This document shows positions 1-58,183 of a stretch of 58,183 bases of DNA, piece by piece. The stretch lies in the NCBI GenBank assembly GCA_032358255.1, contig JAULBX010025641.1:1-58183 (forward strand), written 5' to 3'. The notes below the pieces were generated by a model, which had not been told where the DNA came from, ran no database searches, and worked only from the letters and a program-made list of their open reading frames with translations. The stretch's first letter is position 1; each line of letters starts with the position of its first letter. Source of the DNA: Heterotrichella gracilis. Its lineage: Eukaryota; Sar; Xanthophyceae; Tribonematales; Xanthonemataceae. A program made the translations under genes and the position numbers.

Positions 1-1117
1 ATTATTTGGCATTAGTTAATAAACCATGGTATAAGTTGTGTATAGTACCTTAGAAACCTGGCCAACAGACAAACTGCGAGACTCGTTGCCCAGAGCGATG
101 GCACATATGGACTTTTATGGCAACCGAATAAGACATGTATCGGCTTCTCTGCAGCAAGGTCTTTATATACTTTCAATGAGTCTGATGGTTTCAATGGTTC
201 TGTTGTTAGTGATAATAGGGGTGCTGGTGACGGTGGTGGTGCAGCTGCGGGGCAGGGTGTGGTGTTTGCAGCCAGTCGCAGCGGGGGAAGAGAAGTGGGG
301 GGGAGGAGCTTGAGCATTGGACATAACGCTGAAGCTGGGTAGAGATGTGTTGCGCCCGCTGTGGTGGTCTGACAGGGCTGTTTCCGGCAATTAAGTTGCA
401 TACTCTTTTTGGGTAGACACAGCTGTGCAACGTTTGGCGCTGATGATCCTATGGCCAGCCATCAGAGCCGTTTGTGATGGTCAACCCCTGCATTTATCCT
501 CTACTTCTGAACTACATTTATCAGGCCAGGGACAGGCCTGGGGATGGTTCAGTGACAGGGCCTGTGCCATTGCTCCTCCCACACCCTTAGGGTTACGAAC
601 ACCCCTTTGGTTGCCACAAAACCTGCAGCAGCTGAGGCTCCCGCCGCACCACCGGGCACATGCACTACCACCGCCACCTCATACCCCCGTGGCATGTATA
701 TTGACCACCCTCGATGGACAGGGCTGTGCGGGAACTGCACCTCGAAATACCTGCCAGGCAGCTGGGCCCCTCACTGGGTTTGACTGATACCCTAATGGAG
801 GGTTCTACCCCAGATGTGGCTGAGCTGGCAGGAAATTTCACCAACAGCTTGCAACTTTCATGACGGCAAAGTGTGGTGAAAGTTTAAGCGTGCAAGGCCA
901 TGCCTGTGACTACATCTTCTAGGTTTGAAACCTTCGTATTGCAAGCTTACACTTCAGGCCAAGCGCGGCTCCTAGCTGCGTGACTGCGTGGTAAAGGCGG
1001 CAGGGCGTGACATCCCACCGCATTGCAACCTCCTTGTTAATCCGTCGTAGCATCAATACACCAAACTAGACCAGCGCATCTTGACGGCATTGGCGTCGCA
1101 AAGCCCTTCCACGTCAG
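1..1117. other. Upstream region without a recognised gene
   Basis: No open frame here resembles a known protein and none has convincing splice sites that join it to the dehydrogenase gene downstream. The stretch directly before position 1118 presumably holds the promoter and 5' untranslated region of that gene. I see no clear TATA box and no telomere-like units in it. The left part could be the tail of a gene outside the window. Confidence 0.4.
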
Positions 1118-4100
1118 TTGAGCACCAGTACTGGCCACGTTTTCAAACCCACGAGCCACACCACACCAAGCGACGGCCTCCTTCACAACATGTTGGGGCG
1201 CAGCGCCATGGGCTGCGTTTCCACGGAATGCTGCAGTACTTCATACAGTAGGTTGACCCAGATGGAGCCTGGTGTGCACCGGTTGAAGCTCGGCCAACGG
1301 GAGGTCAAGGCTCACGGGCAGTGTGCAGCTCGGCGGTGCAGTGGCGGTCCTGCTTCGAGCCTGCCCTCTCCACTTTCCGCAAGGACGAGCAGTGGCAGAG
1401 CTGTGTTGCCGTCAATAAGCGGTTGCCAATCACAACCAGCTTCCTCTCTACCGCACCGAGAGCATGGCAAGGGGTCAATGCAGCAAACATCCACGTCCAG
1501 ACCAAACAGGCTGCCCACCAAGCTCCAATGCGCAGCTCCTCAGGAGTCGGTAGCCACAGAGGAGCTAGCCACGCCACTGGATCACGACCCTAGCGGTGGA
1601 AACCCTTCTCTGGCCGGCCTGCAGCAACCCATAACGCTCAACCTGCAAGCAATTGCCCCACCCACCTCAGAGCAGTCTCCCCACCCACAGCCACTGCCTG
1701 TCCCCCCACACCTGCACCTTGGCCCCACAGCCACAGCCACCCACTTAAACGCCACAGCCACCCACCCAGACGCAACATCCAGCCAACCAGGCGCCACAAC
1801 CACCCAACCAGGCGCCCTACCCACCGATGCAGCCCTCCAGCTAGAAGCAGCCCTGTCGGGCTCCCCGGATGGGTTCAGGCAACCTGCGCAGCAGATCTAC
1901 CCATCCTCCCAGCGCAAGGAGATCAAAGCCTCCTGGACGTCCCTGGTGCGCTGGTCCAAGCTGTTCAGGCTGCGGGGTGACAACGGCCAACATGTACTAG
2001 ACCGGGTGAGCAAGGTGGTCATATTCGGAGGGGGCTCCTTTGGCACCGCCATAGGCTCCCTGTTGGCGCAGCAGAAGGATACCCTCCAGGTGGTGCTGCT
2101 CCTGAGGGACCCCCGCACCTGCAAGAGCATCAACGAGGAGCACAGGAACGCAGAGTACCTGTCGGTGAGTGCGTGGGGTTTGACTATCCATGGCCAGTGA
2201 TGTCCCTATCGTTTGGATTGCCATGTCAAGCGCTATGCAAGCTGCACTGCTTTGGCTAGTTCGGACGTTATGTGCTTTATGACACCAGTGATGTCCCTAA
2301 CCGGTGGAATGCCATGTGAAGCGCCATGCATGCTGCACTGCTTGGGCTAGCCCGGGTGGATGGGAGGCCCTCCCCATTTTGGTGCTATGTGCCACCTCTA
2401 TACCTGGTTCCTCTCACAATCCACCCACCCACACCCACCACACCCAACCACACACACACACAAGTTGCCATGAATATGAACGCATTCCAACCATGACCCC
2501 CCCTCCCGCCACGCAGCAATTCACCTTGCCACCCAACCTGACAGCCACCACTGACTCCCGGGAGGCCATCACCGGTGCCCAGTATGCCATCCACGCGGTG
2601 CCTGTGCAGCACAGCCGAGGCTTCCTGACTAGCATCAAGGTGGGGACGTGCTGTTTAGGGGCTAGGATGCAGGGTTTAGGGTTTAGGGTTTCGGGGCATC
2701 CACACGGTGCCTGTGCAGCACATCCTTGTTTTTTTGAACATGGCATGTGCACCATTGTCACAGTTTTCACCGCGGTCCACTGTACCTGTCGAAATTCAAA
2801 TCGCGGCACCTGCATGTGCCCAAACTGCAGCATCTGCTTGCGGAGCTTGCGCATCCCCCACGAGACACCGCCACTACACAGCTGTTGACCATGGTGGCAC
2901 CCATGCACACACCCACACACGCCCGTGCACAGTGTACACCATGTGCTCGGCACGCCAGGGCTCTCCCTCGCGTACTGCTACCTCCCACCCCCTCCCACCT
3001 CCACCCTCACCTCTCCCCACACCCACCCCACCCGCAGGACATCCTGCCCCCCAACGTGCCCATCGTGTCAGTCAGCAAGGGGCTGGAGACAGGCACAGGC
3101 CAGATGATGTCGCAGCTCATCCCCTCGGCACTGGGGCGCAAGCAGCCCACCATCTACATCTCGGGGCCATCCTTTGCTGAAGAGGTCATGTCGGGGAAGC
3201 CAACGGGGCTGGTGGCGGCATCAAAGGTAGGAAAATAAGAGTTGAGAAGTGATGGCGCACAGGGTGGGGGGGATAATAGGGGGGTCGGGGGACGATGTCG
3301 GTGGCAGCCTCAAATGTGGGGAATCATGACACGGTGTGCGTGGGAGGTGGGGGCGTGGGGCGCAGGGTGTGGGTGGGGGGGTAGTGGTGCGAACAACCAA
3401 CGGGGCTGGTGGCGACTTCAAAATTGGACAACTGGGACAATGCGATGCAGGGAATGTGGGAGGTAGGGGTGCGTGGAGTGTGCGGGGTGGGGGCGCCAGT
3501 CCTTCAAAGGAGGGAGAATGGTTCCTGGGGGCGGCAGGGCCCAGTCTGGAGCAGCAATTGTGTTACTACTGTGCACATTGGCCATTACCAATTGCGCATG
3601 GGTTGGCAGCAGCACAGCCCCACCCTACCCACACGCTCCACATGCTCCATCGACACCCACCACCATCATACACACGTTCCCCACACCCCACACTCACCCA
3701 CTCCTTCTCCCGCAGGATGCCAAGCTGGTGCGCGAGGTCCAAATGCTGTTTGCCAGCCCCACCCTGCGGGTGAACACCACCTCAGATGTGACGGGGGTGG
3801 AAATCTGCGGGGCCCTCAAAAATGTGCTGGCCATCGCCGCCGGCATTTGCGAGGGCCTGGACCTGGGGCACAATGCCATGGCGGCGCTCATTGCGCAGGG
3901 CTGTGCGGAGATCAGGTGGCTTGCGGTGAAGATGGGGGCCAAGCCGACCACTGTCTCGGGGCTGTCAGGTGCGCACAAAGCATGTGGCTTGCTGTAAAGT
4001 TCTGATCCTTGACATTAGACATTAGATTTGAAGTTGAAAGCCATAGTAATTATACCTAGAGCATCATTCACCACGACCATTGCCCAGAATTCAGGAACAC

Positions 4101-5164
4101 TACATGATGATCGTGACCATCAGCATCATTGCACGATGATCACCAGCACCACCACACGGCATCAACGTCATTACATGGTGATCATCAGCCACACCGCATC
4201 AGCATCATTGCATGATGGTCACCACCACCGCCACACGCTCATCCCCCACGTGGTTACCTGGCGGTTGCACTTGTGTGCAGGCCTGGGCGCCACCATTCCG
4301 GCGATCATCATTTTGGGTTGCACAGGACCCCAATTGGATCACGCATCATGCCCACAATTAAACCCAATTATGGGCCTATTGAATAAAATTGGGGATGATC
4401 ACCATTTTAGTATGCAGACATAGTAGTGCATTTCTCAACCATCTCTTCTCACGCGCCGTGTGCACTTGTGCGCAGGCTTAGGTGACATCATGCTCACCTG
4501 CTACGGCAGCCTGTCTCGCAACCGCACCGTTGGGGTCAAGCTGGGCAAGGGGCAAAAGCTGCAGGACATACTGGGGAGCACGCACCAGGTAAGGGATATC
4601 TGGGGTTAGGGCTTTAGGGGTTTAGGGTTCAAGCTGGGCAAGGGGCAACAACGGGGCATACTGGGCAGTACGCACCATGTGAACCTTGATATCGCCTTGT
4701 TGGGGGTAGATGCACCGGTTTTTTGTGGCAATTCCAAACGTCTGCCTCACCTCTGGAAAGGTCCATGTGCTGGGATCAGGTCATCACATTCCTTCTGCAT
4801 ATCAACGTCACAGTTTGCTTCTAAAAGCAGCTGCATGCCTGCCCCATGTTGCTGATACCATCCCGAGGAACGACAATAGCACGTGTGCCCAACCCATCAC
4901 TTGTCAAACTGTCAAGCTTGCAGACTGCATCTCCACAGGTGTAACCTAAACCCTTAACCCTAGACCCAAAACCGACCCCTGCCTGGCTCCCTGTCGCAGG
5001 TGGCTGAGGGTGTGGCCACCGCGGGTGTGGTGGTTGGCCTTGCCCGCAAGTACAAGGTGCAGATGCCTGTGCTGACGGCTGTGGCGCAGGTGCTTGATGG
5101 GAATGTGCTGCCCAAGGAGGCTGTGTGGGAAGTGATGAACCTGCCGCAGATAGAGGAGCAGTAG
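1118..5164 (+). CDS. GPDH: NAD-dependent glycerol-3-phosphate dehydrogenase, plastid-type, six exons
   Basis: It reduces dihydroxyacetone phosphate to sn-glycerol 3-phosphate with NAD(P)H for glycerolipid and glycerol synthesis. Exons are 1118-2164, 2517-2639, 3038-3226, 3716-3968, 4476-4588 and 5000-5164, all phase-consistent, giving about 629 residues. The Rossmann motif [10 protein letters not shown] lies near residue 309. It is followed by the family motifs [27 protein letters not shown] (with the catalytic lysine) and [12 protein letters not shown]. The C-terminal helical domain ends at the TAG. Compared with bacterial GpsA (about 330 residues) there is an N-terminal extension of roughly 300 residues, rich in Ser, Ala, Thr, Pro and Gln. 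It may contain a transit peptide and includes short imperfect T-A-T-H-P repeats. The start at 1118 is the first in-frame ATG, but ATGs near 1190 and 1208 are alternatives. Plastid location is inferred. Catalytic identity is secure; the extreme N-terminus is not. Confidence 0.9.
2671..2727. repeat. Degenerate copy of GPDH exon 2 next to telomere-like units
   Basis: Inside intron 2, three TTTAGGG-like units at 2671-2692 are followed by about 30 bases closely matching exon 2 at 2585-2616 (core GGTGCCTGTGCAGCAC). The copy is in the same orientation and lies downstream of the exon it copies. Confidence 0.75.
3299..3425. repeat. Two degenerate copies of the 3' edge of GPDH exon 3
   Basis: The exon 3 end at 3199-3230 (core CAACGGGGCTGGTGGCG) reappears at 3398-3425 and more weakly at 3299-3322, both in intron 3 downstream of the real edge. 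The copies have lost the GT donor context or changed it. Confidence 0.6.
4080..4235. repeat. Degenerate CATCATTGCATGATG minisatellite in GPDH intron 4
   Basis: Roughly 45-50 base units built around CATCATTGCATGATGATCACC recur about three times, mixed with CAC/ACC triplets. The core TGCATGATGAT/ATCATTGCA is partly self-complementary. It is followed at about 4262-4300 by a weak copy of the exon 5 acceptor region (GCACTTGTGTGCAGG compared with GCACTTGTGCGCAGG). Confidence 0.5.
4597..4682. repeat. Copy of the 3' edge of GPDH exon 5 with telomere-like units
   Basis: About 50 bases at 4629-4682 repeat the exon 5 end at 4538-4592, with AAGCTGGGCAAGGGGCAA conserved. They directly follow GGTTAGGG/TTTAGGG-type units at 4601-4629. 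The copy is on the intron side of the real donor. Confidence 0.75.
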
Positions 5165-7006
5165 GTCACTGTAGGGTTTAGGTATGGCACGCAAACCCTG
5201 GGGATGGGGTTGCAGTACGATAGTGGGACCTTGAATTGATCGTGGGACGTTGGTGGGAGACCTTGAATTGATTATCGTAGTGGGACGTAGGCGGGGAGAT
5301 GGGGCGCATTTGGACCCTAGGTTGGGGTTTTGTCTTCAGACGTGGTGAGTCATCAGTCTCACAGAGGAGCAGTGTGGGACAGGGAGGGGTTGCATACCCT
5401 ACCTTGGGGTTTTTCTTCTGTGGAGAGGACGAATGCAAGATCCTTAAGAAGGTTTCCTGTGCTTGGGATACAAGACGTGGACACCGACAGGGAATTTAAA
5501 CATTCCTGAATTTGAGTATTGAATCTCTTGGGACGGGGATGGGGTGAATTGTTTCCTATTTGCTATGGAGCGCAGTTGTGTTCAGGGTCCGAACAGTGTT
5601 GTGGGGACCTGTGCAATCTGCATTGCTGCCAGGGTCTTGCAAATTTGTACTTGATTTATCGAAATCAAGGAGGCAAGGCTTGGTGGAGTTTTGAGCCATC
5701 CAGGATTATCCAATTTTCCGTGACAGTTCCTCGCACAGTAAGGCCAGCATTACAACGTACCAATTCTAGCGAGCTACTCCGATTCTAGCGAGCTACTGCA
5801 GTCTCGCTGAGATACCCATTGGCAATGCAACCAAGAAAGTTTTGATACTGTATTCTGTCACTGGCACTTGTCAGTGGCATTGCTGTCATTTGTGGAACAG
5901 CCAATTAGCATGTAGCTCTTTGAAAGTAATATACTCTGGTGGTATTGAATTTCGCCGAGGATCGGATCCTCTCACTTGTGTAGAACTTTACCGGGCACAA
6001 TGGTGCCAGTGAGATATTCATTGGCAATGCATTAAATTGCAAAATTGTTTTTCTTTGAGGAAATTGATATGCGCTGGCACTGCGGCCACTTGTACCAAGC
6101 AGCGCTGCAGTGCTTGAAGGCACTCTCGCAGCTGCGGCACCGGCATTTGCTTGGTAAGTAATACTAAGGAAAGCCGCACAAGCCCTTAACGGGCACAAGT
6201 ACACTGTGTGACACCGGGATTCCCGAAGCAAACTTGAAGTACACAAGTTGAACCCGTTAAAAGACCAGAGCCAATTGTTGGCTCTTACTGTTACAGTAAG
6301 AGTGTGAAAACCCACTGTGGTTTATTACGAATCAGATTCTGTTCATCCTGGATGCCTGATACAGTGCCGGCTGCTGTCATAATATGACAGTAACAAACAA
6401 AAAGCTGATACACATGCACAACATGATGGCAGACGCACACTACTGGCCAGCAGCCCTATATTCCTACATTTAATTAGTAATGTGAAATATTACTAGTTAA
6501 ATAGTATTTCGAAAAATCATTCATTCAACAATAACAAAAGCATTATGGGTGGAGGTAGACAATGTTCATTTGTAATCAGTGTTCCGTTGAGTCCATTGTG
6601 AGCTGAATCAGGGTTAGTTTGGAAACTGTGCTCTAAGCTGCTGGGTCTCTTAGACTATAGCAAAAAGAAATGATGCTCAAAATTGACTATAACGTGATAC
6701 CATGAATTTCCCCACACAATGTGCACCACAACTAGTATACATGAATGTTCTGTTGACGCCACAGCATACCAGATTGGCTTGTATATGAATATAGGCAGCT
6801 GTTGTTGGATTGCAGCTGCCAGAATGACCTAGCAAGAAGCAGCGATGTCTTCTGTAGGCTGTAGACTGTAGGCTGTAGGCTGTAAAAGCTACCTAGCTTG
6901 ATATACCAGGCACGGATCGTGAAAATACCTGTAGCCCTTAAAGAGCATTGCTAGATGTAAGAGTTTGCGGCTGCAATTGTCCGCTGGCTGTGCTTGTTGC
7001 AAACCC
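5165..7006. other. Intergenic region between convergent gene 3' ends
   Basis: This lies between the stops of the dehydrogenase (+) and the G8-domain gene (-). I see no coding potential that I can name; a 136-codon minus-strand frame at 5905-6315 resembles nothing I know. A short tandem TGTAGGC(T) run sits at 6855-6885. Both 3' untranslated regions must fall here. Confidence 0.5.
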
Positions 7007-10000
7007 TTAGTTGGGGTTGAACTGGCACGTGGGCTGGACGCAGGCTGCAACATAGAGAGCAGGGTCAAATTAGCATCAGCCATGATTATGCGCAAATTAT
7101 ACAATTCACAGACAGGTAAGCGCACTAGAACATTTGGGTTGCAACGCGCAAGACAGGTGATGCACATCAACAAAGTAAACAACAGGTCCCACTGGGTGCA
7201 AGACACGTGAGCAACAAGGATGACATCACACAGTTGATAAATTATCGGGACATGGCCCCACAGCATACAAGCTGTAATGGATGGTGCAATTTGCAACGGC
7301 AAATACGTACTGGGCAGGTTGCCTGGGCAGGTCATTGTGGGCTGAGTAGGAAGGGCTGGCGGGGCGTCAATGTTGGCCACATTCTGCAGTCAACACACAG
7401 GCGTCAAGGGGAGGTCGATGCGACCATCCAACCACAATGGCCTCATGATTCAACCATCAAGTTGCACAACACAATGGGACCAAGGCACTGCTGAGCGGCT
7501 GCGAATGCACACTGAATTGTGGTCACGAACAGCATCGTGGTCACGAACAAAAGCAGGTGAATTTAATATGTATATCAATTTCAATTTAATGCAAAATAAC
7601 TCCAGCGGATGTTGCCATCACCCACCTATTTCCAAGGACAACTAGCACACCGTTTACCTGTAGGGAGCAGAACAGGGACAGGGTCTTGCAGTTGCCGGAC
7701 CCAGGGGGGTTACACAGCGTCTGGGTCATCGGGGTGCAGCTGGTATCCCACTCATACCAGTAGTCCAGCCACCTCCGATCCCACAGCACCAACCCGTTGC
7801 GCGAGAACTTGGGCTGTGGCGAGCCTTGGCCTGCACAGGGTAGGTTTGGGGTTTAGGGTTTATGGTTCAGGGTGAAGGATGCCAATGTGGTGAGCCTTGG
7901 CCTGTACCACAGGGTGGGTTTAGTGTGAAGGATGTCGATATGGTGAGCCTTGGCCTGTACATGGTGGGTTTAGGGTTTAGGGTAAAGGATGTCAATGTGG
8001 CGAGCCTTGGTTTCTGCAGGGTGGGGTTCAATGTAATGAGACAGCGTGACTATGTTGGAAGTGGCAATCAGGATGTATGGAGGGCAAGCGCATAACAAAT
8101 ATGTGCTTCCTTGTGAGGTTTTAAAGTAGGGGTCTTTAGAGACCCCGAGTAAAATACCGAGTCATTTCTGAATTTGACTCATGAGGAATTAATACATTGA
8201 TGTGGTCCCAATGACACAACCAATATCAATGCACTGTACATGGCAAGCCGACAGCACCCACGCACCAGAGTCCAACATCTTGAAGTACAGCCATCCATTG
8301 GCACTGTCAAAGTAGTACTTGAGGCCGTTGGGGTCTGACATCATGGCGGATAGGCTGTTCACACTGCAATTAAAAATGTGAGCAAGGTCATTTAGGATCA
8401 GTCCCAATGTAGGATAAAATATTTCGATGTGCATGCGTTTCCTGCGGAACACCAGCAGGCATGGAAATTTTTCAAAATTTCATGAAATCGTCCACCCATA
8501 GCTTATTGTGCTAATGGTAGATGCAACGAACTTACTTGTAAACCGACAAAATTAAATCAAGAGATTGCAAAGGACTGCACTACATACCTGGTAACAGCCG
8601 CCGAGTTGCCACACCACGATTGCCACTTTGACACCCTGTTGAAGTAGTTGAAGGTGGTGCCAGGGGGGTATCGGAGCGCCATGTATGCGGGGCGGTCAGG
8701 AGCCTGCTGGGATATGAAGATCTTGCCAGACTTGGGCACCGCGCGGCCAAGGGTGGGTGACGTGAGGCCAGAGGCGGTGAGGTTGTAGTGCCAGTACCAC
8801 CCAGTGTAGCCTGCAGTTTGGAATTTGAATTTTGAAATTGGCAATATCAATATTGCGTTGCCAGTGCCACCCAGTGTAACCTGCCAGATTGTGTTGCCAA
8901 TTCAGCAGCTGTAGGATCAAGATGCATATGTTATACCAGCCAAGAGGACAATACAATGACGAGTGTGAGCCAATAAAAAAGCATGGCCATTGCCTGCCAA
9001 GTATGGATGCAGCACTCTCTAGCACCCAACCCTAAACCCTACACTTCCTTGCATCCAACCCACTGCTTGGCTCTCACCTGTCACCCCAGTGTTGCCCTCA
9101 TTCCTGGTGATGTCCAGAGCACGGATGTCTGCCCCTGTGTACCCAAACTGCCGGACCTGCAACCCACATGAAACACAATTCAGAGTAGAATCAACTGGTA
9201 AAAGACAGGAAAAATGGTGTGTAATTTCAATACAATGGAATGTATACCCAATAGTTTCTGACGTGCTCAAAAGTAATATGCCCCCGTACATACAGAAGTA
9301 ATACTCAGAAATGCAGATCAATTGATACTTTATCTTGTGTGAGCATGGCAGATAAAAGTAGGAAGGCCAACACGGCAGCGCGGGATCATCCTTACCTGGC
9401 CAATCTTGGACCAATACCCGGAGGTCTCAGATGACCCTGTCCCATCATTGTAGCTATTTGTGAAGCCAGGCAGCGAGAAGTCAAAGCGCGCCACCTCCTG
9501 AACCCTGTTGATCTTGCATAGCCACACGTTCCAGTAGGTCTGCGGGGACACACCAAGATCAGTGGCCAATCAGGAGCAAGGATGGCCCCGCTTGGCAGAT
9601 GCATTATGCTGTTGTGTTTGGGTTCAATTTTCAGACTGTTGTGTGCGTTGGATTGCAGTTGGGGACCGGGGGATCTGCTCTCGATGGAATTCAGACAAAT
9701 TGAGCAAAATCGCTGACAGGCTTCCAGGCGGAAAGGGGCAAAAAGCAAGGGAAACACAGCATAGGATTTAAACATCGGATTTAATCCGGAACATGCAGGC
9801 AAGTGTCAAAGGATCCTGAGAATGAGCCTGACACTCGCTGTCATATAGATGAAAAGTCATCCTCACATTCATGGAGCACATGTTGTCGCCAATCCTCCAC
9901 CAGTTGATGTTTGCAGCAATCAGCATCTTTTGATTTGCACCAAGCAGATTCGCAGAACTACTCGCAGTCCCATCCCAATCTGCAACCACCACATCAGCGC

Positions 10001-13000
10001 CATCAGGACATATGCATTGTGCGCAAAACAAAGCTCTCAACTTCCCAACAGAACAAAAGGATTTTATCAAACTCTATAACCAAGAGACGCTGAACTTACC
10101 AACCCAATTGAACATCCGGTAGGAGCCTGTGTCTTTGACGTCGTGGAAGATGTAGGCTTCAGGGTCCACATTGATGTAGAAGATTGCCTTTGTTGCAGTC
10201 ATGCCTGCAGGAAGCAATGCGTCATCATCAGCCCAATTATTATTATTATTATTATGTGACTGTCAAATAAAATCTTAAATCTAAAAAAATATTATTTATT
10301 ATTATTATCATCATCAGCTCAATGCATCGCCCCAACCATTGTCGAGGCAACCATTGTTCGACTGACACATGTGCATGGGTATGCAAATGCCTCTTGAGGC
10401 CACTGTTTTTAGGGTTTAGGGTTTAGGGTTTAGGGTTAGGGTACCGCAGAGTACAATGGCAGGATCATCACAAGCTACCACTCAGTAGCGTAGTGGACAG
10501 CTGCCAATGTCTTACCATCTGGCTTGTACACATCGGCATGGGTCATGGACTTGAAGCAGGTGGGTCGCAGCCAGCCTGGCAGGCCAATGAGCTTGCCGGG
10601 GTTGTAGGGATCAGGTATCTTGCTCAGGAACTTGATGTTCTGGCAGGTGAAGTTGGTGAGGATGGTGTTGGTGCTGCACCGCACAAAGGGCATGTTCAAC
10701 GGTGTGAACGATTTGCACGAGCTTTTGTTCATTGTGAAAACAAATTGTTATTGAAAAAGTTTAGTAAAAAGTTCATTATGATGCGCGATGGCGATCATAA
10801 TGAACAGGAATGGTATGCGAGCACAGGGAGACTTTGGGCCAGGCAGGGACAACACAGTGGCGAATGCAGTACCCTCATCCCAGGGAGGAGTACCCAAATC
10901 CCAGGGAGGAGTAGCAATGGGCAGAGTATCGCACTCACGATGTGTCATAAAACCGGAATGCAGTGATCGGCGGATAGTCCCAGGTGATCTCTGTGGGGAT
11001 TTTGAAATCTGGGGCTGCGTTCCCCGTATCAGCGTTGAAGATGGCGTTGTTCAACCAGCTGTCCCCAAGGAACTGCGCAGTAGTGTAGGAATCATACACC
11101 TGCAACACCAAACATTGAGTCATATGATGCGGCACATCAAGAACATTTGGTGCCCGATTTTCACCCAGTACTCTAAGCTACCTGCCGCCACCAAGACTGG
11201 ACCCTCAATGGTCCTGATCATGAGCTGAACGTGAAATTCAATTTTTAAGCAAGAAGACATGAGGATCTGTGGTGAGTGTGTGCCTACAGAAAGTACTGGA
11301 AATAAGGAAGACCAACCAATGGCATGACAACGCACCTGCAGCCCATCCACTTCTATCCTATCACCCCAGTGACCGATGCCATATCGCCCACACAGCCAGG
11401 CCTTCACATTGGTCATCTTCAAAAACGCCTCCTTTCCATCGCTCCCCCTGCAGAACGCAATTGAATTCACAACCACCAAAGGGTGTCCATCTGGGTATTC
11501 ACCTCTGGAATATGCATCCGCAATCATGTGACAGACAGTCAGGCTGTTTCACAGCAGCATGGTGTGAATTTGTTTGCATGCAGCCAGTGTGGCTGCAGTA
11601 CATACTTGGTTGGATGCGCCTCCCTGCTGGTGCAGTACTCTTGGACACCATTTTCGTATCTCTTCCAGCCTCCAGTGTAGATGCAAGAGCCTTCATCCCA
11701 CAGGTAACCTGGTTGCAGAAAAGCAACAGTTTAGATGCAATACAGGAATAACAAGCTGATGTCCAGTTCAAAATTTCCTTTTAAGGTTGCAGCAGTAAAC
11801 ACATGGTAAAAAACAAGCCTTATTTTATCAACCCCCCCAGCACGTCCTGTTAGATTGACAGACAGATGTAGTTTCAAACAATTTATTTTGTACAAGATAA
11901 ACAACATCAATATCAAACAGCCCTGTCCATTGCCTCACCTGACGAGTGTGCTGTGTTGCCATCAAACCTTCCCAAGGTGCGTTCAGCCGGTGCAAAGCCA
12001 GCTGCATCATACGGAGGCATGGGTTTCGGGAGATTAGGGAAGCTGTAACTGAAGAAGCCTCCGGATGCGGCGTTGCCTACCCACTCATTGTTCAGGTTGT
12101 TGGAGTAAAACACGGCTGCAGCCATGTCTGTTTGGTCCTGAAGTCCCTGCAGCAGGCCGTAGATACATGATGAGGTCAGGCACACATGAAGATTGACAAT
12201 TTCTTTTGCAAAGTATACCCAAACCCATTTATATGCACTGGATGAGAGGACATGCTGCCAACGCCACATTTTAAATAGTGGTGATCTGTTGGCTAACTTA
12301 TCATGTTTCTATCATAATTGGGGTAATCACACGGTGACGTGTCGGCTGCAACATGGTTGAACGCAAACGAGAACAAGCATTGTCAGTTCAGGCAGACATG
12401 CACATTGTGATACAAAATATTTCCACCGCTCGCGCTGAAACCATGCCACTGTTCCCCATCTCAAACTGTGCTGTAGTATACTATGCAACATAAATGCTGG
12501 AGCATGTGTTGCTATACACAGCAACGCCAATATAAGGTGGTGGTCAAACCTACCGAATTTGCCAAGCAATTCGATGTCCTCCAGCTGCAGGCCCCACTGC
12601 TTGCGCAAATCCCCGGTTGGCTCACAGAGTACTGGGGCTTGGGGATCAGCCCATACTCTGCAGCCCACAGCACGTAACCCCCAAAGTTGCCGTACAGCTT
12701 GTTCCCCTCCTCCACCCCTGCCTCGAGGTAGTACGCGTGGGATTTGATCTTGAAGGCGGTGTTGGACTGCACAAGTACGTTGTCCACACCGTGCAGCACG
12801 TAGCCGCGGTTGTTGGAGCTGCAGTCGTGCACACAAAGAGGCGTCAGTGTGCCCAACTGCTTTTATGATGTGAGCGGTTCCAGCTGTTAAACCAACAGCA
12901 GCTCTCAGCCGTCAGGCATAGGTCACCCTAAATCCCTGAACCCAACAGGAAATTTAACTGGTGCATCCATTACAACAGGCCTCCACACCCTCCGAACTGC

Positions 13001-16000
13001 ACTACCCAAATTCAGCCCCAAGCCCTTCCCGATCCCTCAATACCCCACGCACGCACTTGTACACCGAGCAGTCCTGTATGAAGCTCGCACTCCCGTTCTG
13101 GTCTGGAATCAGATGGTAGTGGAAGGGGTAGCGCCCCAGCACATTTAGCTGGCCCCCCCGCTCCGACATCACCCCCGAGAACCGAGCCAGGGTGGTTGTG
13201 AGCTGCATGTGGTAACCGATGGAGGATGTGTCGTTGATGTCTGTGCGCATGACCAGGCTGCGGGAGATGAGCGCCACCTCGCAATGGTACTCGGGGCCCC
13301 TGCAGGCGGGGATTTGAATCAAATATAAGAATACAGGGGAGGAAAAGATTTATTCTCCCAGATGGACTAGATTAGGTTCCGGTAGATGAGGGCCACCTCG
13401 CACTAATACTCCGGGGCCCTGCAGGTGGAGATTTGCACACCACGTAAAACATACGGGGGAGGAAAAAAGATTTTACTAACCACAAATAGGCGTGGTTGGT
13501 GTTATCGGGGATGGCCATGGTGGCCCACATTTGGGCTTTAGGATGGGAGTGCGCTCACCCGTAGTGGCTGAACAGCAGAGCCTTGGTGAACGTCAGTGAC
13601 TTGCCATTAGCAGACACTGCCGCAATCTGCATGACCTCGTTTTGGTTTGTGTACACGTCCTTGAGGATGCTGGTGGTGATTGCCACAAGCTGGCCAACCC
13701 TCCAGTTCACAGCAGCCTGCACAAAACACAGTGTAATCACGTCAGAAATATTTACCCCACAAAGTAACCGCCCCATTTTCCCCCTTTTTTTGGTAATTAC
13801 CCACAGCGATTACTGCAGATACTTGTGACAGTTATGCACAGTAGGAGCGAGACATCGGCCTGACCCTGTCCATCACATAGGGCATCAGCACCTGAATGGA
13901 ATACTCGCATAAGGGCAGGGCAGTGCTTGCCGCATGGCCATACTGTGCACATTTGGGAGTACATCTTCGAATGCCCATCCATCAACCCTCAACCCTAAAC
14001 ACCCCGTGCCCTCCCCACCTGCAAGGTGATGGTTTTGCTCCCAATGCCTGCCGTGGCCGCCAGGCGAGTCCATGTGGGCTTGAACAGCGCCCCATGCAGG
14101 TCCACCTGGGAGGTGGTAGCCACCGCCAGTAGCCCAAAGGATGAGGCTGCCATGCCGGAGTACTTCTTGAAGTTGAGGACTATTGCTTTGGCCAAGCGGC
14201 ATGTGGGTGCGCCGATGGCTAGGGTGCCGCTGACCGCAAGGGTGCCCATGCTCAGCACCATGTCTTGGTCGGCCAAGACGAGCTGTGGGAGGTAACGATT
14301 GATGGATTTCAATGCTGGAATCAGTAGCAAAAATGGATTGCATGTTTGTTATATCTGCAATAATTAAATTAATCTTATCTGTTTAAAAATACTTACAAGA
14401 TTTGTTTGACAGTCACTTTTACAGATTCTGCTCCATTAACTTGTATACTGCGTTTGCCATGTGGGGTCATTGCCATTGGGGACTAATGGCAGAGATGCAA
14501 ATTTTCAAGACAAGCTGCATAACGAACATACTCATACGGGGGCGACACGCACACCCTAGAAGTTCAATATGCGCCAATGACACAGCAAACTTCGACTCCA
14601 GGGGCAGCCCTCAGCACCCCTTGCCACCCACCTTGCTTGTGGCTGGGATGGTGATGGAGTTGTAGTAGGTGGCTGCCGCTGTGCTGCAGGCGTCAATGAG
14701 CACCGCGGTATTTGCGGGCAGCACCACCGATGATCCAGTCCCAGGGACTACGCCTCCCGGCCACAGGCTGGGGCTGTCCCAGCGCACAAGGCTGGGATCC
14801 CAGAAGGGGCAGCTGGTGCGGGTGTCGCTGCCCTGGAAAGACAACACAAAAAATACAATTTACAACATAAACCCTAAGGGTCGAAACCTTCCACGATAAC
14901 ACCTTGTGCTGCACATGTAAACTCCTATGTCTATAGGATGACATAGTGGTATGCACTATATTTGTGCATATGTTGTAGTATGTACAACGTGACATACTTA
15001 GATCACGTTGTACAAACCCGTGCTCAGCAGGCCTGTCAGATTATCACTGCCGTTTGCAGCCATTTGTGATTGAGCCGTATGTGCTGCTGTGGATGCCTAG
15101 GCCCCAAGCTAGGGTGATTGTGCCTAGCAAGGGTGTAAGATACTTGCCTTCAGGATAGGGAAGGAGCAGCTGCCTGCGCCAGTGTCTACAATGAGTGGAC
15201 TGGGTGGTGGCGGGCGTGGGGGTGGTGGCCGTGGGGGTGGTGGCTGTGGTGGAAGCTGCGGTGGCGATGGAGGCGCCGGGGATGGGGGTGTGGGCGATGG
15301 TGGCGCGGGAGATGGGGGCTCGGATGCAGGTGATGGGGGCGCCGGGGATGGGGGCGTTGGCGATGGGGGCATTGGCCCTGGTGGTGGTGACCGTGGTGGT
15401 GGGTGTGGGCGTGGTGGTGGTGATCGTGGGGGTGGGTGTGGGCGTGGTGGTGGTGATCGTGGTGGTGGGTGTGGGCGTGGTGGTGGTGGGCGTCGGTGTG
15501 GCGGGGGAGGCTTTCGCTTGGTGGGTGGTGGTGGACGGCGTGGAGGTGGCTTGCGCACCACTTTGTGTGGCGGAGGCTTGTGGACCGCCTTAGGCTTCGG
15601 GGGCGGCTTGCGGGCACTGCTAACCTTGACAACTCGTTTCCTGGGGGTTGCTAGTAGTCCCCGCTTGTTGCCTTTGACTGTCAGCCCCATAAAGTCCTGC
15701 TGGTGCGGCCTCAGCCTCAGCTTTGGTTGCTGCTTTTTGGAGGCTGTTGTGTAGGTGCTGCTGTCCAGCCCGTCAGGTATGGGTGCGGGGTTCACCCCCA
15801 GGCAGGCGTCCATGCTGTCATACGCCCCCCAACCTGCAGCAGCCAGGTGGGTTTAGGGTTTATAGGGGGTTGACCCAGTGGGATGTGCAAACTGTGGGCA
15901 GGATGGGTGGCTAGCGGATCGGTGCAAAGCCACATGTAATTGTGTGTACTGCCCACTTGAGATGGAAGCACATCATCCAGATCTTGTGCTGCAGGTTTGT

Positions 16001-16371
16001 GCATGCAATCACCTGTCAAACCCAACACCAGAGCAGAGCGATGCAAAGGGCCCTCAAAAGTGATGGCAGTCTCAAAACCTGCATCGTGCAGTATATATAC
16101 CCGTACCTCGTCGGCATATGGAGCAGCTGGCTGGAAACCTGGGGTCGTTGCACACAGGTATTCTGCATGCACACTGGCGGGGGGTGTCGGCTGTTTCGTA
16201 CTGGCTCACTACGTAGCAGCCTCCTGGGCACGGCTCGCCCGGTAACTTCAAGCGTTCACGAACCACCAGCCCAAACGCCTGGAGTTGAGGCGGAAGGGCG
16301 CGGCGAGATGCGGTTTGGGCTGCTGCGATGCCCCCTAGCAACAGCCAGCACAGGACCCCGAATTGACCCAT
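7007..16371 (-). CDS. Secreted G8-domain / beta-helix protein (CEMIP/TMEM2/PKHD1L1-like) with a proline-rich linker, 23 exons
   Basis: This is probably an extracellular matrix or wall protein; animal relatives (CEMIP, TMEM2) act on hyaluronan, and activity here is unknown. Exons in transcript order: 16107-16371, 15148-15833, 14632-14832, 14019-14282, 13559-13716, 13057-13299, 12554-12818, 12298-12345, about 11939-12127, 11606-11708, 11336-11504, 11192-11224, 10939-11099, 10516-10721, 10100-10204, 9867-9979, 9396-9539, 9078-9156, 8588-8810, 8266-8363, 7658-7830, 7311-7383, 7007-7044. This gives about 1344 residues, close to CEMIP (about 1360). A signal peptide (MGQFGVLCWLLLGGIAAAQ) precedes a Cys-rich segment, then a basic and Pro-rich tract with RPHPPPRSPPP and SPAPPSP repeats. 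Next come a G8-like domain (WPGG, ADQDMVLSMG), parallel beta-helix repeats (LGRYPFHYH, NRGYVLHG, YYLEAGVEEGN) and the WDYPPITAFRFYDTS segment. The C-terminus is Cys-rich. A 2-base insertion near 12623 breaks the frame; exons 8/9 and the donor of exon 12 are the least certain. Confidence 0.82.
7819..8030. repeat. Four-copy minisatellite made from the exon 21 edge plus TTTAGGG units
   Basis: The 5' edge of exon 21 of the G8 gene, read on the plus strand as GCGAGCCTTGGCCTG, is repeated at about 7893, 7940 and 7998. The copies are separated by GGGTTTAGGGTTTA-type units and a conserved AAGGATGCCAATGTGG segment. All extra copies lie in the upstream intron, in the same orientation as the exon. Confidence 0.85.
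8857..8892. repeat. Copy of the 5' edge of G8-gene exon 19
   Basis: The block CCAGTGCCACCCAGTGTAAC followed by CTGCCAGATT repeats the acceptor edge at 8791-8820 with a few changes. It sits immediately upstream of the real exon in transcript direction. Confidence 0.7.
10237..10441. repeat. ATT microsatellite and telomere-like tract in a G8-gene intron
   Basis: The run (ATT)n with an imperfect second run occupies about 10237-10310. Four TTTAGGG units in a row followed by a TTAGGG unit occur at 10408-10441. This is one of the longest telomere-like tracts in the window; it is interstitial, not a chromosome end. Confidence 0.8.
12621..12630 (-). other. Probable 2-base insertion (frameshift) in the G8-domain gene
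   Basis: In exon 7 the frame that encodes the beta-helix continues only to this point. The downstream half of the exon is coherent in another frame, ending with its donor in phase 1. The next exon (DTSPCDYPNYD) can only be read in phase 1, and the unshifted frame hits a stop there. Removing one TG from the TCTGTGAG read on the minus strand restores continuity. It may be a sequencing error, a null allele, or a very small processing event. Confidence 0.6.
13380..13477. repeat. 120-base-offset duplicate of the 5' edge of G8-gene exon 6
   Basis: The segment repeats 13261-13356 (core GGGCCACCTCGCA, CTGCAGG, GGGGGAGGAAAA) about 120 bases upstream in transcript direction. It includes the acceptor and about 45 bases of exon. 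Confidence 0.8.
15145..15150 (-). other. GC-AG intron donor after exon 2 of the G8-domain gene
   Basis: Exon 2 ends with AAG directly before GCAAGT, and the next phase-0 exon starts after CTTTCCAG at 14833. There is no nearby GT that preserves the frame into the G8 domain. GC-AG introns are a known minor class of U2 introns. Confidence 0.75.
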
Positions 16372-17360
16372 CAGTGCGGGCGGCAGTAAGCCGGGCTATC
16401 TATTTGCTGACAGCATCTGCAGGGCACAGATAGACGAGTTTGGAACTCGACGGCGAGACTACACCCCACCTCGATTGTGTGTGTGCAACTGTGTTTAAAC
16501 GTCCCCCCAAGCTGCAGTGAACACCTGTCAAAGTGGGGGTAGGGCAGCGGGGTACGTGGGTCCCATACCAGGCTTCAACCCAAAATCAAGCGGAAACCCG
16601 TCTGATGGTGCGACTCAACACTAGCCTACAATTGCTGGGGAGCAAACCACTCTCGCCAGTGGACGGTTTTCAAGTACTCATGCTACAGTCCACAAGACGA
16701 GGAAAATACGTGGTGAGCCACCTCTTGGCCAGGGTGTGTGCGTTAGCCCAACGGTTGTGTCACACGGCACGGTGCGATACAACCACGCGCACTCGGCCCA
16801 CCTGGCTTTCGCCTGTCGCCTGGTGCCACTTGCCCAAGTTCAAACGGCTCCCCAGGTGGTAGAAGTACGCTTTATTAACAGTTGGTCTCGGTTGGGGGTA
16901 ATAGAGGGATTATCTTTCGCGTACAGCATCAGGTAGGCGTACAGTGCTAAACACAGGGACACCTTCACCCTGATAAACCCAAGTACAAGCGCCTCGTGTC
17001 CTTGCTGTGCATGTCCGATGGGTGCGTGTCCGACAAAAATACTACCTTTGAAGAGGTAGCTACACTGTATAGCTGAGCTGAATACCCTACAATAGGGTTG
17101 GGCGTTTTTGTGAAATACCCTAGAAAAGTTTTCCAGCCACATATATGCATGCCTGGCCACGAATAGCATAACGTATAACATGCACCCAAGTTTTGTAGCA
17201 ACACGAACCTTCGCATGCCTTGACCACCCAGTTTGCTTAGGTAATTTTAACCTTGTGTGATACGCGGTGTCCTTACCCATCAACCCACCAAACTAAGTCG
17301 ACATTGGGAAGTAAACACCCAGGTAGCATCGAAACATAACTTGGAAAGACCGCCTTCACC
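16372..17360. promoter_or_regulatory. Shared upstream region of two divergent genes
   Basis: About one kilobase separates the start codons of the G8-domain gene (minus) and the presequence protease (plus). Both promoters must lie here or in 5' exons not detected. I can point to no individual promoter element. No telomere-like units were seen in it. Confidence 0.45.
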
Positions 17361-20300
17361 ATGTTGAAGGCGTTGGTTCCCTCCGCTACGGCCACCCGTG
17401 CGGCAACCAGATGCGTCAGAAGCATCGGCCGGGTGAGTGGCAGCAGGCATTGCATGCCAATGTCATGGGAATGCTTTGGCGCCAACGACACTTTGTCCTG
17501 CATTCACACCCCTCATCGAACACTCCACCCAGTTTTATGTGCATATCTTGTGATACAAGAGAGGTGTTTGTGGCGCACGTTGTGCACCCTTGCTGTCGCG
17601 AAGTGGGTGGTGGTGTGGGGCTCAGACCAGTGATTGGGCTTTGCAGGGACCCTTGCGCAGGTTTAGCAGGCAAAGCAGGCAGCTTGCCTCGACATCAACG
17701 CTGTTCCGCTCCGCTAGGCGCCTTCCAAGCGTGCAGCAAGCAGGTACGTTGCTGTGGAAAGCTTATTAACGGATAGCCTACTACATACCCACATGGCATG
17801 CATCACAGTATCGGAATAGACAACTTTGATGGCCAGTGTGGTGCCGGCACTGCAGGTTAGGAATACGGAATATGAAAGTTTAGCTTGATGCTCAACAAGG
17901 TTGCTGGCGAGCGTAACCCTAAGGGTCTCCCCGGTCCCTAGTTTCATGTGGCGGACCATCGTACCAACTACCTCTTGCGCACCTCGGTTTCAAGTCAGAA
18001 CTCAACATCCCAATGTCTACTTTGTGCAGTTTAACTCCTCTAGAACGCGTTCCGACTGTTTGCGGCACCCTTTTCCACCGCATATGCATGCGTCGTAAGC
18101 CTCTCTGAAACCACACAGCAGCACCAACGCCCACCCTTGCCCCTCCACCCCGCAGGCTTCAGGAGCATCGCAAGCCCCAAGCTTCAAGCCATTGCCGCAC
18201 CGGCTGAGGTACAGTTCATGCCACCCGCACCACCATGCCACTCGCATTGCTGCACCCACCTGTCCCACCCACCTACCCACCCACCTGGGAGTTGCCTATG
18301 CCCGGGTATACAGGTTGCGGCGGGCTTTTTATTATTTATTCGGTTAGTCTGTTATTTTGTACTTATTCTGTTTTTGGACCTATTCCCACCGATCAAACCC
18401 CAGCTCCCCACCTGCGAGCACCCATCCTTCCGCTCTTCCCACAACCCTGCCTCCCCACACCCTCCCTCAACCCCCACCCGTTCCCCACCAGCAGACCACC
18501 AAGCCCCGCCCGCGGTCCCCCCCCGAGGCGCATGGCTTTAAGCTGGTTCGGGAGCAGTATGTGCACGAATATGACTCCCAGGTCTACCTGTACAAGCACG
18601 AGCGCACAGGTGGGACTGAAAGGGGGTAGGGGTTTGAGGGGCGCACTGTGAATGATCAGGGGAAATAGGGGTAACGAGTATTTAGCAGAGGGCACATGTG
18701 GGTGATGGTGGGGATGGTGGAGGGGATATGGAACCTGGGTGGTGAGATCTGGTGTGTATGTGGGAGGTGGGGGGGTGGTACTGGACCTGGGGATGCCTAT
18801 GTCTGGTGGTGGGGTTGGGATAGGTGTGTTGCGGCAGCTGGGCTCGAAATCCTCCACAAACCCTCCACAAAACCCTTAAAAAACCCTCCACTCCGCAGGC
18901 GCCGAGTTCATCTCGGTGGTCAACGACGACGAGAACAAGACCTTTGGGGTTGTGCTGCGCACCCCCGTGGACGACAGCAAGGGGGTACCACATATACTTG
19001 AACACTCGGTGCTGTGTGGGTCCCGCAAGTACCCCATCAAGGAGCCCTTTGTGGAGCTGATGAAGGGCTCGCTCAACACATTTCTGAACGCGTTCACGTA
19101 CCCCGACAGGACCTGCTACCCGGTGGCGTCCACCAACCTGCAGGTGGGTGTGGTGGGGGTGTGGGTGGGGATGAGGGTGGTACGGGGTTGGGGTACACGT
19201 GGTGCTGTGTGAGCTGGGGGTTTTGGTGGCGGGCTGGGGGTGTGGTAATGAGCGGGTGTATGTGCTGGAGTGATATTATAGTGCACATGCTGTGCGATTT
19301 GGGGCAAACCTAAGCTTAACCCACTTTCCCCTGTTGTTCACACCCCTTCCTCTCCCCACCCGCAGGACCTGTACAACCTGGTTGACGTGTACCTGGATGC
19401 GGTGTTCTTCCCAAAGTGCGTGCAGGATGAGAAGACCTTCCAGCAGGAGGGCTGGCACTGGGAGCTGGACGCACCTGAGGTGAGGGCGGGGGTAAACCCT
19501 TAGGAAGGGTTAAGGGTTTGGGGTCGGTTGCTGCAGGAGGGCTGGCACTTGGGTTTGCATTGAATCTCCCCCCCTGGAAGGACAGCGCCAAGGAATATGT
19601 GGGGGAAATGTAACATGCATTTCTGTCGTAAGCAAGATTCGCAATTCCAAGGAATGGTATACATCGAGCATGTATGCCATTCCTCAATGACTGGCACAGA
19701 AACCCTCCAATGAACAACGCGTTTCCCTCCCCACCCCCAGGAAGACATCACCTTCAAGGGGGTGGTGTACAACGAGATGAAGGGGGTGTATTCCTCCCCT
19801 GACAGCGTGAACGGGAGGGTCACCCAGAGCGCGCTCTTCCCAGACAACTCCTACGTGATGGACAGCGGTGGCGACCCTAGGGTAATTCCGGAGCTGACCT
19901 TCGAGGAGTTCCAGGTAAGGGTTTTGGCAAGGGTCTGGGTAGGGTTTGTGCACGATCGAACGAAGGCTTGGCCAGGGTTTTCAACGGTCGGTTCTACTGA
20001 TGCGACTATCAATCAGAACTTGAAAGGAAATGTCATTTTTGGAGTCATATTATTGACATGGTCCTCCCTTGAGGGATAAACATGGGAGAAATCACGAGAT
20101 TATGCACCCAGGGTTTCCTTCCACCCTGCGCCCCTCCCTCCCTACACACCCGTCACCACCCCCATCACACCCTCCTGCAGGACTTCCACGCACGCTACTA
20201 CCACCCCAGCAACTCGCGCATCTGGTTCTACGGCGATGACGACCCCGTGGAGCGGCTGCGCATCCTGGATGAGTACCTGTCGCAGTTTGAGGCCAGGCCA

Positions 20301-23300
20301 GTCAACTCAACGGTGCAGGGCCAGCCGCTGTTCAAGGTGGGGGTGTGGGTTGGACACGGGGTCGTGAGTGTTTTCTCAAGTTGTCATCTGTGCTGTAAGT
20401 GTGGGGGGTTTAGGATGTGGCAAGGGGTCAGGTGTGCTCTTTTAGTTTGGCATTTGTGCTGGAAAGCTTTGAAAATATGCGAATTACCATCCATTAAAAC
20501 GTGGTACGGAGTATCTGCATTCCAGCTAGTAATAATAGTCCTATTATTTATCCAAGTGCTTTCGCATCTGCTTGACAAAAAAATTATACTCACTCCGTTA
20601 AACTCCAAATGGTTGTGATTTTGCACATCCAGGAGCCCCGCAAGGTGGTTGAGCGGTACGCCGCAGGGGAGGACAGCGACCCCAAGGCCTTTGTGAGCGT
20701 CAACTGGGTCATGTCCGAGGAGCCCTTTGACCTGGAGACTGAGCTGGCCATGGGATTCCTGGACTACCTGCTACTGGGCACATCGGCATCGCCACTGCGA
20801 AAGGTAGGGCGGTTCTAGGGGGTTTGAGGGCAGGGGTAACATATGGTGTCTAGTGTGCTTTGGTAGGACATGCAACTCAGTCGCCAATCTCTTTCACCGG
20901 GTCACCTTGCACTCCTGAATGGATTAGTCCTGGCAGCCTTGGTGTCATTTCTGGAATCCTGAATTACCTGCTGCTGGGCACATCAGTATCGCCCTGCGCA
21001 AGGTGGGGAAGTGGTGCTTAGAGTTAGGGTTGGGGTTTGGTGTGTCGTGTGATCTGAGGGATGGCATGGGGTATGTTTGTGCGTGTGCGTGCGTTGTGTG
21101 CACTTTTGTGCATACACCACGAGGTGCCACCTGGGGCTGGGCACATCGGCATCGCAGCTGCGCTAAACCCTAAACCCTAAACAGCTGGACACATCGGCAT
21201 CGCAGCTGCGCAAGGTGGGGAGGGTCAATCAAGGGCTCCTATGTGTTGCTGATCGGGCGCTGGGCCCAGGCTGATGTTTGTGTGGGCAGATAGTTACGCT
21301 GGTATCACCAATGATGGGGCGGCTGGCTGATGGGGATATACACTGAATGCGTTGCGCCCGGGTATATCACGCGTAGTTTGTGCCTCGCACAACCACAGAG
21401 AGCCTTTGAAAATGGCGGTTCTGCCGATTGGGGTTTGCACCAGGGGCTTGTTACGTCATTGCAACGGGGGTTCAGTATTCCAGTAGCCTGGGTGTATGTG
21501 CCTGGCACAATCTCACGATCCAGTGCCGCCCACACAGAAGCAACTGCCAAAAATGGCAAGCACCTGGCGTTGTGCTCATACGTCTCAACACGCTTGCACG
21601 TGTCACATATCAGCAAGTGGCAGATGGCATTTGCGTGTTGCTGATGCGTTGCCTGTCTGCTGACCTGTGTCATGAGCACGTGTGTTGGGGAGTGAGCACT
21701 GCCTCATGTGCTTGCCTTTGTTTGGCAGTCGCCGAGGTGCGTAAGCTGGACACTTGACTGCGAGGTTGTGCAGGGTTGGCAAGGTCGGGTGGTGTGGTGG
21801 TTGGGAGGTGGCATGGCAGGCCAGTGGGATGGAAGGGCATGAGGGATGTGTTTGGGTTGCATGTGCGGTAGGGAGTGCTTGCTAAAAGAGTATTTGCTGA
21901 AGCCAGGCCTGGGTTGGACGCATGTGATGCATCCACACCCAGTGCCGTGACACACCTACAACCCTAATTTACAAACAGGGCCACACAGCCATTTCATTGA
22001 ATCACGCTGATCGACTCCTCCCGTTGCAGACCCTGATGGAGAGTGGTTTGGGTGAGGCGCTCATCGGCGGCGGCATCCAGGATGAGCTGCGCCAGCCCAT
22101 CTTCTCTGTGGGGCTCAAGGGGGTGAACAAGGAGGATGCGGACAAGGTAGGGCGCTGTTGGTACAATGACAATTAGCAACTACAATTGCAATCGTAATCA
22201 CAATTACAGTATCAACTTCAATATCACAGGTCCAGGACTGCACCATGTTTCCCCTCAAAAAGAGCCTCGAGAACGCCTCAGGAGCTGCACGGACTCCTCC
22301 ATTGGGGCCACGCAACACCATCACCATTACCGTTGCCATTGTTGTCAGCATAAAATCACTAGTACAGGGACCATGCAACTTGAAGTGACAATCACACCCA
22401 CAATCACACAGGTCCAGGACCTCATTATGTCCAGCCTGACCAAGCTGTCCGAGGAGGGGTTCACAGACTCATCCATCGAGGCAGCGCTCAACACCATTGA
22501 GTTCAGCCTGCGCGAGAACAACACGGGCAGCTTCCCCAGGGGTTTGAGCCTAATGCTGCGGGCGGTGTCGGCGTGGATCTATGACAAGGACCCTCTGCAG
22601 CCCCTGCAGGTGAGCTGTAAACCCTGTGGCTCATGGCTAAAGGCGTGAGGTACCTGGCTGCGAATAATCGTAATGTGCCCATTTTTTTGCGGTAGTGGGC
22701 CGGTGTCCTTCTGCAGCTCAGCGTTGCAATGAGCGTCTGGTTTTAAATAACCCAAACACTGAGCCTACATTAATCAATACTCCTGACTTAAGAACCCTGA
22801 CCCTAACCAGAACCCTTTTCCCACACACGAAAACCCTAACCTTGTCATGACATTGGAGCCCTTTCTTGACACAAGAAACCCTCTTTACCCACCCGATGAC
22901 CTTCAGCACTTCAAGGAGCGGCTATGTTAAAACCCTAACACTGTCATGGAAACTCTAACCCCTCCCTTCTTCACCCTTGCAGTGGTCCGATGACCTTGAG
23001 CACTTCAAGGGGCGCCTGGCCAGCGGCGAGGATGTGTTCAGGCCGCTCATCAAGAAGTACCTGCTGGAAAACACACACAGGTGGGGGGGAAGGGATGTGG
23101 CTCTGCTGGTGTGTCAAGTGTCGTTGTTGTCTTGTGTGTGGTTTCGCAGAAGTCGGAGAAGGTGTGAGGTGTCAAGGCAGACTGGGTGGCTGCGTACCTG
23201 GCTTGCTTGTGAAATGCCTAATTGAAAGGCGTAAACTCTATTTTACGCCTTTAACGTAAATTCTATTTTAATGCGTATAAAACTCATCACTGCTTTCCTC

Positions 23301-26300
23301 CCCTTCAGGGTGACGGTTGAGCTGCTCCCTGACACTGAGCTGGGCAAGGAGATTGAGAAGGAGGAGCTGGATAAGCTCAAGGTAAAGGGGAGGGATACAC
23401 TGAGTCAGGGGGTAGAGGTTGGGCGCCTGCAACTGGGTGTACCTTAGCAACGCCCTAGTCAAAATCCTGTTGTGAGAAAGCGCATAACGCATTGAGGGAT
23501 CAGGTACCTCCCACAGCGCACCAGAGGACGTTTTTATACCCTAGGCAAGGGTGTTTACAAAGCTGTGCGCAGGGCATCGCCGCTCTCATATGTGCGTGAT
23601 GGCCTGCCCCTCACCTTACCCTGTGACTACCGTAATCCACACTACCAATCCCCGCCCCCCCCACACACACACCACTAGAGCACTCCACCTGGATCTCCAC
23701 TGACCCTTACCCACCCCACCTCCCCAGGCCAAGCAATCCTCCTCCACCCCCTCCGACCTGGACGCCATCCTCACCCTCACCAAGGAACTCAAGGAGCGCC
23801 AGGAAACGCCCGACGCACCCGAGGCCCTGGCCTGCATGCCGTCCCTGCAGCTTTCCGACATCCCCAAGAAGATCTCCACCATCCCCACCGCGCAATCGGA
23901 CCTCGCGGGGGCCACGCTGCTGTCCCATGACCTATTCACAAATGATGTGCTGTACATGGAGACTGCCTTTGACCTGCGGCCGCTGCCCGCGCGCCTGCTG
24001 CCGCTGGTGCCGCTGTTCTGCAGGTGAGGGGTGGGGGATGTGGTACAAGGGGACACCTTAACAATTTTTTGCGGAATTACTCAGCATGAATTCCTGACCT
24101 CTACTTTCCAAGCCACCTCCTAGGTCCCCCGTTCGCCGTCTAGGGTTTTAGCACTGAACTAATCCTACACTTTGAATTCTGAACTTCCGACTTTTGCCCA
24201 CCATGTCCCCTTTTAGATGGGACCTCCACCATGTTCTAAACCCTAAGCCCCTGAGAACCTGTAACCCTTAACCCGCAGGATGCTCGTCCAGATGGCACCA
24301 CCACCAAACTTCAAACCCTAAACCCTAAATTTTACCCCCCGCAGGTCGCTCACCCAGATGGGCACCACCACCGAGTCCTTCGTGGAGTTGACAGAGCGCA
24401 TCGGGCGCAAGACAGGCGGGCTCAGCGTGTACCCTTTCACCTCATCCCTGGCCGGATCCCCAGACCCCGTGAGCTACCTCATGATCAGGGGCAAGGCCAT
24501 GGCGGGCAGGGCTGGGGATCTCATGGATTTGGCCAGGGATGTGCTGCTGACGGCGCGGCTGGATGACAAGGACAGGTTCCTGCAGGTGTGTGTGGGTGGT
24601 GGGTGGGAAGGGGTGGATTTTGATTCCGGGGATGGGAGGATGTTGCATAATATCATGGGGGGCCAGGCAATGCCATGCGGGCAGGGCGGGTAATTATGGC
24701 GCGGGAATCATGGCACGGGAGTTCTATATGTTTTCTAATCTCCACTTAGCAGATGGTGGTGGGACTAAGGCTGAGATGGATGCTGGTACTTCTGGTTTTG
24801 TCCTTTGACCCTCAATTATTTTCTCATTTTTTACAACTTCCTTCTAACCACGTGATCTATCGAATCCTGCAGATGGTGGGTGAGACCAAGGCTGGCATGG
24901 AGTCGGGCATCGTTGGTCGGGGCCACAGCTACGCCGCCTCCCGCCTGGATGCGCAGCGCTCGGTGGCTGGCTGGGTGTCTGAGCAGATGGGGGGGCTGAG
25001 CTACCTCACCTTTGTGCGCCAGCTGGCACAGCGGGTGGAGGAGGACTGGGAGGGGGTCAAGGCGGACCTGGAGGCTATCAGGTAAAGGGATTAGGGTTTA
25101 TGGTTTAGGTTTTTAGGGTTTTGGCCAAAACTCAAAACCCTAAGGTGTAGGGGAGGGGGTCAAGGCGGACCTGGAGGCTATCAGGCAAGGGAAACACTAG
25201 AAAGTATGACGCCTGAAACCCTAAAAAAAACCCTATATCTGCGAGGAAGACTGGGTGAGGTCAAGGCGGACCTGGAGCGATAACCAGGCAAGGGCAAATC
25301 TTACATGCTGAGGCTTGAAACCCTGAAGATAACCTTAGATTTGTCAGATTTGTCAGGAGGCCCTGGAGTCCCCATAGTGGCACCATCCGTTTGCGCATAT
25401 ATCATACCATTTGTGCAAGCATCTGTGCGCCAGCAATCACCTCCCACTTGTGCCATCATCTGACCCACCTCGCACCCCAACCCCTTTCCCCACCCCCTCC
25501 CCCCACAGGACCACCCTCCTCCAGCGCCAGGGCAGCATCGTCAACCTCACAGCAGATGAGCGCACACTCACGGCCGTGCAGCCACACATTGAGGCATTTT
25601 TGGATGCACTTCCAGCGACCGCGGGGTCAAACGCACAGTGGGGGGAGCTGCTGCCGGCAAGGAACGAGGCGCTGGTGGTGCCCACGCAGGTGGGTGGAAT
25701 ACCCTAGGCAGGGGTTTGTGTGGATGGAAGGACCAATGCGGGGCTGGTGGTGCCCAGGCACGTACCCTAGCAAGCCTATCACAGGGTTTGCTTGGTGGAA
25801 AGTTGGTTACTTCAATCCAGAAAGCAGGCAAGTACAACATCTCACCTACCTACGGGAGATGCATGCAAAACTACGTAGGCAAGGCCGCCAGGCACAAATC
25901 CTTGTTCCTCAAAATCTCAACCCCCTAAGACCCTAGGACCTGCCCCTATCCCGTGAAAGGCGTGGGCAATGCCGCCTACATTAAACCCTACCACCATAAA
26001 CCCCTGCCACCCAAAACCCTAAACCCTGAACCCTGCCCCCCTCCCGCAGGTGAACTACGTTGGCAAGGCTGCCAACCTGTACGCAGACGCAGGCTACCAG
26101 CTGAGCGGCTCCTCCTACGTCATCTCAAAGCTTCTGGGAACCACATGGCTGTGGGACAGGGTGCGGGTGTCGGGCGGCGCCTATGGCGGCTTCTGCGATT
26201 TTGACACGCACTCAGGTGGGTGAGGAGGGGGGGTGGGGGATGTAATGGTGTTGGCGGTAAGCGGATATTGGTATGCGTACACCGGCGGTAAGCGGATGAT

Positions 26301-27609
26301 GGTATGCATCTACTAGGGGGAATATTGCCGCTCAACACGGCACATGTTCCTCTGCCTGTCCTGCCGTCATCCCAATGCATTGCAAGCCTTTACACCACCT
26401 CACATTTCCCGACAACCCCCCCCCCCACACCATCCCCCAGGCATGTTTTACTACCTGTCCTACCGGGACCCCAACCTGCTCAAGGCAGTGGACACATTTG
26501 GTGCACGCCATTACACCCCCTCGCATTTTCTTACATTTCTCCCCTTTCACCCCCCAGGCATGTTCTCCTACCTGTCCTACCGGGACCCCAACCTGCTCAA
26601 GACAGTGGGCGCATATGCTGCAACCCATTACACACCCTCACATTTTCCAACATTTCCACCGCCCCCCAGGCATGTTCTCCTACCTGTCCTACCGGGACCC
26701 CAACCTGCTCAAGACAGTGGATACCTACGACGGCACCCCCGAATTCCTGCGCACATTGGAGCTGGACCAGGACTCCCTGACCAAGGCCATCATTGGCACC
26801 ATTGGTGACATTGACTCCTACCAGCTGCCTGATGCCAAGGGATACACTGCGCTCATGAGGCACCTGCTTAAGGTGAAAGGGTTTGGAGGAGGGGGCTGGG
26901 GCTGTGGGGGTGATCGCGTGTGGTTGGGAGCAGGGATGGTGGTGGGATGGCGGGGGTGGGGGGTGGGCGGAGGCGTGTGGTGATGGTGATGGTACCCCCT
27001 GTTTCATGGGGTATCATGGGTCCTCTGTGCTCCCAGGGTCCAAAATCCCTCGCATAGCGCGGTGTAGCCCCCCCACCAAATTCACTCACTTCTCACACCC
27101 CACCCCTCGTGCAGGTGAACGACACCGAGCGCCAGGAGCGGAGGGAGCAGGTGCTGGCAACCAGCCAAAAGGACTTCAGGTGAGGCACCTCATGGGAATT
27201 GGGTGGCATGCAAGGGTCTGCACAGGGGTCACAGCAGCCCTGCACAGGGCTCACAGTAGGCTCATACTGGATGCATGGCCTGCTATGCACCTGCCGTGTC
27301 AGCCATACCTGCCTCTCTTCACCATTGCACCAGCATGCGAGGGAATCCCTTTTTCATGGGTGCAAAACCTGCCGCCTCTGAAACACCTCATTCCTCTTCC
27401 CGATTGATGGATTCCCACTGCGCTCATCGAGTTCACCCTCTGACCACTCCTCCCCTCGCCCGCTTCTTCCCAGGGAATTCGCTGAGGTGTTGGAGGCTGT
27501 GCGCGGCCCCGCCGGGCGTGTGGTTGCGGTGACGTCGCCAGAGCGCGCTGCGGCAGTGAACGACAAGGAGCGGCCAGGCTTCTTTGATGAAATCATCAAG
27601 GTGCTGTGA
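17361..27609 (+). CDS. PREP: Presequence protease PreP (M16C metallopeptidase), 21 exons
   Basis: In mitochondria and plastids it degrades cleaved targeting peptides and other short unfolded peptides. Exons: 17361-17432, 17647-17743, 18156-18208, 18495-18609, 18899-19143, 19366-19479, 19741-19914, 20181-20336, 20633-20803, 22030-22146, 22412-22609, 22983-23080, 23309-23381, 23728-24023, 24345-24585, 24873-25081, 25509-25689, 26050-26215, 26670-26872, 27115-27179, 27474-27609. All phases agree, giving 1059 residues, the usual size of plant PreP. The first three exons encode an Arg/Ser/Ala-rich presequence lacking acidic residues for most of its length. The inverted zinc motif HILEH is in exon 5, with the third ligand region GVVYNEMKG in exon 7. 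The C-terminal half carries the conserved RVSGGAYGG (exon 18) and SYRDPNL (exon 19). Introns hold many degenerate copies of exon edges; exon 19 is preceded by three partial copies. The final exon was chosen because the stop falls at the expected family end. Confidence 0.95.
18284..18360. repeat. Dispersed repeat, copy A (PreP intron 3)
   Basis: This stretch shares GGGAGTTGCC, TTGCGGCGGGCTTT, an ATTATT-rich run and GTTA(G)TCTGTTAT with 51282-51345 in the GTPase gene, in the same order and spacing. A retroelement or MITE remnant is possible; I see no coding part. Confidence 0.65.
19495..19560. repeat. Copy of the PreP exon 6 3' part after telomere-like units
   Basis: CAGGAGGGCTGGCACT from exon 6 (19443-19465) recurs at 19533-19550. 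It follows AAACCCTTAGGAAGGGTTAAGGG-like degenerate telomere units directly downstream of the donor. Confidence 0.65.
20959..21219. repeat. Three degenerate copies of the 3' edge of PreP exon 9
   Basis: The exon 9 end (CTACTGGGCACATCGGCATCG...CTGCG AAGGT) is repeated at 20959-21007, 21131-21165 and 21183-21219. The last two flank a (CCCTAAA)n run at 21164-21182. All lie downstream of the real donor at 20804. Confidence 0.85.
22230..22325. repeat. Degenerate copy of the 5' half of PreP exon 11
   Basis: After an acceptor-like CACAG, about 95 bases align with exon 11 from its first base (GTCCAGGAC, GGACTCCTCCAT, CAACACCAT). Many substitutions have destroyed the reading frame. It lies about 180 bases upstream of the real exon. 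Confidence 0.8.
22888..22927. repeat. Copy of the 5' edge of PreP exon 12
   Basis: CCGATGACCTTCAGCACTTC and following bases repeat exon 12 at 22987-23020. Degenerate AACCCTAAC units lie on both sides. Confidence 0.7.
23224..23254. repeat. Hairpin with 11-base perfect stem in PreP intron 12
   Basis: AAAGGCGTAAA and its reverse complement TTTACGCCTTT are separated by about six bases. It may be a folding element of the pre-mRNA or a mobile-element remnant. Confidence 0.6.
24275..24335. repeat. Copy of the 5' edge of PreP exon 15 with CCCTAAA units
   Basis: CGCAGGATGCTCGTCCAGAT and following bases repeat the acceptor and first 27 bases of exon 15 (24341-24372). A CCCTAAACCCTAAA run lies between copy and exon. 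Confidence 0.8.
24746..24795. repeat. Copy of the 5' edge of PreP exon 16
   Basis: A CAGATGGTGGTGGGACTAAG block, with acceptor-like TTAGCAG, repeats exon 16 from its first base (24873). It is in the upstream intron. Confidence 0.75.
25095..25293. repeat. Two copies of the 3' edge of PreP exon 16 with TTTAGGG-like units
   Basis: GGTCAAGGCGGACCTGGAG from the exon end recurs at 25158-25190 and 25258-25293 in the downstream intron. Degenerate TTTAGGG and CCCTAAA units lie between. Confidence 0.8.
25731..26040. repeat. Copies of PreP exon 17 end and exon 18 start, with CCCTAAA run
   Basis: GGGGCTGGTGGTGCCCA at about 25739 repeats the end of exon 17. AACTACGTAGGCAAGGCCGCC at about 25869 repeats the start of exon 18. 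A degenerate CCCTAAACCCTGAACCC run at about 26010-26035 precedes the real acceptor. Confidence 0.7.
26339..26730. repeat. Four-copy exon-edge array upstream of and including PreP exon 19
   Basis: Copies begin at about 26341 (degenerate), 26441, 26558 and 26670 (the real exon), with offsets of about 100, 117 and 112 bases. Each contains about 55 bases of exon 19 beginning GCATGTT, preceded by its own pyrimidine-rich CCCCCAG acceptor and a CACCxCxCATTT spacer. Copies at 26441 and 26558 are almost identical in the exon part to the true exon. Confidence 0.9.
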
Positions 27610-27735
27610 TCGGCGCTGATGAGATCATTAAGGTGCTGTGATCGGCACTGGTGAGATCATTGAGGTGCTGTGGTCGGCACTGGTGAGATCATCAAGGTGC
27701 TGTGATTGGCACTGATGAGGTCATCAAGGTGCTGT
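27608..27735. repeat. Four perfect-period 32-base repeats derived from the PreP C-terminal codons
   Basis: Immediately after the last leucine codon, units of exactly 32 bases (GATCGGC..CTG.TGAGATCAT.AAGGTGCTGT) repeat four times without any length change. The final coding bases, GATGAAATCATCAAGGTGCTGT, are the half-unit from which the array seems to start. It lies in the 3' untranslated region. Confidence 0.9.
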
Positions 27736-29473
27736 GATCGGTGGAGGGGGATGTCAGCAATGGTGGTGTGGGCGGCAGGGATTAATGGAAGGAGTCACGG
27801 TGTGATGGCTGGGTTGACAGGGGATGGTGTATACCATCAAGGTGGTCAGCATTGTGTGGATGGCGCCGTGGTGACATCAGCGTAGTCCTTCGTGGAGCTG
27901 ATGTGCCCGCCAGCATGGTGTGCATGGCAGACGACTGTAGTAAGTCGCAGGGTTGCTCATTAGGCTCAACCTTGTTAGATTCGGCAGTGCTGGAGGGGGA
28001 TCTACATCTCGGAGTGTAGGTCAGCAAAATTGAGGGCTGTGTTTTTATATGCTGACAACATTATACAAGTGCGCGAATAGTACAAAGTTGACATTCAATG
28101 GGACATTCAATTTGAGCGTAATGCTATCCTCTTGAGGTGGTGGGGCGTGTTGTGCAGTTGTGCTGAGTGGTTGTGATGTTTCTGAACAAGTTGGTGCTTA
28201 AACAATAACAATTGGAATTCAATGCTGTCTGGATTGAGTAAATACGAGCTATGGTCTCCATGGCATGTCCTTGGGAGCATGGGTGCGACACTTGATGCCA
28301 GACACACTGTAACAGTTGCGGATGGGGAGGGTGTTGTAAAATGCCGTCTATTTGTCAGGAAGATAGTAGTACTGCTGCTGCAATCCCTCAGTGGCACAGG
28401 GTGCTACAAACGGTTTGGAGTTTCTTTGCGATGATTTCGAGTGATACAGTGGCAGCCGTTTTATTAGCCGCTAATGAAATAACCTTACTCGCTGGGGCCA
28501 TGCGCGTTCAGTGATCACTGACGTGGAGTCCCGCATGGAGCCTCGAGCGCCGCGCTAGTGTAGGAGAGAAAGAGAAAGTCTGGGGGGCAATTGTTGTAGC
28601 CTACCACGTTCGCGAGGGGTTACCGCTCCCGCCAGGTAATATATTGTTGTTACTGTGGATGCCAATTATAGCCCCAAGTGCACCCTGCAGGGTTTGCACA
28701 GACCCTAGAGATGCCCGGCTAGATGCCCTTGGTGGTAGCCAAGGTGGCAGCTGTGCTGCTCCCTACAGGCATGGCCAGGAGTCATGCGGTGTGAATACAC
28801 TCCTTCCAATACATTTGCTTCACACCTGTGTAGCGTCCCCTTGTCAATCACTGCCATCCAACTGGCGCAATGATTGAGAACATGCCAGCCAACTGCCTAC
28901 TCCAGGAGGGCCTTGTCTACACCTACAGGCCTCAGTGGGGTTGCAATTGCAATTGCACACACTAACCAACCCGAGGTTCCCTAGTCAGGCCTGAGGGGTA
29001 GAGTACGGTAAGCAATCAGCCTCTGTGGTCACAAAAAGCCATACCATAGATAGAAAATACTTTCGCAGAAATGTACCTGCGCAGAGTCACAGTAGAATTG
29101 CAGGTTCCCACACAGGGACGTGAAGAAACCGCATTGACATGTTGCTCTAATTCAGAGGTGACCCAGATACCCGATGACCCACCATAACCACACCTATGCA
29201 CCCATTGCAATCACACCCAGCGGGGCTCCCATCCCCGGCTCTCCTTCGTTGACAACCCCACCATGCTGCAACCCCTGCCGCATGGCGTAGCCTCTGAACA
29301 TCCACCCTGGTTGCCCTGATCGCCCCCTCCCCCCTCCCCAATACCCAATTTTGCTGCACTGTATCCAGTGCCCATTGACAACATGCCACAAGCCCCCTGC
29401 TCCGCTATAAAAGCTTTCATTCTGATTCCAATAATATTAACATCATCTTGCCCCGACCAGCTCGCCCGCCGCC
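27736..29473. other. Intergenic region between convergent genes
   Basis: This region holds the 3' untranslated regions of the protease (+) and the lipase (-). No protein or RNA gene is recognisable. A TGTAA motif, the usual green-algal polyadenylation signal, occurs at about 28309-28313 but is 700 bases past the protease stop. Confidence 0.45.
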
Positions 29474-32400
29474 TCACTTTGCCGAGTGCTTGTCAAGCCA
29501 CTCCCTGGCTAGTTCAAACACCTGCTGGCTCTTGGAGCAGTGCAGCAGGTTGTGCATGTCTGTGCCCAGGTCGTCCAGGAAGGTGACATCGGTGGAGGTG
29601 CAGGCCTTGATCAGCTGGGCGGTGCCGGAGTAGGCGGTCACCTGAGGGGAAGGGGGAGTTGAGGTTGGGAAACAGAGAGTTCGGCGGAATGTAAAGCTTT
29701 TCAAAACCCTTCTGTGTATACTACAAACTACATGGCGATCATAAGTTCAACGACAGCAGGAGGACTTTCATATATCACCATGTTTCCTTCTGCCGCCAGT
29801 GCAGAAGACATTTCACAGTTTTGGTCTGATAAAACCCTGACCCTCCCCCCCACCGCACGCACCTTGTCATTAGGCGCATGCGCGGCAAAGATGGGCAGGC
29901 TGATCTTGTGCGCCTGTGCCGGCATCTTTGAGAACTTGTCCAGCATGGCCATGCCTGTGGCTGCGCGGATGTGGCCCCGCATGCGCATGGGGTCGTCAAG
30001 CAGCGCCTTGAGCTGTGTGGGGGGTGGGTGGGGGCGTCAGGGGTGCGGGGTGCGTACGGGGACCCCCAAAAGGGTGTATGAGGTACCATCGCTGGGGAGC
30101 TGGGGAGTAGCAATCAAGGCATGTGGAAGAACCATGGCATTGTACTTCACAATAAGTTTTTGCATGACAATATTTACAATATTTTTTTTACCAGTCACAT
30201 GACATGGCAACGCATCCCTATTTTGATTACTATTTTTAGGATTTTTATAGATTTTATTTTGTGACCCCCCTTCCCATCTCCACCGCCCCCCACCTCCTCT
30301 GGTATGTCGGTGACATACTTCTCGTCAACAGGCGGCACAATCTTTGCGTATGGCACCAGGTTGCCCAGCAGGTTGCCCACCATTGCCTGGATGCGCAGCA
30401 TGGGGGACCACACCACGCCCACCAGGGGAGCCATCAGCACAATGCCTGGGGAGGAGGGGGGAGATGTGCAGTCAGGGCAGAACCGTGGGACGGCGTGGTG
30501 TACTTTAGTACATGCCGCACATATAAGGAGCACAAAACAATGCAAGAATGTGCAAACAATGCAAGAATGTGCAAAGCTCGCAGCGCAAGCGTCTGTGGCA
30601 TGGCGTCCCCCTTCAACGTTCCAACCCCATGCCCTGCACCTTTCCCCCACTAATCTTGACCTCACACTTCACCCAATCTCCCACCCACCTGCATATTTGG
30701 ATTGGTCCCTGAGCACCGTCATGCACACAATGAGGCCGCCCATGGACTCCCCACCCAGGAACACAGGTAGGCCAGGGAATTTGGCAGCACCAGCCTGTAC
30801 AACACCACACGCAGCTCAGTCAAAGGCTGTGCGTAGACCATGCGGCACGGTTGAGCCCTGATTCAGTGACATTTACAGCCACGAGCGCCCTTGAGGCAAG
30901 CATCCACAAACAGTGGCCACCCGCCATTCATTCCTGCCTTTCAAAGCCGCTGCCAGGTGGCAGCCCCATCAGGGGATGGGATGAAAAATGATTCCAGACA
31001 CCATCCTACATTTGTTCAAATCCCCAGATCTTCCACCCACCCACCCACCCCCAAATTCAGTGTGTTATTACTATGTGCCGCCCTGACGACATCCATCCGC
31101 CTTCACCCTCTTCCAGGCATGCTCGGGCCCCCTGGCCCCATGCACGCCTCCAAAATTTAGGCACGTTTGGCCTTCATGTTCACCTTTGCTAGCTCCACGT
31201 ACTCAAAGCATAGACCCTAAACCCTAAACCCTTAACCCTTCCTCCTCACCTTTGCAAGCTCCACGTAGTCGTCGACCATGTCGTCCATGTTCTTGATAAA
31301 GTGGAAGCCCTTGGCGCGGTCCTGCGGGTCGCTCTTGCCGTGGCCAAATGCGTCGTGCGCAAACACGGCGTAGCCGGAGCGGGCAAACGCCTCCAGGGCT
31401 GGAGGGGTGACGGGGGTGGAAGGTGAGTGGGAGGGTCATGCAAGTGGGCGAGGGTACTCGGCCTTTCACAAGGTGAAGGGGTTCACGTACGGAGGGGAGG
31501 AAATGGGCCATGTGCGTGAGTGGTTGGTGCATGATGTGGTGATCGACGCGTGATCCGCCACAGCCCATGCCCATGCAGACCTGGTAGCACCGCCCATGCA
31601 AGCTGCTGCATGCAATTGCTGCAGTGATGACCAAACCTCACTTTTTGCTCCAGATGATATTGAGTTACGCATCCACACCATGGCAAATTCACAAAGCGTG
31701 GTTGGCCTACACATGTGATACATGGATGCATTTGATGGATTGATCAAAGTGATGTCGCGTGGGTCCCTTTTTGTGCAAAAGTTGCTACCCAAATGCCACC
31801 ATAACTATCTGATTGGGCCTAGCCTGTTCCGCCCCCCTCACCTTTTGCCTCCCACGTCACATGGTCTGAGTAGCCGTGGTGCCACACAAACACACCCTTG
31901 GGCGGCCCCTCTGGGATGTACTCAACAGTGTACAGCTTCTGGCCCCTGCAGGGGGGGGATGTGCAGAAGAGACTAAGATGATGATGGGTGTTTGCCGCAA
32001 TGGTGTGATACCCACGTAGCCAACTCGATCGGAGGATCGCTTGTTTAGGCGACGGGAAACGTGCAGGGCGCTCCGCACCCATTTGCAGGGGTGGACAGCA
32101 TCATCTTTGAAATTATTTCCCAAAAGAAGTGATGCCCTGTGCACGCCGGATTGATGTGGCAGTGACGCTCCAGCTGGGGTGCAGCCTTGGCCATGACAGC
32201 ATGATGGAGCATCGGCCACATTGCACAGCAGCATGGCCCCATGTGTGGTGCAGCATGCTGTGCATGGGCAATGTGCACCAGCGCATGTCCCCAATTGCAT
32301 GGATGGCTCCATGTGCGGGCCATGGCCATGCATACTGCAGTGTGGCCGCATGTGCTGTGCATGGGCCCATGTGTTCTGCAGCGTGGCCCCGTGTGGGTGT

Positions 32401-32652
32401 AGCATGCCATGTGGGAGTGCATAGCCCTGCGCCCTGTGCATTTCCCAACGCGCTATGTGTGGTCCCATGAGCCGTGTAGTGTGAATACATGGGCCCATGT
32501 GCGCTGCAGCATTTTCCCCAGGTGTTCTGTGCATCACATGAGTCACAGTCTATGCCCCCATACCTTGCATTGACGCGCTCCTCTTCTTTAAAGGTGACTG
32601 GCTTGGCGTCCTTGACCTCAAAGGTGACGGTGCTCTCACCGGGAGGGGCCAT
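29474..32652 (-). CDS. Monoacylglycerol-lipase-like alpha/beta hydrolase, seven exons
   Basis: It is predicted to hydrolyse monoacylglycerols or related (lyso)lipid esters; plant relatives also include caffeoylshikimate esterase. Exons in transcript order: 32564-32652, 31842-31945, 31250-31398, 30689-30794, 30294-30445, 29863-30012, 29474-29641. This gives 305 residues in consistent phase, the usual family size. Visible features are the oxyanion-hole region WHHGYSDH, the segment AHDAFGHGKSD, the nucleophile elbow GESMGG (exon 4), the acid in HAPNDKV (exon 6) and the catalytic histidine in DMHNLLH (exon 7). No signal peptide is seen, so it is probably cytosolic or lipid-droplet associated. An in-frame ATG at 32721 could add 23 residues. 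It is divergent from the RNA-binding-like gene downstream on the other strand. The exact substrate cannot be told from sequence. Confidence 0.88.
31181..31240. repeat. Copy of the 3' edge of the lipase exon 3 next to CCCTAAA units
   Basis: CACCTTTGCTAGCTCCACGT repeats the exon 3 donor edge (CACCTTTGCAAGCTCCACGT, 31248 onward). It is separated from the exon by a run of (A)CCCTAAACCCTAAACCC units. It lies downstream in transcript direction. Confidence 0.85.
32215..32520. repeat. GCATGGCCCATGTG-type minisatellite in the lipase first intron
   Basis: Degenerate units of about 35-45 bases built from GCATGG.CCCATGTG and GCTGCAGC.TGGCCCC recur at least six times. The motif is rich in CATG palindromes. 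It fills most of the first intron and creates long spurious frames on both strands. Confidence 0.65.
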
Positions 32653-34564
32653 GGTGGGGTATGCTGCTGCTTGGTGGCGGATAGCCCTGCTGCTGCAGGA
32701 GAGCAGAGCGCAGTCAGCCAACAGGGCCTTGCATGCAGCATTGCGGTGGGTAGACCTGTGCAGTCATGGTCTAGGGGGCAGGGGCACAAAACCCTAAACC
32801 CTAAACCCCGTGCAGTCTGTGGTACAGGGGCTGTAGCACTACCCTGGACTGGTGGTGGGGTGCGCAATAGGGAAAGTATTGGTGATATGTGCACTGGGTT
32901 TGGTGTTGGGTTGTATTTTGGGAAGCAGTGAACAACAGCCTTGTGCTGAGCAATGCTGGGAATGGTTTTAGCTCGTGATTTTGATAGGGGGCGCAGAAGG
33001 TATCCTGAATATACACCTGTGCGTCCTGGAGGAAATGTGTTGGCCATGCACAGGTGCTATCTGAGACCTGAAACTGGTGGGTTTGCTCCTGAAAAACGAC
33101 CTTCCTACATGGATCTGGGTGCAGCACTGCCCACGCAGCTAGAAGAGATACACCAGCAGCTGTTGATAGGGTGTCATTAGTAGGTCTGAGGGGCATGGGA
33201 GGTGGGACAATTGATGCCAAACCTTGGACTCCACAACCGTTTGTGATCGAACGTGCAAGCCAAAGACTTAAAGACTATGGTTGGTAGTAAGGACACCAAA
33301 GAGTGCAAGTCTGACGACCTCATGCATATGGAAGGTGCTGTGTTCTTACTCACCTTGGTCGCCTGCACAGATGCCAGAGTGCCTTACACACGAACGCTTG
33401 CAGAAGTGCCGAAGAGCCTACTGCCACTTACCTGAAACGCAGCACGCTTCTTGTGGCAACGCCCTATTGCCGATAGTATCAGTGTCCAAGTGACGGTGAC
33501 AAAGCACCGTGAGGTTTGGACGAGCTGATACCTTCCAAGGTGATACGAAGTGCAGGGAGAGGTCCTCTCAAAATAAATATGTGTTGTTCGCAACAAGGAT
33601 ATGCTAGCCACAAAAGTGGCAAGAGTGAGCGCTTGTGCAACCTACACAACCATATATGCACTTTTGCCTGCCTTAAGCTGAGTCTCACAGCCCAAACGGC
33701 AGACCAGACGGGTGTTTAGCTATATTTACAAGCAACTTAATTGAAGCCATATCCTACTTGAAGTTGACGTTGTTCTAGGGTTCCTGTTACCCATTTGTCG
33801 TTCCTACGTGGAGGTTTGTCAGTTGCCCTAAATCTGGTTGGGCATCTGAAGGCAGCCACAGTAATGGACCAAGGGGCCCCTCCAACAATTTTGTTAGTCT
33901 ATCAGTACCTTTTCAATTGGCCTTGAAAGGACAATCTGAGCAGTCGCTGAAGTGGGCTTGTCCTCGCTAGTGTCTAGCTAGCTGTGTGTGTCAGGCCCAT
34001 TGCGAGCCGTTCTGGCAGGTGGAGCTTGCCTCCTATTGCGCTGCTATACGACACTGAAAGCGTGACTAAACGTCTATCATGAGTCACCCAAATCGCACAA
34101 CCTGGAATCAGCACGCAGATGAACAGGTGGGCGGTCATGTGCATTTGCATGCATATGGCACATGCGTATGGGCATCCCCATGCCATGCCGTGCTTTGTTG
34201 AGAAAGCCCTCGAGATCTCGTCCTGCGCTGGCTGCTGCCTCGTGCTCAGCACAACTATCCTTTCAGAGGCATATTGCAACAGTTAGGAAAGGCTCACGTC
34301 CACTCAATAACCAACACCTTCTGACCTGTTGCAGCACCTCCTGTGAGGTGCTAGCTACTTCCAAAGGCTGTGCTTCACCTCTAGCCAGCCACTTCCGGCA
34401 CCCGATGAACGTCCCAGAGTGACGCAACCCAAGCGGCAGCCATGAGCGGGTGAGGCACCAGTCTTGTGTGTTGCACCTTCCATCTGCTGCACCGCCATGC
34501 CAAACCCTGCCTAGGCACTAGCATGGGATCAGTAGGTGCAATTTGAGAGTCAGCATGCTGACTA
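32653..34564. other. Region between divergent genes
   Basis: About 1.9 kb lie between the lipase start (minus) and the RNA-binding-like gene (plus). A CCCTAAACCCTAAACCC run sits at 32791-32807. Any 5' exon of the downstream gene would lie here, but I cannot identify one. No other gene is recognised. Confidence 0.45.
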
Positions 34565-37500
34565 GTGCAAGCGATGGCATACCCAACCCCCATGCACACC
34601 CACCCTCCCGCCAAAAAACGCACAACTTCCCTGCCACCCCACCCTCCCAGCCCCCTCACCCCCCACCGCAGCCGCCCCCGCACCGGCCCCGTGCTGGTGC
34701 GGGTGGAGAACGTGCCCCCGGAGGTGATGCTGGACCCCAACCCCCACCAGCTCAAGCCCATCCCCTTTGAGGATGCGCTCCTTCACACCCTGGACGAGCA
34801 GGGGATGGGGACCCAGTTCCTGGGGTTTGAGGGGTGCACGTGCTACTACCCGCCAGGCCTCCCGGGCTTTGCGCTCTTTGTGTTTGGCCACCCACACGGT
34901 AGGGTAGCCGTCATTTAAGGGTTGAGACTTATTCTCAGGCTTCATTAAACCCTTTGTGCTGTGCGTGTTTTGGCATCCTCACGGTAGAAATTACCCTTAA
35001 AACAGATTAAGGCGCACCCTGCCAACAGTGGCAACCCGCCATACACTCCTGCCCTGCACACGCTGCTGCCCAGTACACATGCTACCACCCTTTAGGCCAG
35101 CTGGAGGGGTTGGGCTAGACGATGTGTGTGGGGGGGTGCACACCCTAGGGGGCGGCATCAGTGCCTGTACACCACATGCATGTAAAAGATGATCTGGCAT
35201 AATCCTTTGATGCACCCGGCACTGGATGCACCCCGAGGCCTCAATTCCCTCCCCGTTCACCCTCCCGCGTGCCCCCCCCCTGCTGCAGATGTGAACGACT
35301 GCATCGACTCCCTTGCGCGTGTGGTGCACGGCCTCACGGGCAGCATCCATGGTGTGGCGGTACGTGGGGAACCTGGCGGTGGAGGGGGGGGATGGGTGGG
35401 GGTGATGGCAGGGGTCCAAATTGTGTCAGCGCTGGGGTCCCTCACGTTCTTCTGCCAATGGTAATACCAATATATATCATTATGATCCATCCCCATCTCA
35501 ATCCTCAGATGCTCCAGCACTGCAGGACCCTGCATCCCTGGGCCCGTTGTAGCCTATGTGTTTGCTGCTCCCAGCCCTCCGCTCAAATCAATCCTACTCG
35601 TTCCAATGCTGCGGCACCTCTTGTCCTTACAATTACTACCCCAGACAGTGATTATGATTGTGATCATGATTTTGATTATGAGTTGACTGTTGATATGATC
35701 ATCCGACTCGCAATCCCCAGGTGATCCAGCGGCGCGGCACCCTGGCTCCCCGGGACCGCAAGGTCCTGGAAAGGGATTTGGGGATGGCGCACGCTGTGTA
35801 CCCTGATCCAGCCCCCATTCAGGATCTGCTTGGGAGGCTCAGGGCACACGAGGAGCTTGCCTTTGGGTGTGGGGAGGAGGGGGAGGTGGAGGGGGTGGCG
35901 TGGCCAGCAGAGGGGGCTATGGACGGGGCCGGGTGGCCAGTGGAGGGAGCAGGGTGGTCAGTGGAGGGGGCTATGGAGGGGGCGCAAGGTGGGTGGTGGG
36001 GTGGAGGTTGGATGGAGTCTTATGTGTATGGAGTTTCTAACGTCAGTTTATCTTTGAAATTACCCCTTGCACCAGATATGTACCAGCTGCTCAAGGCAGT
36101 ACCCACATGCGCTGCCAGGCACGTCACATGGCATCCTACTACTGTGCATTGCGGCATGCAAGCCAGCTGCATCGCCGCATGTGTCCAAACTACGTCACCT
36201 GGCACCATTTTGGCAGCCATTATTGGACACCTGGCATCATGCCCACCACATGACATCATGGCCACCACATGTTCCCACACCATAGCATCACGCCACATGA
36301 ACCCCACAGCATGGCTTGTCACTACTGTGCCTTGCTCGCAGGCCCAGGCGCACCACCACTTGCCGAAGACCCCTCCGCCAAACGAGCCAGGACTGACGGC
36401 CCCAGGAGGATTGTTGTGCCCATCCACAAAGCAGGCGTGCGCGCACCTCAGCAGCAAGGGGGGGACAACACCATCAAACCCATACCCATGCGGCGGGCGC
36501 CTGGGGTGGGCACCGGAGGATGGGCTGCCAGTGGTCCGCCCAATGGTAGCGCCGCGCAGCAGGGGGGTGGTGGGGATCAGGCGCATGCGGGGATGAAACG
36601 GAAAGCGGGCACATCGGTCCAGGGGGGCGCATTCAAGAAGGCAAACACGGGTGGCCTCCAAGGGGAGAAAGGGGGATCAAGGCCTTGCAACGGGGAGGAC
36701 AACGCCCTCCCGCCACATCTGTCTGCGTCAGCGGGGGAGGTGGTGGAGGGGCAGTCGTCCCAGGGCCACCCACAGCAGCCCGCAGCCCCACCACCCTTCA
36801 TGCCACCCATGCCCCCACCGATGGCCCCACCCATGCCCCCACCGATGGCCCCGCGCATGCCCCCACCGATGTTCCCGGATCAGCCCCACGCCCCTCCACC
36901 CGCCCCGCCTCCCATGTATGAATCCTCAATGATGGAGTCAGACGCGCCTGGACGGAACCCTAGCGCCTGGGACCAAAACCCCAGCGGCGGGGCACGGCCA
37001 CCCAGCTCCAGGGGCGCAAACCCTAGCCAGCCTGGCAGAGACCCTAGGGCGGAGCACAGCGAGGCTGGCGGCAGGGTCCAAAACCCTAGCGACTGGAGCA
37101 GAAACTCTACAGCCAGGGAGAAGGAGGGTGCAGCCAGGGATGGGGAGGCGGATCCCAGGACAAACTCTCGGGGTGCAGAGCAGCTGTCTAGGGCTGGTGC
37201 CATTGGCAGAGACGCACTGCCGAGGACAGATTCTCGGGACAGGGAGGCGCTACACAGGACTGATTCGAGAGACAGAGCGCCACCCTCCAGGACGGATTTA
37301 AGAGACAGGGTGCCAATCTCCAGGACAGATTCTCGGGAGAAAGAGCCAGTATCTCGAACGGATAATGGTGCGCTGCCAAGGACAGACTCCCGGGACAGGG
37401 GGCCAATCCCCAGGACAGATTCTCGGGATAAAGAGCCACCCTCCCGCACTGATAAGGGCCCCCTGCCCAGGACAGACTCCAGAGATAGAGAGCCAATCAC

Positions 37501-39755
37501 CAGGACAGATTCCCGAGACAGGAAGGCGCTACCCAGGACAGACTCCCGGGATAGGGAGCCAATCCCCGGGCCTGATGCTGGGGATAGGGAGCTGCTGCTG
37601 TGGCCAGACACCCGAGATAGGGGTAGAGATGCGCTCCCCAGGAGAGACTCTACGGAAAGAGTTGATGCCCCCAAGGGTGGTGCAGCCGCTGGTACCACCC
37701 GCAGAGAGTCTGGCACTGGCGCTGATGATGCCGTTCCCCAGTGGATTCCCCGCAGCAAAGATCCAGCTCCCGGGGATAGACATGGAGGGGCCAAGGATGC
37801 AGCGGCAGCGCCCAAGGACAAGGAGGAGGTTTCCAGGGGTAGGGAGCAGCCATCCAGGGATGTTGCATCCGGGGATAAGGGGGAAAAAGCCAGGGATAGC
37901 GGGGCAGCAGCCAGGGGCCACAAACCGTCGCCAGGGGATAAGGGGGGTGCAGCCAGGGACAAAACACATGTATCCAGGGATGGCATGGCCCCACCCAGGG
38001 ACCGAGTGCCCTCATCTGGGGAGAGGGCATCTGGGGAGAGGGGGCGCAGCAGCAGCCGAGACCCTACGCGCTTAGACCAAGCGGGTACCTCAGGCGCCAG
38101 GCACCTGGGGGCCAAGCCTGTAGAAACCCTAAGGGCGTCCAGCCGAGACCCTACCCCCAACGGCCGCGCCTCAGCCCCTCGGGATAAGGCGCCAGGTGGC
38201 AGCAGCAGAGAGGCCTCCAGGGACAGAACCCACTCCTCCAGGGATAGGGAAACAGCGGGGGGAAGCAGCAAAAATCCTGGTCCCAGGGAGAGGGAAGCAG
38301 TGGGTGGGAGTAGCAAAAAAAGGGATTCTAGGGAAGGGGACGCTGCTGGCAGCAGCAAAAATCCTGCTCCCAGGGATAAGGGTATGGTGGGTGGGGATCG
38401 TGAGCCCTCAGCCAGGGACAGGGCTCCCAGCGCCAGGGATGGGAACCCTGCCTCTGGCAAATCTCGCTCTAATCCCAAGGATGCACCCCATGCAGCTGGG
38501 GATTCGGACCCCAGCCGTGCGCCCCAGGACAGAACCGCTGCCTCCCGCACCCTTCACAACCCCCAGTCGTCTGCCCCAGAGGGCCCTCTAGCCAGCGCCA
38601 CCCGCAGCCTGCGTGACATGCCCCCCCTGCGCGGTCGCCCCTCAGACACCCCCGCTGTCCCTGGGTCAGGTGGCAAGGGGGAGAGCGGCAGCCGAGGCGC
38701 GCAGCAGGGGGGGCATCCTCAGGAGGAAGGTGTGTGTGCTATGTACCGTTTTATTCTGTAGTTGTATGTGTGCTATATCATCCTTTGTATACAGAGAAAG
38801 ATGGATTTGGCTTGCTTTGCCCTTTTTCTAACCCATGTGGATTATGGCCCACAATGCATTTCCTGTATTTTTGCATCCCAGGCACCATGCAACCCCCTCT
38901 TTACCACCTTCCCATGCAGGCGGCCGCAGTGGGCACAGCCGCCAGCACCGCGACCGATCCTCAGACCCCGCACACAACCCCCACCCGCCCCACCACCAAT
39001 CCCCACCTGGCCGTGGCAGGGGCAGGGGGGCCGAGCGCGGCGGACGAGGGGGCAGGGGAGGCAGGGGAGGAGGGCACCACGAATACCCTCCCGGGGATTT
39101 GAATGCCCTGCCTGAAGTCATCAAGGAGCGCGTGGATCGCCTCCTGCATCGCAACCGCAGCGTAGGGTACGTGTCAGGGTTTGGCGCTTGCCCTAAGTAA
39201 GGGTTAAGAGGTCTTTGTGTGTTATTTAGATTGCAAGTGTTGGAGCGCAAGCACTCCACCTGGGACACCACCTAAGGTGCAGCGGTGTGGCATTCGTTGG
39301 GCACATGCATGGCTGCGAAACCATGGGTGTGGAACTCTGCCCGTGGCCACCTCTTAAAATCCCACACCGTCAAACCCACATCCTGAAACCCTAAATACTG
39401 CAATCCCACAATTTCAGGCCGTCCGACTTCAACACGCGCATCGTGTCCAGCATGGTTGAGCTTCCCATAACCATCTTTTTATTTCCACACAGTCAAACCC
39501 ACATCCTGGAAACCTAAACCCCAGATATCGCCCCACAGGCCCTCCGACTTCAACACGCGCATCGTGTCCAGCATGGTTGAGCTGCCCATGACCACCGCGC
39601 ACCACCTCATGGATTCGCTTGAGCACACAGACTGGGACAGCGTGGTGCACCCCCCCTCCAAGATCATGAGCTTTATCAAGTATGCGCGCGCAGGCACGCT
39701 CAATGGCCAAGTGCGCACGCAAGGGGGGGACAGTAGGCGAGGGGGGAGGGGGTGA
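34565..39755 (+). CDS. Large disordered putative RNA-binding protein: RRM-like fold, R-T-D-S-R-D-R repeats, RGG box, hnRNP-Q-type acidic domain
   Basis: Probably a nuclear RNA-processing factor, by domain resemblance only. Exons are 34672-34898 (possibly open from the ATG at 34565), 35289-35359, 35721-35988, 36342-38729, 38920-39166 and 39539-39755, in consistent phase, about 1170 residues. The N-terminus (LVRVENVP, then ALFVFG, then VNDCIDSLARV) has the strand-helix order of a degenerate RRM. The 2.4 kb exon 4 encodes a basic SAKRAR segment, a PPMAPPMPPP tract and dozens of short units such as PRTDSRDREP. Exon 5 has GRGRGRGAERGGRGGRGG. Then come LPEVIKERVDRLL and, in exon 6, PSDFNTRIVSSMVELP...HLMDSLEHTDW, matching the hnRNP-Q/R acidic-domain pattern. 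The 5' end is uncertain because a good acceptor sits at 34671. The 3' end is uncertain because a donor follows Gln at about 39716. The last frame ends in an Arg/Gly-rich tail. Confidence 0.6.
34953..34990. repeat. Copy of the 3' edge of the first recognised exon of the RNA-binding-like gene
   Basis: TTTGTGCTGTGCGTGTTTTG plus CATCCTCACGGTAGA repeats 34868-34904 including the GGTAG donor. It lies about 85 bases downstream, just after CATTAAACCC. Confidence 0.75.
37195..37620 (+). repeat. In-frame RTDSRDRE-type coding repeat
   Basis: About a dozen units of 30-42 bases of the type CCCAGGACAGATTCTCGGGAC encode P-R-T-D-S-R-D-R/K-E/G-P. Unit length is always a multiple of three. Charge alternates strictly, giving a mixed-charge region like those of SR-related nuclear-speckle proteins. 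Related S-R-D units continue less regularly to about 38450. Confidence 0.85.
39365..39596. repeat. 121-base tandem duplication of intron end plus exon 6 start
   Basis: The unit runs from CAAACCCACATCCTG through the acceptor into 57 bases of exon (TCCGACTTCAACACGCGCAT...). It starts its exon part at 39418 and again at 39539. Both copies have AG acceptors in the same phase. The second is the true exon because only it continues with the coding sequence. Degenerate CCCTAAA units sit inside the intron part. Confidence 0.9.
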
Positions 39756-41264
39756 CGCGTGTGGAAATGGGGGTGGGGACTGGGTGCATGTTGCCTAACA
39801 GACGTGGTATGGGGGTTCAGGTCATGGGGGCTTCATGCATCCATGATGCCTTTTTCGGCGGCTGCAGCCGCAGGTTTGTAGGTGTCATCTGCCAATGGGT
39901 ACTGTAGCCGCGCCTGGCGTGGTGGGTGCTGGGTGAGGGTGGGTGGCATGCACACCATACACATGCAGGGGGACAGGGGTAGGTCTGTGGGGTGCGTCTT
40001 TGTAGTGTCGTACTGATGACTGCTTGCATTAGACACTTGCTTAGACTGATGGTACCAACGAAAATTGCCTGCTTTATGCCATGATTGCTGTGTGCGCTTT
40101 GTTTACCGTCTGGGTGCACAACGTCAAATTGCGCCCATGCTGTTTGGGGCTGCTGCTGCAAGGCTGGAGGTAGTGGATGTTATTGTTGCCCTCTGGGTAT
40201 GGACAGAGAGTCTCAGGAATTTAATTGTTGCTGACGCGTTGCGTGTTGCAAAGTTTTTCAATACAGTGTAACAGGCAACAGTTGCGGTAACAATTCAATT
40301 TGCAAATCATTGAATGTTAGGTGTGTGCTGAGGTGCTGAACTGTAACCACAATGGGTCACACACAATTGTTGTTGGAATAATCGCATCGCATCATCATGA
40401 GGCTGAGCCTCCTAGCATGTGACATCAAAATGTGTATCGAGACTCTGATAAAATGATGATTTTGAACGCAAAACGACTTGTAGTAATTAACCTATATATT
40501 CTGGCTGGTCGGTGCCCTGGTGCGAGCCAGTGGCCCCTCAACTACGCCTTTGTGCGTCCCCTTTCTTTCTTTCTTCTTAATCAAATTGTATTCACAATCT
40601 GCACATGCCTCAGATCCTTCAAAGTGCATGCAATCTTGAAGGTTCAGTCTTGATTGGTAAATCGCTATTGTTGATCATGAAGTAACTTGTGGTGATTTCA
40701 GCTGTTCTGCAAAGCTGTAGCCCAAGGTGGCCACTGCCAGTGAGCCACGTACATCACAGCTACCATTACGAGCACTAATCATTGCAAATCTAAACCACTT
40801 GTTGCAGATGCCATGATTGCCTGGCACACCTCATCCGAGCTACAACCATGCGTCCGGCTGCCAATTGGCTACAGAAAATTTACGCAAAAATAGGGGAACT
40901 TCATTCTAACTGTGGTACTTGTCAGATTATGGTACACAGACTACGATATCAAAATTGAATGCTGCAGTAGACCTCCGGAGCTGTACATGGGTGTTGCATA
41001 GCAACGATGCCCCGATCGGCCCAAGCGCTGATGAAAACCATGAATTTTGCTGATTCAGAACCTTTCAATGGCTGATTTAATGCATCAAAATAGTGCTGCC
41101 AGTGGCATCATACAGCTGCCAATGGGTTGCTGCAAGCGCTGCACATATGGACATACGCCAAGGGTACTACCTTTTGAAAAGAATCCCGGTGCGCGACACG
41201 ACGTGGTCACAAAAACAGTGTGCTGTCACCCCCTCCGCCCAATTCCATCCCCACATTCCTGCGC
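39756..41264. other. Intergenic region between convergent genes
   Basis: It separates the ends of the RNA-binding-like gene (+) and the LCAT-like gene (-). Any further 3' exon of the former would lie here, but none was recognised. No RNA gene or mobile element was identified. Confidence 0.45.
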
Positions 41265-44200
41265 CTACGACGCCTCCGCCCTCACCCCACCCAGCCCCTC
41301 CCCTCCCGCACCCACAATCACCCTCAACACCTCACTCACCACCCCGTCATTCTGCAGAATCTCCCCATGCACCACCCCTGGGTAGGCCCGCACATGCACC
41401 GCCTGCGACTGCCGTTTGCCCCATCCCCGGCAAATCTCCAGCGCCTCGATGGGGATCGTCCCATCCCCGTTTGTGTACTCCACGATTGGGGAGTCGGAGA
41501 AGTCCCGGGTGGTAAATGTGAGGTGGGAGAGGGTGTCGACGTGTGTGCCGTAGAAGCAGTGTGTGATGACATTGGGGGACGCGTGGGTGAAGGTGTCACC
41601 CAGGGCATCCCAGACCTCAGCCGCCTGCGGGTGGTGGGGTGGCAAAGTTGACATCAACAGGAAAATATTATGGTATGTGGTGAAATAGCCATGCACCCGC
41701 AGAGGCATGCACCACATCCAGGAGTGAGGTGGATCCATCGCATGACATCACATGGCGTCGTTCTACATGAATTGCAATTTAATTCTAACTTTATTATAAA
41801 CCTTAAGTTAAAAAGGGGCCAATTGATGGCATGCAATGGACATGACCAACTCAACCCTCAATGTGGTGCAGCAGCAGTAACAAGAAACATACAATTTTGA
41901 ACAAGCTGCACCCTGCCCTAGGTGCACAGCCACGCCCCCCCCCCCACCCCCCCACCCTCTCTGTCACAGAACCGTCACCCTCCCCACACACCTGGCTCGC
42001 TCCCGCATCCCGCATCATGTCCCCCATGTCCGCCCCACCATATGCCCTCCCCGTTGCACTATTGCGCACCCACACCCGGTCCCCAAACAGCCCCGGGGAG
42101 GGGACTATCCACGACAGCACTGGCAGGGATCGGAACAGTCCCAGGGAGCTTGCCCTGTTGAACCAGTAGGTGGGGAGGCCAGTCCACACGCCTGACAGGA
42201 GGCCCACGGCGCCGTTCACTGTGCCGCCCCAAAACCCTGCAAGGGGACAAGGAAACCCTTTTTACTTGGCTGTGCTGGGCCAAGCCCCAAACAACAAGGG
42301 CAATGTTAACTGTGCCATTCGCAGAACACAAAAAAGGCAGAAAATGTCGCTTGTGACAAAAAATAATTTGCTTCAGGAAGTGGAGTCGTTGAAGAGGAGG
42401 AATCATGCCAAGGGTAATAAGATAATAATCGGCCTTATTTATATCTTATTACCCTTGATTGTGTTGCCCAAATACTCTAAGGTACTCCCCCACCCCATCC
42501 TTCCCCCACCCTTCCCACCCACCCTTCCCACCCACCCACCTGACAGCGACACAAACCCTAACCCTAAACCCTAAACCCACCTGACAGCGACACAAACGCC
42601 GCCACATGGCGCTGCTTCCACTCCTCCCCCACATGGTGCTGCAGGAATGCAGTGATGTAGGGCGCACCCAGCGACAGGGTCACCACCACACATGGCCTGC
42701 CCCCATTGGCTGCAACCAAGGCCTCCACCTGGTGCCTCAGCCGGTCAAAGGAGCCGCCAGGGGACTGGTAGGAGTCCAATGCGAGCCTGCACGGGGAGGG
42801 AACAAGTTTTTTGGAGGATTATGAGACTCGCCTGTTTCGGTCCCCTGCAATTGCCGACAGGAACTTGTAGGCATCCAGCAGAAGGGCGAGGAGGGGGGGG
42901 CAAGGGCATGATTGGCCACTCTTCATGGGAGGTAGTTGTGTTTGACGCACACGAGGGAAGGAGCTGGGGGTACGTTCGCTCCCACCTTGGGCGCCAAACC
43001 CCAACCTCTCCTCCCAAGGCAGAAAACCCTAACCTAGGGTATTTCCCCCCACCTCCAGTCATACGCATGCGCCACCATGTCCTTGTCCCTCTGCCAGCCC
43101 ATTGACTCCAATGCCTGCGCCAGTGGCCCGTACACCATCACCTTCCCGTAGGGGTCCAGGGACATGGCGGCCTGGAAGGTGGCCACGGGGCGGACGAAGG
43201 TGCCCTGCAGGGAGGTTTAGGGTTCAGGGTTGGGATGGAATGTTGGGCAGAATGTGAAGCAAAGGCGTGGCGGAGAGCCACCTCAAGAAGGTGTGTGGTT
43301 GTGCCCTCCTGATTTATATATTAAACACCTCATTGTGCCAATGGAGCATTCTATGTCAGATCTAGCAAAGAACCCATCGATCGCTCGTTGCGCGAGCAGG
43401 ACTGTGCACTGCATTGTCTGCTAAAGTAATTGAATTCAAACGTTGGTGTGTAGAATGCAAGGATTGGTGTGTCGGGCCCCCACCTGTGGGCCATGGTACC
43501 TCCCCGTTGTTGGATCCCTTGTCATCCCCATGTCGCTGGCAAAGCAGTCAAAGAACCCCGGCGCCAGTGCCAGTGGATTGAGCCACAAGGGCAGCCAGCG
43601 GCCCCATGAGTCACGTGGGCAGTACCAATGGGGCACGTTGCGCCTGTGGGTGTGGTGGGGATTGAGGAGGGGATGGAGCAGAATGCTTGTGATTGAAAGG
43701 TAGGTTGGTGAGGTGAGGTGAGGTGCTAATGTACCCCTGGTGTAGGGCAAGGCCAAAGATAAAACTGCTTGGGGATGAGGTTGGTCCCAACATCATTTGT
43801 GACATTTTGAGACCGAGGGCTTGGCAGCAGTGTGGTTGAAGGCGGTGCCAAAGCTCTGGCAGGGGTAAGCATTGTGATCCGACATGGCAGCGCAAGCACA
43901 TGCAGCACGCACAACCTCATCAGCAAATGCAATCCCAACCAAACCCCCCACAGTTACAACCAAACCCCGTGCAAGGGTTTCCCGCACCTGTTGTTGAACT
44001 GCGCCTCCAGCTGCCCTCCCGACAAGGGGGGCACAAATACCACTGGGCTGCGTGGAGAGTTTTTGAGCGCACCGCTGCGCACCGCGGCCTCAAGGTCGGG
44101 GTCCAGGCGTACTGGGTGGGGTTTGGGAGGATACCCTACCTGCAGGCATAGGCAACGCTTGGGGCCATGAAGGAACAGTATTTCTTTCAGTCCCCCTCGC

Positions 44201-44605
44201 CCACCAAGTTGACAAAAAGGGGGAAATTCCTATGTCCCAGAACGGGATAAGCAGTGTTTTATGGCGCGGTGGTGACTGCTGGAATGCACTCATGATGCAT
44301 AGTTTAAGCGAAGTTGTATGGCGAACCATACGAGCCCGGTGTGAAAATTCCAGCTACTCGAGCAATGCTGCAAACTTGGGTACTTGGGTGCAGATACAAT
44401 GTTCCCGTGTGTCCAAATGCCTGCACCAGTATGCTAGGGTGTGCCTCGAGTATGCCTAGGGTATGGCTAGGGTGTGCGTAGGGTGTGCCTGTCCTTGTGC
44501 AGGGCCACGCACCCAGGTCTTGACGAAGGGCCCCAAGGGGGAGTGGTGCAGGAGGGTGGGGAGGAGAAGCGCTGCAAGGTGTGCCCGCTGGGAAACCACC
44601 ACCAT
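41265..44605 (-). CDS. LCAT-family acyltransferase / group XV phospholipase A2-like, seven exons
   Basis: Members transfer or hydrolyse phospholipid acyl chains in lysosome, vacuole or secretory lumen. Exons in transcript order: 44513-44605 (inferred), 43988-44139, 43484-43643, 43053-43204, 42581-42786, 41992-42236, 41265-41624, giving about 455 residues. Family landmarks are PPLSGGQLEAQ, the WLNPLAL/CFASDM region, the AYDWR motif, a nucleophile region VVVTLSLGAPY, WGGTV, GDGTIP (acid) and VVHGEIL (histidine). The usual HS(L/M)GG nucleophile elbow reads TLSLG, so the serine is kept but the residue before it differs. The first exon encodes a short hydrophobic start (LAALLLPTLL) that would act as a signal peptide and ends in the right phase with a GTGCGT donor. 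This exon is the least certain part. It could be a PLA2G15-like hydrolase or a PDAT/PSAT-type transferase. Confidence 0.85.
42409..42457. mobile_element. Mini hairpin element, copy 1 (LCAT-like gene intron)
   Basis: A 49-base element has perfect 16-base terminal inverted repeats CAAGGGTAATAAGATA and TATCTTATTACCCTTG. It is related to the copy at 49167-49221. No target-site duplication is evident here. It is far smaller than usual MITEs. Confidence 0.65.
42536..42597. repeat. Telomere-like units between two copies of an exon edge
   Basis: CCACCTGACAGCGACACAAA occurs at 42537-42556 and at the real edge of the LCAT-like gene exon (42578-42597). Between them lie only CCCTAACCCTAAACCCTAAA units. 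It is the most compact example of the telomere-unit/exon-edge association in the window. Confidence 0.9.
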
Positions 44606-46538
44606 ACCTGCGTGGACAGGGGCACACGCCAGGGTGAGACAGGCGGGGGTATATGGCTGCACACCATGCTGTGCAGCGTCCTGGGCACCCTTGACCCAAA
44701 ACCCTAAGCCGCCATACACCTCACGGTATGTGGCGTGCGATGTTTGGCCCTTGGATATAAACACCCACAGAGGCGCATGGAGTTGCTGAGCACAAGGTCA
44801 GCATCTCACCAGTTCACCGTTGGTATGCCAATACCAATGTGTGGCAGATATGCAACCACCATGCAATTGAGCAGGTCCTGCTGACTACATATATATATAT
44901 GTGGGGGTGGCGGTCGACGCAACCAAAGTACCACAGGCTAGCCAGGAAGCACCTGGGTGCCTGATGTTGGTTTTACGGTCGGTGTTTCTAAAGCCAAATT
45001 GGGTCGCATGTCACTTCCGAAACCTCGTGATAGGGACCTAGACCCCAGGCTAGGGGGAGAGTGGTCGTGCCTGTCAAGGAGAGCAGCAGGAGGGCGGTGG
45101 CGCCTCGGCGGCGGGGCCGACACCGAGGCGGTGGAACGGCTTTCATGTCGGCGGTGCTTTCGGCCAATCGGGGTGTTGGTGGTGGCACTTTTATGCATGC
45201 ATGCGATTTGCCCACGTCGGCATGCTAAGTTGGCACGCCCAGTGAGCTCGCCGCAAGCGAGTGAACCACTGTACTGAACATAAAGATGCAATTGGCGGAG
45301 TGGCACAGGCGGAGTGACACAGGCTTTTGTTCATAACTGAGGACCCTATAAGGTGGGGGGCCATGGCCTAGCTAGGTATACCTCCCCGTCGCCCACCGCC
45401 CTCCCCTTGGGGATTTAGGCCATTTCCCCCAATGTAAGTAATTAGCACAACCCAAGCGGGGAGGTTATGAATAAATTCAATATTGCAATTTATTTTTGAA
45501 GAGGAGAACTGCTTGAGGACCTGCTGGCGACGTTCCTTTGGGTTGATAGTGTCGAGTTGCGCACAGACCTGCATAGAAAAGGCGTGTTGTGCGAAAATAT
45601 AGTTCTCCTTTGTCCATGCGGTGTGCCCAAATGCACGAGTCTCTTGCCTGATGTGCCTTGGTGACCACTGCTTTTAGTTTTGTTGCTTGCGAACACTGCA
45701 CCCGAAGGCTTTGCCGACGCTGGACGTGGTTCTAGCGCTTTGAAGGTTCTCTCTCTGAAGACTGCTTTAACGTGCAGCGTGGAGCCTCATATCGTCGTTT
45801 CTGAGGTATTGCTGAGGTATAACACACCCGCGAGCACCGTCCATCTGCGAGCGAGCCGTGTGACCACACCCACTCTACACAACCACCAGAACACAGAGGT
45901 GCGCCGCTCCTTTAACCCTGGTTCACCTGTTTGGGCTTTGGTCGCTGCGGGATAACCCTGTGTCCTGACGTACCCCAGCCCGAATTGTGCACCTCTGAGA
46001 TGTGCATGTGCGGATAGGGCAGCAGTTCGAATTGGGTTTCTTGTAACGCGGCACCCTTGGTCGCCCCACTATGCCTCTAGGAACGGAACCCTTGTGTTGC
46101 TCTCCCAACAAGGTTTCGTGGGTTGAGCAACTATCGCAGGCTTGTTGAAACCCTTCTATGACTTGGCATCGCCCTAGTACTACGGAACCCTTTCTGGTGT
46201 GTACATCCTCGCATCCTCCGCCTGACAAGTACTCCTTTTCCTTTTCCTAGGCGAACTCCTCCCTCACCTGTCCCAAGCACGTAGCATGAAGGTTCAGGCC
46301 CCCGTCTCAGCCCCAGCCTATCTTCGTCAGGCACAAGAAATCACCACCACCCGATTGGAGTCGACAGCGACACGATTACAAACGACGTTGTTGTTACGAT
46401 TATAAGCCTTGCTGCTCGCCACTCACTGGGTCACCCAGACACCACAAGAATCCAACAACCCAGCACTTCATTGGTTGCCCCTCACCTAGTGGTTCAGCAA
46501 CCCTAATCTAGCTCAAGGGGAGATCACGTGGACCCACC
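44606..46538. other. Region between divergent genes
   Basis: This lies between the LCAT-like gene start (minus) and the GTPase gene (plus). A short (AT)n run at 44889-44900 precedes CTATAAGG at about 45347. No protein gene or RNA gene is recognised; several frames of 60-120 codons look random. Confidence 0.45.
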
Positions 46539-49500
46539 ATGTCCTACAAGGAGAAGCACCGGTCCCTGCACCACCTCAGCCAGAAGGGGGTCGATAGCAA
46601 CGGCTGGGTGGAGAGCCTCACTCAGCTGACTGACGAGTCGCCTGCCACCCAGCTGCTGCACCATGGGGCACAGGTGAAAACCCTAGCCTAAACCCTAAGC
46701 CCTACCCTGAACCCTGCAATCTACAAACTACTGTCAAGGTACCTCCAACCCAGCTGCTGCATCACGGGGGACAGGTGGAATACCCTACTGTAACCATAAG
46801 CCCGAATTGCTGTTGAATGGACTTACCACAAAAGGTGGCCGCTGTAGTGCATTACACTCTCACCTGACCTGCAGTTGACCACCGGTGCCAGGGGACTAGA
46901 TTATGACTATTCTAGTCCCTCTGCCACTGTGCCCATACCATCCCTTGTAACTTACCCCCGTTCTCCTGCCCCTCCCCCTTGCAGGCCCCGCCACCCGCCC
47001 CCCAGCCGGCCACCGACCCATCCTTGGCCACCGATGACGTCACCCAAACCCTGGGTGGGCTGAGCCTTGCAGGGGAGGGTGATCTTTCCCCCTTGGAGGA
47101 GTTTGACACCCGCCTGCAGCACGCCCTGGAGGCGCTGGCGGTGGAGGTGGGTGGTGTGGCTGGTGGTGGTGGGTGGGTGGTATTGCTGGTGGTGATGGGT
47201 GGTGTTGTTGGTGGTGGTGCGGGGTGGGGGGCAGGCATATGGGGATGATGGAAAATGGAGAGACAATCATTTTTGTGGGGGGCTGTTAGTGCACATGTGG
47301 GCAGTTGTGGGTGGTTACCTGTGGGCGCGCAAGCATCTTGACTGCCCGGACACTACCCACACACTCACGCGCCCTGCAAACATATTCTTGTACCAAGTAT
47401 ACCATGGGTATCACATTGTGTACCATGGTGTGTTGTGCCGCGTTCCCACCATAACCACCTCCAACTCCCACCCAACCTCCCAGGTGCAGCTGGTGGGTGA
47501 ATCCCTGGTGGAGGTGGGCACCCCCGGGGGCTGGGGGCCGCCCTGCCGATCAGAGGAGCAGCTGGACAAGGTGATTGCAGCGCTCAAGGTGAGGTGAGGG
47601 ATTCCGGGGGTGGAATTTGTGTGGACCCGTGCCATGGCCCTTGTCACATACAGGTGTTGCTTATGTGGCAATCGTGTTGTCATGTGTTTGTCACGGCACA
47701 TGCGTTTGTCATGGCATGTGGCTGATGTGGCATGGGTTGTGTGGTTTCAGGCGGCCATGGCGGATGCTGATGCTGACCTGGCGGTGTTGAGGAGGCGCCA
47801 GGTGGAGGACATGCTGGCGCAGGGGGGAGGTAAGAGGGTACATGGGTGGGGATGGGGGGGGCCGAACCCAGGGTGTGTGGGCGGGTAATGTTGTGGGTGC
47901 GAGGCTATGGCGCATTATTAACGCTTATGCAGCATCAGTACAAGCTAAACTACGAAAGATGGAAATGCTGCCGCAAGATTGTGGGCATCGATCATTAGCG
48001 CTATGTCATTGGCACCATCATCATGAGCATCACATTATACAACATCATAGACCACCATTGGTAATTGGCATTGGCCACACCCCATCCCATCCTCTCGCCA
48101 CGTACCAACACAGCATCCCTTCCCTCTGCACCCCACCATTATCTCACGCTGCCATGCTGGCGCACGCCCCCAACACCCCCTCCCTCCCCCTCTCCCCAGA
48201 CACCTGCCACGCCGCGGATGTGGTGGTGCGTCGCCAGGCGGGCGTGAAACACCCCCTTGAGGTGCGGGTGGCCATCATAGGCAACGTGGACTCTGGCAAG
48301 TCCACCATGGTGGGGGTGCTCACGCGCTCCATCCTGGATGATGGCAGGGGCCTGGCCCGCTCCAAGGTGTTTAAGCACGACCACGAGCAGGCAACGGGGA
48401 GGACGTCATCCATTGGCCAGCACAACTTATGCGTGAGTGGCGGCGGGGCAGGAGGGGGGTCCTGGTTTGTGTGGGGCTGTGGTGGGTTGGCTGTGCGATG
48501 GAATGGCACACACCTCACCGACTCACACACCCTGCATTTGTGTGGCACGTACACCAATGGATGCGGTGCACCCCTTGCACTAGCAGCCTATGCGGTGCAG
48601 ACATGCACCCTTTGTGCATGTGCCCTCTGAACACCACACCTCTCACCCTACGCTTCACCCAAACGGCCAAGCATAGCCTGGAAACCTGGAAGGCTTTTGC
48701 ATCTGCATCCCACTGCCTGTAGGCTTCTCTTGGTCTATGGCCTAACCTCTCCCTGCCCCCCCACCCTTCCTCCAGCTCGACAGCTGCGGCCACATCCTGA
48801 ACGACTCCCTGTTCCGCGGCCACTCGTGCGCCGACTACATCGCGCGGTCAGCCAAGGTGGTCACCCTGGTTGACCTTGCGGGCCACGAGAAATACTTCAA
48901 GACCACAGCCTATGGGCTGACGGGGCACATGCCGGACTACGCGTGCCTCATTGTGGGGGCGAATGCAGGTGGGGGCAGGGGATAAAGGGGGGATGGAGGT
49001 TTAAACTGTGCGCTTGCCAATACAATAATTGGTGTATGTAATTGGTGAAATTGTCTGAGAAGCAAGGAGGGCAGGGATGTCCTAGGAATGGAAGGGTGTA
49101 GCGCATGGATGGCATGCGTCAGCACGAGCAGGAAGACACCTCTTGCCAAAGCATTGTTGGCATGGACAAGGGTTATAATATAATATTAGGATTATTATCT
49201 GGTTACATCTTATTACCCTTGGCATGGATTGCAAATTGCAATGCACACAGGGGGTTGTCTGCAGGCCCCCTCCCCGTTTCCCGTTACACCCCCCCTCCCC
49301 CCACCTGACGCCCAAGATCCCGGTTTCCTTCGTTATCAACAAGGTGGACATTTGCCCTAAACCCTAAACCCTGACCAGACAGCTCGTTTCCTAGCACCAC
49401 TCATGTGCCAACGAGACCCCGCATCTCTGCTCTGAGGTGCTTTCACACCAAAAGAGGGTCCCCGCCCAGGCCACTGTCGACCCTAAGTGGTACTAAATAT

Positions 49501-52297
49501 GAGGGGTGTGGGATAAACCAGCCAGCTACTGAACAGGGCCGAGCCTGCTTGTCTGGATTGTGCTGTTATGAGTGTGTCCGCCTCCCTGGGTGGTTCAGAG
49601 CATACTGTTCCATTCATTTGTACTGCCAGTAGTCAGGTGAATGGACCAGTATGCGTTGTACCACACTGTGAGGTGGACAAACCCAAAACAACTCAATTCT
49701 AGACAAACAAGCTCGGCCCTGTTTACTAACTGGCTGTTTACCCCACCCCGCTCACACCCCGTTCAATACCCCCACCAGCAAGAACCTCTACCTCCCCCTC
49801 GGGCTTGGGTGTCGTGCTGGCCGTCAAGATCTCGGGGGGCTTGGTGGTCATTGCGTTAAACCCTAGACCCTAAACTCTAGACTAGACTGCTTGTTTCCTG
49901 TTTAAGGCCCACTCACCCCTCCTCCCTCCCCAGGCCTGGTGGGCATGTGCAAGGAGCACATGGGGGTGGCGTTGGCCCTCAAAATCCCCGTATTTTTTGT
50001 GGTCACCAAGGTGGACATCTGCCCCGACCACGTGCTGAAGCACACCCTGGCCACGCTGCACGCCATCCTCAAGAAGCCAGGCGTGCGCAAGCGCCCCTTT
50101 TTGGTGCGCACCCGCGACGACGTGCTGACCTGCGCCGCCAACATGGGGGCTGACAGCCTGGCGCCCATCTTCCTTACGTCGTGCGTGACTGGACAGGTGG
50201 GTGCCGGCTAGCATCAAGGGTGTTGGAAGAGTTTTGAAGTGGTTGTGTACGTTGCTAGAAGATAGGTTGTCGGGGGCACATGTGCGAATTAAAGGCATCA
50301 GTACAGGGGTTGACGTCCTGACCTGTGCTGCCAACATGGGGGCGGACAGCCTGGCGCCCATCTTCCTCACATCATGCGTGACTGGATAGGTGGGTGTGAT
50401 GATGATGATGGGGGCTTGCGGTGTTGCGAATCTGGAAAGCTGCGGCCAGTAAAAATGGGGCATGAGAATAATGCATCTGGCAGAAAGTACTGTACGCGCA
50501 ATACTATTAGTCCAGCAATATATAAAAGCTACCTTAACAGCAGGTATTTCCCCCCCTCCCAACCCCCCAACCCCCCAACCCCTGTCCTGATCCCCCTCCC
50601 CCTGGTCCCTACAGGGCCTGGAGCTGATCCACCCCACAAAGAAGAATTTTCAATAAACACGTATACCCTAATAACGCTTTTGTTGGTTGTGTTTCTTATA
50701 TATGTTCAAATCCCCCCCCAGGGCCTGGAGCTGATTCGCCTGTTCTACAACCTGCTGCCCCAGCGCCACAACTGGCACGACAAGGAGTCGGAGGCAGCGG
50801 AGTTCATCATCGACGAGACCTTTGGGGTCCCGGGGGTGGGCACCGTGGTGGCGGGGACCGTGAAAAAGGGGGTGCTCACCACCAACGCCAACCTGCTGCT
50901 GGGGCCAGACATTGCCGATGGCTCGTTTAAAATGACCGCCATCAAGAGCATCCACTACAAGCGCCTGCCGGTGAACAAGGTGAGGACAACCGGAAGTCGT
51001 AAGCCGTAGTGTACCCTTTGACCCCGAAACGACATATGACGTTGCTGTGGCAGGTGGGTGGTGGAGGGAAGGCTGTGAGGGGAAGTCGGAACATATTTGC
51101 ATACATAGGATGCTGGATATTATAGGACTAGGGGGGTGTTTCAGTTTGTGGTTTTCTTTCCATTTGGTCAAAATTTTCGTTTCCTCTTTTCGTAGGATTT
51201 GATCGTGTTTTGGAATGTTTCCTGCATTTGGAGCGCAACTTGCTCTTTGCACGCCTCCCCGGGACCTGAAATCGCTCCACCCGGGAGTTGCCCATGGTCT
51301 ACGGACTGCGGCGGGCTTTCCATCATTATTCTGTTATTCTGTTATAGGATGCTGCGTGGCCCAATCAGCATTGCCATTGTGGCGCCACCTTGCACTGCAA
51401 AGCCTCAAAGTGGCGCCATTGCAGTAACGGGGTGCTGACTTAATTGTGATAAGTATGAACTTCCCATCCACTGTACACCACCCACCGCCCAAAACCATCC
51501 CCACCCGCTCATCTTCCCCCCCCCAATCCCTGCCCCAGGTTGTGGCTGGTCAGACCGCCGCCATCGCCCTGAAGAAGGTGAAGCGCGGGTCTGTGCGCAA
51601 GGGCATGGTGCTGGTGGATGAGCGCAGCCAGCCGCAGGCCTCATGGGAGTTTGATGCGGATATCGCCATCCTCACGCACTCTACCACCATCCAGCCAAAG
51701 TACCAGGTGCGCGGGGAGGGGTGGGGCATGCTTTAGGTTTGGGGCTAGGCTGGGTGGTGGTGCATGGCTGAGGGGTGGTGGTGGTGGTGGTGCATGCGTA
51801 GGCAAGGGCAGCGGACATGTAGGTGGTTGTATGGGGTAGCAGCACTCCAGCTGCTGTGTGGCAAGTGACCGTGCGCACTTGGACCTAATTTAGGGTATAG
51901 GGTCAGATTGTACATTATTGTACCCATGAGCGCCCATCCACACTCGCACACATGCACCCACATCCATGCCCACCCACTCCATCAACACACCATCTCCCCT
52001 GCCGCCTGCAAGCCTGGCCGCGCCCCACATACAACACCATACCAAACCCACAAATATGCACACCCGCACCCGCACCCACACCCACCACCCTTGCCCCCGC
52101 AGGCCGTCATCCACTGCGAGATAGTGCGCCAGGCCGCGCGCGTGGTGGCCATGGACCGCGAGCGCCTGCGCAGCGGCGACCGCGCCTGCGTGCGCTTCCG
52201 CTTCCTGCAGCGCCCCGAGTACATCACCCCCGGCTCCAGGTTTGTGTTCCGGGAGGGCAGGACCAAGGGGATTGGGATGGTGGTAGAGAGCAGGTGA
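46539..52297 (+). CDS. GTPBP1: GTPBP1/GTPBP2-like translational GTPase, ten exons
   Basis: A relative of eEF1A and eRF3; animal GTPBP1/2 act in mRNA surveillance and rescue of stalled ribosomes. Exons: 46539-46673, 46985-47146, 47484-47588, 47751-47829, 48200-48432, 48776-48968, 49934-50196, 50722-50979, 51539-51706, 52103-52297, in consistent phase, 596 residues, close to the family size. P-loop GNVDSGKST, switch I region GRTSSIG, G3 DLAGHEKY and G4 TKVD are intact. They are followed by two beta-barrel domains ([29 protein letters not shown] end [11 protein letters not shown]). The N-terminus is acidic and helical. The stop codon TGA overlaps what would be a GT donor (AGCAGGTGA), and a degenerate copy of this exon end follows at 52401. 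Start chosen at the first ATG, in the good context CCACCATGTCC. Introns 6 and 7 contain several copies of exon 7 and 8 edges. Confidence 0.93.
46690..46785. repeat. Copy of the GTPase exon 1 end after CCCTAAGCCCTA-type units
   Basis: CACCCAGCTGCTGCACCATG at the exon end is repeated as CCAACCCAGCTGCTGCATCACG at 46744-46766 including the ACAGGTG donor. Degenerate CCCTAAA units at 46681-46710 lie between. Confidence 0.8.
49167..49221. mobile_element. Mini hairpin element, copy 2, with 7-base flanking direct repeat
   Basis: The element starts CAAGGGTTATAATATA and ends CATCTTATTACCCTTG, matching the terminal repeats at 42409-42457. It is flanked on both sides by GCATGGA, as expected of a target-site duplication. 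It lies in intron 6 of the GTPase gene. No transposase is nearby, so it would be non-autonomous. Confidence 0.7.
49311..49890. repeat. Two degenerate copies of GTPase exon 7 with CCCTAAA units
   Basis: At 49311-49356 a copy of the G4 region (CAACAAGGTGGACATTTGCC) runs straight into CCCTAAACCCTAAACCC. At about 49817-49857 a weaker copy runs into TTAAACCCTAGACCCTAAAC. Both are upstream of the real exon at 49934. Confidence 0.75.
50311..50390. repeat. Copy of the 3' end of GTPase exon 7
   Basis: Eighty bases repeat 50117-50197 with few changes (core CCAACATGGGGGCGGACAGC) down to GACTGGATAGGTGGGT. A stop codon replaces the final Gln codon. It lies directly downstream of the true donor. Confidence 0.9.
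50602..50640. repeat. Copy of the 5' edge of GTPase exon 8
   Basis: CTACAGGGCCTGGAGCTGAT at 50609-50628 duplicates the acceptor and first codons of exon 8 at 50717-50736. It lies about 107 bases upstream. Confidence 0.85.
51281..51346. repeat. Dispersed repeat, copy B (GTPase intron 8)
   Basis: CCGGGAGTTGCC, CTGCGGCGGGCTTT and ATTCTGTTATTCTGTTAT match the repeat in PreP intron 3 at 18284-18360. The two loci share no other sequence, so this is a true dispersed repeat and not part of the exon-edge copying. Confidence 0.65.
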
Positions 52298-53420
52298 CGC
52301 GGGGGAGGGGCGGGTGGTGCGGGTGGCGCGTGGGCGGTGTCAATGGGTCCCAGCCAGGCTGCGCGCCGGGATGTCGAGGGTTGATTTCTAAGGTTTAAAA
52401 CAGACATCACGCCAGGGTCCAATTTTTGTGTTGAGAGAGGGCTGGACCAAGGGCATTGGGATGGTGGTGGAGAGCAGGTGGCGGGGATGGGGGGTGGCGT
52501 GTGGAAAGTGTTGGGAACCAGGCGTTGGTAAGTCTGTTTTTGCACCTGTACATGTGCTTGTATTTTGTGGGGAAAGGAACAGAAAAAATTGTCAGGTTTG
52601 GCTTTTCTCTCCAGCTGCCCATGGCAATGTACCTTTTGTATGTTACTTCACAACTAGTTGTGTTTCTTGCGTTTATCTGTGTGTTGCTAGACTGATGCGG
52701 GTGTTGTGGACAACCTTGTGGCCCTTCCAACCTTCCTTAGGCTAGGTTATTGGCCTGGCCCGGCTGATTTTGAGGGGTTCTTATAAGTACTCAATAATAG
52801 CTGGTCTTTTGGCAGACTGAGTGTGTATTACGTTGTCAACGAGTATGACATCTGAGGCGGAGTAACCGTATTTGATGGTCACTGTGACTGCCAGACTGCC
52901 ACACTAAGTATTGTGGAGCGCCCTGTGGCACAGTTGCGGCATGCCCAGCTCTTGTAAATGTGAATTGCAATATTGCTGGCTTGTGGTGTGCCGCCGTGTG
53001 TGGGGAAACAGAAACAGAACAGAATAATGATGGGGTGTCCCCCGCCGTGTGTGGGGGCGTTCTGTTTCTGAGTGCATGCAAGTTGCACCTCCCCGTATTA
53101 TCACACTGATACAAACGCCTCCAAGCCACGTGGGCACAATGTTTAGAATTTCAAACCAACGCCTTTGTTTAAACAGAAGCTGCTGCGACCTTGCAGTCTT
53201 GAGCGGTGCCTTCCGTTCTTATTTGTTGCAAAGCCAGGCTACTTCGTCTGCAGTGTGGAGGTGCAAGGTGTTCAGGTGTCTGTTGTACGAGCACCGCAGT
53301 GCACCGAACCCATTGCACCCGTGAACCACCCGGGTACCCGTGAGTCTACACTGGTGCGTCGTGTGCTCCTCAGAAAGTGCGTGTCACAGCCCAAAGGGCG
53401 CGCACCTGGTACATATCTCG
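52298..53420. other. Region between the GTPase and CDC6 genes
   Basis: At 52401-52480 lies a degenerate copy of the last GTPase exon end (core AAGGGCATTGGGATGGTGGT), past the stop codon. A TGTAA motif, the green-algal polyadenylation signal, occurs at about 52953. The rest must include the CDC6 promoter. No other gene is seen. Confidence 0.5.
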
Positions 53421-56400
53421 ATGGGCCGCACGCGGTCAGGCTGCTGCTGGGCCGCCCCCACCCCCACCTCCGTCCCCGCCCCACCCGCCACTCCCGCCAA
53501 ACGCAAGGAGCCCGAGGTGTGCACCACGGCAGCCATAGCTGCAGCGACACCCCAGCCCACCCAGCAGCAGCGGGCCGCAGGAGGAGGCGCAACCAGCTCC
53601 AGCATGGTGCCTGGACACACTAGAGGAAACGCAACCAGCTGTATCACAGCCCCTGGACCCTCTGGACCAGCGACAGGTGAGCATGAGCCACACACCTGTA
53701 TTGAGCAACGCATGCATGCATGCATGTTGCAACTCCCAGTACTGACTTGCCCTTTTCTGCTGGTACCAGGTCCAGGCCGTTATTGCAAGGCTCCGCAGTA
53801 GCTGTGGTCAGGCGGGGTGCTCGCCCCTGTGCCGGGAGGCGGAGGGTAAGGTCCTGGAGAAGCACATCACAGACAGCCTGAAGAACGCAACTGGCTGCGT
53901 TGTGTATGTTAGCGGTGTGCCTGGGACAGGTACGCGTACACATGCTGACCTACATGCTGTTTATAAACAGCATGTGTCTATAGAGGTTAGGCCCTAAAAC
54001 CTAATTTGCTGTTTTGCTGTTAGGGGTGTGCCTGGGACAGGTACGCGTACAGATGCTGACCTACATGCTGTTTAGGGTTTAGGCCCTAAAACCCAATTTA
54101 GGGTTCACGGGCTTGTGGCCGTTTCCAGGGCACTGCTGCAGCTGCCCCACGTGATGCTAAGACTGTTTAGGGTCTAGGGTCTAGGGTTTAGGGTTTAGGG
54201 TGGGACATACTTGGCTGCGCTGTGTATGTCAGTGGTGTGCCGGGGACAGGTGCGCGGTGGGGCAAAGGCACAGCTGCCAAACCAGTGCACACAGCCAACA
54301 CCACAGAATAACGTACTGTGGATGTAAACCACAAACTGTAAAGCCTAAACTCTAAACCCTAAACTGCCCCCCTGCAGGCAAGACGCTGACGGTTCACGAG
54401 GTGGCGCAGCGCTGTGCACGCACCGTGGCTGCACCAGACACCCCTCCGCCTGCCCTGCTGGCCATCAACTGCATGTCCCTGGACCAGCCGCAGCACGTGT
54501 ACGCGCGTATACTGGAGGCGTTTGACCAGGCATGCAGCACAGCACACAGGCCCTCATCCCCAGCGCAATTCTGCAGCCCTAGCACCAGCACCAGTGCCAA
54601 CGAGGGCCCCCCAGAGGCATATCTGTCTGAGCTCGAGCGCCTGGTGGCCCAGCCAATCAGGGAAACTAACGAAGTTAACCAGTCATTCCCCTCCCACACC
54701 AAGGCCCGGCGCCGCTCCTCCACTGACCGCTCCTCTCGGGGAATGCTGGTGGTGGTGCTGGATGAGATGGACCAACTGGCGCGGCAGGGGCATGAGGTGC
54801 TGTACACACTGTTTGGACTGGCGGCGGTGCCCTCCCGTCTGGTGCTCCTGGGCATTGCCAACAGCAGCCTCCTCCCAGGACTGGAGGCGCAGGGCCGCGG
54901 CCCACCCCAGGTGGTATTCCCTGCATACAGCAGGGACCAGGTAGCAGCACTGCTGCAGCAGCGAGTGGCGGGCCTGGCGGGGGCGGCCTTCCACCCACAG
55001 GCACTTGACCTGTGCGCCAAAAAGGTGTGTGCAGTTGCTGAGCACAGCTATATTTATGTAATGGTAAATTCAATGGAACGATTTAAAATACATAATTAAT
55101 TAATAAAATTAAACATATAGTTGCTATGCAAAGCTGCGCCACCATCATGCTTGTAGTAAGCTCCCGCTTGTGTAGCAAGCGCGCGCATTGCATGGGTACC
55201 ATTGGAATGCAAGGGTTGATCGGTGTGGGGATGGTGCGCAGGTTGCCAGCACTTCAGGTGACATGCGGCGCGCGCTGGAGGCGTGCCAGGTGGCGCTGGA
55301 ATTGGCAGTAGCAGAGGCGCAGCAGGCTCAGTGGCAGCCGGGGGATAGCCATGCGGCTGCAGCATGCACCGGTGTGCACCGCCACACGGCACAGCAGCAC
55401 TATGATTGTATGAGAGGTGTGATTTGTTGATATGATTTTTTGTAGATTAGAGTATTTGGGTTTGTATAGATGAGTTGGTGTAATTGATTACCTGAATGTT
55501 TCTGTATACTTTTACGGATTTGAATAAACAAAGCAAATTGAAATATCATTTATGTGTAAACAAAGTATAAACATTGCACTTGTGCGCATTTCCCACGGCC
55601 GTGCACGTGTCCTTGGTGTGGCCCACACTACACCTTGACCCCTGCCTTGACCCTTCCATTCCTGGCACAGGAGGCAGCACCCAGCCACATGTCGTGCTCA
55701 TCCGCCACATGGCAGCAGCCCTTGCAAGGGTGGTTGGCGGGGTGGGCACCAACTCAGCCACAGTGCAGGCTATCAAGCAGCTGCCGCAGCACCAGCAGCT
55801 ACTGCTCAGCAGGCACGAGGGTGCACCCACAGAGCCGGCAGTACACGCACAAAAGGTGATATCAATGCCGTACGTGGCATGCCATCCTGTTGTAACTATC
55901 ATGGAAAAGGGTTCCAGAAGATGTGCCAAGTCAGCTTATTCAAGTCACCATCCCTTCTACCTGGTCCCACAAGGTGATTCACCCTCCAGTGTGCATGTTC
56001 CCATCACCAGTTGACAGTTGCAAGAGTATTCACACGCACCATGCCTGGTTCTGAGCGTTGAAAAGCCATTCTGAATTTTTGGCAGGCTGCCAAGCTGGGT
56101 ATTGCTGGGCGGGGTTGTAGGTCACAGGCCAGCAGCAGCGGCCAGGTCAGCACCACCGTAGGCGAATTGCACGAGTCCTACCTTGAAGCATGCAAGAAGG
56201 TGCGCATGATAGTAAACAGCAGCGCATTGCATGTGCATGCAGACCATTAGGGCATGTCTGGGGCATGTAGCTGATGGTGCACCCACCTGACTAGCATTGG
56301 TTGTGCACACAGCTAGTTAGGGATTCATGATCCATAATACGTTTTCAAAAATCTTAGTATTGTGAACCCTACAGGTGCCCATCCCCACCGTGGACAGCAG

Positions 56401-56560
56401 CGAGGTTGTGCCCATGCTGAATGCACTGGCTGACCTGGGCCTGGTTGCGCTAGCGGGTCGCGGGGAGGACTGGCACAGGCATGTGGCGCTGCGGGTGGCC
56501 AGGGCAGAGGTGGCGGTGGCCCTGGAGCGGGTCACTCTGTTCTCTAATCTGCTGGGGTAG
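53421..56560 (+). CDS. CDC6: DNA replication licensing ATPase CDC6
   Basis: AAA+ protein that, with ORC and CDT1, loads the MCM helicase at origins. Secure exons: 53770-53929, 54378-55024, 55242-55416, 55671-55855, 56086-56199 and 56375-56560 (489 codons, consistent phase). The upstream exon ending at 53676 is real by its donor, but its frame and start are not settled. One reading ends LDPLDQRQ in phase 0; the ATG at 53421 gives another frame (TPAKRKEPE) that would need a further, very short intron. Walker A GVPGTGKT is split by the intron after the second Gly. Walker B is LVVVLDEMDQL, sensor 1 LGIANSS, sensor 2 GDMRRALE. The winged-helix part has QHQQLLLSR and ends ERVTLFSNLLG before TAG. 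Between Walker A and B is a low-complexity insert of about 40 residues. It lies on the same strand as, and 1.1 kb after, the GTPase gene. Confidence 0.88.
54005..54256. repeat. Two copies of the CDC6 Walker-A exon edge with TTTAGGG units
   Basis: The exon edge GGTGTGCCTGGGACAGGTAC and the following intron bases recur at 54019-54075 almost unchanged. They recur again at 54211-54256 with more changes (GTGTGCCGGGGACAGGTGCG). TTTAGGG-type runs lie at about 54070-54085 and 54165-54202. All carry the GT donor. Confidence 0.9.
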
Positions 56561-57272
56561 TGCGGCACTGTGGAGATTGGCCTGGTGTGCTGTGTGCACC
56601 TATCAATCAGATATCATGAATGCTGCTTGCTGATTAGTAAGTAGTACTTAGGAGATCAAGTCATTAGTAATACGGTAGCAAGCAATGTATTTTAGTTGCC
56701 CAGCGCACGAGTGCGGCACGACACAATTGTTGGCAACCTTAAACATCCACTGGATTGGCTGTGAAATATGACAATGCCTTTCATGAAATTGCAATCAAGT
56801 TCTCAGATTTCTCAGATACTGCGGTGACATTGAAGCACGTTTGCATCCAGCTGGCACTCCCGGAGCTGGGACCCACTATACCTAGCTAGCTACAGGACAG
56901 TTTACACTGGAACAACTCTGGCACAATTATGTCCTAAAATCGAAAGATGGTCAGCTGCCAACCAAGAAAATACAACATTTGTCCCACTGATATGCCAAGC
57001 ACAAAGGCATTGCACCGTGCGGCAGTCTCTCAGCGACGCTGTGCCAGGCATGCCACCTCAACCCAGAGCCGCAATCATAGCATCCACAGCATAGCCAGTG
57101 CAAGTGCACCCTTTGCATGGCACTAGGCTAGCCCCAGCCCCATGTGCTCATGCCCCCCAATGAGTCAGTCAATGACAACCAAGGCCTACACGCCGATCGA
57201 ACAGCGGGCACATGCCCTTCATGGCACAGTCCCCAACCCAGCCAAACCCCCAAACCTCCCCCCAGCCATGCC
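56561..57272. other. Intergenic region between convergent genes
   Basis: It lies between the CDC6 stop (+) and the GNAT-like gene stop (-). Nothing recognisable beyond the two 3' untranslated regions. Confidence 0.45.
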
Positions 57273-57830
57273 TCAGAAGCCAATGCGCTTGCCTGCGGGA
57301 GCGGTTGCTGCACTCCCGTCCAGGTCAAGCAGTGCCTTGTAGTACACGTCTGACAGCTGGCAGTCGCGTGAGGCGCCGCCGCACCGATCCTGTGCAAGGG
57401 GGGAAACTAGGGGGTGTCATGCGAGTTGTGAAACACAGGAGGAGTGCTGTATAGAGAGGCGTACTGACATCAGACACAGCAATAGGCCTGAAGGCAACCA
57501 ATAGGATATCACACATGCCGTGGTGTAAACAGCATGCTGTTTTGTGTAAACTATCTCCCCATTTGATGTACTTCCAGGATCACCTATGTTAATGAGCGAT
57601 GTGAAAATGAGATGGTGGTGGTGGCAGAGGTGGTGGTGGTGGCAGTGGTGGTGGTGGTGCACACGCATTGCAGGTATATGCCCCCTCAAATCCCTTGGGA
57701 GTCCCTCACTTACCGCCGGCAGCATTTTGCTTGTCCCCGCTGGCCCCGCGCGCAGGAACCCCCTCTGGGAGAACCAATCCACCGCACTGGTTGACAGGAT
57801 CACCAGGCGACGCATGCCGTCGCTGCGGGC
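57273..57830 (-). CDS. C-terminal exons of a GNAT-fold protein, N-acetylglutamate synthase-like (partial)
   Basis: Two exons, 57714-57830 and 57273-57389, join in phase 0 and end in TGA, giving 78 residues. The first encodes ARSDGMRRLVILSTSAVDWF and then SQRGF, which matches the late GNAT motif of ArgA/NAGS-type acetyltransferases (leucine-rich strand, TT/ST, WF..RGF). NAGS makes N-acetylglutamate, the first step of arginine synthesis, in the plastid of algae and plants. The second exon ends in a tail I do not recognise. Upstream exons lie beyond the right edge. A possible one ends at about 58049 before GTGAGT (reading DVAALS), but it does not connect convincingly. Other GNAT families are possible. 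Confidence 0.5.
57609..57660. repeat. GGTGGT microsatellite
   Basis: An almost pure GGT/GGC triplet run lies in the intron of the GNAT-like gene, about 50 bases downstream of exon 57714-57830 in transcript direction. Confidence 0.8.
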
Positions 57831-58183
57831 CTGCGCAAAGGGGGGTTTGGGGGGTTCCTGACAATACAATTCACGCGCAAGGATTTAAGAAAAATCTTTT
57901 AGAATTTCTTTTGTCAGTTTCGAAAATTAATACACACATATTTTGAAGTTTTACAACCGAATGGTGGAGTTCAATGAATCAGGCAGTACTAGGTTATTAA
58001 TGTCAGCTTATCAATGGGTGAGCGGTCAGCGCGCAGTGAAGCACTCACGGACAGCGCAGCTACATCAGTGGATTGCTATGGATGGAGCTGAGGATCCGGC
58101 GTCAGAGGATGGAGTGACTCAGGCAGGGAACCACAGGCAGGGCGGCTACGGCTCCTCGGCCTGGTCCACCGAAACTCAATTAG

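Follow-up and report, generated by a model that had tools for sequence, protein, structure and literature searches.

Exon edges recur in the adjoining introns

The window (the whole 58,183-nucleotide stretch analysed) holds nine genes, and in eight of them, by our own assignment of predicted exons, exon edges recur in the introns beside them (Table 1). Gene models were RNA-free ab initio predictions of our own, covering 200 kb of a second contig as well as the window. In the window, the predicted exons yielded 27 edges with 35 copies; leaving aside edges 37173 and 37471 (4 copies), which are gene-finder errors within one long coding exon, there are 25 edges and 31 copies, in agreement with a preliminary description of this DNA that had counted more than 25 copies in eight of nine genes. 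In the 36-38.4 kb region the predictions include false introns, with in-frame read-through. The seven intervals that had been singled out beside telomere-like units, together with 2671-2730, all contain an exon match (scores 35-65) and telomere 7-mers, although the match at 49311-49371 is to bases 46-91 of its exon, an interior segment and not an edge. The cleanest case in the window lies at 42534-42597. In the genome, 43 light-harvesting exon matches point to a photosynthetic eukaryote, presumably an alga.

Table 1 Exon-edge duplications in the window, in order of position.
Edge	Position	Copy	Strand	Match	Between or beside the copies
Donor	2588-2616 (exon 2517-2639)	2697-2725	+	93% over 29 bp	telomere units 2654-2688
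Donor	3200-3225	3397-3422	+	92% over 26 bp	spacer without telomere unit
Donor	4532-4590, with splice site	4625-4680	+	83%, 59 columns	telomere-like spacer, TTTAGGG at 4613, 4621
Acceptor	exon 7658-7830 (case 7817-8030)	two at threshold, best 7941-7965	-		telomere units
Acceptor	8789-8820	8859-8891	-	88%	
Acceptor	13255-13346	13374-13466	-	79% over 94 columns	
Donor	19443-19462	19533-19552	+	95% over 20 bp	telomere units of both senses
Donor	20753-20809 (case 20753-21219)	three at threshold, one 20953-21008	+		
Donor	20753-20809, two of its copies	around array	+	96% over 27 bp	array 21163-21182, D-telomere-D
Acceptor	22987-23017	22893-22923	+	90%	sense CCCTAAA-type unit
Acceptor	24290-24372	24215-24305, overlapping	+	75%	array 24313-24329
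Acceptor	24869-24901	24749-24780	+	85%	
Donor	25048-25090	25151-25192; 25243-25277	+	95%, 43 columns (first copy)	TTTAGGG-type then CCCTAAA-type
Donor	25668-25691	25740-25763	+	88%	
Acceptor	26053-26074	25869-25890	+	91%	CCCTAAA-type units
Acceptor	26434-26721	117-bp tandem array, TRF 2.5 copies; two at edge	+		telomere-free spacer
Stop codon	27585-27741	32-bp array, 4.9 copies, into 3' flank	+		
Donor	31237-31270	31171-31204	-	85%	array 31214-31232
Donor	34867-34902	34952-34987	+	78%, score at threshold	
Acceptor	35694-35758	35481-35546	+	74%	
Acceptor	39485-39594	39362-39473	+	84% over 113 columns	
Donor	42575-42597, across splice site	42534-42556	-	23-bp D identical	18-bp telomere filler
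Donor	46641-46702	46742-46803	+	81%	
Donor	50119-50203	50312-50396	+	91% over 85 bp	spacer without telomere unit
Acceptor	50719-50735	50612-50628	+	17/17	
Donor	52221-52317	52404-52497	+	83% over 98 columns	spacer without telomere unit
Donor	53907-53963	54018-54074; 54212-54256	+	96% over 57 bp (first copy)	telomere units among copies

Across the window and the second contig we sampled 280 donor and 280 acceptor edges of predicted exons, of which 56 and 41, respectively, were recognisably copied into the intron beside them (97 copies). Exon middles were copied in only 4/143 and 0/145 cases (4/288), reverse complements of the edges matched in 1/280 and 1/280 (2/560 inverted), edges from other genes gave 10 matches in 16,800, and the intron on the wrong side of the exon held copies in 0/162 and 0/161 cases (0/323). 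These four controls rule out chance, and exon-edge copying is confirmed as real and as extending beyond the window; copies occur in 59 of the 206 introns on the second contig. The same counts bear out the earlier claims that copies keep the orientation of the exon and that those of 5' edges lie upstream and those of 3' edges downstream, and edges exceed exon middles as that description had anticipated. With 13 predicted introns removed for in-frame read-through, 55/268 donor and 40/268 acceptor edges were copied, and 82/268 introns carried a recognisable edge duplication. Internal direct repeats were above chance for edges against their controls and likewise for intron-internal blocks (21/236 copied nearby, vs. 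5/257 intergenic blocks), so duplication occurs inside introns too.

Anatomy of the duplications

The evidence supports reading the exon-edge copies as tandem duplications, mostly spanning the splice site, as had been proposed. The splice site lies inside the copied block in 79 of the 97 copies, in keeping with the claim that it usually does, while 18 seem to stop within the exon; the spacer measures 20-200 bases in 79/97, and seven copies share positions with the original alignment, in the manner of head-to-tail arrays. The anatomy is D1-filler-D2. D stands for a direct repeat, about 20-130 bp long, that usually combines exon sequence with intron sequence from beyond the splice site (only a few intron bases in young cases), and the filler often contains (TTTAGGG)n in either direction. 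Median intron length is 398 bp with copies and 308 bp without, although length by itself also raises the chance of detecting a copy; with that reservation, the suggested enlargement of introns is supported, as is, on predicted gene models, the generation of decoy splice sites. A similar duplication was found at 7/35 predicted stop-codon edges, and the array at 27585-27741 is such a case at a coding boundary that is not a splice site. The three rules of the preliminary description (orientation, side and inclusion of the splice site) hold generally, but not "in every case", and they mostly follow from tandem duplication combined with coding constraint, since the reading frame must survive. The confinement of telomere arrays to introns is not accounted for by these two factors.

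Telomere units between the copies

When the hexamers between copies are ranked by enrichment, the top seven places are taken by the seven that the telomere repeat contains. A telomere unit lies within 100 bp of 56/97 copies, compared with 26.8 expected from matched introns without copies, and telomere 10-mers lie within 100 bp of 33 copies, compared with 8.7 expected from matched copy-free introns; the co-location with telomere units that had been set beforehand as a test was thus borne out. Among young duplications (at least 90% identity, counts deduplicated), telomere units were present in 13/19 at edges (absent from 6), 4/18 inside introns (absent from 14), 1/5 of a mixed class, 0/5 classed as "other" and 0/1 within exons. 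The density of young telomere-bearing duplications at edges is about 15-26 times that of intron interiors, of which detection bias is perhaps a factor of two, whereas telomere-free ones are only 1-3.4 times denser. This gradient favours the earlier notion of a process aimed at exon-intron borders; against it, the positional rules are expected from any tandem duplication that keeps the frame, and stop-codon edges are similarly affected.

Direct repeats flank 50 of 113 distinct telomere arrays (52 with longer flanks). Before deduplication the count was 55/127, compared with 71/589 for positions drawn at random from introns and 42/600 for positions drawn at random from the genome; inverted flanking repeats were found at none of the 127 arrays. 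At least one junction base is common with the inferred original at 6/9 array starts and 10/10 array ends (one and two nested cases omitted, respectively), which are tiny counts with no simulated null.

Placement and orientation of telomere arrays

The genome's own telomere is TTTAGGG, with eight-unit runs on 11 contigs only, six of them within 200 bases of the contig start, and the genome also encodes a telomerase RNA-binding domain. The short internal arrays match this host telomere (5,629 two-unit and 834 three-unit matches, overlaps counted). Predicted introns hold 28 of the first 30 arrays listed, array density being 0.51/kb in introns, 0.02/kb in exons and 0.15/kb elsewhere, with four arrays in 65 kb of intergenic DNA. 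Within introns, density reaches 0.93/kb in the first 30 bases and 1.32/kb in the last 30, compared with 0.35/kb mid-intron. GGG runs at 77/kb in the first 30 bases vs. 25 mid-intron, and CCC at 92/kb in the last 30 vs. 22. This wealth of G-runs, on whichever strand has its 3' end directed into the intron, would largely explain why arrays gather near intron ends. The supply of G-runs fails to explain the low array density between genes.

The orientation of the units depends on the intron end. In the spacers, sense TTTAGGG and CCCTAAA stood at 16:9 at donors and 0:17 at acceptors (Fisher p 1.4e-5), with sense TTTAGGG in 0/41 acceptor spacers. The 13-bp arrays of the window and second contig had no orientation bias up to 60 bases from 5' splice sites (8 forward, 8 reverse), and mid-intron multi-unit arrays were split 10 to 11; out of 25 distinct intronic arrays, the 14 that lie nearest a 5' site gave 11:3 in our own tally, and a genome-wide count near 5' sites by pattern gave 607:365. 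The corresponding 3' counts (1,068 and 870) were set aside because the simple pattern, YNCAGG, also matches exon ends (CAG|GT) inside copies. A simple rule that TTTAGGG points away from the exon was rejected, being strong at acceptors and weak at donors in the main sample. Extension of both ends of a break, which predicts forward-then-reverse pairs, found no clear support: adjacent pairs of that order and of the reverse-then-forward order numbered three and five at gaps up to 40, and 12 and 6 at gaps of 40-150.

Origin of the duplications

Judging from the sequence, we consider it probable that the tandem duplications arose by repair of staggered breaks in genes, with telomerase extending an end; break repair with telomerase had been suggested from the outset, and it fits the D-telomere-D anatomy. 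CST-Pol alpha/primase serves telomeres, and in animals it is also what would carry out the fill-in step. A staggered cut would leave D single-stranded on both ends, telomerase would add TTTAGGG to a 3' end, preferably one with a terminal G-run, fill-in would copy D together with the added repeat, and end joining would yield D-telomere-D. One D would be exon, held by coding constraint, while the other, intronic, would decay and keep a decoy splice site, and repeated rounds would give a longer intron. At acceptors, sense TTTAGGG may be lost because an AG shortly before the 3' splice site is selected against. As to why introns rather than intergenic DNA are hit, transcription-tied breakage is our preferred guess.

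Ordinary tandem duplication (by slippage, unequal exchange or telomerase-free break repair) followed by purifying selection would turn the edge pattern into survivorship and the telomere repeats into bystanders gathering in introns. The positional rules, the affected stop-codon edges, the telomere-free young cases, the strict tandem array at the acceptor at 26434-26721 and the head-to-tail overlaps are all as it would have them; we nevertheless judge it unlikely, given the non-zero spacers, the lead of telomere hexamers in them, the direct repeats that flank arrays far more often than random intron positions, and an edge gradient that is steep for telomere-bearing duplications only. Retention of duplications by selection on splicing, with TTTAGGG after the 5' splice site supplying G-triplets and CCCTAAAC before the 3' site a branch-like sequence plus C-rich tract, appears less likely still. 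It would suit the end-dependent orientation, the lack of sense TTTAGGG in acceptor spacers and the enrichment of CCCTAA, CCTAAA and TAAACC 12-45 bases before the 3' splice site, where they rank below plain C-rich hexamers, but it leaves the source of the duplications unexplained, and multi-unit arrays are unbiased both mid-intron and, in the main sample, at 5' ends.

Template switching, the other process first suggested, or polymerase theta inserting templated sequence at breaks could produce the copies that seem to end in the exon, yet is very improbable when inverted copies are nearly absent, wrong-side copies missing and exon middles seldom copied. We give least credence to insertion of a mobile or introner-like element that duplicates its target site. 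Such an origin shares with our cases an insert between direct repeats, but D varies in length, the telomere repeat is the only insert common to spacers, copies mostly sit tens of bases away from the splice site and do not span whole introns, and a 5.7-kb window piece with ten introns had no other genome match at E 1e-10 (simple repeats and very common words skipped). For that one piece, neither near-identical introns at many loci nor a paralogue that could serve as a natural empty site was found.

Relation to known systems

The statement that no described system matches this pattern was too strong, as there are published precedents (PMC2246262, PMC7215372, PMC4202315). In mammals, short interstitial telomeric sequences are inserted at double-strand breaks, with repair by telomerase proposed; target duplications occur, as they do here, and so does in-register microhomology, which the few junctions here may share, although duplication is described at only 6/130 rodent, 4/25 primate and 3/66 horse loci and deletions are the commonest simple change (PMC2246262, PMC7215372). 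Target duplication as end processing at array junctions is seen here in the 50/113 arrays with flanking direct repeats. The human arrays are 31% intronic, which their authors called compatible with random insertion (PMC2246262, PMC7215372), whereas ours are placed non-randomly between introns and intergenic DNA. New introns of Daphnia carry staggered-break direct repeats of 4-17 bases (PMC4202315), which similarly lengthen introns; the units here are longer and span exon edges, and the Daphnia account mentions no telomere filler in the passages concerned.

Where breaks have 3' overhangs, CST/Pol alpha-primase generates short tandem duplications in direct orientation, shown at Cas9-induced breaks in cultured cells (PMC8355091), and these resemble our direct duplications of tens of bases, although the abstract and discussion of that account mention no telomere insertion. 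Plant telo boxes also place telomere units inside genes, and telomerase acting at free 3' ends during transcription was proposed as their origin, but they are single units concentrated in 5' UTRs, and in Arabidopsis introns their density is close to the genome-wide average (150.7 vs. 155.2 per Mb; PMC3022908), whereas our arrays are concentrated in introns. Direct repeats of 4-30 bp near splice sites pair both ends of one intron and are likewise located at exon-intron borders, in a set described with no telomere link (PMC11782384). Both ingredients, mammalian telomere insertions and Daphnia intron repeats, are thus known separately; the frequency, the restriction to introns and the edge focus look new.

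A more far-reaching version of telomerase-assisted break repair, which we offer tentatively and regard as doubtful, is that exon-intron borders in this lineage are true breakage hot spots, opened in the course of transcription or splicing, with telomerase and telomere fill-in factors as the routine means of repair, which would make the telomere machinery a main motor of intron growth and of decoy splice sites in this genome. The origin of intron sequence is a standing question, and telomere filler labels a repair event. If the proposed repair is true, this genome would document, as a natural archive, telomerase at work on internal breaks and measurably favouring intron borders rich in G-runs, and would offer a test bed for how splicing copes when its own signals are duplicated again and again.

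Copies of exon edges in adjoining introns

The H. gracilis assembly comprises 68.5 Mb in 903 contigs, one of which is the window. The assembly contains 43 light-harvesting-family matches at exon level and encodes a telomerase RNA-binding domain. We sampled the whole window, 200 kb of a second contig and 30 three-kb loci, each centred on a three-unit telomere match (the first 30 listed of 834). A hidden Markov model gene finder, initialised with 17 exons from the window and refined by self-training, predicted 393 exons in the window and second contig; these models, built without RNA evidence, are the chief weak point of the results below. With exons <60 bp and a single decoy removed, the predictions gave 282 introns (median 341 bp), of which 280 were long enough for testing; in the test, a block of 50 exon and 12 intron bases was aligned to the adjoining intron (cut-off score ≥32).

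Using this approach, copies were found for 56/280 donor and 41/280 acceptor edges, against 4/143 and 0/145 for middles of the same exons and 6/8,400 and 4/8,400 for edges of other genes. The preliminary description had proposed that copies keep the orientation of the edge, lie upstream of 5′ edges and downstream of 3′ edges, and usually include the splice-site bases. The first two rules held firmly, as reverse-complement matches numbered just 1/280 donors and 1/280 acceptors, and the wrong-side intron of the same exon gave 0/162 and 0/161 (right side: 37/162 and 27/161). The third applied to 79/97 best copies, while 18/97 appear exon-only, at least one of which, read by eye, resumes past the splice site after a 5-base gap. 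Copies occurred in 24/74 window introns and 59/206 of the second contig, so the pattern extends beyond the window. An open reading frame runs uninterrupted through 13 predicted introns; leaving these out gave 55/268 donors, 40/268 acceptors and 82/268 introns with a copy at either edge.

Repeat features in the window and on contig C2
Location	Strand	Feature
Window 27585-27741	+	Stop-codon array: 32-bp unit including the stop of a long gene, ~five repeats into the 3′ flank
Window 36342-38729		Apparently a single long coding exon with repeats of ~33 and ~90 bp, split wrongly by the gene finder
Window 42534-42597		Best telomere array between direct repeats in the window: 23-base repeat identical on both sides, 18 telomere bases between
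Window 49311-49371		Copy of an exon interior (bases 46-91 of exon 49934-50196), ~600 bases upstream, adjoining telomere units
Window ~49800-49875		Second exon-interior copy near telomere units, by eye only
Contig C2 ~227880-228023		Predicted intron of 144 bp with a copy of the upstream exon's end at its own 3′ end (154-base offset); either a candidate for an intron created through tandem duplication or a wrongly predicted repeat in coding sequence

Telomere units in spacers and introns

Young blocks (≥90% identity; 23 rows, two events listed twice) extended for a median of 37 bases on the exon side of the splice site and 6 on the intron side, their intron parts totalling 211 bases versus 468 (sd 62) expected under random placement. 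The spacer between edge and copy measured 20-200 bases in 79/97 cases and was negative in seven, as in head-to-tail arrays. In the 43 spacers of copies with ≥85% identity (3,574 bases in total), all seven rotations of the telomere repeat headed the list of enriched hexamers. The suggested proximity of copies to telomere-like units was borne out, with a telomere 7-mer ≤100 bases away in 56/97 copies versus 26.8 expected. Telomere units were present in 61/83 introns with copies versus 83/199 without (Fisher p ~1e-6), copy-bearing introns also being longer.

Across the window, second contig and 30 loci, direct repeats occurred within the 120-base flanks of 55/127 arrays (≥13 exact telomere bases; 50/113 when deduplicated), compared with 71/589 random intron and 42/600 random genome positions, whilst inverted repeats were found in the same flanks of 0/127. 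In the 30 loci, 28 arrays (25 distinct) lay inside predicted introns and 2 outside. Runs of at least eight TTTAGGG units were seen on 11 contigs (C70, C140, C173, C460, C607, C609, C660, C712, C717, C770, C872); six lie ≤200 bases from the contig start and are likely true chromosome ends.

Specificity for exon edges

No special process has to be invoked for the three rules: when a tandem duplication spans a boundary of coding constraint, one copy keeps working and the other, on the noncoding side, decays. Stop-codon edges behaved alike (7/35; start edges 1/22, some gene ends being perhaps wrong), and the stop-codon array (see table) indicates that coding-boundary duplication is not confined to splice sites.

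Telomere units were found in 13/19 young duplications at edges, 4/18 inside introns, 0/5 elsewhere, 1/5 mixed and 0/1 inside exons; at all identities, duplications outside the edge, intron, exon and mixed classes carried one in 1/31. Scaled to target size, the density at edges exceeded that of intron interiors 6.5-7.3 fold over three identity cut-offs (telomere-bearing 15.5-26 fold, telomere-free 1.1-3.4 fold). Because one edge copy is conserved, edge pairs should by our reasoning remain identifiable for up to roughly double the time that other pairs do, a bias too small to absorb the telomere-bearing excess.

G-run supply and orientation

Telomerase favours G-rich 3′ ends. Outside telomere units, the density of GGG over the opening 30 bases of introns was 77/kb (mid-intron 25, far from genes 17), and that of CCC over the closing 30 was 92/kb (22 and 17). 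Predicted introns are also strongly asymmetric between strands, G making up 48% of their first 10 bases and C up to 45% at 3′ ends. From intron 5′ to 3′, arrays per kb were 0.93, 1.06, 0.35 (mid-intron), 0.40 and 1.32, against 0.06 far from genes. Arrays per G-run (both strands) spanned ~2.7 fold across intron zones (0.0075 to 0.020), and intergenic values were at least four times below the lowest of these; G-run supply can thus explain the greater part of the concentration at edges. It does not explain the restriction to introns, for which breakage tied to transcription is the simplest guess.

In our preferred reading, staggered-break repair yields the duplication and telomerase would extend whichever direct-repeat end carries a G-run, one end being intronic and one exonic. 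Post hoc, G-run densities predict a ~2.4:1 orientation at both intron sides under this model. Sense TTTAGGG to CCCTAAA was 16:9 in donor spacers, a rough fit, and 0:17 in acceptor spacers, which is more extreme, as expected under selection against AG upstream of the 3′ splice site. Counting against end extension, the main sample showed no orientation bias (8:8) among multi-unit arrays ≤60 bases from the 5′ splice site. Genome-wide, two-unit TTTAGGG and CCCTAAA matches numbered 607 and 365 ≤30 bases after the 5′ splice-site pattern, and 229 and 160 at 100-130 bases, counts that include overlapping matches and a pattern that also matches false sites.

Relation to known processes

Telomere insertion at breaks is reported in mammals, with duplication at a minority of loci (PMC2246262, PMC7215372) and an in-register effect (PMC2246262). 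Staggered breaks are proposed as a source of intron growth in Daphnia (PMC4202315), a CST-Pol alpha route to tandem duplication has been demonstrated in cells (PMC8355091), and a telomerase origin at transcribed DNA is proposed for plant telo boxes (PMC3022908). The initial view that no described system matches goes too far for the separate ingredients. For their combination at exon edges, searches of an open-licence library, whose scope leaves out most subscription papers, gave no report.
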